From positions 10,193,376-10,257,375 of the forward strand of contig OU696572.1 in NCBI GenBank assembly GCA_916048095.2: a stretch of DNA of 64,000 nucleotides. The letters are read 5' to 3'. Both the position numbers and the translations under genes were made by a program. The notes beneath the pieces were generated by a model. That model had not been told where the DNA came from. It did not search any database and was given only the letters and a program-made list of their open reading frames with translations. Shown here piece after piece: positions 1-64,000 of this stretch (the stretch's first letter is position 1; the number at the start of each line of letters is the position of its first letter). Source of the stretch: Sacculina carcini. Lineage: Eukaryota; Arthropoda; Thecostraca; Sacculinidae.

Positions 1-131
1 TAATTGAATAGACCGAAAATGATTGAGGGTCTCATGCAATTAACCAACTGAGTCAACTTTGAACACTAATATGCATGATGACTGTCATCCCCCCGAGCCT
101 CGACACAAATCTACGCCCTTGGCTCGAATCC
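1..131. repeat. Dispersed repeat, copy 1 (second copy 3124-3254)
   Basis: Bases 1-131 align almost without gaps to 3124-3254, sharing the core around 'ctcatgcaattaaccaac' and the C-run segment 'gtcatccccccgagcc'. Both copies lie just downstream, in the direction of transcription, of a zinc-finger exon: exon 9 ends at 175 and exon 6 at 3280. They could be copies of a short dispersed element or traces of an old segmental duplication in the gene. I see no coding capacity or terminal inverted repeats. Confidence 0.6.

Positions 132-174
<43 letters not shown>
132..174. repeat. (CA)n microsatellite
   Basis: This nearly pure CA run abuts the donor of zinc-finger exon 9. On the gene's own strand it reads GT, so the donor GAG|GTGTGTG grades directly into the repeat. 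Confidence 0.9.
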
Positions 175-7539
<7,365 letters not shown>

Positions 7540-7605
7540 ACGACTTCTGGAACAGCGCCTAAAAAATCAAGCCATCCAATCAATGAGCACGAACATCCCA
7601 AATGA

Positions 7606-8166
7606 ACATACAATGTACACTTTTATGCAATGTAAAAATTCAGGTAGAAATATTGTCGTTGCCCGAATTATTTATTCCATACAATAAAACATACAAAATA
7701 AATTCATAATATTGTAGTCAGTAAACGAACTCTCCTAGTAACTACAGGAACAATGATAACGTTATTAGTTTCTCCGTTCACCTCAGAACGGTAAACTTGA
7801 TGTTGTTATTGTTGTTGTTGTTGTTGACGTTACTCAGGTTGTCTGGCCGAGCAACCTCGATGTTATTGTTGTTGTTGTTGTTATTGGTTACTGAATACTG
7901 TAATCTTGATATTCTCACCGTAAACGTCTGAGACACGTTGTCTTTGAATGCTACGCGGCTGATATACGCTTCAATTTGTTTGTGATAAAAATCCAGAAAT
8001 ATTCGAGAAAAAAATCAAAAGAATAGAATAAATTAGAAAATACATTCAAATGTTTGAGAGATCATGATCAATATATATGAGTGAGCAATTTTGCAAGTAT
8101 TGCTCAGGTTGAGACAAAATCTGTGATTTTCTGGCGTTATTGCTTGTTATCGTAGTGTTTTTTGCG
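7606..8166. other. Intergenic region between divergent genes
   Basis: Lies between the minus-strand zinc-finger gene and the plus-strand phosphatase gene. It contains short (GTT)n runs near 7803-7830 and 7865-7890. It probably holds the promoters and noncoding first exons of both genes. I see no convincing TATA box. 'aataaa' strings near 7684 and 7701 are on the wrong strand to serve the minus-strand gene. Confidence 0.4.
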
Positions 8167-8528
8167 GTGAGTTTTTCGCATAAATTGTAATTTGCAATTA
8201 ATTGGGATTTAAGTGATGAAATTATAAGTGGTCATTTCCAGGATGACTTATCGTATCTTAGTTTGAGCGCTCATGGATTAATATATTGCTTGTTTCAACA
8301 CCAATTAATGGGTGTGTCTCGAATCATTTATCATATTTATTAGTTGGTTTTCTTCTTTATTTGATACGTTTCATTACATTTTGTGGCATGCATGCATTTA
8401 GTTATTTCATTGGACACGTTCTTTGCCTGTTAATGCCTGCGACATGGTGTTTATATTTAGTCTGATATGGTATGATTTGAGCGGTGTCCTATGGTAGTTT
8501 TTTGAAACAAATGCGAATACCGGGAGAG

Positions 8529-8530
<2 letters not shown>

Positions 8531-8594
<64 letters not shown>
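8531..8594. repeat. (TA)n microsatellite
   Basis: About 32 perfect TA dinucleotides. Confidence 0.95.
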
Positions 8595-8596
<2 letters not shown>

Positions 8597-8599
8597 TTA

Positions 8600-8770
8600 T
8601 GCCATTTATTGAACTTTCTAGACGATGAAGGATTTTCAAGTGTTATTGCTATTCTCCCCCTTGATAATCAAGGTGCATGGGGATTCTCTTTCTTTGCTCT
8701 CCGACTGTACAACTCGCTTCCTCCTTCTGTTCTATCATCCACTTCCTATTCCTCATTTTGTTCGGCACTC
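8600..8770 (+). mobile_element. LINE 3' tail fragment
   Basis: Translates to a LINE ORF2-like ending, with FALRLYNSLPPSVLSSTSYS followed by SFCSALLDHLISLF. This matches the common pattern LWNSLP..S..SFKS.L..HLF. It is short and upstream-truncated, followed by T-rich sequence to about 9100. Confidence 0.5.
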
Positions 8771-9280
8771 TTAGATCATTTGATTTCACTTTTCTTATCC
8801 TTCTCTTCTCTTTTCTTCGTATGCTTCAGTCTGATTTCTTACGCTTGCTCTGACCTTTTTATCTACTTTCTATTTGTGATGTATCTTAAGTCATGCTCTC
8901 TTTTGTGAGTTACTCTTGTGCTTGTTCATGTTTTGTGTTTCTCTTTGAATATTTTTGGCTTATCTTGCTGTTTAACGCTCGTGTATTTTTGGTATGCACT
9001 ATTGATAAATGTTGTTGGATTGCAATACTGTAATTTATGGTGTTGGCTTTCTTCCCATGCCACATTTTTTTAATTTGGATAATATCACTAGTAATCATTA
9101 CTACGAGGTACTGATTTGTGCTAATCTCTGTTTTTATTAACAGTATAGTTGGCCGTTTTTGCTTACACGCGCATGTGTGTTATCTATCTGTGCTCGTCTT
9201 TTCAGCGTCATCGGGGGCGACTTGTGAGCGTGTGTTATTTGGACACGCACGCCGCACACGCCTGTGCTTGTGTCTACACG

Positions 9281-12200
9281 ATGTCTGCTCTGGCCGATAA
9301 TGACGCGCGAACGCAAACCACCGACGCAGCAAGCGCGGCAGCCGTTGACGACGGAGAGTCGGTGATGTTGCGTTCTGCCTCCGTGGCTTTGACGCTGGTG
9401 GCCTCTTCTACCGTCGCCGGCGGCGTGGACGGTGCCGGGGTGGAGTCTCCCCGGCGACAGCCGATATCTGTGGCGGAGGTGACGCGGCGTACGGCGTGCA
9501 ATGGCCGCCGTCGCATGGAGGATCGGTCGGTGGTGATCGATGATCTTGCCGCGTACTCGCCGGCGGCTGCGTCAACTGACGCGCCGCCCACTGACGCTGC
9601 AGTGGCGTCCGGCGAGTGGCCGGACGTGTTCGGCTACTACGCCGTATTCGACGGTCACAGCGGTACGGTGGCGGCCGTGTTTTGTCATAATGAGCTGCAT
9701 CGAGCCGTTGCCGCATCGCCGTACATGCCGCTGCGTCCTGCGGACGCATTGGTCGACGCCTTTGCCGACGTGGAACGACGCTTTTGCGCCGACGAGCGTC
9801 GTAGTGGCTGTACGGCGTTGGTGACGCTGGTTGGCCGGCGGCATATATACGTGGCATGGGCCGGTGACTCGATAGCCGTGCTGAGTCGCGACGGCCGAGC
9901 GCAGCAGCTGGTGCACTGTCATCGGCCGGATCGCAACGATGAGCGCGCCAGGATCGAGCGGCTAGGCGGTATTGTTATGCATTATGGCTCGTGGCGAGTG
10001 CAGGGAGTGTTGTCGGTCACACGAGCCATCGGTGATATTGAACTGAAGCCATTTGTGACGGCGCAGCCGGCCGTCACGTGTGTTGAGCTGGACGGCAGCG
10101 AGGAGGTATTGGTGCTGGCCAGCGACGGTGTGTGGGAGCAGGTAGATGCCAATGAGATGATTGTCATTCTTTTGCAGCAGTCGGAAGCGTACGGCGAGCC
10201 GACCAATGACAAGAATGAGTTGGTACAGCGTGTGGAGCGGCTGGCGATTGAGCGTGGCTCGTCGGATAACATTTCGCTGATTGTAGTGTGGCTGCGCTCG
10301 CCACCACAGCCCGTTACCGACAATGTAGACGGTGCGTGTCCCTCTGGCGATGTTCGAGTCGGAACAATATGGAGCACTGACACCGAGCTAACTCCGAATC
10401 ATCTGGATGTATGCGCGTGGCCGGAAGATTTGTACACATCGCTGTGTGCAGCTGCCGATCAGCAAGAGCAGACAGAGTGTGTAAATACTCAGCAAGATGC
10501 TGTGTCTGCATCTGTTTGTGACTCGATTGACAGCGGTGGTGGTGGTGGTGGTGGTGGTGGAGTTAGTGGTGATGCGTTCAATATCGAGGCGCAGGTAGCA
10601 CGTGCACTGTCGCAGGTGTCTGCCTCCGAGGAGCAACGGCAGGAATCGTGCGGTGACGGATCAACGGACGATGTTATGATAGACAGCACTCTGGATGAGG
10701 TGGACGGGCTGGCAGAGGCCGATCTGGTCGATGATGCCGACACTGACAGTAGCAGTGACGATGAAGCGCAGTGGCGCTATGTAGGCAAGGGTAGTGACGC
10801 TCCGCTCGATACTGCTACTAGTGAAAACAACATCATTGAACAATCTGACCATCATATTGGCACTGAAGACCATGGTGACAGTGTAAACCGAGTGAACTCA
10901 GATTCGCTCCCACTAGACGTTCAATCTCGAAGCGAGGAGTTTCGTGCTGTTGACCAGCTGACAGCTTTTCTCAATCCTTCGGCTAGAGAGTTCGTTCCTC
11001 GAGCTGTGAGTGATAATGTTGTTACGTCCAGCACTGATCATGCGATCTGTGCGCAGTCAAACGCAGTCGAAGGCAAAATTGAAGCTCACCCAGCAGCTGA
11101 GAATGTTTCACAGAGCTCATCCGAGAATTTCCCAATTATTTCAGAACATGTAAATACCAATGCGTATTTCAATGATTCAGCAAAGATGATTCAGAGGGAA
11201 GATCAAGGAATGATGGATGAAGAACAGATGATTATTCGATCTAGTGCTGACACAGTGGATGCTCACGATGAAGTTTCCACTCACTTAAGCGACGTAGCTA
11301 CATTTGAGCAATCCGCTGACGATATTCTATCACCGAACGTTGTTTCTCCTGAATTATGTGTCTCTCGTGTGACGCCTAGCGAAGTTCAAACTATCCCGCA
11401 TGACGCAACCGACTTACTCAGTGGAGTTCAACGTGCATCCGAGGACATGCCTGCGGATTCTCTGATTAGCACAGCAGTTTCCGATCTTCTTGCATCGTCT
11501 AACGCCACTGCAAGTAATATTCCCACAAAGAGCGACACTTTGCTTCCTTTCGTATCATCAACTTCACCATCCGCCCCGCCACTCTCGAACGAACCTTTCG
11601 CACATACTGACGAGACCATGGTTAATACCTCATTCTCGTCGCCTGCCGTGGAAAAGCCGACTAGTGTGTCGTCTAATCAGCAGCTGACTAATTCTGATTT
11701 ATTAGCAAATTATTCTGATGGTCCTTCTTTGATTATGTCTGATAAGCAGTTGTCATTTGAAGTTATCACACAGGAAGAAGTAGAAGTTGTACGTGCTGAA
11801 TTAAAGGCTTTATCTCTCCAAGAAGAGGCAGCCCATCGGCTGGTCTCAGCTGGTGGTGCTCGAATCGAGGTTATCTCTGGACAGCATCCATTCAATGATA
11901 TAGGTCCACAACAGACTTCGAACATTGCTTCTATTGCTGATGAAGATGTTGTGGTTACCGGTGATAGCATCGTTGAGAAGTCAGATCCAACAGAGTCGTC
12001 TGTAGAACACGAAAATAGAAAACGTTCAACATCGGAAGCAGGCGAACTCACCTTGGTATCTGTGAGTAATGCAGTCCCGATTGGAAGTGATGTGTTGGCG
12101 TCTGGCGAATCCAATGCCTCAGTTCATCCCAGCTGTAATGATTTGAAGTCTTTGTGTGCAACTGAGTCGCTGGTAGTCACTTCCACCACCAGAGATCGTG

Positions 12201-13675
12201 ATACTGGCAGGACCGCTAGTATCAAGACATCTACGGCTTCATCTGTGAGCAAAACCACAGTCAAATCTGCTACTGCTAAGACGACGAAAAGCAATGTGCG
12301 CTCTACTGTGGTAGCCAAACAGCAGACGCTTGCAAATAAGTCTGTAGCATCGTCAACCAGCGCCGTTACCAAAACAGCTCGTGGCACAACCTCCAAACCT
12401 TCAACGTCCACGGGTGTATTGTCGCGAGACGTTGGCAGAACTGCATTGTCTGCTCGTCCGAGAACAACAGTGTCTACTCATCCTAAGTCTTCAGTTTCTG
12501 CTGGTCCAACATCCACGGTACCATCACGATCTACAGCAGTATCTGCATCGTCCCGTGCTGCAGCTAAGTCGGCAACGTCCGGCTCAGCTGCTGGAAGCGG
12601 CCGTCTACAGTCCAAGACGTCTGCTTCTGTAGCTTCTAAGGGTGGTAGTGGTGTTCCACTGTCTCGTGTTTCTTCCAGTGCTGTTCGCGCTGTGAAAGGT
12701 TCCGCAAACGGCGTGTCCGTGCCGGCCGTTGCTCGTGTTGGCGGGAAAATGCCGACAAAGACAGCTCCCAACGCTGGCAAAACGGCAAAGTCAGTCGCAT
12801 CTGCTGAGAGGGGTGTGCCAAAAAGAATGGGGCCAAGTTCGCCCGTCAAATCGCAAGTATCGTCCGTCGCAGGTGCTGCTGCAGCCAAAACATCCTCTTC
12901 CTCGCGTCCAACTACCATCAAGATGTCGCCAACTGCTGGCAAGCCGGCAGCGAGGGCAACTGCTGCAGGAGCCACTTCTAAGATGGTTCCCACCACTTCT
13001 ACACGCGTTAAATCACCTGGTACTACTCTGGCCAAGAAACCGTCCACATCGACAGTGGCACCAACTTCGAGAGCTCGTCCTGTCGTGAACTTGTCTAGGA
13101 AGCCCGCAATAGGCGAACATAAAAACGAGCGCGCAGGAGCGAAGGTCGGTGCGGTCTTGTCACCTAGCAAAAAGACTTCACCTAACAAAGCCGCGTTGCC
13201 GAGCAAAACAGCATTACCTGCGAAATCAGCTCCTGTGGGCAAGACGACTTCTTCGAAGACTGTAGGTAGCAGTATGTCTGCGTCATCTCCGAGTGCTCAG
13301 AAGAAATCGGCTTTAGGCACTTCCAGACCCGTAAGAGCTTCGTTGATTCCAGGCAAATCACCTGTGGGTAACGGAAAGGGGGTTAAGTCGAAATGTGCTC
13401 CTAAGACAACGACAAATGCGGACCACTCTCTGCATAAGGAAGAGACCAAGGAAGTAGAAGACGTACTGCTTGCTATTCATAACAGTGTCGATTGTAATGG
13501 GGACGACGAGATTTTCCTGACGTTGAACGGTGCGTCGCACAAACCAGATACTCATTGTTTGCCCGAAAATGCTGAAGACTTGTCTTCTGCGTCGTCACCG
13601 TTAATATCCATTACCAATTATGATAACGAGGCTTGTGGTGTTGATGCTGGAGGGATTCCAGAAGTGAGCTCCTAG
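9281..13675 (+). CDS. PP2C-family (PPM1E/F-like) Ser/Thr phosphatase with giant tail
   Basis: Single coding exon of 1464 codons from the ATG at 9281, chosen because a splice acceptor ends at 9205. The catalytic domain covers about residues 65-345: RRMED (D81), YYAVFDGHSG (D124), a GCTALV-type strand, VAWAGD (D196), HRPDRNDERARIERLGG, GSWRVQGVLSVTRAIGD, LASDGVWE (D282) and GSSDN (D329). All metal-binding acidic positions of PP2C are present, so it should be an active Mg/Mn-dependent phosphatase. The 'HRPDR.DE..RIE.LGG' and 'W.V.G.LSV.RAIGD' blocks resemble PPM1E/PPM1F (POPX). The remaining 1100 residues are low complexity: a Gly run, a long acidic Ser/Asp/Glu part, then about 400 residues rich in Lys, Ser, Thr, Ala and Pro with almost no acidic residues, then a short acidic end. 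The basic part recalls microtubule- or nucleic-acid-binding tails. Confidence 0.9.
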   Translation: MSALADNDARTQTTDAASAAAVDDGESVMLRSASVALTLVASSTVAGGVDGAGVESPRRQPISVAEVTRRTACNGRRRMEDRSVVIDDLAAYSPAAASTDAPPTDAAVASGEWPDVFGYYAVFDGHSGTVAAVFCHNELHRAVAASPYMPLRPADALVDAFADVERRFCADERRSGCTALVTLVGRRHIYVAWAGDSIAVLSRDGRAQQLVHCHRPDRNDERARIERLGGIVMHYGSWRVQGVLSVTRAIGDIELKPFVTAQPAVTCVELDGSEEVLVLASDGVWEQVDANEMIVILLQQSEAYGEPTNDKNELVQRVERLAIERGSSDNISLIVVWLRSPPQPVTDNVDGACPSGDVRVGTIWSTDTELTPNHLDVCAWPEDLYTSLCAAADQQEQTECVNTQQDAVSASVCDSIDSGGGGGGGGGVSGDAFNIEAQVARALSQVSASEEQRQESCGDGSTDDVMIDSTLDEVDGLAEADLVDDADTDSSSDDEAQWRYVGKGSDAPLDTATSENNIIEQSDHHIGTEDHGDSVNRVNSDSLPLDVQSRSEEFRAVDQLTAFLNPSAREFVPRAVSDNVVTSSTDHAICAQSNAVEGKIEAHPAAENVSQSSSENFPIISEHVNTNAYFNDSAKMIQREDQGMMDEEQMIIRSSADTVDAHDEVSTHLSDVATFEQSADDILSPNVVSPELCVSRVTPSEVQTIPHDATDLLSGVQRASEDMPADSLISTAVSDLLASSNATASNIPTKSDTLLPFVSSTSPSAPPLSNEPFAHTDETMVNTSFSSPAVEKPTSVSSNQQLTNSDLLANYSDGPSLIMSDKQLSFEVITQEEVEVVRAELKALSLQEEAAHRLVSAGGARIEVISGQHPFNDIGPQQTSNIASIADEDVVVTGDSIVEKSDPTESSVEHENRKRSTSEAGELTLVSVSNAVPIGSDVLASGESNASVHPSCNDLKSLCATESLVVTSTTRDRDTGRTASIKTSTASSVSKTTVKSATAKTTKSNVRSTVVAKQQTLANKSVASSTSAVTKTARGTTSKPSTSTGVLSRDVGRTALSARPRTTVSTHPKSSVSAGPTSTVPSRSTAVSASSRAAAKSATSGSAAGSGRLQSKTSASVASKGGSGVPLSRVSSSAVRAVKGSANGVSVPAVARVGGKMPTKTAPNAGKTAKSVASAERGVPKRMGPSSPVKSQVSSVAGAAAAKTSSSSRPTTIKMSPTAGKPAARATAAGATSKMVPTTSTRVKSPGTTLAKKPSTSTVAPTSRARPVVNLSRKPAIGEHKNERAGAKVGAVLSPSKKTSPNKAALPSKTALPAKSAPVGKTTSSKTVGSSMSASSPSAQKKSALGTSRPVRASLIPGKSPVGNGKGVKSKCAPKTTTNADHSLHKEETKEVEDVLLAIHNSVDCNGDDEIFLTLNGASHKPDTHCLPENAEDLSSASSPLISITNYDNEACGVDAGGIPEVSS

Positions 13676-14539
13676 AGCCAGGTCGTGTATTGAATTACAC
13701 TGAACAAAGTTTGTTGTATTGGAAACAGGTGCACTATGTGTTCACTCATCGAGCAAATTTGGCTGAATGCTGTGCATAGCTTTGTTGTTTTTGTGTTCAC
13801 AATGAAGGTTGATCATGGATATTGCTGTAATCAGTTGTACATTATGTCGCTTGAATTTATCTCTGTTTTGATTGGCTAGGATCAGAGTATGAGATTAATT
13901 GCGAGCTGTACAAAGAACGGTACTTCCATCGAAGCAGATTTGCATTTTTTTGCCGAAGTAATTTTTGTGTGTTCTACTTATCGGTGTGGTGTTCGGTGCT
14001 GTGTTATTCATGTGCTGCATCGCACTTTACTTGTGTGTAATATTTATGGTGCCTTCAATGTTTTTGCACTGCTATTTTCCAAGTCTACTCTATGTTACTG
14101 ATTGTGGGTGGGAAGCCACTTTTTGCGAGCAATTGTATGCGATGGCTAAGGTGAGTAATCGTTCGAACAGGGCTGTCGGTCAGGCTTGATTTGCCACTTG
14201 ACAAATGGTTGCGCTTCTGTTCTGTAAAGAGTCGCGCATTGGACGGTTGAATTTAGTTCATTGTGGGTGCATCGGTTTGAACTCAATTCTCCAGAACATG
14301 TGTCCTGTGTGTGTCGAACTGTTTTGCGTGTGAGAGGTCATGTTTCGTGATGGAAATTATCTCGAATTTGTCTCGGGCCATTTGATTGGATGATGCATTT
14401 CTGTTTCGTGCTTCAGTTGCAGATTCGTTGCTTTTCGCGCTCTTCGGCAAATTTAATCTATTGGCGTGCAAAAGCAATGACATCCAGATACTGATGCTCG
14501 CGTATCTCGAGATTGATCTTTATTGAGTTGAAATAAAAC
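13676..14539 (+). other. Probable 3' UTR of the PP2C gene
   Basis: There is no open frame of note after the stop. The first good poly(A) signal in this direction is AATAAA at 14534-14539. If used, the 3' UTR is about 870 bases and its last 240 bases fall within duplicated block A, so block B carries a detached copy (signal near 38033). Confidence 0.4.
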
Positions 14540-14958
14540 TCAGGCCTCTTGTTGCTTTTTTCCATTGGTTGTGTGATTACTTTCCAGCGTGTTGCTATCA
14601 TTAATCTTTCATACCATCGCTGGCTCGATTTTCTGGTCATTATTATTTGTATCAAGTATATTCATAGTTGATGGATCGTTTTAATCAATCTTGTGTGTGC
14701 AGCCTGGCTTTTCCCATTAAAAAGGAGTGCTGATGGAGTGTCCGTGTGTATTGCGTGACTGATTTTGGCTGAAGTAATTTGAAATTTGTGTTGAATACAG
14801 GCGTTCACCAACTTCAGTCTCCATAAAGACTCGCTTCGCTTGAAAAAACAATAGGTCAAAAATCGCATCAAACGGCGATCGTTTACACTCAAGTCCTTCT
14901 TTTTATAATTGGCTAGTTTCTTTACCACTGTGAAAAATCAAACGAAACAACTGAAATA

Positions 14959-15273
14959 TCGTTCAACCTCTATTTGAGCGGTATGCCGTTCTATTTTTCA
15001 AAAATGCCTCCGTGGTGCCGTTGAGTTGGTGGGTGTCGCTCCACTGTTCGACAGGCTGATCCGAATTTTTCGGACACGGTGAATTTGATGAATAAAAAAT
15101 CAGCTGATGTATGTGTATTTATTTAACAAATTACACAAATACAGTGTGATTACTAGTAACTGAGCACAAAATCACACTAATAATAACCAGTCTGTCATAA
15201 CTATTGCCAAAAGACAATTAAACAGGGACGAATTAAATTAATTCGAGGGTGCGTTTAATTAGAGGTTTTACGG
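14959..15273. mobile_element. pogo/Tigger-like MITE, complete copy in block A
   Basis: Left end TCGTTCAACCTCTATTTGAG and right end (inverse) CCGTAAAACCTCTAATTAAA form imperfect inverted repeats sharing AACCTCTA, flanked by TA on both sides. The interior is noncoding. The array units start inside this element: the right half, from 'gagcacaaaatcacac' at 15162, recurs at the head of each later unit. Confidence 0.6.
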
Positions 15274-15903
15274 TATATTTACAGAGACCACTTCACACTG
15301 TCCTGTAAGACCTCACTTCACTAGAGGAGTTCAAACACGATTAATACACATAACACAACAACACACAAGGCGAGGAAATATCACGCAAATGAATACGAAT
15401 AGGATTTATGTTGTCATTCGAATATACACAGGCTTCATAAATTCAACGTTCCAGCACAGAATGAACACTGCTGACTCATAGAATATTGTGGTCTTGCATT
15501 GTGTGGTTTACTCACCACACAACGTTGATTTTTGACGCAATGCTGGGCTGGAGTGCATGATAAAAATGCAGGCAAAATAGATGCTTGTGGAGCGTTGTTC
15601 TTAATAAGCTGTCATCAAAACCTCTGGTGGATAGCATGAAATAATTACTTTTTCTTCTCAAAATTACAGGAATATGTTCACTTTTTCTCATTTGAAGCTA
15701 TAATAATTAATTATTTACAATTATATACACATTTTAAATTGCCTTTAAGATGGAGTTACAATTAAATATGCGCACAACGGAACGAAATATGTTGTATGTT
15801 TTATACATTTGTCATTTAATAGATTTACATTCAACGATTCCACTCAGCGCACAGAAATTAGAAAAAAAGAAAAGAGAGCATAAAAATAACACACGCACAC
15901 GCA

Positions 15904-15941
<38 letters not shown>

Positions 15942-16122
15942 GGTCTTGCGTTCGTTTTTACGAAAATTCCGTTGAAATTTTTCCCAAAGGTTAAATACAC
16001 GTCTATATTTTTGTGCAGACAAAAAACCCGCCATCCATATAGCCTTATTTTTTTGTCGTGTAACGTGCGGTCAATGGCGAGCGATATACTGTGACTCATG
16101 AGATCAGGTGTGATTAATCTGC

Positions 16123-16226
16123 TATATAACTGGACTTTCAGCGCAGCGGTGGCAGTACATTGACGACCGCTTCTCGAGTCACACCTGTGTTGCGTAGAAG
16201 TCCGCAATCAACGGTGATAATCACAG
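16123..16226 (+). promoter_or_regulatory. TATA box and noncoding exon 1, unit 1
   Basis: TATATAA at 16123-16129, then a predicted start near 16153 and a strong donor TCACAG|GTGAGA after 16226. The leader has no ATG. The same module is conserved in units 2-5 and joins the acceptor 'gtcttgcag' ending at 17929, nine bases before the coding ATG. Confidence 0.6.
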
Positions 16227-17110
16227 GTGAGATGACACAATGCTGAGCGTATAATTGGCTTGTACCGTAGATCGCGGACATTACAGTCAAATTTTAATTG
16301 AAAATTCTACTTCATATTTCCCATGGTAATTTCGGTTGGCTGCTAATGTTGTCAAGGTAAAAAATCCAGTCTGCCAAAGTTTTACTTATCTAAAAGAACT
16401 AGCTTCATTGTAATATGAAATTTACCAATGTTAATCAAGTACAAGTATGTGCAATAGTTTGATGGAAAACGTAAATTATCACGTAGATGATAGAAAATGA
16501 CGGATTTGTTCTCAACATATTGTAAATGTGAAACAAAAGGATATTTTGAAAAATATTATCGGAGAAAGGTTCCAATTTTGGGTGGGCTTATTGGAGCGTA
16601 CTACTTGAAAACCCTAGTGTATTTCAGATGAGCATTTGGAACGGTACCAACTGTAGTTCTTGGCAAATTCTTATTTGGAGTCGATGTTTCCTGAGGTCTT
16701 TCAACCAATTAAGGCAAAAAGGGCACATGGACAATAGACCCAGGACCGTTGCTAGCTTACTGGAGGCCCTAAGTAAGCAACAATCAGAGGTCCTAGAATT
16801 TTACACATAATCGAATTGGTGTTTCACTTATACCTTTCATCTTTTGATAGCGTAGACTCAGAAAATAAAAAGAGTAATAGTAAATCAAGTATTAATACGT
16901 GAAAAAAAAATATAATGATAAAAAATCAAATTGAAAAAAAAAGAATTGGACAAAGCTACACGAAGTGGTATACATGTATGATAATTTATGAAATAAAAAT
17001 GCCTCAAAGCTGCGATGTATCTTAATGAATATTAATCCTCGAACTAGCAAAAGGGCACTATTGAAAACAATTACATCTTTACTGTGACTCCAGTTGTTGA
17101 GGTCTGTACG

Positions 17111-17284
17111 CAGTGGCGGCACCATAGAGGGGGAATGGTCAGGCTGAATTATCCCCACAAATTCCCTGAGCCCCTCAAATTGCCATGATAAACATGAACA
17201 TTTCGAGTGGAGTTTCTCATGTTTCGCCAAGCCCGCCTATCTATTTCCTTAACCCCCCTCAGGAAAATACTGGCGCCGCCACTG
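17111..17284. mobile_element. Small hAT-like MITE in unit 1 intron
   Basis: Ends CAGTGGCGGCACC and, inverted, CAGTGGCGGCGCC; 174 bp, noncoding. Copies sit at the same place in units 2-5 (21933-22115, 45453-45635, 49982-50155, 54511-54685), so it predates amplification. No clear target duplication remains. Confidence 0.65.
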
Positions 17285-17435
17285 CAGCTAGTACACTCCC
17301 CTGGGCTGCACCGGTTATAGCGGACACGCCAGCATAAATGCAATGCAATTTTGCAATTCATTGACATAGATGAGAAAATGAGGAGTGGAAGTGATGTGAT
17401 GCAAGTCATATTGAAAGTGATTTGAGAAAACAGTG

Positions 17436-17566
17436 CTCTGTTAGTTAAAGGTTAAAGGTCTAAGTGACAGCTGCTACACAGGAATAAGCCGAAGCTTATG
17501 AATACACAGGTGTGTCCCGTGCAGCTCGCTGCCACCGCAGAACCGACCATCTCCATGCTATGACGA
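17436..17566 (-). mobile_element. Truncated tRNA-Val SINE, unit 1
   Basis: 3' part of the SINE at 6990 in inverse orientation, beginning with the 'gttaaaggt' tail repeats and cut at 'ctatgacg'. Equivalent truncated copies are near 22270-22404 (unit 2), 45790-45924 (unit 3), 50310-50434 (unit 4) and 58187-58270 (unit 6). Confidence 0.7.
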
Positions 17567-17938
17567 ATTGACGCTATACAATACAACTTATATTGATTTA
17601 TTCTGGCAGACTGGAAAATGATAATAAAAATACGGACGTACTTCAGCTATTTCTTCCTTCAATAAGCATGTTCGTAATTATTAATGAAATCAAAACGATA
17701 CAGATATTTGTCAGATATATACATATGTGTTATCATAAATTTCAAATCAATCAATTTTCTGGTAGTTGACCACGTTTTATGATCTGAACTGAACGCTCAA
17801 ATTCGTCTTAGTTCAGTTGAGTGTCGGATGCTCACTATTCCACTTTGTAGCTTGATATTTGAGCATGTGATATCGTGTATAGCGTACCATTTAACACCAC
17901 TATTTGTCTGGGTTGAATGTGTCTTGCAGGCGTGAAAA

Positions 17939-18292
17939 ATGACGGGTGTCTGGCTGCGGAATTGGCTTCGATGGAGCAATAGTGTGGCTATGGTGGCGGT
18001 TTATATAGCAGTCATGTTGTCAATTGTCGGGCACACCGCTAGCATAATTAACGTGGACCTCAACGGGGGGCTGCGCGAATTTGCCCCGTGCTCTTGTTCG
18101 GAACAGTTGGACGATGGCTATAAGAATTGTCTGAGGGACGAGGGTACCAACGAAGCCACGTGTGAGTGCATCTACATGATCCACATTGATGGCGACAACA
18201 TCACATATGTCTGCTCGATTGACACGTCGCCCGAGCCAAATTTCAACGAAACCAATTTCAATGACTTTATCTTCGGATATTTGAACGACTGA
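17939..18292 (+). CDS. Small secreted six-cysteine protein, type 1, unit 1
   Basis: 117 aa, family unrecognised. Residues about 16-34 (AMVAVYIAVMLSIVGHTAS) are a hydrophobic signal or anchor after a short basic, Trp-containing N-terminus (MTGVWLRNWLRW). The mature part of about 82 residues has Cys51-x-Cys53-x10-Cys64-x10-Cys75-x-Cys77-x14-Cys92, enough for three disulfides, and two N-glycosylation sequons (NIT near 88, NET near 103). The tail is rich in Asn, Phe and Asp and ends GYLND. The ATG lies nine bases after a splice acceptor, so the whole protein is in one exon. A (TA)n run and AATAAA at 18602 follow. Probably exported and disulfide-stabilised; role unknown, with secreted effector, defence peptide or venom-like protein as possibilities. 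Differs from the other type 1 copies by one to a few residues. Confidence 0.75.
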   Translation: MTGVWLRNWLRWSNSVAMVAVYIAVMLSIVGHTASIINVDLNGGLREFAPCSCSEQLDDGYKNCLRDEGTNEATCECIYMIHIDGDNITYVCSIDTSPEPNFNETNFNDFIFGYLND

Positions 18293-18442
18293 ATGGCGAC
18301 TGCGAAGTATTTTGAGTTTTTCAGTGTGTTAGTATGAGTTTCACTGAAGAACAACAGAGAACTCGTCAGAAGAAAATCAAGAGAACTTGAAAAATTGTAT
18401 TGGGTAAAATTTTGTGTGTGATTTCCGGATATCATATGATTT

Positions 18443-18445
<3 letters not shown>

Positions 18446-18495
<50 letters not shown>
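18446..18495. repeat. (TA)n in the 3' UTR, unit 1
   Basis: About 50 bp of TA downstream of the type 1 stop. The tract is about 20 bp in unit 3, 83 bp in unit 4 and 45 bp in unit 5, and nearly absent in units 2 and 6. Confidence 0.9.
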
Positions 18496-18502
<7 letters not shown>

Positions 18503-19140
18503 TGTATTGTTCTAATAATATCTAATGTACTGTCACCTTGTTTGTTATTTCATCTATTTCATGCCATTTTTTCTCTCAATTGTCCGTAAAATTGTGAACA
18601 AAATAAAAAAACGCTAGAATTATTTGAGTTGTTTCAACGGCTGGCATTTTGCCAAAAATTGTGTGATATTCAACATCGGCATCACGCTAGCCAAGAAAGC
18701 TTCTGAAAACTTACCATGGTTCCTTCGTCTGAATCAGTGGTTTGTAAGATGTGTGTAATTTGCCAGTGTTAGAAAATGGCGGAGTTGCCAAGTAGGAAAT
18801 TTAAAGGCGGACATATGGACATATTAACAATATACACAACATTAACATTATACATAGTAACATTATACATATTAACATTATACGGACATATGGACATATT
18901 AACATTATATTATGGACATATGGCTGAAAATTAATAGTTGGCTCATTAAGAAGTGAGGAATCAGATTAAAAAAATTACAGACTACTGGTCTAGACTATGG
19001 CGCAGGATCAATTAATATTTGGCTTATGATTTTCGATGAAAACGACCGAGTCTGTTCTGCTGGGAATATTTATTATTGAATTCCAATTGAACAATTGTTT
19101 TTATATCAGGCGATATAAAAAGCCAGCTGAATAATAATGA

Positions 19141-19434
19141 ATGTGGACGTTTATTTTGGCAGCCGGCCAAGGCGAGAAACTAATAATATTTCTTCTTTTT
19201 CTACTAGTACTTAACACACCTTCACATTCCAACTGGAATTTTTACTTTGAACACACGTTTTTTTGTCAGCGAAGAAACGGCAGTGACACATTGACAGAGT
19301 GTAATTTCGGGAGGAGCTTAATTGATTGGGGGGCTGAATTTTGGGGCGATCAGCCATGCACATGCATCACTATGCAACGTCTTTGCCATAATGTTTACAT
19401 CAACCGATTCTACAGAAAAAATTTTTTTTCTTGA
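19141..19434 (+). other. Candidate 97-aa secreted ORF overlapping repeat R1 (doubtful gene)
   Basis: Begins MWTFILAAGQGEKL, followed by a hydrophobic stretch IIFLLFLLVL and a tail with five cysteines including PCTC. A TATAAAA box at 19114 is only 27 bases from the ATG, so the ATG may lie at or before the transcription start. 'ttcttctttttctactag' inside it also looks like a splice acceptor. Units 3-5 have one T fewer in the run after 'cacacg' and so are frameshifted after about residue 42. The 3' half matches dispersed repeat R1 (compare 5384-5640). It may be a chance ORF in a repeat. Confidence 0.2.
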
Positions 19435-19545
19435 AATCTTTTATTGAACCTCTTGGCTATGAGGAGTTGATGGAAACATTCGGGGGGGGGGGGGGGGCTT
19501 CAGCCCCTGAGACCTCCTCTCGATCCGCCAGTGCACATCGAATGA
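19300..19545 (+). repeat. Dispersed repeat R1, unit 1
   Basis: Contains the R1 blocks including a G-run of about 15, 'cttcagcccc' and the right end 'ccgccagtg'. Copies occur at the same place in units 3 (about 47620-47832), 4 (about 52180-52408) and 5 (about 57040-57238). The homopolymer varies in length between copies. Confidence 0.6.
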
Positions 19546-20607
19546 GGCACACATCTATGACTGAATTGAACATTAAAGACACGTATATATTTCTTGATAT
19601 GTTTGCGTGCTTGTTGTTAGACAGCCTAGACGACCAGCCCAAGCCAATACTGTTGCAACAGTCACGAAACATTCCATCAGAGCACAAAATCACACTAATA
19701 ATAATCAGTCTGTCAACTATTGCCAAAAGACAATTAAGCAGGGACGTTTAATTCGAGGGTGCGTTTAATTAGAGGTTTTACGGTATATTTACAGAGACCA
19801 CTTCACACTGTCCTGTAAGACCTCACTTCACTAGCGGAGTTCAAACACGATTCATACACATAACACAATAACACACAAGGCGAGGAAATAACACGCAAAT
19901 GAATACGAATAGGATTTATGTTGTCATTCGAATAAACGCAGGCTGCATAAATTCAACGTTCCAGCACAGAATGAACACTGCTGACTCATAGAATATTGTG
20001 GTCTTGCATTGTGTGGTTTACTCACCACACAACGTTGATTTTTGACGCAATGCTGGGCTGGAGTGCATGATAAAAATGCAGCCAAAATAGATGCTTGTGG
20101 AGCGTTGTTCTAAATAAGCTGTCATCAAAACCTCTGGTGGATAGCATGAAATAATTACTTTTTTTCTTAAAATTACAAGAACACGTACACTTTTTCTCAT
20201 TTGAAGCTATAATAATTAATTATTTACAATCATATACACGTTTTAAATTGCCTTTGAGATAGAGTTGCCATTAAATATGCGCACAACGAAACGAAATATG
20301 TTGTATGTTTTATACATTTGTCATTTAATAGATTTACATTCAACGATTCCACTCAGCGCACAGAAATTAGAAAAAAAGAAAAGAGCGCATAAAAATAACA
20401 CGCACATACACAAACACATACACATCGGTCTTGCGTTTGTTTTTACGAAAATTCCGTTGAAATTTTTCCCAAAGGTTAAATACGAGTCTATATTTTTGTG
20501 CAGACAAAAAAACCACCATCCATATAGCCTTATTTTTTTGTCGTGTAACGTGCGGTCAATGGCGAGCGATATACTGTGACTCATGAGATCAAGTGTGAGT
20601 AATCTGC

Positions 20608-20711
20608 TATATAACTGGAATTTCAGCGCAGCGGTGGCAGTACATTGACGACCGCCTCTCGAGTCACACCTGTGTTGCGTAGAAGTCCGCAATCAACGGG
20701 TATAATCACAG
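20608..20711 (+). promoter_or_regulatory. TATA box and noncoding exon 1, unit 2
   Basis: TATATAA at 20608-20614, donor TCACAG|GTGAGA after 20711; near-identical to unit 1 although the downstream gene is the diverged type 2. Confidence 0.6.
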
Positions 20712-21619
20712 GTGAGATGACACAATGCTGAGCGTATAATTGGCTTGTACCGTAGATCGCAGACATTACAGTCAAATATTAATTGAAAATTCTACTTCAT
20801 ATTTCCCATGGTAATTTTGGGTGGCTGCAAATGTTTTCAAGGTAAAAAATCCAGTCTGTCAAAGTTTTATTTATCTAAAAGAACTAGCTTCATTGTAATC
20901 AGAATTATATCAATGTTAATCAAGTACAAGTATGTGCAATAGTTTGGTGAAAAACGTAAATTATCACGTAGATGATAGAAAATGACGGATTTGTTCTCAA
21001 CATATTGTAAATGTGAAACAAAAGGATATTTTGAAAAATACTATCGAGAAAGGTTCCAATTTTGGGTGGGCTTATTGGAGCGTACTACTTGAAAACCCTA
21101 GTATATTTCAGATGGGCATTTGGAACGGTACCAACTGTAGTTCTTGGCAAATTCTTATTTGGAGACGATGTTTCCTTAGGCCGTTCAACCAATTAAGGCA
21201 AAAAGGGCACATGGACAATAGACCCAGGACCGTTGCTAGCTTTCTGGAGGCCCTAAGTAAGCAACAATCAGAGGTCCTAGAATTTTACATATAATCGAAT
21301 TGGTGTTTCACTTATACCTTTCATCTTTTTATAGCGTAGACTCAGAAAATAAAAGGAGTAATAGTAAATTAAGTATTAATACGTGAAGAAAAAATACTAT
21401 GATAAAAAATCAAATTTAAATAAAAAAAATAAAAATAGAATAGAATTGGACAAAGCTACACGAAGTGGTATACATGATAATTCATGTATGATAATTTATG
21501 AAATAAAAATGCCTCAAAGCTGCGATGTATCTTAATGAATATTAATCCTCGAACTAGCAAACGGGCACTATTGAAAAGAATAACTTATTTAGTTGAACCA
21601 ATTACTGTGACTCCAATTG

Positions 21620-21926
21620 TTGAGAGTTTTTTTGCGATGTCAGTTGAACTTGTGTGCACAAGTATCGAAAATGACCGATTTCAGTCAATTTTGACGTTTT
21701 TTTGGGATGTCAGTTGAACTTGTGTGCCCAAGTATCGAAAATGACCGATTTTGGTCAATTTTGACGTTTTTGGGATGCGAATTTTGCTATGTCAGTTGAA
21801 CTTGTGTGCACAAGTATCGAAAATGACCGATTTCGGTCAATTTTGACGTTTTTGGGATGTCAGTGACATACGTGTGCGTAAGTATCGAAAATGACCGATT
21901 TCGGTCAATATTGACGTTTTTGGGTC
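21620..21926. repeat. About 70-bp minisatellite, four copies, unit 2
   Basis: Tandem copies of a unit containing 'gtcagttgaacttgtgtg', 'aagtatcgaaaatgaccgat' and 'caattttgacgttttt'. The last copy is the most diverged. It is inserted just before the hAT-like MITE in the intron, and is found in units 2 and 3 but not 1, 4 or 5. Confidence 0.85.
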
Positions 21927-22777
21927 TGTATGCAGTGGTGGCACCATAGAGGGGAAATGGAAGAGCTAAAGTCTCCCCAAAAACATGTTCCCAGCCTTCC
22001 CTGAGCCCCTCAAATTGCTGACGATGAGCATTTCGAGTGTAGTTCCTGTATGTTTGGCCAAGCCCGCGCATCTATTTCCTTAACCCCCCTCAGGAAAATA
22101 CTGGCGCCGCCACTGCAGCTAGTACACTCCCCTGGGCTGCACCGGTTATAACGGACACGCCAGCATGATTGCAATGCAATTTTGCAATTCATTGACATAG
22201 ATGAGAAAATGAGGAGTGGAAGTGATATGATGCAAGTGATATTGAAAGTGATTTGAGAAAACGGTGCTCTGTTAGTTAAAGGTTAAAGGTTAAAGGTCTC
22301 AAGTGACAGCTGCTACACAGGAATAAGTCGAAGCTTATGAACACACAGGTGTGTCCCGTGCAGCTCGCTGCCACCGCAGAACCGACCCTCTCCACGCTAT
22401 GACGAATTGACGCTATACAATACAACTTATATTGATTTATTCTGGCAGAATGGAAAATGAGAATAAAAATACGGACTTATTTCAACTATTTCTTCCTTCA
22501 ATAAGCATGTTCGTAATTATTAATAAAATCAAAACGATACAGATATTTGTTAGATATATACATATGTGTTATCTTAAATTTCAAATCAATCAATTTTCTG
22601 GTAGTTGACCCCGTTTTATGATCTGAGCTGAACGCTCAAATTCGTCGTAGTTCAGTTGAGTGTCGGATGCTCACTATTCCACTTTGTAGCTTGATATTTG
22701 AGCATGTGATATCGTGTAAAGCGTACCATTTAACACCACTATTTGTCTGGGTTGAATGTGTCTTGCAGGCGTGAAAA

Positions 22778-23062
22778 ATGACGGGTGTCTGGCTGCGCAA
22801 TTGGCTTCAATGGAGCAATAGTGCGGCTATGGTGGCGGTTTATATAGCAGTCATGTTGTCAACTGTCGGGCACACCGCTGGCATACTTAGCGTGGAACAC
22901 AACGGGGAGGTGCGCCAATTTACCCCGTGCCTCTGTTCTAAACTTTTCGACGACAGCTATAAGAATTGTCTGAGGGACGAGGGTACCAACAATGCCACGT
23001 GTGAGTGCGACTACATGGTCCACATTGGTGGCCACTTAAGTCACTTCTGTCAGCTCGATTGA
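22778..23062 (+). CDS. Small secreted six-cysteine protein, type 2, unit 2
   Basis: 94 aa. The signal region is nearly the same as type 1, but the mature part has diverged while keeping all six cysteines (51, 53, 64, 75, 77, 91). Between residues 30 and 87, 22 codons differ from the unit 4 type 1 gene and only two of those changes are silent. An extra base near the sixth cysteine changes frame, so the protein ends FCQLD and lacks the type 1 acidic/Phe tail; the tail sequence survives untranslated behind the stop. It carries one sequon (NAT). The splice acceptor before the ATG (exon from 22769) and the unit 2 promoter are intact. The downstream AATAAA of type 1 is replaced by a pure A-run at about 23405. 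Confidence 0.7.
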   Translation: MTGVWLRNWLQWSNSAAMVAVYIAVMLSTVGHTAGILSVEHNGEVRQFTPCLCSKLFDDSYKNCLRDEGTNNATCECDYMVHIGGHLSHFCQLD

Positions 23063-23504
23063 CAAGTCGCCCGAGCCAAATTTCAACGAAACCAATTTCA
23101 ATGACTTTATCTTCGGATATTTGAACGACTGAATGGCGACTGCGAAGGATTTTGAGTTTTTCAGTGTGTTAGTATGAGTTTCACTGAAGAACAACTGAGA
23201 AATTGTCAGAAGAAAATGAAGAGAACTTGGAAAATTGAATTGGGTAAAATTTTGTGTGTGATTTCCGGATATCATATGATTTTTCTATATATATAATTCT
23301 CATGTATTGTTCTAATAATATCTGATGTACTGTCACCTTGTTTGTTATTTCATCTAATTCATGCCATTTTTCTTTTCTTTTTAAATGGTCCGTAAAATTG
23401 TGAACAAAAAAAAACGCTAGCAATATTTGAGTTGTGCAACGGCTGGCATTTTGCCAAAAATTATGTGATATTTAACATCGGCATCACGCTAGCCAAGAAG
23501 GCTT

Positions 23505-25857
23505 TGTAGTGTCGGAGCGACGGCGAGCGAATCTGAGGTGTGGCTTGACTCACACGTATATTAAAACCCAGACAAGTTGACTCAACTAGACCGACACCTA
23601 GACTAACTTTACTCTATAGCCAGACCCCGATTGTGCCTTGCTGTCATGCGTGACTTCCTCTGATTTGTCCATTTCACAATCGTACGATACACGTCACAAT
23701 ATCGCGATACACGTCGCGCCATCTTTACAATCGCAATACAGTAAACCGCACATGATACAAGACACTACATACCCCCTCACTTAAAGTAATACACACCATC
23801 AGAAAGATAAACGGGGTTTCGTCGATAGTAACAGGTTCTTTGGCAGCGACGCCGCCAGTCTTCTCCGATGCCGGGATCACAGCCGCAGTAGCAGTGAGCT
23901 GTCTGATGCCGACCAGCGGTGCCGTCGCACGTGGTGGTGAGGAATCGTCGAGGTCGATATCTACGGCAGCTACATCGCCTGGTTCGCGAACGGCAAATTA
24001 TCGGAATATCTCCGGAACGTCGGAAGCCGGAGCCCACCGGCTTGCAGACCGCGCCTCGCCGACCTGGCCGCTGCAGACCTGCAAAAATGCCGATGTTGCG
24101 CAAAATGGATCTGATCGGATCACAGCCTGACACTGCTGCGACCTGGTCACCGTCGCTGTCGTGTCGCAGTCGTGACGTCACTGTAGCTGTCGTGACTTCT
24201 CTCTGCTCCCCCTTCTCAGCCAAAGCAGCGACTGTCGTCCGCTGTCGTGCGTTTGCGGAGAATGGCAGTTGACGCAGAGGATGCGCTGTCGGTGCGTCGT
24301 TTTGCTTAAATCTGGTTTTGTGGCAATACCTTTCGTTTGGTAGTAAAGCTGCGACTTCTTTTGGTTCGGCTACTAATATCAACACCTGTCCTTTTCCGGG
24401 TGGAATCGTAACTCCAAGTTTCGCCAGCGTGGAGAAGCCCGATATACCTTCTGAATATCTGGTATCGATAATGAAAAATCAGCCATAGTCGTGCTATCAC
24501 CCACAGTGACTGATACTGGTAGCGTTCCGACGATTTTCAGCGGGCATCGGCCAATGCCGAAAAGCTGAGTGTCAGACGCTGTTACCGCTGAGCCTCTGAA
24601 AAGCTTCCTTGCTAGCGGCAAACTCATGACAGAGACTCTAGCACCAGTATCTACCTGAAGTTCGATGTCTGCTGATTGGCCTGACTCGACTGTGACTCTT
24701 GCGTTGCATGTCAATCTTTTGTCTTGTGCATCTGCGCAGGACAGAATGGTGACCTCTTTGACCGGTTTGCATTTGGTTGTCGCACTCGTTCTTTCCTTTG
24801 ATCCGCACACAACGGCCCAGTGACCACGCCGACCGCAGGCATTACATTTTGCATTACGAGCCGGACAAAAATCTGCTCTGGGTGAGCCGTGCGAACGGCT
24901 GCAGTATGTGCACTGGCTACCTGTCACACCACGCTGTTTGCCTTTACAGGACATTCTCGTGACATTGACAGTGACCGCGTCGGGTTCTTTACTGGAGCTC
25001 ATTAAAGCCGAATGCCTGCACGAAGTCTTGTACGCTTCTGCCAGATCCAGCAGGGAGTCCAGTGTGAGTTTTGCGTCCTGCAGAAATCGTTCGCGGAGTC
25101 TAGGGTGCACCGTATGTTCTACAACCTGGTCTCTTTTCATTTCATCCTGGAGTTGACCGAACTGACAATTCGCCGACAAGCTGCGTAATGAAGAAACGTA
25201 CTCTGCAGTGGTTTCATTCTGGGTCTGCGTTCTTTGTCTGAAGTTGAACCGTTCTGAAAGAACGTTCAGCTTAGGTGAATAAAATTCGCCCATTTGACGT
25301 AGCACTTTGGTATAATCGTCTTCGCCTTCCCTCTTAGGAGACTCTGGAAGGGAGAGAAAAACTCGCTGCGCCTCAGCTCCAGCACAGTGAAGCAAAATCG
25401 CCTTGCGCAGGGACACGGAAAAACTGTCGCCATTGATGGCCGTTAGATAGTTTTCGAACGTAAATTTCCAGTCATTCCAGGGGATGAGAGGCTTTCCCGG
25501 GCGCGATAGAAAAGTGGGAGGTGCTGCGACGCCATCCATACTGATATTTGTAAATAGACAAATTATCAATACCGAAACTAACGTCGCCAAATTGTAGTGT
25601 CGGAGCGACGGCGAGCGAATCTGAGGTGTGGCTTGACTCACACGTATATTAAAACACGGACAAGTTAACTCAACGAGACCTACACCTAGACTGACTTTAC
25701 TCTATAGCCTGACCCCGATTGTGCCTTGCTGTCATGCGTGACTTCCTCTGATTGGTGCATTTCACAATCGTACGATACACGTCACAACATCGCGCTACAC
25801 GTCGCGCCATCTTTACAATCGCAATACAGTAAACCGCACATGATACAAGACACTACA
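23505..25857 (-). mobile_element. Ty3/Gypsy element reduced to gag and protease, block A
   Basis: Two 265-bp LTRs (23505-23769, 25593-25857), TG...CA, differing at roughly 11 sites, flanked by the 5-bp duplication GGCTT. Unit 1 near 18700 is the empty site. A long gag frame (about 25640-24380) shows a CCHC knuckle (CNACGRRGHWAVVC) and a DTG protease motif (VDTGA). There is no reverse transcriptase, RNase H or integrase: a reduced, nonautonomous form. It is present at the same site in block B, so it predates the block duplication. Fossil of moderate age. Confidence 0.85.
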
Positions 25858-26079
25858 GGCTTCTGAAAACTTACCATGGTTCCTTCGTCTAAATCAGTGG
25901 TTTGTAAGATGTGTGCAATTTTCCAGTGTTAGAAAATGGCGGAGTTGCCAAGTAGGAAATTTAAAGTCGGACATATGGACATATTAACATTATACACAAC
26001 AATTAACATTATACATATTAACATTATACATATCAGCATTATACGGACATATGGACATATTAACGTTATATTATGGACA

Positions 26080-29000
26080 TGTAGCCGATGCGCCACACTC
26101 AGTGCATTTCATCTATATTTTATTGTCATTGCTATTGTTATGTATTCATTTGATCGTCACATTATATCGCATTATCATGTTATATATAAATATGTATGTG
26201 CTCGATCTGCTACATGTTAAATTGTTTATTATGCATCGGTGGCGCAAGCAATACAACACACGAGTCTTACCGTACGCGCGGGTTTTGATCGCTGAGGCCG
26301 TTTGCCATTATTTTACTTTTGTAGGCGTCCCTACAAGTATTGACCTCGGTATATTTCTTTTTTTACCAATACTTTTCAGTCGTATTGCGGATTCGTATAT
26401 AGTATGCCTCGTAGTAATCACTCTCATTCCATGGGTTCGGTGAAGGTCGACCTCCCGGTTTTCGACCCACTGGAGGTGGACACCTGGATCGCAATGTGCG
26501 ATAATTTGATGGCCGATAGTGGCATAGAATGTCAGACCTCCATGTTTCGCAAAGTTTTGGCGATGCTACCGAGAACCAATTTCAGGATGGTCAAAGATCT
26601 TGCCACCCAGAACCCACTCGCTAGCAACTGCTACGATTTGCTCAAAACCAGACTGCGAAAGCGACTAGAGCTCACTCCGGCTGAGAAACTACAGCGTCTG
26701 GAGAATCTTCCGCGACAACTGGGCTCTCGGAAACCGTCGGAATTGTACGGCGACCTCGCGGCACTATACCCCAACGACACAGAACACGAAATCATCCAAG
26801 AGGTGTTTCTGTGTCGAATGCCGTCAGACCTCTTACTGCTCTGTCGCGAGTGGCTGGTCTCCAACAATTTGCGGAACACTGCACTGCGCGCAGACGCTCA
26901 CTACCAGCCAGCGGCGACCGTTTCGCTTGCGGCACAGGTGACCGGCGACGCATACACAGCCACAGAGACAGACGAGGAGCCTCTAGTGGCGGCCACGAGA
27001 AGTTTTCGCTCGCCCGCTCAGTCGACACCCAGACGACAACAGCAACCGAAAGACGAGCAGCCGAAAGATTTCGTCGCGCGCTGGTGCCGCCTCCATCGCG
27101 AGTACGGTCCGGCAGCGCGGCGTTGTCTCGGCTCGTGCTCATTCACGTCCGAAATGGCGGGAAACGGGCACGGCAGCCGGCGGTAATAGCCACGTCCGGC
27201 TGCCGTGAAAATCACCGCCTGTTATTCGTCACAGAGATGTCCGGCCGCAAATTCATGGTTGACAGCGGTTCCGAGGTTTCTCTGCTGCCAGCTCGTTCAA
27301 TGGCATCAGCGGCGGCCCTCGACGAGCCTAAGTTACGTGCCGCCAACGGTACATCCATCCAAGTCTTTGAGGTCAACCATCGCTTGACTGTCGATCTGGG
27401 ACTCGGGCGCACATATTCGTTCGGATATATTTCAGCAGCAGTTCCACACGCAATAATCGGAGCGGATTTCCTCCGCGAATTTGGTCTTGTGGTGGACATG
27501 AAACGGCACAAGCTGATCGACAGCGCCACATACTTGTCCACCAGCGGCAACGCGTCGGTCGTCACAACACACCCTGTGCTGACTCACATCAGTGCTGTAC
27601 AGCGACCATGTGACGGACCGGAGTTCGCCGGTGTGCGCGCTTCAGCCGACTTCGCGCAGCTCGTCGCCCCACCTGACGGGTTTCCCGTTGTAAAGGTGCC
27701 TGGTGTCCAGCATCGCATCATCACACGAGGCAATCCAGTGTTCGTCCGCCTACGTCGATTAATGCCAGCCAAACTGTCCGCTGCCAGAAAAGAGTTATCA
27801 GAGTTGGTGGATCTGGGCATTCTGGTTCCCTCGTCATCGTGCTGGTCCAGTCCCATCCACCTCGTTGAAAAGGATGGTCGCACGGCTTTCAGACTGGTCG
27901 GGTGCTACGAGCGACTAAACTCCATCACGGTGCCCGACAGGTATCCCGTTCCCGACATTCAATCATTCGCCGATCAGCTCAGTGGTGCGAATAATTTCAG
28001 CACAATTGATCTCCCGCGTGCTTTTGCTCAAGTTCCTCTGCATCCAGACGATCAGGAAAAATCTGCGATCACAACCCCATTTGGTCTTTTTCAGTATACG
28101 CGTTTGCCTTTCGGTTTGTGTGATGCTGCCCAAACTTTCCAGCGCCTCATGGACACAGTGCTGCGGGGCATGCCACGCGAATTTTGCTACCTCGACGATG
28201 TCCTCGTCTTCTCTTTATATGTCGGGACTCACCGCCGAGATCTGAGGGAACTTTTTCGCAGTCTCGGAGCGGCCGGCCTGGCCATCAAGCCGGAAAAGTG
28301 TGTCTTTGGCCAGCGTATGGTGCGGTTCGTTGGATTCAAAGTATCTGCACGTGGCATCGAGCCCTTACCAGAGAAAATTGCTGATCTCGTGAGCATGCCG
28401 CCGCCCACCAGTTCCACTGAGTGCAGGAGGTACCTAGGCATGATAAACTTTTTCCACCGGTTCATTCCCAGGCTGGCTCAAACTCTCCAGCCCCTTCATG
28501 AGGTGGTGACCAACAAACGAAGTTTCGTGTGGGGACCTTTTCAAGTCTCCGCCTTCGAGAAGACAAAATCAGCGCTGGCTGCCGCTTCATGTTTGGCATT
28601 TCCACAGGCGGATGCTCCGACGAAGCTAGTGGCAGACGCATCTGATTTCGTTGTGGGAGCTGTTGTGCTACAGTTCCAGAATTGTCATTGGGTACCGTTG
28701 GCGTACCACTCCCGCAAACTCACAGGCGCTGCCTTACGATGGTCCACTGGTGATAAGGAGCTGTATGCATTGTTCAGTGCGGTCAAAAGGTTACGGCATC
28801 TACTTGAAGGCCGGCCCGCATTGCAGCTGTGGACCGACCATAAGCCATTGGTGCATGCCTTCACCAGCACCACCGAACGTTCGGCTCGTGTCCAAAGACA
28901 GCTCGCTTATCTGAGTGAGTTTTCTACGGACATACGACATATCAAAGGGTCCGAAAACGCTGTCTCAGACTGTCTCAGTAGGCCCCCGTCAGACGCAACA

Positions 29001-31610
29001 CGAAACGTCTCTCAGCTTTCAGTGGACGCTCGACACTCGCTCGATGTCAGGCGCCTCGCGCTCGCTCAACACAGTGTCGCAGATGTCGCCGAGCCTGCCT
29101 CTTTTCCTTCGCTTCGCGTGGAAGTACGTCCAGTCGAGGGTGTTCCGTCTGGACTGCTGGTGGACGTTTCCACTGGTGTTGATCGACCGCTGCTGCCTGA
29201 GTCACTGCAGCACGAAGTGTATCGCGCGATACATAATCTGCATCACCCAAGTGCCCGTGTCACAAAGCGCCTCGTCTCTGAACGATACGTCTTCAAGCGC
29301 ATTTGGGCCAAGGTGTAATCGTGGGCGAAGACGTGCGTTCGCTGTCAACAATGTAAGATCGCTCGTCACCAACACACTGCCCTGCGTAGACCGCCGACAC
29401 CTAGCGGACGGCTTGAAGCACTCCATGTCGATGTCGTCGGTCCTCCACCAGCTGTCAATAGTTATCAGTACATTTTCACCATCTTCGACCGCTTCACGAG
29501 GTATCCGGAGGCCGTGCCGATGCCTGACGCTACCGTAGCTTCTTGTGCGAGGGTTCTGCTTGACTGGGTAGCGCGATTTGGTTTGTGCCGCTGTGTGACT
29601 TCTGATCGTGGCAGGCAATTCGTTTTGGACCTTTGGCGAGAGTTTTGGTCACTCCTTGGAGTCAGATTGTCCACAACGTGCGCGTACATGCCGCAACAGA
29701 ACGGCCTGGTGGAACGTGTACACCGACAACTAAAAGCGTCTCTTACCGCCGCACTGATGGACAACAACGACTGGCTGACTGCACTGCCTGTTGTCTTGAT
29801 GGGTCTTCGTGCCGCCCACAAGCCTGACATAGACTCCACGCCGGCGGAGATGGTGTTGGGCGAGAAAATGCGGTTGCCTGGTCAGTTCTTTTCGCAGACC
29901 AACTAGGTTCGCCCGGCCTGTGTGGTTGCGTCTCAACTGGCCACTGCCTTCCAGCGACTTCGTCCGACTCCAACGGCGTGGCACCGCCGATACGACACCT
30001 CCCCGTTCGTGTCACAGTCACTGGCCACCGCTTCACACGTCTTTGTACGCGTGGATGCTCATCGGCCGCCATTGACACCGCCGTATCGCGGTCCATTCCC
30101 TGTGCTGGAGCGCGGTGACAAAGCGTTTGTGCTCGACTACGGTGGAAAGACCGACACTGTCGCCGTAGACCGTCTCAAGCCGGCGTTTCTGGTGTGCGAC
30201 AATCAGTCTGGTGTGGACTCTCCCCCGATCTCTACAGATGATCGCGATGCCTGTCAATCAGCCCCTCAAACTGCGCCAGACGCCTCCACCGACGGCCAGA
30301 GTTCGCCTGTCCAGCCGCTGCGTATCGTATGGTCACGCCGCTCTAGACCCGTTCGCCCTCCTGGTCGGTTCTTGTGAATCGGTACTGCGAAGTACCTGGG
30401 GGAGAGCTGTAGCCGATGCGACACACTCAGTGCATTTTATCTTTATTTTATTGGCATTGCTATTACTATGTATTCATTTGATCATCACATTATATCGTAT
30501 TATCATGTTATATATAAATATGTATGTGCTCGGTCTGCTACATGTTAAATAGTTTACTATGCATCGGTGGCGCAAGCAACACACGAGTCTTACCGTACGC
30601 ACGGGTTTTGATCGCTGAGGCCGTTTGCCATTATTTTGCTTTTCGTTATTTGTGTTTATGGGGTGCACCGGCCTCTGGGACCATACGGCACCCCCCAGTC
30701 TATTCACAGCCTAAACACCCAAAAATGATGGACATGAGGAATGGAATGATGAAATAAATAAGTGTGATATTGAACAAAATGAATGTGAAAGTCAAGAAAT
30801 AAAACTCAATAAATAATTCTAAAAGGCAAAAGCCGTAAAAACTCAAAAATGCGGCCCTCAATGACCGCCGATTGCTCCTGTCCGAGAACATCGTGAATAG
30901 TCCGAACGGATCCAAGAAAACGTTGACGCGCCTCTGAGAATGATGGGCATTCCACCAGGATGTGCTGCACGGAGAGACGTACATTACATGCGCTGCACGT
31001 GGGTTCAGGTTGTCCGAGTAGAAGATGGCGATGCGTATCGTACGTGTGACCCACACGCAGACGACAGAGCGCCACTTCCTCGGACCTCTTGCGGCGACAA
31101 GAGCACATCCAATGTCCGATTTCGGGCTTCACAGCTTTTAATTTGTTAGAACCACATTCGTCCCAGGAGAGCTGCCAGCGAGAACGGATAAAACGATGTA
31201 TAATAGGATAAAAGTCCGAATACGGAATGGGAAAGTTAAAATAAAATGAATAAAAGTCTCGTTCAGCAGCTCTTTTTGCGGCTCTGTCAGCTCGCTCGTT
31301 GCCCAAAATACCAATATGGGCCGGAATCCAGCAGAACTTTACACGCTTGCCCTGGTGGTGGATGATGTCAAGAGAGATAAAAATCCTCTGTATAAGAGGA
31401 TGTAATGAGAAAGACGATAATGAAGTTAAAGCACTAAGGGAATCAGATAAAACTAAAAACAATGAAAAAGAAGATGAGCGAATAAAAACCAGGGCCAGCA
31501 GGATAGCGTGAAGTTCAGCCGTGTAAATGGAGGCGCTCGGTGGCAGCGTGCTCGAGCGGCACATACCTCCACTTACAAACGCTTATTTTGCTTTTGTAGG
31601 CGTCCCTACA
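26080..31610 (+). mobile_element. Ty3/Gypsy element, CsRn1-like, block A
   Basis: 5' LTR 26080-26335; 3' LTR starts 30408 and ends 31610, split by a LINE. 4-bp duplication GACA at both sides; empty site in unit 1 near 18915. Parts in order: gag (about 26400-27190) with the CsRn1-type C-x2-H-x9-C-x3-C box, protease (DSG), reverse transcriptase (YLDD), RNase H and integrase to about 30380. The primer site after the 5' LTR resembles the tRNA-Trp complement. The LTRs differ at about 8 of the first 100 positions, so it is old. Broken, with a few breaks. It predates the block duplication. Confidence 0.85.
30644..31582 (-). mobile_element. 5'-truncated RNase H-bearing LINE inserted in an LTR
   Basis: Flanked by the 13-bp duplication TTATTTTGCTTTT at 30631-30643 and 31583-31595, inside the 3' LTR of the element above. 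The minus strand is open from 31564 to 30806 (252 aa) and shows an RNase H domain (YTAELHAILLAL, VLSDSLSAL, GNERADRAAKRAAE), then the C-terminal zinc knuckle C-x2-C...HILVECPSF. Only the end of ORF2 and about 160 bases of 3' UTR remain. No poly(A) tail. An I/LOA/Jockey-type clade is likely. The intact reading frame suggests a fairly recent insertion. Confidence 0.8.
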
Positions 31611-31681
31611 GACATATGGCTGTAAATTAAGAGTTGGCTCATTAAGAAGTGAGGAATCAGAGGAAAAAAATTACACACTAC

Positions 31682-34600
31682 TGTAGTGTGTGGCTACACC
31701 GCCAGAGGGCGCGAGGGTATTAGGCGTGGGTGACGCGAACGGCCGTCAGCCAGTGTGTGTGCAGCAGTGGTGGTGTGCGTTTCGTGGCCTTATATTATTG
31801 TATTGTTGGTGTATTGTTATTGTTCCTTTGTGTGCTATTTAATATAGCATACATGGCGCAGCCGCTACGAGACGACCAACAGCAGAAGCTGGACCAGCTC
31901 ACAGAGTTGGTGACTCAGCTCGCTCGCCAGCAGCTTGCAATGGCAGCCCCCGCCAGCCCGCCTGCGGTCGCCCCACACACCATGGCTCATTGTCAGCCAC
32001 CAGCCCGTCTGGCCTACGCCGCATCGGCAGCCGACTTCACCTCCTGGAAGGAGCGCGTGCTGGGGTACACCACACAGTCAGGCAGTGAAAGCCTGAGCCC
32101 TGCCCAGCAGCAAGCGCTGCTCACGACACTGCTGGACGACGAGTGGTGCCGCGTCATCCGCCACTCACTGACGCTGCCGGCGACGGCTGATTTGCCCGCC
32201 TGTATCCGCCTATTGGAGGAACATCAGCAGTCGCGGCAGAATGTGCTGGTGGAACGCCGGCGATTTTTCACCCGTCGTCAGCGGGACGGCGAGAATGTGG
32301 GCGAATTTCTGCGCTCTCTGCGAGAAATTGCCGCCAGCTGCGATTTTTGCACTGCCTGCCGCGACGAGCGTCTTCGCGATCAGTTAGTCATGGGGACAGC
32401 CGACTCTGCTGCCCTGCTCCAACTCCTGCAGGTCGCACACAAAGACCTGACGCTGTAAAAGGCAACTCAGGTATGTCAAACGGCTGAGTCTGCCCGCCAG
32501 GACGCTGCAGCCATGCGGAACACCGGACCCGATGTGGCTGATTCTTCTGCTCCCCGCGCAGAGGTCGCCGCTGTAAGCCATCTGCAACCGCGCATGCGCG
32601 TTGCGCATGCGCACAGCAATGACTCCGTCCCGTGTGTCAGCTGTGGTGGGCACCACCAGACAGTACCGTGCCGCGCTGCGGAGAGCATGTGTCGTCGCTA
32701 TGGAAAACGCGGGCATTACGCGCGCGTCTGTCGCTCATCGCAGCCCGGTACCCGCCGTCGTAGAGATAATTTTCTCCGCGACGTCGCCGATGTTGCCGAT
32801 GAAGTTGATGATGAGAACACACTAGATATGTGCCCGTATATCGGTGATGTAGTTGATGGCCAAAAACACACGCGCTTAACCGCCGTTCACATTGCCGTTT
32901 CCGCAGAGGGCCGCGCGCCGCGCGAGATCAAGTGGCGATGCGACTCTGGCGCCGATATGTCTGTAATTGACGCTGGGGTTGCGCAGCAGCTCGGAGTGGC
33001 CGCCAGTAGCTTGCGCCCACCGTCGTCGCGCCTGCGTGTTGCCAACGGTCAGTTGCTGCGGTGTCTGGGCACGTGCGAGGCAGTGTTGCGACTCGGTGAT
33101 GCCTCCTGCCGCTCCACTCTGTACGTGGTGCCGTCAGTGTGCTGTGCTCTGCTCTGCTGGCGAGACGCAGTGGAGCTGCGTCTACTGCACCGCGCATTCC
33201 CTCGGCAGATGTCTCGCGAATAGCGCCTGCAGCAGGTGGCCGCTGGACCGGCAGCCACATCTCAACAATGCCCGCGCTGGACCAACTCAGCTCAGCCAAC
33301 AGCGGCGGACCGTGGTGCGCGCAGCGAGCAGCTTATAGCAGCTTATCGTGTGTTCTCCACGGACGGTTCTCTCCGGGAGATGAAAGGCGGGGCAATGCGG
33401 ATCGATCTGCGCGATGACGCGGTGCCGTCCAACATGACGGCACCCCGCTCCGTGCCGTTCTGTCATCGCGCCCAGGCACAACAGCAGCTGGAGCAGCTTC
33501 AGCAGCAGGGCGCCATCGAGCCGGTCTCCCACCCGACCGATTGATGCTCACCCATCGTCGTTGTCGGCAAGCGCAAGGCAGACGGCACGCCAAACGGCTG
33601 CCGGCTCACGGTGGACTTCGCACGCCTCAACCGCTTAGTTCGCCGGCCTACACACCCGGTTCGCTCGCCTGTGGAGGCTGTGAGCAGTATGGGCCTCAGC
33701 AATCGGTGGTTCACCCAAGTGGACGCATAACAAGGGTACTTTCAGGTGCCCTTGCGGCGCGAGCACCGAGACCTCACCACCTTCATCATCCCGTGGGGCC
33801 GATTCAGGTTCTGTCGCACGCCTATGGGCCTGGTCTCCAGCGGCGACGAATTCAACCGACGCGGCGACGTCGCCTTGTCTGGCCTACCCGACTCCTGCAA
33901 GATCGTGGACGACGTGCTGGTGTATACCGCCAGCTACGATGAGCATCTGCAGCGAGTCTGGCAGCTGCTACAACGCTTCGACGACGCCGGCGTTACGTTG
34001 AACCGGCAAAAATTCATGTTCGCCGCTACATCCGCCAATTTTTGTGGATTCCACGTCAACGCCTCTGGATTCACCGTCGACCACAAGAAAATTCGAGCCC
34101 TTGCAGAGTTTCCCGCACCGACGGTCCTTACATCCCTGCGGTCCTTTCTTGGCTTGGCGAACCAATTCGGTGATTTCTCGGACTCCATCGCCTCCGCCGC
34201 TGAGCCCCTGCGCCAGCTGCTCCGCAAAGGCGTTGAGTGGCAATGGACAACACAGCACGATGCGGCTTTGACGGCGGTCAAGCGCGCGTTGGCCAGCCCT
34301 CCTGTGCTTGGTAACTTCGGCCCAACGCGGCCCACAATGCTGAAGACGGATGCAGCACGTGAGAAAGGTCTCGGATTCGTTCTTTGCCAGCGGGATGATC
34401 AAGGCCGTTGGTAGTTGATCCAGTTTGGGTCGCGATTTGTGTCCGACACCGAAAGCAGGTATGCTGTGTGTGAGTTGGAGATGCTGGCAGTTGTGTGGGC
34501 ATGTCAGAAATGCCACCAGTATCTGGCCGGCCTCCCCACGTTCAGTGTGGTCACCGATCAAGAGCCTCTCGTTCCGATACTGAACGAGAAGGCACTGGGA

Positions 34601-36301
34601 GACATATCCAACCCGCGCCTGCAACGTATGCGACAGCGTCTGCTGCACCTGACTTTTGTCGCTAGCTGGAGACCGGGTGCAAAGCACAACATCGCCGACG
34701 CTCTGTCGCGCGCACCTTTCCAGCCTGCTGATGCTAACGCTGACGTTGACGAGTGCTCGTCTGGGTTCGTCCTTCAGACGCTGGACGCGTTCACAGACGC
34801 AGACGACCTGGGTCATCCCACGTCACCGATTGACACCACCCTGGAGGCGGTGCGAGCTGCATCTCTGGCCGACGATGAGTGTCGCCAATTGATGACGTAC
34901 GTGCTGGGCGGTTTCCCTCAGCACAAACATCTGCTGCCCGCCAGTCTCCACTTATTCTGGGGCGTGCGCGACCAGCTCACTGCGGACCATTGCCTAGTCC
35001 TGGTCGGCTGCCGCCTGCTTGTGCCCAGGTGTTTGCGGAACGACACCCTCCGTCGGCTCCACGACAGTCACCAGGGGCAGGCCAGGACTGTGCAGCGCGC
35101 ACGGCAAACTGTCTTCTGGCCGGGCCTGAACAACGAAATCGCCACTGCCGTAGCATCGTGCCGAAAATGTCTGCAGTACAAAGACAGCCAGAAAAAAAGA
35201 GCCATACCTGACGGAACCGCACCCGACACGTCCTTTCGAATCAGTGTCCGCGGATTTTTTCCAACACGCAGGGAAGACCTACCTCGTGTACGCGGACCGG
35301 TTCTCCAACTGGCCACTGGTGTTCGACTGTGGCCGTGACACCTCCGCTCACCAGCTGGTGAAGATGCTCCGACATGTGTTCGCCATGACGGGGGTTCCGA
35401 CCATACTGTCGTCAGACGGCGGTCCACAGTTCACGGCGCGCCACACCGCCGAAATTCTGCGACTTTGGCACATACGCCATCGTGTCTCCAGTCCGCACTT
35501 CCCGTCTTCTAATGAGCACGCTGAGTCCACCGTGAAACGCGTGAAGGGCTCATTAAGAAGGCGGCGCACGACGGGAACATCGACACAGACGCCTTTGTCA
35601 CCGGTCTGTTGGAGCTGTGCAACGAACCGGGTGCCGACGGTCGCTCTCCCGCGCAGCTTTTGTACGGCCGCCCCGTGTCGTTCGCCGTTCCCGCGCATCC
35701 ACGCTCGTTCCTGCCGGAGTGACAGGCGCCCACCGCTGAGTGCGACCGGCGAGCGGCGAGCTTGCACAACAAGCAGGTCGCCCAATACAACCGGTCGGCC
35801 AAGGCGTTGTCGCCGTTGCTGCCCGGCACTACAATGGCTCTCCAGGATCCGACATCCGGTCGCTGGGACCGGACTGGCGTGGTCGCCATGACTGGCCGTC
35901 GCCGCCAGTACGCGGTGCGCCTGCCACACGGCGGTCTCTACTGGCGCAACCGTAGACACCTGCGACCAGCAGCCAACACACCCTCGCCCGTGGTACAGCC
36001 GCCGCTCGAAGTGCAGCCGCCACCATCTGTTGGTACGGCCCCGCTACCGTCGCAGGAGACCAGAAGCAGACCCGCATCACCGCCGCCGCCGACGGGGGAG
36101 AATGTCGGCGGTACATCGGAGGCCTCACGAACCCCGCAACTCTGCCGGAGCGCCCGACCACGGAGACCACCGTCGCATCTGAGCGATTGCGTCTGCAGAG
36201 CCGACAGCGCCCCCTCCACCACTTGAAGGGGAGATGTAGTGTGTGGCTACACCGCCAGAGGGCGCGAGGGTATTAGGCGTGGGTGACGCGAACGGCCGTC
36301 A
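31682..36301 (+). mobile_element. Ty3/Gypsy element, degraded
   Basis: Begins TGTAGTGTGTGGCTACACCG. The first 67 bases recur at 36235-36301, so the 3' LTR appears cut short; the 5' LTR may run to about 31852, followed by a TGGCGC primer site. Parts in order: gag (about 31850-32500), CCHC knuckle near 32690, protease (about 32900-33200), reverse transcriptase (about 33350-34150), RNase H (to about 34720), integrase (about 35000-35900), polypurine tract 'gaaggggaga'. Broken, with about half a dozen breaks. A different lineage from the CsRn1-like elements. Inserted in what should be unit 2 spacer sequence. Confidence 0.75.
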
Positions 36302-36303
36302 AA

Positions 36304-37600
36304 TGTTGAATGTTGCTGCGACGCCGGTTGCTGTATTTAACCACGTCACTGTCAGCGCTTATGGGCGGCTGGTTATTTTCGCCACAAGCAATAACCGATC
36401 AGAGTTTTAGTTGTATTTACCACACGAGAACACAATGACACAATACAATTATATACAAAATACAAGTGCAATATACAAAATACAGACACGCGCAACGGAA
36501 GATACAAGTGGGGCAATACGAGTGAGCAGCAGAGATACACACCTTGCTCTAGCGTCTTGACACCCGAATTTCACCAAGTGAACAGTTCAGACGAGACAAA
36601 CGATTCGCACGGCTGACAATACACGTCTGTTTGCGCTTGCTGTCAACCGGCAGCTTTATCGATCCCCCAGTCACGTGATAGTCACGATATCACCAGCAAA
36701 CACTGTGTACGTGATCACATGACCCACTGTGGTGATCCCGTGCCACAGGACAAAGACTACTCACTCATCGGGGTCGTTGCCATGCGTGCGCGGGGTAACA
36801 TCTATCGGGCATTGCCCCCGCGAATATGCCTCTATGCTAACACACCGATGCCGGCTAGGCGCAACCACAGACCATATGTGTACATATGCGCCGCTATGCA
36901 AATACACAGTGACGCTCGCTAGGCACAAACACGAACCATATGCGCGACATTTAAACAACAACAGGCATTTCTGATCATACACTTGTTAATGCAAATTTAG
37001 GAAAACACAATAAGACTAAGTTAAATAAGCGTATAAATTAACTGAAGTGAACATACACGAATACGCCACAGGAGCTCAACCGTCAGATCAGGGCGAGAAG
37101 CGAACAGGCGGCTTTACCACTCGACCTGATCGGGTTGTGTAATGGTGTGGCGTGTTCGGGGTGTGTAATGTCGGTTGTTGAGGCGTCGGAACGCAGAACA
37201 GCGATTGGCCTTCCGACGACGGCTGAACGTCGTTGTCGATGAACGCTGGTCGCAAGCGGTCAATGCTCACGAGATCCCCGCCGTTGCGCCCGATCGTGAA
37301 AGTTTTCGGAGTTCGTTTTAGAACTCGATACGGCCCGTCGTACACGTACTGGAGAGGACGGCGGTGGCCGTCATGTCGTACGAACACGAACTCGGCTGAC
37401 TCCAGTGATGGCAGCTTGAACACTGCCGAGTCGACGGGGCGCGACTGCTGCGGCCGCACCGAAATGAAATGTTGTGACAACTGCTCTGCAAATGAACATG
37501 GGTTAGCAACATGTGTTCTCCTTTCAAACATCTCACCTGGGAGGCGGAGCTTAGCACCGTACACCAGTTCAGTGGATGAGCAATTCAGGGGCTCTTTGAT
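36304..37600 (-). mobile_element. Ty3/Gypsy 3' end fragment with LTR
   Basis: Minus strand: the integrase C-terminal part and following tail (about 37564-37088; GPYRVLKR-like block, DLVSIDRLRPAF), then an LTR of about 767 bp starting TGTGGCG at 37070 and ending near 36304. The LTR contains several CATATG-type segments. The rest of the element is missing where block B begins at about 37616. Its LTR starts right after the truncated LTR of the previous element, which suggests it inserted there. Fossil, a fragment only. Confidence 0.65.
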
Positions 37601-37786
37601 ACATGCTCAGCAGAGCATGTGTCCTGTGTGTGTCGAGCTGTTTTGCGTGTGAGAGGTCATGTTTTGTGATGGAAATTATCTCGAATTTGTCTCGGGCCAT
37701 TTGATTGGATGATGCATTTCTGTTTCGTGCTTCAGTTGCAGGTTCGCAGCTTTTCTTGCTCTTCGGCAAATTTCATCTATTGGCGT

Positions 37787-37959
37787 CAGAGCCGTAGCAA
37801 CCGCCCCCCGTATCCCCCCGCCGGGGGGGCCCCCGAATGTTGAGGGGCCCCTTTGCTTTACGTATTTTGTGATTATATCTAATAAATGCATTCAATATTC
37901 ACAATGGGGGCCCCAAGTGTTGCCTTCGGGGGGGCCCATAATTCCTCGCAACGGCTCTG
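37787..37959. mobile_element. hAT-type MITE, block B only
   Basis: Ends CAGAGCCGTAGCAACC and, inverted, CAGAGCCGTTGCGAGG. 173 bp with G/C homopolymers. Flanked by 8-bp repeats ATTGGCGT and ATTCGCGT (one mismatch). Block A at 14460-14467 holds the empty site ATTGGCGT, so this insertion is younger than the block duplication, or was lost precisely from A. Confidence 0.85.
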
Positions 37960-38451
37960 ATTCGCGTGCAAAAGCAATGACATCCAGATACTGATGCTCG
38001 CGTATCTCGAGATTGATCTTTATTGAGTTGAAATAAAACTCAGGCCGCTTGTTGTTTTTTTCCATTGGTTGTGTGATTACTTTCCAGCGTGTTGCTATAA
38101 TTAATCTTTCATACCATCGCTGGCTCGATTTTCTGGTCATTATTATTTGTATCAAGTATATTCATAGTTGATGGATCGTTTTAATCAATCTTGTGTGTGC
38201 AGCCTGGCTTTTCCCATTAAAAAGGAGTGCTGATCCATGTGTATTGCGTGACTGATTTTGGCTGAAGTAATTTGAAATTTGTGTTGAATACAGGCGTTCA
38301 CCAACTTCAGTCTCCATATAGACTCGCTTCGCTTGTAACAACAATAGGTCAAAAATCGCATCAAACGACGATCGTTTACACTCAAGTCCTTCTTTTCATA
38401 ATTGGCTAGTTTCTTTACCACTGTGAAAGATCAAACGAAACAACTGAAATA

Positions 38452-38759
38452 TCGGTCAACCTCTATTTGAGCGGCATGACGTTCTATTTTTCAAAAATGC
38501 CTTCGTAGTGCCGTTGAGTTGGTGGGTGTCGCTCCACTATTCGACAGGCTGATCCGAATTTTTCGGACACGGTGAATTTGATGAATAAAAAATCAGCTGA
38601 TGTATGTGTATTTATTTAACAAATTACACAAATACAGTGTGATTACTAGTAACTGAGCACAAAATCACACTAATAATAATCAGTCAGTCATAACTATTGC
38701 CAAAAGACAATTAAACAGGGACGTTTAATTCGAGGGTGCGTTCAATTAGGGGTTTACGG
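38452..38759. mobile_element. pogo/Tigger-like MITE, complete copy in block B
   Basis: Counterpart of 14959-15273 with the same ends and flanking TA; marks the start of the array in block B. Confidence 0.55.
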
Positions 38760-38867
38760 ATTATTTACAGAGACCACTTCACACTGTCCTGTAAGACCTC
38801 ACTTCCCTAGCGGAGTTCAAACACGATTCATACACATAACACAACAACACCCAAGGCGAGGAAATAT

Positions 38868-41800
38868 TGTAGAGGACCAAAAAGCTGTAAGTGCCAAATA
38901 CTTTTACCCAGCGGAAAATAACGCACACCTCACTGGTCAGGACACGAGTGATGTATTCGTGAAGAGAAAAAAACAACAATGAAAATAATCAACGTATCCA
39001 GCGCGCCACGATTAGTCCACACATAATTAATATAAAACAGTCCCTATCTATGCGCACTGGCTACAGCCCCCCTCCAGGTGCAATGCAACGATAAAACAAG
39101 CGGTACAAAACGCAACAAAACGCAGGTAAAGAATACAATCAACGCACACAATTAACAATGCACATCAACGAAAGCGTATTGGGGGCCTCACAGGCCTGCT
39201 TCGGCGAGACCGCACAATGTGTCTTGCTGGAACGTCACCTGTCTCCGCTGGTGCTGCCGGCGTTCGCTGTCGCTCCGGGGAAGACAGTCGCGCCTGCCCT
39301 GTCTCGGTCACCGAAGGTGAATCGTCCGCCCTCTCTAAATACGCCGGCTTGAGCCTGTCGACGGCCACCGTGTCTCTGCGGCCACCGCGATCCACCACGA
39401 AAGCCTTTTCGCCTCGACTGACCACTGCAAACGGGCCCTGGTATGGCGGCGTCAATGGAGGTCGATGAGCATCGACTCGCACGAACACGTGTGACGCCTC
39501 CTTCAGCGCGGGAGAAACGAAAGGTCGGTGATACTCGTAGCGGTTGTGCCAAGCCGTGGGAACCGGACGCAGACGAGATATCGTGGTGGCCAGATGACGA
39601 GCGGTTTCAGTGGCAGGGTGAAGCGCCGACTGCGTGAAAAACTGTCCCGGCAGACGAAACGGCTCACCAAACACCAGCTCTGCCGGCGATGAACCGAGAT
39701 CTGGCTTGTGAGCGGCTCGGAGACCCATCAGCACTACCGGCAACGCTGATGGCCAATCGTTGTTGTCTCTCAAGGCGGCCATGAGGGACGCCTTCAACTG
39801 CCGGTGCATGCGCTCAACGATGCCATTCTGCTGAGGCATGTACGCACACGTGGTCGACAACTGTACGCCGAGCATCGTCCACAGCTCCTTCCAGAGGTCT
39901 GAAACAAACTGTGCGCCTCTATCTGACGTTATACCCAAACAAAGACCGAACCGCGATATCCACCCGAGAAGAGCTTGGGCGCAACTTGCCGCCGTGATGT
40001 CACGCAGTGGTACAGCCTCGGGGTAGCGCGTGAAGCGATCGATTATTGTGAATAAGTACTTGAAGCCTCTCACCTTCGGTAATGGCCCCACAATGTCCAC
40101 GTGGAGTGCCTCGAACCTGCTGGTCGGTAGCGGGTGGCGACTGAGTGGCGTGTGTTGATGGCGTGCGACCTTGCACCGCTGGCATTCTACACACGATTTC
40201 GCCCACTCCGCCGTTCTGGACGAAAGCCGCTGGAAGACGTACCTCTCCGAAATCAACTTACGAGTAGCCCTTGCGCTTGGATGGTGCAGCTTGTGGAATG
40301 CGTCAAATACCTGCCGCTGCATGCTGCCTGGCACCAACGGTCGATCAATACCAGTCGAGGTGGAGACAAGAAGGCCGGAGGGAACGTCATCAACCGAACG
40401 TCTCTCGACCAGCAGAGATGGACTCTTCGCCAGCGTCGCCACTTCAGGATCGTCTACCTGCGCACGAGCTAACCTCTTCAGGTCGATACTCTGCCCGCCC
40501 ATCGCGCATGTCGATTGGGATACGTTGAAAGATCGGCTGAGATAGTCGGCGGCGGCATTCTTGACTCCTGGCACGTGCCTGACATCCGTCGTAAATTCGC
40601 TTATATATGCCAATTGGCGCTGCACCCGTGGTGACTTTTCTGTGGAGCTGGTGAATGCAAAAACGAGAGGTTTATGGTCGGTAAGTAGGCTGAGGTCGGG
40701 GCGTCCTTCGAGCAAGTGCCTGAAACGTTTGACAGCACTGAATATAGCGTACAGCTCCTTGTCGCCTGTGCTCCATTTCACTTGTGAGGGCGACAAGGCT
40801 CGAGAGTGATAGGCCAGTGGGACCCACCTGCCGTCCTGGTATTGCTGGATGACCGCTCCGACTGCTGTGTTCGAAGCATCCGAGACCACCTGCGTAGGAG
40901 TGTTCTCCCGCGGATAGGACAGCTGCGTGGCGGAGGCGAGTGCTGATTTAACCTCGTCGAATGCGATCGTTTGTGCGGAGCCCCACACGAACTTCCGACC
41001 AGCCCCGTGAATCGCCTCGTGCAGCGGGTGCAGTTTCGCGGCCAACCCTGGCACGAACCGGTGAAAAAAATTTACCATGCCTACGAAACGACGGCACTCT
41101 GTTGCGTTTTGTGGTTGCCGCATGGCGCCAAGGTCGACCACTCGGTCTGGGAGGGGACGTAATCCGTCAGACGATATCTCCAGCCCGAGGAACTGCAGCC
41201 TACGTCGGCCAAACATGCATTTGTCGGGTTTGACGACCAGTCCGGCCTTGGAGAGTCTCCTGAAAAGTTCGACGAGGTCATTGCGGTGTGTCGCTGCATC
41301 AGGTGAATACACCAGAATGTCGTCTATATACGCGTAAACTCTTGGCATGCCTCGCAACACCGAATCTATTAATCGCTGAAACGTCTGCGCCGCATTACAG
41401 AGACCAAAAGGCATGCGCGTGTAATGGTACAGACCGAGTGGTGTCGTAATCGCCGTCTTCGGATGATCCCGTTTCGCCACCGGAATTTGCGCGTATGCTC
41501 GAGCGAGATCCAGCTTGCTGAACACTTGCGATCCGCCCAAAAGGTCGGCAAATCCTTGAATATGCGGGATAGGGTACCTGTCCGGTGTTGTAACCGCGTT
41601 CAGTCGTTCGTAGCATCCTACCATTCGATAAGCTTTGCCACCATCCTTCGGCACCAGATGAATAGGGCTGGCCCATGGCGAGGACGAAGGAACGACAATG
41701 CCACGCTCTAGAAGCTCGTTCAGCTCTCGCTTTGCCGCTGCCAGCTTGCCGGGCATTAGTCGCCGCGGCCGCGAGTACACCGGAGCACTCCGCGTCTCAA

Positions 41801-43393
41801 TTCGGTGTTCCACTCCCGGCGTTCTGATGACTGGGAATCCGGTAGGAGGTGCACAGAGCCGACGAAACTCGACCGACGATCGTACGTCGGAGAAACCGGT
41901 ACCATCTGATTCCAGCTCCTGAACGTTACTAACGTGCGCCAGCGTGGGATGTAGTCGGTTCGTCAGACTCCCGGCGTGTGTTGACTAATGCGTAACGCTG
42001 TCAATGAGGCGTCTGTTGCGCATGTCCAGCACCAGGCCGAATTCCCTCAGAAAATCTGCGCCGAGTATGGGTGACGGAACGGCTGCCACAATGAACTTGA
42101 AATTGTAAGATCGACCGAGGCCAAGGTCGACGCCAATTGGTAAATCTGCTTGAAAGACATCAATTCTGGACCCATTTGCCGCGCGGAGCAGTGGTCTGTT
42201 GAGCGGTGTGGTGTGATTCTTCGAAGCTGGCAACAGAGATACCTCACTGCCGCTGTGGACGAGGTAGCGCCGCCCTCTATGATCTACGACGTGAAGCAGG
42301 TGACACTCTGGACTGCAGCCGGTCAGCGCCACTACTGCCGGCTGCCGGGCGCGTTTCCCGACATGTCCGCTCGGAACGAGCACGAACCGGTGCACCTGCG
42401 GGCCGCTGGACCCCACTGCCGATGAAATTTGCACCAGCGACTGACGAAGGAGCCGGATTCTGACGAAGGCTTCGCCGGATGCCTCCTCGTCACTCCCCGG
42501 GCGGATGCTGACGACCAGTTTTTGTGATTGTGCGCCGCCGAAACCGTCGCTGATTCCTCCTCTCCCGATGACTCTGCCCTTGCTGGTGAAGGGACCTCTG
42601 CGAAGCGCCGTCCGGAAGCCGCTGCCACCACTTGTGCCGGCTGATAGTGAGCATCCGCTCGCACGGCTACCTCCACTAATGGCATGGTCTGAAGCCACTC
42701 CCTGCAAATTAGTTGCAGCGCTGCGGGCATCCGGGCAAGGAAAGATTCAACAATGATCTCATGACCGGTGTCGCTAGGATACAGCGCCTCCAGGTCGCCA
42801 TACAGCTGCGAAGGCTTGCGAACACCCAACTCACCCGGAATACTCAGCAGCCTTCTCAAGCGTTCGGCTGAAGTGAGCTGCAGACGCCGACGCAGGCGGT
42901 TACACAACTGTGTGTAACAGTCACCGGGAAGAGGCCTCGCAGTGGCCAGGTCCTTTACAATGCGAAATTGTGATGGCGGTAATTTCGCGAGCACCTTCCG
43001 CATCATCGTGCTTTGAACAGTGATTCCTGCGTCCTCTAAAAGATTGTCGCACATGGCAATCCAAGTGTCGACATCAATATCGTCAAAGGCGGGGAGTTCA
43101 ACCCTGACGCCCGAAGACTGGGATGCAGAACATGGTTCAGAACATGGTTCAGAACATTTACTTTCCATTTCAGGAAGCTAATTCGGGGTCACCACTGTAG
43201 AGGACCAAAAAGCTGTAAGTGCCAAATACTTTTACCCAGCGGAAAATAACGCACACCTCACTGGTCAGGACACGAGTGATGTATTCGTGAAGAGAAAAAA
43301 ACAACAATGAAAATAATCAACGTATCCAGCGCGCCACGATTAGTCCACACATAATTAATATAAAACAGTCCCTATCTATGCGCACTGGCTACA
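38868..43393 (-). mobile_element. Ty3/Gypsy element, CsRn1 group, young and apparently near whole
   Basis: Two 198-bp LTRs (38868-39065, 43196-43393) that I read as identical; 4-bp duplication ATAT; empty site in unit 1 near 15380. The primer site next to the 5' LTR (TGGTGACCCCGA) is the tRNA-Trp complement used by CsRn1. Parts on the minus strand: gag (about 43170-42340) with the C-x2-H-x9-C-x3-C box (WCKFHRQWGPAARRCTGSC), protease (about 42250-42000), then reverse transcriptase (YIDD), RNase H and integrase in one long stretch to about 39170. It looks whole or nearly so, with few breaks if any. Very recent, younger than the block duplication. Confidence 0.9.
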
Positions 43394-43911
43394 ATATCAC
43401 GCAAATGAATACGAATAGGATTTATGTTGTCATTCGAATAAACGCAGGCTGCATAAATTCAACGTTCCAGCACAGAATGAGCACTGCTGACTCATATAAT
43501 ATTGTGGCCTTGCATTGTGTGGTTTACTCACCACACAACGTTGATTTTTGACGCAATGCTGGGCTGGAGTGCATGATAAAAATGCAGCCAAAATAGATGC
43601 TTGTGGAGCGTTGTTCTAAATAAGCTGTCATCAAAACCTCTGGTGGATAGCATGAAATAATTACTTTTTTTCTTAAAATTACAAGAACATGTTCACTTTT
43701 TCTCATTTGAAGCTATAATAATTAATTATTTACAATGATATACACGTTTTAAATTGCCTTTGAGATAGAGTTGCAATTAAATATGCGCACAACGAAACGA
43801 AATATGTTGTATGTTTTATAAATTTGTCATTTAATAGATTTACATTCAACGATTCCACTCAGCGCACAGAAATTAGAAAAAAAGAAAAGAGCGCCTAAAA
43901 ATGACACACGC

Positions 43912-43945
<34 letters not shown>

Positions 43946-44126
43946 CGGTCTTGCGTTTGTTTTTACGAAAATTCCGTTGCAATTTTTCACAAGAGTAAAT
44001 ACACGTCTATATTTTTGTGCAGACAAAAAACCCAGCATCCATATAGCCTTATTTTTTTGTCGTGTAACGTGCGGTCAATGGCGAGCGATATACTGTGACT
44101 CATGAGATCAGGTGTGAGTAATCTGC

Positions 44127-44230
44127 TATATAACTGGACTTTCAGCGCAGCGGTGGCAGTACATTGACGACCGCCTCTCGAGTCACACCTGTGTTGCGTA
44201 GAAGTCCGTAATCAACGGTGATAATCACAG
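44127..44230 (+). promoter_or_regulatory. TATA box and noncoding exon 1, unit 3
   Basis: TATATAA at 44127-44133, donor TCACAG|GTGAGA after 44230. Confidence 0.6.
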
Positions 44231-45149
44231 GTGAGATGACACAATGCTGAGCGTATAATTGGCTTGTACCGTAGATCGCGGACATTACAGTCAAATTTTA
44301 ATTGAAAATTCTACTTCATATTTCCCATGGTAATTTCGGGTGGCTGCAAATGTTGTCAAGGTAAAAAATCCAGTCCGCCAAACTTTTATTTATCTAAAAG
44401 AACTAGCTTCATTGTAATAAGAATTATATCAATGTTAATCAAGTAAAAGTATGTGCAATAGTTTGATGAAGAACGTAAATTATCACGTAGATGATAGAAA
44501 ATGACGGATATTTTCTCAACATATTGTAAATGTGAAACAAAAGGATAATTTGAAAAATACTATCGGAGAAAGGTTTCAATTTTGGGTGGGCTTATTGGAG
44601 CGTACTACTTGAAAACCCTAGTATATTTCAGATGAGCATTTGGAACGGTACCAACTGTAGTTCTTGGCAAATCCATATTTGGAGACGATGTTTCCTGAGG
44701 CCTTTCAACCAATTAAGGCAAAAAGGGCACATGGACAATAGACCCAGGACCGTTGCTAGCTTTCTGGAGGCCCTAGGTAAGCAACAATCAGAGGTCCTAG
44801 AATTTTACATATAATCGAATTGGTGTTTCACTTATACCTTTCATCTTTTTATAGCGTAGACTCAGAAAATAAAAGGAGTAATAGTAAATTAAGTATTAAT
44901 ACGTGAAGAAAAAATACTATGATAAAAAATCAAATTTAAATAAAAAAAATAAAAATAGAATAGAATTGGACAAAGCTACACGAAGTGGTATACATGATAA
45001 TTCATGTATGATAATTTATGAAATAAAAATGCCTCAAAGCTGCGATGTATCTTAATGAATATTAATCCTCGAACTAGCAAACGGGCACTATTGAAAAGAA
45101 TAACTTATTTAGTTGAACCAATTACTGTGACTTCAATTGTTGAGAGTTT

Positions 45150-45446
45150 TTTTTGCGATGTCAGTTGAACTTGTGTGCACAAGTATCGAAAATGACCGAT
45201 TTCAGTCAATTTTGATGTTTTTTGGGATGTCAGTTGAACTTGTGTGCCCAAGTATCGAAAATGACCGATTTCGGTCAATTTTGACGTTTTTGGGATGCGA
45301 ATTTTGCTATGTCAGTTGAACTTGTGTGCACAAGTATCGAAAATGACCGATTTCGGTCTATTTTGACGTTTTTGGGATGTCAGTGACATACGTGTGCGTA
45401 AGTATCGAGAATGACCGATTTCGGTCAATATTGACGTTTTTCGGTC
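45150..45446. repeat. About 70-bp minisatellite, four copies, unit 3
   Basis: Near-identical to 21620-21926 in unit 2, in the same intron position. Confidence 0.85.
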
Positions 45447-45452
45447 TGTATG

Positions 45453-45635
45453 CAGTGGTGGCACCATAGAGGGGAAATGGAAGAGCTAAAGTCTCCCCAA
45501 AAACATGTTCCCAGCCTTCCCTGAGCCCCTCAAATTGCTGACGATGAGCATTTCGAGTGTAGTTCCTGTATGTTTGGCCAAGCCCGCCTATCTATTTCCT
45601 TAACCCCCCTCAGGAAAATACTGGCGCCGCCACTG
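45453..45635. mobile_element. Small hAT-like MITE in unit 3 intron
   Basis: Counterpart of 17111-17284, with the left end read as CAGTGGTGGCACC, as in unit 2. Confidence 0.6.
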
Positions 45636-46298
45636 CAGCTAGTACACTCCCCTGGGCTGCACCGGTTATAACGGACACGCCAGCATGATTGCAATGCAAT
45701 TTTGCAATTCATTGACATAGATGAGAAAATGAGGAGTGGAAGTGATATGATGCAAGTCATATTGAAAGTGATTTGAGAAAACGGTGCTCTGTTAGTTAAA
45801 GGTTAAAGGTTAAAGGTCTCAAGTGACAGCTGCTACACAGGAATAAGTCGAAGCTTATGAACACAGAGGTGTGTCCCGTGCAGCTCGCTGCCACCGCAGA
45901 ACCGACCCTCTCCACGCTCTGACGAATTGACGCTATACAATACAACTTATATTGATTTATTCTGGCAGAATGGAAAATGAGAATAAAAATACGGACTTAC
46001 TTCAACTATTTCTTCCTTCAATAAGCATGTTCGTAATTATTAATAAAATCAAAACGATACAGATATTTGTCAGATATATACATATGTGTTATCTTACATT
46101 TTCAAATCAATCAATTTTCTAGTAGTTGACCCCGTTATATGATCTGACCTGAAGGCTTAAATTCGTCGTAGTTCAGTTGAGTGTCAGATGCTCACTATTC
46201 CACTTTGTAGCTTGATATTTGAGCATGTGATATCGTGTAAAGCGTACCATTTAACACCACTATTTGTCTGGGTTGAATGTGTCTTGCAGGCGTGAAAA

Positions 46299-46652
46299 AT
46301 GACGGGTGTCTGGCTGCGGAATTGGCTTCGATGGAGCAATAGTTCGGCTATGGTGGCGGTTTATATAGCAGTCATGTTGTCAATTGTCGGGCACACCGCT
46401 AGCATAGTTAACGTGGACCTCAACGGGGGGCTGCGCGAATTTGCCCCGTGCTCTTGTTCGGAACAGTTGGACGATGGCTATAAGAATTGTCTGAGGGACG
46501 AGGGTACCAACGAAGCCACGTGTGAGTGCATCTACATGATCCACATTGATGGCGACAACATCACATATGTCTGCTCGATTGACACGTCGCCCGAGCCAAA
46601 TTTCAACGAAACCAATTTCAATGACTTTATCTTCGGATATTTGAACGACTGA
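46299..46652 (+). CDS. Small secreted six-cysteine protein, type 1, unit 3
   Basis: 117 aa, differing from the unit 1 protein at residue 16 (Ser) and 38 (Val). Same signal region, six cysteines and two sequons. The exon starts at 46290 after 'gtcttgcag'. AATAAA at 46930. The promoter module is at 44127, so the intron is about 2.06 kb, longer than in units 1 and 4 because of the minisatellite. Confidence 0.75.
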   Translation: MTGVWLRNWLRWSNSSAMVAVYIAVMLSIVGHTASIVNVDLNGGLREFAPCSCSEQLDDGYKNCLRDEGTNEATCECIYMIHIDGDNITYVCSIDTSPEPNFNETNFNDFIFGYLND

Positions 46653-47444
46653 ATGGCGGCTGCGAAGGATTTTGAGTTTTTCAGTGTGTTAGTATGAGTT
46701 TCACTGAAGAACAACAGAGAACTCGTCAGAAGAAAATCAAGAGAACTTGGAAAATTGTATTGGGTAAAATTTTGTGTGTGATTTCCGGATATCAAATGAT
46801 TTTTCTATATATATATATATATAATTTTCATGTATTGTTCTAATAATATCTAATGTACTGTCACCTTGTTTGTTATTTCATCTATTTCATGCCATTTTTT
46901 CTCTCAATTGTCCGTAAAATTGTGAACAAAATAAAAAAACGCTAGAAATATTTGAGTTGTTTCAACGGCTGGCATTTTGCCAAAAATTGTGTGATATTTA
47001 ACATCGTCATCACGCTAGCCAAGAAGACTTCTGAAATCTTACCATGATTCCTTCGTCTGAATCAGTGCTTTGCAAGCTGTGTGTGAGTTTCCCAGTGTAA
47101 AATTTATGGTCGGACATATGGACATATGCTTTATTAATCCGAATTCATTTATTTTTGTTTCTAGTGACTCACTGACACTTAATTTTGGGCGGAACAACTA
47201 AATTTATTGGTTTTCTAATCGCTGCTGCTGAAAAATATGAGTTGGCTCATTAAGAAGTGAGGAATCAGATTGAAAAAATTACAGACTACTGGTCTAGACT
47301 GTGGCGAATAATCAATTAATGTTTGGCCTATGATTTTCGATGAAAACGACCGAGTCTGTTCTGCTGGGAAAATTTGTTATTGAATTCCAATTGAACAATT
47401 GTTTTTATATCAGGCGATATAAAAAGCCAGCTGAATAATAATGA

Positions 47445-47760
47445 ATGTGGACGTTTATTTTGGCAGCCGGCCAAGGCGAGAAACTAATATTATTTCTTCT
47501 TTTTCAACTAGTACTTAACACGCCTTCACATTCCAACTGGAATTTTTACTTTGTACACACGTTTTTTGTCAGCGAAGAAACGGCAGTGACACATTGACAG
47601 AGTGTAATTTCGGGAGGAGCTTAATTGATTGGGGGGCTGAATTTTGGGGCGATCAGCCATGCACATGCATCACTATGCAACGTCTTTGCCATAATGTTTA
47701 CATCAACCGATTCTACAAAAAAAATAACTTTTCTTGAACTCTTTCAGTGAACCTCTTGGT
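47445..47760 (+). other. Unit 3 counterpart of the doubtful 97-aa ORF, frameshifted
   Basis: Same TATAAAA and start MWTFILAAGQGEKL, but the T-run is one shorter than in unit 1, so the frame ends about 50 codons in. Units 4 (from 52020) and 5 (from 56850) share this state. Three of four copies being closed argues against a conserved protein. Confidence 0.2.
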
Positions 47761-48906
47761 TATGAGGAGTTGATGGAAACATTCGGGGGGGGGGGGCTTC
47801 AGCCCCTGAACCCTCCTCTCGATCCGCCAGTGCACATCGAATGAGGCACACATCTATGACTGAATTGAACATTAAAGACACGTATATATTTCTTGATATG
47901 TTTGCGTGCTTGTTGTTAGACAGCCTAGACGACCAGCCCAAGCCAATACTGTTGCAACAGTCACGAAACATTCCATCAGAGCACAAAATCACACTAATAA
48001 TAATCAGTCTGTCAACTATTGCCAAAAGACAATTAAACAGGGACGTTTAATTCGAGGGTGCGTTTAATTAGAGGTTTTACGGTATATTTACAGAGACCAC
48101 TTCACACTGTCCTGTAAGACCTCACTTCACTAGCGGAGTTCAAACACGATTCATACACATAACACAATAACACACAAGGCGAGGAAATAACACGCAAATG
48201 AATACGAATAGGATTTATGTTGTCATTCGAATAAACGCAGGCTGCATAAATTCAACGTTCCAGCACAGAATGAACACTGCTGACTCATAGAATATTGTGG
48301 TCTTGCATTGTGTGGTTTACTCACCACACAACGTTGATTTTTGACGCAATGCTGGGCTGGAGTGCATGATAAAAATGCAGCCAAAATAGATGCTTGTGGA
48401 GCGTTGTTCTAAATAAGCTGTCATCAAAACCTCTGGTGGATAGCATGAAATAATTACTTTTTTTCTTAAAATTACAAGAACACGTACACTTTTTCTCATT
48501 TGAAGCTATAATAATTAATTATTTACAATCATATACACGTTTTAAATTGCCTTTGAGATAGAGTTGCCATTAAATATGCGCACAACGAAACGAAATATGT
48601 TGTATGTTTTATACATTTGTCATTTAATAGATTTACATTCAACGATTCCACTCAGCGCACAGAAATTAGAAAAAAAGAAAAGAGCGCATAAAAATAACAC
48701 GCACATACACAAACACATACACATCGGTCTTGCGTTTGTTTTTACGAAAATTCCGTTGAAATTTTTCCCAAAGGTTAAATACGAGTCTATATTTTTGTGC
48801 AGACAAAAAACCCACCATCCATATAGCCTTATTTTTTTGTCGTGTAACGTGCGGTCAATGGCGAGCGATATACTGTGACTCATGAGATCAAGTGTGAGTA
48901 ATCTGC

Positions 48907-49010
48907 TATATAACTGGAATTTCAGCGCAGCGGTGGCAGTACATTGACGACCGCCTCTCGAGTCACACCTGTGTTGCGTAGAAGTCCGCAATCAACGGGG
49001 ATAATCACAG
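48907..49010 (+). promoter_or_regulatory. TATA box and noncoding exon 1, unit 4
   Basis: TATATAA at 48907-48913, donor TCACAG|GTGAGA after 49010. Confidence 0.6.
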
Positions 49011-49981
49011 GTGAGATGACACAATGCTGAGCGTATAATTGGCTTGTACCGTAGATCGCAGACATTACAGTCAAATATTAATTGAAAATTCTACTTCATA
49101 TTTCCCATGGTAATTTTGGGTGGCTGCAAATGTTTTCAAGGTAAAAAATCCAGTCTGTCAAAGTTTTATTTATCTAAAAGAACTAGCTTCATTGTAATCA
49201 GAATTATATCAATGTTAATCAAGTAAAAGTATGTGCAATAGTTTGATGAAGAACGTAAATTATCACGTAGATGATAGAAAATGACGGATATTTTCTCAAC
49301 ATATTGTAAATGTGAAACAAAAGGATAATTTGAAAAATACTATCGGAGAAAGGTTCCAATTTTGGGTGGGCTTATTGGAGCGTACTACTTGAAAACCCTA
49401 GTATATTTCAGATGAGCATTTGGAACGGTACCAACTGTAGTTCTTGGCAAATCCTTATTTGGAGTCGATGTTTCCTGAGGCCTTTCAACCAATTAAGGCA
49501 AAAAGGGCACATGGACAATAGACCCAGGACCGTTGCTAGCTTTCTGGAGGCCCTAGGTAAGCAACAATCAGAGGTCCTAGAATTTTACATATAATCGAAT
49601 TGGTGTTTCACTTATACCTTTCATCTTTTGATAGCGTAGACTCAGAAAATAAAAAGAGTAATAGTAAATCAAGTATTAATACGTGAACAAAAAATATATA
49701 AAATGATATGATAAAAAATATGATATGATAAAATGATATGATAAAAAATCAAATTTAAAAAAATGATATGATAAAAAATCAAATTTAAAAAAATAAAAAT
49801 AAAAATAGAATAGAATTGGACAAAGCTACACGAAGTGGTATACATGTATGATAATTTATGAAATAAAAATGCCTCAAAGCTGCGATGTATCTTAATGAAT
49901 ATTAATCCTCGAACTAGAAAAAAGGGCACTATTGAAAAGAATTACATCTTTACTGTGACTCCAGTTGTTGAGGTCTGTACG

Positions 49982-50155
49982 CAGTGGCGGCACCATAGAG
50001 GGGGAATGGACAGGCTGAATTATCCCCACAAATTCCCTGAGCCCCTCAAATTACCATGATAAACATGAACATTTCGAGTGGAGTTTCTCATGTTTCGCCA
50101 AGCCTGCGCATCTATTTCCTTAACCCCCCTCAGGAAAATACTGGCGCCGCCACTG
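49982..50155. mobile_element. Small hAT-like MITE in unit 4 intron
   Basis: Counterpart of 17111-17284 with matching ends CAGTGGCGGCACC and GGCGCCGCCACTG. Confidence 0.6.
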
Positions 50156-50809
50156 CAGCTAGTACACTCCCCTGGGCTGCACCGGTTATAGCGGACACGC
50201 CAGCATAAATGCAATGCAATTTTGCAATTCATTGACATAGATGAGAAAATGAGGAGTGGAAGTGATGTGATGCAAGTCATATTGAAAGTGATTTGAGAAA
50301 ACAGTGCTCTGTTAGTTAAAGGTTAAAGGTCTAAGTGACAGCTGCTACACAGGAATAAGCCGAAGCTTATGAATACACAGGTGTGTCCCGTGCAGCTCGC
50401 TGCCACCGCAGAACCGACCATCTCCATGCTATGACGAATTGACGCTATACAATACAACTTATATTGATTTATTCTGGCAGACTGGAAAATGAGAATAAAA
50501 ATACGGACGTACTTCAGCTATTTCTTCCTTCAATAAGCATGTTCGTAATTATTAATGAAATCAAAACGATACAGATATTTGTCAGATATATACATATGTG
50601 TTATCTTAAATTTCAAATCAATCAATTTTCTGGTAGTTGACCCCGTTTTATTATCTGAACTGAACGCTCAAATTCGTCGTAGTTCAGTTGAGTGTCGGAT
50701 GCTCACTATTCCACTTTGTAGCTTGATATTTGAGCACGTGATATCGTGTATAGCGTACCATTTAACACCACTATTTGTCTGGGTTGAATGTGTCTTGCAG
50801 GCGTGAAAA

Positions 50810-51163
50810 ATGACGGGTGTCTGGCTGCGAAATTGGCTTCGATGGAGCAATAGTGCGGCTATGGTGGCGGTTTATATAGCAGTCATGTTGTCAATTGTCG
50901 GGCACACCGCTAGCATAGTTAACGTGGACCTCAACGGGGGGCTGCGCGAATTTGCCCCGTGCTCTTGTTCGGAACAGTTGGACGATGGCTATAAGAATTG
51001 TCTGAGGGACGAGGGTACCAACGAAGCCACGTGTGAGTGCATCTACATGATCCACATTGATGGCGACAACATCACATATGTCTGCTCGATTGACACGTCG
51101 CCCGAGCCAAATTTCAACGAAACCAATTTCAATGACTTTATCTTCGGATATTTGAACGACTGA
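50810..51163 (+). CDS. Small secreted six-cysteine protein, type 1, unit 4
   Basis: 117 aa, differing from unit 1 only at residues 16 (Ala) and 38 (Val). Exon from 50801 after 'gtcttgcag'; promoter module at 48907; intron about 1.79 kb. Followed by an 83-bp (TA)n and AATAAA at 51505. I used this copy for the codon comparison with type 2. Confidence 0.75.
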   Translation: MTGVWLRNWLRWSNSAAMVAVYIAVMLSIVGHTASIVNVDLNGGLREFAPCSCSEQLDDGYKNCLRDEGTNEATCECIYMIHIDGDNITYVCSIDTSPEPNFNETNFNDFIFGYLND

Positions 51164-51313
51164 ATGGCGACTGCGAAGGATTTTGAGTTTTTCAGTGTGT
51201 TAGTATGAGTTTCACTGAAGAACAACAGAGAACTCGTCAGAAGAAAATCAAGAGAACTTGAAAAATTGTATTGGGTAAAATTTTGTGTGTGATTTCCGGA
51301 TATCAAATGATTT

Positions 51314-51316
<3 letters not shown>

Positions 51317-51399
<83 letters not shown>
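51317..51399. repeat. (TA)n in the 3' UTR, unit 4
   Basis: The longest of the array's TA tracts, about 83 bp. Confidence 0.9.
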
Positions 51400-51405
<6 letters not shown>

Positions 51406-53278
51406 TGTATTATTCTAATAATATCTAATGTACTGTCACCTTGTTTGTTATTTCATCTATTTCATGCCATTTTTTCTCTCAATTGTCCGTAAAATTGTGA
51501 ACAAAATAAAAAAACGCTAGAAATATTTGAGTTGTTTCAACGGCTGGCATTTTGCCAAAAATTGTGTGATATTTAACATCGTCATCACGCTAGCCAAGAA
51601 GACTTCTGAAATCTTACCATGGTTCCTTCGTCTGAATCAGTGCTTTGCAAGCTGTGTGTGAGTTTCCCAGTGTAAAATTTATGGTCGGACATATGGACAT
51701 ATGCTTTATTAATCCGAATTCATTTATTTTTGTTTCTAGTGACTCACTGACACTTAATTTTGGGCGGAACAACTAAATTTATTGGTTTTCTAATCGCTGC
51801 TGCTGAAAAATATGAGTTGGCTCATTAAGAAGTGAGGAATCAGATTGAAAAAATTACAGACTACTGGTCTAGACTGTGGCGAATAATCAATTAATGTTTG
51901 GCCTATGATTTTCGATGAAAACGACCGAGTCTGTTCTGCTGGGAAAATTTGTTATTGAATTCCAATTGAACAATTGTTTTTATATCAGGCGATATAAAAA
52001 GCCAGCTGAATAATAATGAATGTGGACGTTTATTTTGGCAGCCGGCCAAGGCGAGAAACTAATATTATTTCTTCTTTTTCAACTAGTACTTAACACACCT
52101 TCACATTCCAACTGGAATTTTTACTTTGAACACACGTTTTTTGTCAGCGAAGAAACGGCAGTGACACATTGACAGAGTGTAATTTCGGGAGGAGCTTAAT
52201 TGATTGGGGGGCTGAATTTTGGGGCGATCAGCCATGCACATGCATCACTATGCAACGTCTTTGCCATAATGTTTACATCAACCGATTCTACAAAAAAAAT
52301 AACTTTTCTTGAACTCTTTCAGTGAACCTCTTGGTTATGAGGAGTTGATGGAAACATTCGGGGGTGGGGGGCTTCAGCCCCTGAACCCTCCTCTCGATCC
52401 GCCAGTGCACATCGAATGAGGCACACATCTATGACTGAATTGAACATTAAAGACACGTATATATTTCTTGATATGTTTGCGTGCTTGTTGTTAGACAGCC
52501 TAGACGACCAGCCCAAGCCAATACTGTTGCAACAGTCACGAAACATTCCATCAGAGCACAAAATCACACTAATAATAATCAGTCTGTCAACTATTGCCAA
52601 AAGTCAATTAAACAGGGACGTTTAATTCGAGGGTGCGTTTAATTAGAGGTTTTACGGTATATTTACAGAGACCACTTCACACTGTCCTGTAAGACCTCAC
52701 TTCACTAGCGGAGTTCAAACAGGATTCATACACATAACACAATAACACACAAGGCGAGGAAATAACACGCAAATGAATACGAATAGGATTTATGTTGTCA
52801 TTCGAATAAACGCAGGCTGCATAAATTCAACGTTCCAGCACAGAATGAACACTGCTGACTCATAGAATATTGTGGTCTTGCATTGTGTGGTTTACTCACC
52901 ACACAACGTTGATTTTTGACGCAATGCTGGGCTGGAGTGCATGATAAAAATGCAGCCAAAATAGATGCTTGTGGAGCGTTGTTCTTAATCAGCTGTCATC
53001 AAAACCTCTGGTGGATAGCATGAAATAATTACTTTTTTCTTAAAATTACAAGAACATGTTCACTTTTTCTCATTTGAAGCTATAATAATTAATTATTTAC
53101 AATCATATACACATTTTAAATTGCCTTTGAGATAGAGTTGCAAATGAATATGCGCACAACGAAACGAAATATGTTGTATGTTTTATACATTTGTCATTTA
53201 ATAGATTTACATTCAACGATTCCACTCAGCGCACAGAAATTAGAAAAAAAGATAAGAGCGCCTAAAAATGACACACGC

Positions 53279-53315
<37 letters not shown>

Positions 53316-53496
53316 GGTCTTGCGTTTGTTTTCACGAAAATTCCGTTGAAATTTTTCCAAAAGGTTAAATACGCGTCTATATTTTTGTTCAGACAAAAAA
53401 CCCGCGATCCATATAGCCTTATTTTTTTGTCGTGTAACGTGCGGTCAATGGCGAGCGATATACTGTGACTCATGAGATCAGGTGTGAGTAATCTGC

Positions 53497-53600
53497 TATA
53501 TAACTGGAATTTCAGCGCAGCGGTGGCAGTACATTGACGACCGCTTCTCGAGTCACACCTGTGTTGCGTAGAAGTCCGCAATCAACGGGTATAATCACAG
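53497..53600 (+). promoter_or_regulatory. TATA box and noncoding exon 1, unit 5
   Basis: TATATAA at 53497-53503, donor TCACAG|GTGAGA after 53600. Confidence 0.6.
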
Positions 53601-54510
53601 GTGAGATGACACAATGCTGAGCGTATAATTGTTTTGTACCGTAGATCGCGGACATTACAGTCAAATATTAATTGAAAATTCTACTTCATATTTCCCATGG
53701 TAATTTCGGGTGGCTGCAAATGTTTTCAAGGTAAAAAATCCAGTCTGCCAAAGTTTTATTTATCTAAAAGAACTAGCTTCATTGTAATATGAAATATACC
53801 AATGTTAATCAAGTACAAGTATGTGCAATAGTTTGATGAAGAACGTAAATTATCACGTAGATGATAGAAAATGACGGATATTTTCTCAACATATTGTAAA
53901 TGTGAAACAAAAGGATAATTTGAAAAATACTATCGGAGAAAGGTTCCAATTTTGGGTGGGCTTATTGGAGCGTACTACTTGAAAACCCTAGTATATTTCA
54001 GATGAGCATTTGGAAAGGTACCAACTGTAGTTCTTGGCAAATCCATATTTGGAGACGATGTTTCCTGAGGCCTTTCAACCAATTAAGGCAAAAAGGGCAC
54101 ATGGACAATAGACCCAGGACCGTTGCTAGCTTTCTGGAGGCCCTAGGTAAGCAACAATCAGAGGTCCTAGAATTTTACATATAATCGAATTGGTGTTTCA
54201 CTTATACCTTTCATCTTTTTATAGCGTAGACTCAGAAAATAAAAGGAGTAATAGTAAATTAAGTATTAATACGTGAAGAAAAAATACTATGATAAAAAAT
54301 CAAATTTAAATAAAAAAAATAAAAATAGAATAGAATTGGACAAAGCTACACGAAGTGGTATACATGATAATTCATGTATGATAATTTATGAAATAAAAAT
54401 GCCTCAAAGTTGCGATGTATCTTAATGAATATTAATCCTCGAACTAGCAAAAGGGCACTATTGAAAATAATTACATCTTCACTGTGACTCCAGTTGTTGA
54501 TGTCTGTATG

Positions 54511-54685
54511 CAGTGGCGGCACCATAGAGGGGAAATGAACAGGCTGAATTATCCCCACAAATTCCCTGAGCCCCTCAAATTACCATGATAAACATGAACA
54601 TTTCGAGTGTAGTTCCTGTATGTTTCGCCAAGCCCGCGCATCTATTTCCTTAACCCCCCTCAGGAAAATACTGGCGCCGCCACTG
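54511..54685. mobile_element. Small hAT-like MITE in unit 5 intron
   Basis: Counterpart of 17111-17284. Confidence 0.6.
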
Positions 54686-54845
54686 CAGCTAGTACACTCC
54701 CCTGGGCTGCACCGGTTATAACGGACACGCCAGCATAAATGCAATGCAATTTTGCAATTCATTGACATAGATGAGAAAATGAGGAGTGAAAGTGATATGA
54801 TGCAAGTCATATTGAAAGTGATTTGAGAAAACAGTGCTCTGTTAG

Positions 54846-55183
54846 TTAAAGGTTAAAGGTTAATGGCCTCAAGTGACAGCTGCTACACAGGAATAAGTCG
54901 AAGCTTATGAACACAGAGGTGTGTCCCGTGCAGCTCGCTGCCACCGCAGAACCGACCCTCTCCACACTATGACGCCACAAGGACGTAATACGTATTAAAG
55001 AGGGTCACCTCCCCAGAATGCATGACACAACACATGACTGACATCTGGTACCATCATTTACTGCTGGGTGGACAGGGACTGTTGGATTATAGAATTCGGC
55101 CAAATAAATTGTCCTCCGCCGGGTTTCGAACCACGGACCCCCGCTCGTGAGGCGGTTGTGCTAACAACTGCACCACGGAGTCC
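54846..55183 (-). mobile_element. tRNA-Val SINE, full length, unit 5
   Basis: Inverse copy of the whole SINE. The tRNA head is at the 55183 end (anticodon loop CTCACGA, B box GGTTCGAAACCC) and the 'ttaaccttt' tail at 54846. The other units have lost the head, body start and about 150 bases of neighbouring sequence, joining 'ctatgacg' to 'aattgacgctatacaat'. Unit 5 therefore keeps the ancestral state. Confidence 0.8.
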
Positions 55184-55677
55184 AACATTGATCTGATTCT
55201 TAATGTCCTTTATCCTCTAATTCAACATTGTTATATTGTGTGCTCAATCTTATTTCCACTCTAAGCAAATATAAAGCAAATTCTACGACAACAATACACG
55301 TTTGGATAAAAGGAAACACTACAATACAACTTATATTGATTTATACTGGCAGACTGGAAAATGAGAATAAAAATACGGACTTACTTCAGCTATTTCTTCC
55401 TTCAATAAGCATGTTCGTAATTATTAATAAAATCAAAACGATACAGATATTTGTCAGATATACATGTGTTATCTTAAATTTCAAATCAATCAATAATCTG
55501 GTAGTTGACCACGTTTTATGATCTGAACTGAACGCTCAAATTCGTCGTAGTTCAGTTGAGTGTCGGATGCTCACTATTCCACTTTGTAGCTTGATATTTG
55601 AGCACGTGATATCGTGTATAGCGTACCATTTAACACCACTATTTGTCTGGGTTGAATGTGTCTTGCAGGTGTGAAAA

Positions 55678-56031
55678 ATGACGGGTGTCTGGCTGCGGAA
55701 TTGGCTTCAATGGAGCAATAGTGTGGTTATGGTGGCGGTTTATATAGCAGTCATGTTGTCAATTGTCGGGCACACCGCTAGCATAGTTAACGTGGACCTC
55801 AACGGGGGGCTGCGCGAATTTGCCCAGTGCTCTTGTTCGGAACAGTTGGACGATGGCTATAAGAATTGTCTGAGGGACGAGGGTACCAACAAAGCCACGT
55901 GTGAGTGCATCTACATGATCCACATTGATGGCGACAACATCACATATGTCTGCTCGATTGACACGTCGCCCGAGCCAAATTTCAACGAAACCAATTTCAA
56001 TGACTTTATCTTCGGATATTTGAACGACTGA
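55678..56031 (+). CDS. Small secreted six-cysteine protein, type 1, unit 5
   Basis: 117 aa, the most diverged type 1 copy: Gln11, Val16-Val17, Gln50 in place of Pro just before Cys51, and Lys72. Cysteines and both sequons are kept. Exon from 55669, where the acceptor reads 'cttgcag|gtgtgaaa'. AATAAA at 56335. Promoter module at 53497; intron about 2.07 kb because of the full SINE. Confidence 0.75.
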   Translation: MTGVWLRNWLQWSNSVVMVAVYIAVMLSIVGHTASIVNVDLNGGLREFAQCSCSEQLDDGYKNCLRDEGTNKATCECIYMIHIDGDNITYVCSIDTSPEPNFNETNFNDFIFGYLND

Positions 56032-56181
56032 ATGGCGGCTGCGAAGGATTTTGAGTTTTTCAGTGTGTTAGTATGAGTTTCACTGAAGAACAACAGAGAA
56101 CTCGTCAGAAGAAAATCAAGAGAACTTGGAAAATTGTATTGGGTAAAATTTTGTGTGTGATTTCCGGATATCAAATGATTT

Positions 56182-56183
<2 letters not shown>

Positions 56184-56228
<45 letters not shown>
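56184..56228. repeat. (TA)n in the 3' UTR, unit 5
   Basis: About 45 bp of TA. Confidence 0.9.
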
Positions 56229-56235
<7 letters not shown>

Positions 56236-58646
56236 TGTATTATTCTAATAATATCTAATGTACTGTCACCTTGTTTGTTATTTCATCTATTTCATGCCAT
56301 TTTTTCTCTCAATTGTCCGTAAAATTGTGAACAAAATAAAAAAACGCTAGAAATATTTGAGTTGTTTCAACGGCTGGCATTTTGCCAAAAATTGTGTGAT
56401 ATTTAACATCGTCATCACGCTAGCCAAGAAGACTTCTGAAATCTTACCATGGTTCCTTCGTCTGAATCAGTGCTTTGCAAGCTGTGTGTGAGTTTCCCAG
56501 TGTAAAATTTATGGTCGGACATATGGACATATGCTTTATTAATCCGAATTCATTTATTTTTGTTTCTAGTGACTCACTGACACTTAATTTTGGGCGGAAC
56601 AACTAAATTTATTGGTTTTCTAATCGCTGCTGCTGAAAAATATGAGTTGGCTCATTAAGAAGTGAGGAATCAGATTGAAAAAATTACAGACTACTGGTCT
56701 AGACTGTGGCGAATAATCAATTAATGTTTGGCCTATGATTTTCGATGAAAACGACCGAGTCTGTTCTGCTGGGAAAATTTGTTATTGAATTCCAATTGAA
56801 CAATTGTTTTTATATCAGGCGATATAAAAAGCCAGCTGAATAATAATGAATGTGGACGTTTATTTTGGCAGCCGGCCAAGGCGAGAAACTAATATTATTT
56901 CTTCTTTTTCAACTAGTACTTAACACACCTTCACATTCCAACTGGAATTTTTACTTTGAACACACGTTTTTTGTCAGCGAAGAAACGGCAGTGACACATT
57001 GACAGAGTGTAATTTCGGGAGGAGCTTAATTGATTGGGGGGCTGAATTTTGGGGCGATCAGCCATGCACATGCATCACTATGCAACGTCTTTGCCATAAT
57101 GTTTACATCAACCGATTCTACAAAAAAAATAACTTTTCTTGAACTCTTTCAGTGAACCTCTTGGTTATGAGGAGTTGATGGAAACATTCGGGGGTGGGGG
57201 GCTTCAGCCCCTGAACCCTCCTCTCGATCCGCCAGTGCACATCGAATGAGGCACACATCTATGACTGAATTGAACATTAAAGACACGTATATATTTCTTG
57301 ATATGTTTGCGTGCTTGTTGTTAGACAGCCTAGACGACCAGCCCAAGCCAATACTGTTGCAACAGTCACGAAACATTCCATCAGAGCACAAAATCACACT
57401 AATAATAATCAGTCTGTCAACTATTGCCAAAAGACAATTAAACAGGGACGTTTAATTCGAGGGTGCGTTTAATTAGAGGTTTTACGGTATATTTACAGAG
57501 ACCACTTCACACTGTCCTGTAAGACCTCACTTCACTAGCGGAGTTCAAACAGGATTCATACACATAACACAATAACACACAAGGCGAGGAAATAACACGC
57601 AAATGAATACGAATAGGATTTATGTTGTCATTCGAATAAACGCAGGCTGCATAAATTCAACGTTCCAGCACAGAATGAACACTGCTGACTCATAGAATAT
57701 TGTGGTCTTGCATTGTGTGGTTTACTCACCACACAACGTTGATTTTTGACGCAATGCTGGGCTGGAGTGCATGATAAAAATGCAGCCAAAATAGATGCTT
57801 GTGGAGCGTTGTTCTAAATAAGCTGTCATCAAAACCTCTGGTGGATAGCATGAAATAATTACATTTTTTCTTAAAATTACAAGAACACGTACACTTTTTC
57901 TCATTTGAAGCTATAATAATTAATTATTTACAATCATATACACGTTTTAAATTGCCTTTGAGATAGAGTTGCCATTAAATATGCGCACAACGAAACGAAA
58001 TATGTTGTATGTGTTATACATTTGTCATTTAATAGATTTACATTCAACGATTCCATTCAGCGCACAGAAATTAGAAAAAAAGAAAAGAGCACCTAAAAAT
58101 GACACACGCACACGCACACACACACACACACACACACTCACCGGTCTTGCGTTCGTTTTTACGAAAATTCCGTTGAAATTTTTACACAGGAATAAGCCGA
58201 AGCTTATGAATACACAGGTGTGTCCCGTGCAGCTCGCTGCCACCGCAGAACCGACCCTCTCCACGCTATGACGAATTGACGCTATACAATACAACTTATA
58301 TTGATTTATTCTGGCAGAATGGAAAATGAGAATAAAAATACGGACGTACTTCAACTATTTCTTCCTTCAATAAGCATGTTCGTAATTATTAATAAAATCA
58401 AAACGATACAGATATTTGTCAGATATATACATATGTGTTATCTTAAATTTCAAATCAATCAATTTTCTGGTAGTTGACCCCGTTTTATTATCTGAACTGA
58501 ACGCTCAAATTCGTCTTAGTTCAGTTGAGTGTCGGATGCTCACTTTTCCACTTTGTAGCTTGATATTTGAGCACGTGATATCGTGTATAGCGTACCATCT
58601 AACACCACTATTTGTCTGGGTTGAATGTGTCTTGCAGGCGTGAAAA

Positions 58647-58931
58647 ATGACGGGTGTCTGGTTGCGAAATTGGCTTCGATGGAGCAATAGTGTGGTTATG
58701 GTGGCGGTTTATATAGCAGTCATGTTGTCAACTGTCGGGCACACCGCTGGCATACTTAGCGTGGAACACAACGGGGAGGTGCGCCAATTTACCCCGTGCC
58801 TCTGTTCTAAACTTTTCGACGACAGCGATAAGAATTGTCTGAGGGACGAGGGTACCAACAATTCCACGTGTGAGTGCGACTACATGGTCCACATTGGTGG
58901 CCACTTACATCACTTCTGTCAGCTCGATTGA
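58647..58931 (+). CDS. Small secreted six-cysteine protein, type 2, unit 6 (promoterless copy)
   Basis: 94 aa, differing from the unit 2 type 2 protein at only a few residues (Arg11, Val16-Val17, Asp at 60-61, Ser73, His88). All six cysteines and the short FCQLD-like end are kept, and the NST sequon replaces NAT. The acceptor 'gtcttgcag' before the ATG survives, but the TATA box and noncoding exon are deleted from this unit, as is the AATAAA. The open frame therefore needs another promoter, or this is a recent pseudogene. Confidence 0.55.
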   Translation: MTGVWLRNWLRWSNSVVMVAVYIAVMLSTVGHTAGILSVEHNGEVRQFTPCLCSKLFDDSDKNCLRDEGTNNSTCECDYMVHIGGHLHHFCQLD

Positions 58932-61717
58932 CAAGTCGCCCGAGCCAAATTTCAACGAAGCCAATTTCAATGACTTTATCTTCGGATATTTGAACGACTG
59001 AATGGCGACTGCGAAGGATTTTGAGATTTTAAGTGCGTTAGTATGAGTTTCACTGAAGAACAACTGAGAAATTGTCAGAAGAAAATGAAGAGAACTTGGA
59101 AAATTGAATTGGGTAAATTTTTTTGTGTGATTTCCGGATATCATATGATTTTTCTATATATATAATTTTCATGTATTGTTCTAATAATATCTAATGTACT
59201 GTCACCTTGTTTGTTATTTCATCTAATTCATGCCATTTTTCTTTTCTTTTTAAATGGTCCGTAAAATTGTGAACAAAAAAAAACGCTAGCAATATTTGAG
59301 TTGTGCAACGGCTGGCATTTTGCCAAAAATGGTGTGAAATTTAACATCGGCATCACGCTAGCCAAGAAGGTTTTGTAGTGTCGGAGCGACGGCGAGCGAA
59401 TCTGAGGTGTGGCTTGACTCACACGTATATTAAAACCCAGACAAGTTGACTCAACGAGACCTACACCTAGACTAACTTTACTCTATAGCCTGACCCCGAT
59501 TGTGCCTTGCTGTCATGCGTGACTTCCTCTGATTTGTCCATTTCACAATCGTACGATACACGTCACAATATCGCGATACACGTCGCGCCATCTTTACAAT
59601 CGCAATACAGTAAACCGCACATGATACAAGACACTACATACCCCCTCACTTAAAATAATACACACCATCAGAAAGATAAACGGGGTTTCGTCGATAGTAA
59701 CAGGTTCTTTGGCAGCGACGCCGCCAGTCTTCTCCGATGCGGGATCACAGCCGCAGTAGCAGTGAGCTGTCTGATGTCGACCGTCGGTGCCGTCGCACGT
59801 GGTGGTGAGGAATCGTCGAGGTCGTTATCTACGGCAGCTACATCGCCTGGTTCGCGAACGGCAAATTATCGGAATATCTCCGGAACGTCGGAAGCCGGAG
59901 CCCACCGGCTTGCAGACCGCGCCTCGCCGACCTGGCCGCTGCAGACCTGCAAAAATGCCGATGTTGCGCACAATGGATCTGACCGGATCACAGCCTGACA
60001 CTGCTGCGACCTGGTCACCGTCGCTGTCGTGTCGCAGTCGTGACCTCACTGTAGCTGTCGTGATTTCTCTCAGCTCCCCCTTCTCAGCCAAAGCAGCGAC
60101 TGTCGTCCGCTGTCGTGCGTTTGCGGAGAATGGCAGTTGACGCAGAGGATGCGCTGTCGGTGCGTCGTTTTGCTTAAATCTGGTTTTGTGGCAATACCTT
60201 TCGTTTGGTAGTAAAGCTGCGACTTCTTTTGGTTCGGTTACTATTATCAACACCTGTCTTTTTCCGGGTTGAATCGTAACTCCAAGTTTCGCCAGCGTGG
60301 AGAAGCCCAATATACCTTCTGAATATCTGGTATCGATAATGAAAAATCAGCCATAGTCGTGCTATCAACCACAGTGACTGATACTGGTAGCGTTCCGACG
60401 ATTTTCAGCGGGCATCGGCCAATGCCGAAAAGCTGAGTGTCAGACGCTGTTACCGCTGAGCATCTGAAAAGCTTCCTTGCTAGCGGCAAACTCATGACAG
60501 AGACACTAGCACCAGTATCTACCTGAAGTTCGATGTCTGCTGATTGGCCTGACTCGACTGTGACTCTTGCGTTGCATGTCAATCTTTTGTCTTGTGCATC
60601 TGCGCAGGACAGAATGGTGACCTCTTTGACCGGTTTGCATTTGGTTGTCGCACTCGTTCTTTCCTTTGATCCGCACACAACGGCCCAGTGACCACGCCGA
60701 CCGCAGGCATTACATTTTGCATTACGAGCCGGACAAATATCTGCTCTGGGTGAGCCGTGCGAACGGCTGCAGTTTGTGCACTGGCTACCTGTCACACCAC
60801 CGTCACGCTGTTTGCCTTTACAGGACATTCTTGTGACATTCACAGTGACCGCGTCGGGTTCTTTACTGGAGCTCATTAAAGCCGAATGCCTGCGCGAAGT
60901 CTTGTACGCTTCTGCCAGATCCAGCAGGGAGTCCAGTGTGAGTTTTGCGTCCTGCAGAAATCGTTCGCGGAGTCTAGGGTGCACCGTATGTTCTACAACC
61001 TGGTCTCTTATCATTTCATCCTGCAGTTGACCGAACTGACAATTCGCCGACAAGCTGCGTAATGAAGAAACGTACTTTGCAGTGGTTTCATTCTGGGTCT
61101 GCGTTCTTTGTCTGAAGTTGAACCGTTCTGAAAGAACGTTCAGCTTAGGTGAATAAAATTCGCCCATTTGACGTAGCACTTTGGTGTAATCGTCTTCGCC
61201 TTCCCTCTTAGGAGACTCTGGAAGGGAGAGAAAAACTCGCTGCGCCTCAGCTCCAGCACAGTGAAGCAAAATCGCCTTGCGCAGGGACACGGCAAAACTG
61301 TCGCCGTTGATGGCCGTTAGATAGTTTTCGAACGTAAATTTCCACTCATTCCAGGGGATGAGAGGCTTTCCCGGGCGCGATAGAAAATTGGGAGGTGCTG
61401 CGACACCATCCATACTGATATTTGTAATTAGACAAATTATCAATACTGAAACTGACCTCGTCGCCAAATTGTAGTGTCGGAGCGACGGCGAGCGAATCTG
61501 AGGTGTGGTTTGACTCACACGTATATTAAAACCCAGACAGGTTGACTCAACTAGACTAACTTTACTCTATAGCCAGACCCCGATTGTACCTTGCTGTCAT
61601 AGTGCCTTCCTCTGATTGGTGCATTTCACAATCGTACGATACACGTCACAACATCGCGCTACACGTCGCGCCATCTTTACAATCGCAATACAGTAAACCG
61701 CACATGATACAAGACAG

Positions 61718-62548
61718 CAGTGTTTCTCAACCTTTTTGGCCCACTGTGCCAAATTGGAACATTTTAGACTGAGTGTGCCGCACCCTCCGGACATTTGTCT
61801 AAAAAAAAGGTCATCAACTTTTGTCTCGAGACTTTTGTCTAAAACAGTGTTTCTCAACGTTTTATTATCTTGTGTCACATACAAACATTTTTACATGGCA
61901 GTGTACCACACCACAATCATCGCAAAGATTATCAGTGCGATGATTGAAACTCCTTCTGCTCATTCATGGTGGCCTTGAAGTCCGGCTGCAGATGCGTCGA
62001 CGCGATCTTGAGAGAAGCCAACAAGTGGGCGTCCGTGAGAGCAATTCTCTTGTTTGTCTTGGTGTTCTTCATCTTTGAGAAGAACTGCTCTGCACAATAG
62101 GTGGAACCAAACAGAGAAATGAACTTCTGAGCATTCTTGGTCAGGTTGGGAAAAGTGGCTCGGGGCAGGCTCTTGAAGAAGTCAACCCAGATTATCGTGC
62201 TAGCATGCTATAATAATTTTCTTACCAAAATTATCGCACTCCCATAAATCAATGCATAAACATACTCTGTCGTCTGCGATCGGAGCGCAGTTGCTAGTCG
62301 CTGTAATCATTTTGCGAGGTTGAGGGTTCGAGTCCAGCATTTTTCTAATTTTTCACTTTATCGTTTTAATAGCCATTTTGCAGTATTGATATTCTGAATG
62401 TTTTTTCATCAATTCCATATTAATAATGCTATCGTCTTGTTTTATGAAGTATATTTTTCAACTGGCTGATCGGTTGGTGCTAGCTGTGCCGCACTCAGAC
62501 CCTTACTGTGCCGCATGCGGCACGCGTGCCGCGGGTTGAGAATCACTG
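61718..62548. mobile_element. hAT transposon remnant inside the LTR
   Basis: Ends CAGTGTTTCTCAACC and, inverted, CAGTGATTCTCAACCCGC, classic hAT termini. The right flank CACTACAG is a target copy; the left copy is reduced to CAG, leaving the LTR end shortened. A second left-end-like sequence at 61851 suggests a nested or rearranged copy. Block A's matching LTR end (25849-25857) is uninterrupted, so this insertion is younger than the duplication. 62184-62540 holds a tRNA-like B box near 62328 and otherwise nothing I can name. Confidence 0.75.
61932..62183 (-). pseudogene. hAT transposase C-terminal fragment
   Basis: About 83 codons to a TGA at 61932. They contain FGSTYCAEQFFSKMKNTKTN and LTDAHLLASLKIAST, the hAT dimerisation region as found in ZBED5- and GTF2IRD2-like transposases. 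The N-terminal zinc finger and catalytic region are missing, so it cannot encode an active enzyme. Confidence 0.8.
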
Positions 62549-62776
62549 CACTACAGGCTTCTGAAAACTTAACATGGTTCCTTCGTCTAAATCAGTGGTT
62601 TGTAAGATGTGTGCAATTTTCCAGTGTTAGAAAATGGCGGAGTTGCCAAGTAGGAAATTTAAAGTCGGACATATGGACATATTAACATTATACACAACAT
62701 TAACATTATACATATTAACATTATACATATCAGCATTATACGGACATATGGATATATTAACGTTATATTATGGACA

Positions 62777-64000
62777 TGTAGCCGATGCGCCACACTCAGT
62801 GCATTTCATCTATATTTTATTGTCATTGCTATTATTATGTATTCATTTGATCGTCACATTATATCGCATTATCATGTTATATATAAATATGTATGTGCTC
62901 GATCTGCTACATGTTAAATTGTTTATTATGCATCGGTGGCGCAAGCAATACACACACGAGTCTTACCGTACGCACGGGTTTTGATCGCTGAGGCCGTTTG
63001 CCATTATTTTACTTTTGTAGGCGTCCCTACAAGTAGTGACCTCGGTATATTTCTTTTTTTGCCAATACTTTTCAGTCGTATTGCGGATTCGTATATAGTA
63101 TGCCTCGTAGTAATCACTCTCATTCCATGGGTTCGGTGAAGGTCGACCTCCCGGTTTTCGACCCACTGGAGGTGGACACCTGGATCGCAATGTGCGATAA
63201 TTTGATGGCCGATAGTGGCATAGAATGTCAGACCACCATGTTTCGCAAAGTTTTGGCGATGCTACCGAGAACCAATTTCAGGATGGTCAAAGATCTTGCC
63301 ACCCAGAGCCCACTCGCTAGCAACTGCTACGATTTGCTCAAAGCCAGACTGCGAAAGCGACTAGAGCTCACTCCGGCTGAGAAACTACAGCGTCTGGAGA
63401 ATCTTCCGCGACAACTGGGCTCTCGGAAACCGTCGGAATTGTACGGCGACCTCGCGGCACTATACCCCAACGACACAGAACACGAAATCATCCAAGAGGT
63501 GTTTCTGTGTCGAATGCCGTCAGACCTCTGACTGCTCTGTCGCGAGTGGCTGGTCTCCAACAATTTGCGGGACACTGCACTGCGCGCAGACGCTCACTAC
63601 CAGCCAGCGGCGACCGTTTCGCTTGCGGCACAGGTGACCGGCGACGCATACACAGCCACAGAGACAGACGAGGAGCCTCTAGTGGCGGCCACGAGAAGTT
63701 TTCGCTCGCCCGCTCAGTCGACACCCAGACGACAACAGCAACCGAAAGACGAGCAGCCGAAAGATTTCGTCGCGCGCTGGTGCCGCCTCCATCGCGAGTA
63801 CGGTCCGGCAGCGCGGCGTTGTCTCGGCTCGTGCTCATTCACGTCCGACATGGCGGAAAAAGGGCACGGCAGCCGGCGGTAATGGCCACGTCCGGCTGCC
63901 GTGAAAATCACCGCCTGTTATTCGTCACAGAGATGTCCGGCCGCAAATTCATGGTTGACAGCGGTTCCGAGGTTTCTCTGCTGCCAGCTCGTTCAACGAC
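62777..64000 (+). mobile_element. Ty3/Gypsy element, CsRn1-like, block B (runs off window)
   Basis: Counterpart of 26080-31610 at the same site. 5' LTR 62777-63031; primer site resembling the tRNA-Trp complement follows. Gag (about 63100-63890) includes the C-x2-H-x9-C-x3-C box; the protease begins near 63910. Near-identical to block A, with a few differences. Broken. Confidence 0.85.

Follow-up and report, generated by a model that had tools for sequence, protein, structure and literature searches.

Short cysteine-rich reading frames repeated along one stretch of DNA raise the question of whether they form a genuine gene family and, if so, what such a family might do. An earlier note on the 64,000-nucleotide stretch analysed here (the window) had reported six of them, and all six are present with the cysteine spacing it described: CxCx10Cx10CxC, followed by x14C in four frames of 117 aa each (type 1) or by x13C in two frames of 94 aa each (type 2). 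The family nevertheless turned out larger than the six originally claimed, with two more members beyond the window. We consider it probable that these genes represent an orphan, cluster-restricted, secreted six-cysteine family with a dosage-amplified type 1 and a frameshift-derived type 2.

16123 to 17929, forward strand: 5' part of type 1 copy a; TATATAA at 16123, putative non-coding exon 1 ending at 16226, intron 16227-17929.
17939 to 18292, forward strand: type 1 coding sequence, copy a; 117 aa, CxCx10Cx10CxCx14C, hydrophobic leader.
18602 to 18607, forward strand: AATAAA poly(A) signal of type 1 copy a.
20608 to 22768, forward strand: 5' part of the 22778 copy; TATATAA at 20608, exon 1 ending at 20711, intron 20712-22768.
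22778 to 23062, forward strand: type 2 coding sequence, copy a; 94 aa, derived by frameshift and lacking the tail; AATAAA not found in the stretch searched.
23504 to 43393, no strand assigned: nested LTR retroelements splitting the array, with three LTR-like pairs (23504-23769/25592-25857; 26080-26320/30408-30643; 38868-39065/43196-43393).
44127 to 46289, forward strand: 5' part of the 46299 copy; TATATAA at 44127, exon 1 ending at 44230, intron 44231-46289.
46299 to 46652, forward strand: type 1 coding sequence, copy b; AATAAA at 46930.
48907 to 50800, forward strand: 5' part of the 50810 copy; TATATAA at 48907, exon 1 ending at 49010, intron 49011-50800.
50810 to 51163, forward strand: type 1 coding sequence, copy c; AATAAA at 51505.
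53497 to 55668, forward strand: 5' part of the 55678 copy; TATATAA at 53497, exon 1 ending at 53600, intron 53601-55668.
55678 to 56031, forward strand: type 1 coding sequence, copy d; AATAAA at 56335.
58183, no strand assigned: approximate duplication junction, severing the 58647 copy from any exon 1 of its own.
58647 to 58931, forward strand: type 2 coding sequence, copy b; own exon 1 and TATA not found, nor AATAAA in the stretch searched.
L019:3357-3710, beyond the window: fifth type 1 copy.
L019:5673-6014, beyond the window: divergent paralog.

In a complete gene, a TATA promoter would thus be followed by a leader exon without coding sequence, then by an intron of 1.7-2.1 kb and a single exon that encodes the protein. 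Every copy had been credited with a TATA box, leader exon and intron, which is true of five of the six window copies (donor ACAG/GTGAG; introns of 1703-2068 bp) but not of the 58647 copy, whose upstream part is cut near 58183. Over the seven type 1 and type 2 copies together, TATATAA and donor were found for six, including all five of type 1, and AATAAA was found in the stretch searched for 5/5 type 1 and 0/2 type 2 copies. The proposed unit length of 4.5-4.8 kb fits less well: start-to-start distances in the window are, in order, 4839, 23521, 4511, 4868 and 2969 bp, so that three of the five lie at 4.5-4.9 kb but the other two do not, and the 23521-bp gap contains the LTR elements. Tandem amplification itself is supported. 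A 97-aa frame at 19141-19434 was considered as a second secreted gene and rejected; it is open in one of five copies, gives no BLASTP alignment to type 1, and is probably decayed or a chance frame.

The cysteine pattern is a specific marker of the family in this region. A strict six-frame expression run over the window and 40 kb downstream (104 kb) returned eight matches, all of them family members, and none in 30 first-order Markov simulations of 104 kb; a looser cysteine expression also picked up numerous (TG)n repeats in the actual sequence, which restricts this specificity to the strict form. Genome searches, which score best candidates only and therefore give lower bounds, recovered at least eight members (five type 1, two type 2 and one divergent paralog), with all eight on one contig (C3) within 62 kb and none elsewhere among the best candidates, and at least seven matches at the DNA level, again all on that contig within 62 kb. 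We rejected a transposon-encoded gene because members and DNA matches are confined to this one cluster rather than dispersed. Clear homology to a transposon-encoded or known housekeeping family, which the earlier note had named as grounds for abandoning its reading, was not found: matches fall in a single cluster and no Pfam or NCBIfam profile exceeded its cut-off. A neighbouring gene has its best named matches in Pollicipes and Amphibalanus, at 65-73% identity, which points to a barnacle genome, probably that of a rhizocephalan.

The claim that no known family has this pattern is upheld within the searches of the protein database, Pfam, NCBIfam, PDB and viral contigs. Neither one sequence nor a three-sequence alignment found a credible homologue in the protein database, by a search that requires shared 5-residue words and may therefore miss fast-evolving relatives. 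Against Pfam, the best scores were 15.6 bits for type 1 (DUF7494) and 15.9 bits for the paralog (ECPIP), each against a cut-off of 27, with none for type 2; the best score in NCBIfam, a prokaryote-oriented library, was 11.6 against a cut-off of 700. Single-sequence searches of PDB with type 1 or the paralog gave nothing at E<=10, a profile search reached a best E of 0.29 with no credible relative, and 0 of the 15 viral-contig stretches that matched a pattern encode a relative. The first six cysteines of the laminin-type EGF domain share the order CxC...C...CxC...C, but that domain has eight in total rather than six and a C5-C6 spacing shorter than the 13-14 residues here, and no EGF profile appeared among Pfam matches at E<=1. 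Among the papers listed by literature searches, no title or opening of an abstract describes this six-cysteine family, which does not in itself prove its absence from print. One likeness by description is to the aphid bacteriocyte-specific cysteine-rich (BCR) proteins, which the available part of the source presents as orphan proteins of 67-108 aa with a conserved leader, expressed in bacteriocytes, mostly with six cysteines in near-fixed spacing in four members, and with three genes within 20 kb (PMC3574423). They resemble the present family in being orphan, small, leader-bearing, six-cysteine and clustered, although they belong to an insect, and the likeness is one of description rather than of spacing aligned residue by residue.

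The proteins themselves are consistent with export. The hydrophobic leader that had been claimed is seen in all three proteins examined (a type 1, a type 2 and the paralog) as the most hydrophobic 15 residues, at positions 16-30, with a Kyte-Doolittle mean of 2.2-2.7. Judged from this leader only, the family is likely to be secreted, but the segment could instead act as a membrane anchor. The assumed mature form of type 1 is acidic (pI 4.05) and carries six cysteines in 83 residues, and the family of small proteins is apparently lineage-specific. Two structure-model runs gave mean pLDDT values of 40.8 and 49.6, and thus no fold is supported. The divergent paralog, which occurs once in the genome by our search, retains the same cysteine spacing at 33-35% identity, which suggests that the family is older and under constraint. 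Also shared between the paralog and type 1 are [DE][DE]GT[ND], the sequon N-x-T-Y-V-C and [IV]DTS after the last cysteine; the proteins are probably N-glycosylated. Over 50 core codons, synonymous sites between the two are saturated and dN is 0.38. Type 1, type 2 and the paralog look like real genes, with a role that we can only infer, and two of the six first-reported copies, those of type 2, look broken or altered.

What produced this arrangement? An old duplication would have given rise to the divergent paralog, and recent unequal exchange together with segmental duplication carrying the LTR elements would have generated five near-identical type 1 genes, for which the simplest reading would be dosage amplification of one product. 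Over ten pairs from five units, type 1 mature coding DNA is 98.8-100% identical compared with 94.8-98.7% for intron 1, making it the most conserved part among type 1 copies, the opposite of what separates type 1 from type 2. Only four codons of the mature coding sequence vary among the five copies (three nonsynonymous changes and one synonymous), so purifying selection among them is not demonstrated. The 3'UTR is also little diverged in some pairs (94.7-99.6%), and conversion could be the cause of this low divergence. Type 2 has a one-base insertion shortly upstream of the sixth-cysteine position, and in the new frame a TGT supplies the sixth cysteine one residue earlier, followed by a stop that eliminates the C-terminal tail. 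At the ten differences between the types in residues 51-86, the paralog matches type 1 at six, type 2 at one and neither at three, indicating that type 2 is the derived form. In the preferred explanation, a one-base frameshift in a type-1-like gene created type 2, the sixth cysteine being kept by chance; type 2 may be decaying. The sequence directly shows the reading frames, the copy number, the promoter and splice motifs, the cysteines conserved at 33-35% identity and the mosaic divergence, whereas we infer transcription, secretion, glycosylation, a disulfide fold and the order of these duplications.

Divergence between the two types is uneven. Intron, leader and 3' region are 92-100% alike, and differences fall mainly in the mature domain (32-33 of 178 positions versus 19-38 of 766-772 in the flanks, in all ten pairs). 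Twelve sites vary within both types, ten of which carry the same pair of alleles; every one of the twelve is upstream of coding nucleotide 50. Such a mosaic would be explained by gene conversion, holding intron and leader alike beside a much-changed type 2 mature domain, plus either diversification or relaxed constraint. The former would make this a host-interaction effector or venom-like arsenal, its mature domain changed by selection and its leader and promoter side homogenised, a reading that we regard as possible but tentative. The nearly identical leaders and the barnacle affinity of the genome are in its favour, as is dN/dS, which over codons 35-86 is 1.3-1.9 in all ten type 1-type 2 pairs, although these are non-independent; this codon range lies before the insertion and replaces a gapped protein alignment (mature 0.75-0.84) that hid the frameshift. 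For copy a of each type (t1a-t2a), nonsynonymous change there (22.5 of 124.8 sites) exceeds that in the flanks (30/772; p 1.7e-7) and also the highest count seen in the flanks across all pairs (38/772; p 3.3e-6). However, dN is not significantly above dS in that pair (p 0.60), and its synonymous sites, too, have changed somewhat more than the flanks (p 0.04, with rounded counts), as would fit an older segment that conversion had spared. Furthermore, the family has just these two types, and the near-identity of the five type 1 products is the reverse of what a diversifying arsenal would show; type 2 has also lost both tail and AATAAA.

The published analogue is the SSSGP-1 family of the Hessian fly, a gall midge: in the part of the account available, seven small secreted salivary gland protein genes lie in tandem, one inverted, and are species-restricted, with promoter, UTRs, leader and intron alike, mature regions different and homogenisation proposed; six of the seven have highly diverged mature regions, and tested pairs of moderate divergence have dN/dS >1 (PMC2955719). 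As far as that partial account allows comparison, the pattern of non-coding and leader sequence more alike than mature coding sequence holds here for type 1 versus type 2 only, not among the five type 1 copies. The present family also differs in having two types only, a dN/dS not significantly above 1 and an intron that interrupts the 5'UTR instead of lying within or beside the signal-peptide region, and we claim no sequence relation. The fullest version of the idea, a host-facing family private to parasitic barnacles with an undescribed disulfide scaffold, in which a constant high-dosage type 1 accompanies a fast-changing, shortened type 2 whose frameshift kept six cysteines while conversion homogenised the sequence around the mature domain and spared the domain itself, strikes us as improbable.

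Other explanations fare less well. A barnacle structural, cuticular or cement-like adhesive protein amplified for output seems unlikely: the family is acidic, cysteine-containing and tandemly amplified, a structural product would fit dosage amplification, and cement protein duplication is the subject, as far as the accessible portion goes, of PMC8561864, but single-sequence searches matched nothing in the protein database or PDB. CP20 of Balanus albicostatus, likewise a secreted cysteine-rich barnacle protein, has, in the section available, 18 cysteines divided into four repeats (PMC9597634), as opposed to six in the present family, with no sequence match to place the family with it. Copy number is a separate matter. 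We think it similarly doubtful that two haplotypes were assembled in tandem as 22314-47980 and 58183-79051 (extended coordinates): identity in the main blocks aligned between these segments is 95.2-98.6%, within the allelic divergence of marine invertebrates, but the 104 kb contain no N, and the stretch around the PP2C gene has no second copy in self-BLAST, nor has the paralog one in the genome. Such an error would be compatible with the preferred explanation and would lower copy number only. Least probable is a mostly non-functional array, duplicated so recently that its frames are still intact. Despite the type 2 frameshift and AATAAA loss, one copy without a promoter and type 1 differences too few to judge selection, the paralog keeps the full cysteine pattern and an open frame at saturated synonymous sites, and TATATAA, donor and AATAAA occur in all five type 1 copies.

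The product of this family may serve as an extracellular protein that is abundant at the surface of the body or of the host, and the effector, defence or venom-like role that the earlier note had suggested would be an interpretation. The locus clearly illustrates how adjacent genes can keep similar introns and leaders and yet differ in the mature domain. Parasites and venomous animals often have their lineage-specific tools among small, secreted orphan proteins rich in cysteine. If the genome is that of a rhizocephalan, the cluster would be a candidate for the proteins by which such barnacles deal with their crab hosts, and if the family does consist of effectors, the crab host would be their target.

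The six open reading frames that the earlier note had placed in the window are present at those positions, and the cysteine spacing proposed for them (CxCx10Cx10CxCx14C, with x13 as the last spacing in type 2) was confirmed in all six. When the genome was searched (264,436,087 bases in 43 contigs, the window being C3:10193376-10257375), the exon of the 117-aa type 1 form matched as a DNA query at seven places, all on contig C3 between 10.211 and 10.271 Mb. A protein query returned ten matches at E<=10: the seven copies, two out-of-frame tail fragments from the copies of the 94-aa type 2 form, plus a divergent paralog (10273087-10273365, E 9e-14, 33%), which, used as a query in turn, finds itself and the seven copies. 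The family counts at least eight members, six of them inside the window: five are type 1, two are type 2 and one is the divergent paralog. The number is a lower bound because only the best candidates were scored in the genome search. In a six-frame translation of 104 kb (the window plus 40 kb downstream), all eight matches to the strict cysteine pattern are family members, and the pattern did not occur in 30 Markov-1 simulations; a looser pattern also matched many (TG)n repeats in the same 104 kb.

Each of the note's six genes had further been credited with a TATA box, a leader exon and an intron. Of the seven type 1 and type 2 copies, six show this arrangement; the exception is that at 58647, where the upstream sequence switches near 58183 to a different part of the unit. 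In those six, an ACAG|GTGAG donor lies 104 bp after the start of TATATAA, the intron spans 1703-2068 bp, and 9 bases separate its end from the ATG. Because no ATG lies between TATA and donor in the stretches inspected, we have taken the coding sequence to be a single exon. Within about 400 bases 3' of the genes, AATAAA was found for all five of type 1 and for neither of type 2. By eye, the paralog has an acceptor-like TTTCCAG 9 bases upstream of its ATG; no exon 1 was found for it. In two units, intron 1 carries 69-82 bp tandem repeats (21626-21921 and 45149-45379).

Type 1 alone found no relative among about 5.8 billion proteins, and a three-sequence alignment gave 30 candidates there, none at E<=10; this search depends on common five-residue words, and relatives that evolve fast can escape it. 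Every Pfam and NCBIfam match fell below the library cut-off, and neither the PDB (no credible relative) nor viral contigs yielded kin. Two AlphaFold runs on window sequences gave mean pLDDT values of 40.8 and 49.6, so low that the models carry no structural statement.

Pairwise identity of the five type 1 units (10 pairs) is 98.8-100% in the mature coding sequence, 96.1-99.0% in the leader, 94.8-98.7% in intron 1 and 94.7-99.6% in the 3'UTR. Between types, divergence is mosaic: 32-33 of 178 sites differ in coding nt 102-280, against 19-38 of 766-772 in flanks made up of the leader, the tail, the 3' region and part of the intron, with Fisher p 6e-8 to 3e-13 in all 10, non-independent, pairs. 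Twelve sites vary within both types, and at 10 of these both types have the same pair of alleles; all 12 lie upstream of coding nt 50, as one would expect if gene conversion acts on the 5' part. Over codons 35-86, the 10 type 1-type 2 pairs give dS 0.12-0.16, dN 0.21-0.23 and dN/dS 1.3-1.9. For the copies at 17939 (type 1) and 22778 (type 2), nonsynonymous sites have changed more than the flanks (p 1.7e-7) and synonymous sites weakly so (p 0.04, rounded counts); the two classes do not differ from each other (p 0.60). These results are compatible with diversifying selection acting on type 2 and also with relaxed constraint in an older segment that conversion spared.

Judged from the alignments, type 2 is the derived type. 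A one-base insertion slightly upstream of the sixth cysteine shifts its frame, in which a TGT supplies the cysteine one residue earlier; a stop follows, and the protein thereby loses a 22-residue tail whose DNA is still 97-99% like type 1 (three pairs tabulated). At the ten type 1/type 2 differences in residues 51-86, the paralog agrees six times with type 1 and once with type 2, and matches neither at the other three. Two features around the last cysteine, a preceding sequon and a following [IV]DTS, are common to type 1 and the paralog but absent from type 2.

Other elements lie among and beyond the units. A Gypsy-type LTR element (38868-43393, pol on the minus strand) has 198-bp LTRs that are 100% identical; its apparent empty site, where an ATAT target duplication is seen by eye, lies in the duplicate segment at about L019:452-456 (L019 and L021 being stretches downstream of the window), which implies that the insertion is younger than the segmental duplication. 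Two tRNA matches (6991-7062, 40.2 bits; 55114-55180, 31.7 bits) fall inside a ~340-bp repeat that occurs in both orientations and is perhaps a tRNA-derived SINE. A 1500-aa ORF (9173-13675) holds a PP2C phosphatase domain (E 2e-52), its long C-terminal part matching no Pfam family over cut-off, and a 237-aa ORF downstream of the paralog (L019:7802-8515) holds a PAN domain (E 8e-7). A 97-aa ORF (19141-19434) with a hydrophobic leader and five cysteines is open in one of five copies and does not align with type 1.

Near 47445, 52020, 56850 and L019:4528: other copies of the 97-aa ORF
L021:3973-5886, minus strand: ZP/cuticlin gene, some 34-36 kb beyond the downstream end of the window

Among the best 120 of 944 matches to the ZP/cuticlin gene, the best named are Pollicipes pollicipes (68-73%) and Amphibalanus amphitrite (65-67%), with decapods and insects ranking behind barnacles, which places the source genome among barnacles; it is probably that of a rhizocephalan. 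A rhizocephalan transcriptome study reports 852 predicted classical excretory/secretory proteins (PMC9664023). In gene organisation, and with no claim of kinship, the gall-midge SSSGP genes (PMC2955719) and aphid BCR proteins (PMC3574423) are the nearest published parallels found. Taken together, the data support reading the cluster as a real orphan family whose products are small disulfide proteins, probably secreted. On this reading type 1 was amplified and stayed conserved, whereas type 2 was altered and may be decaying; an effector role for the family is possible.
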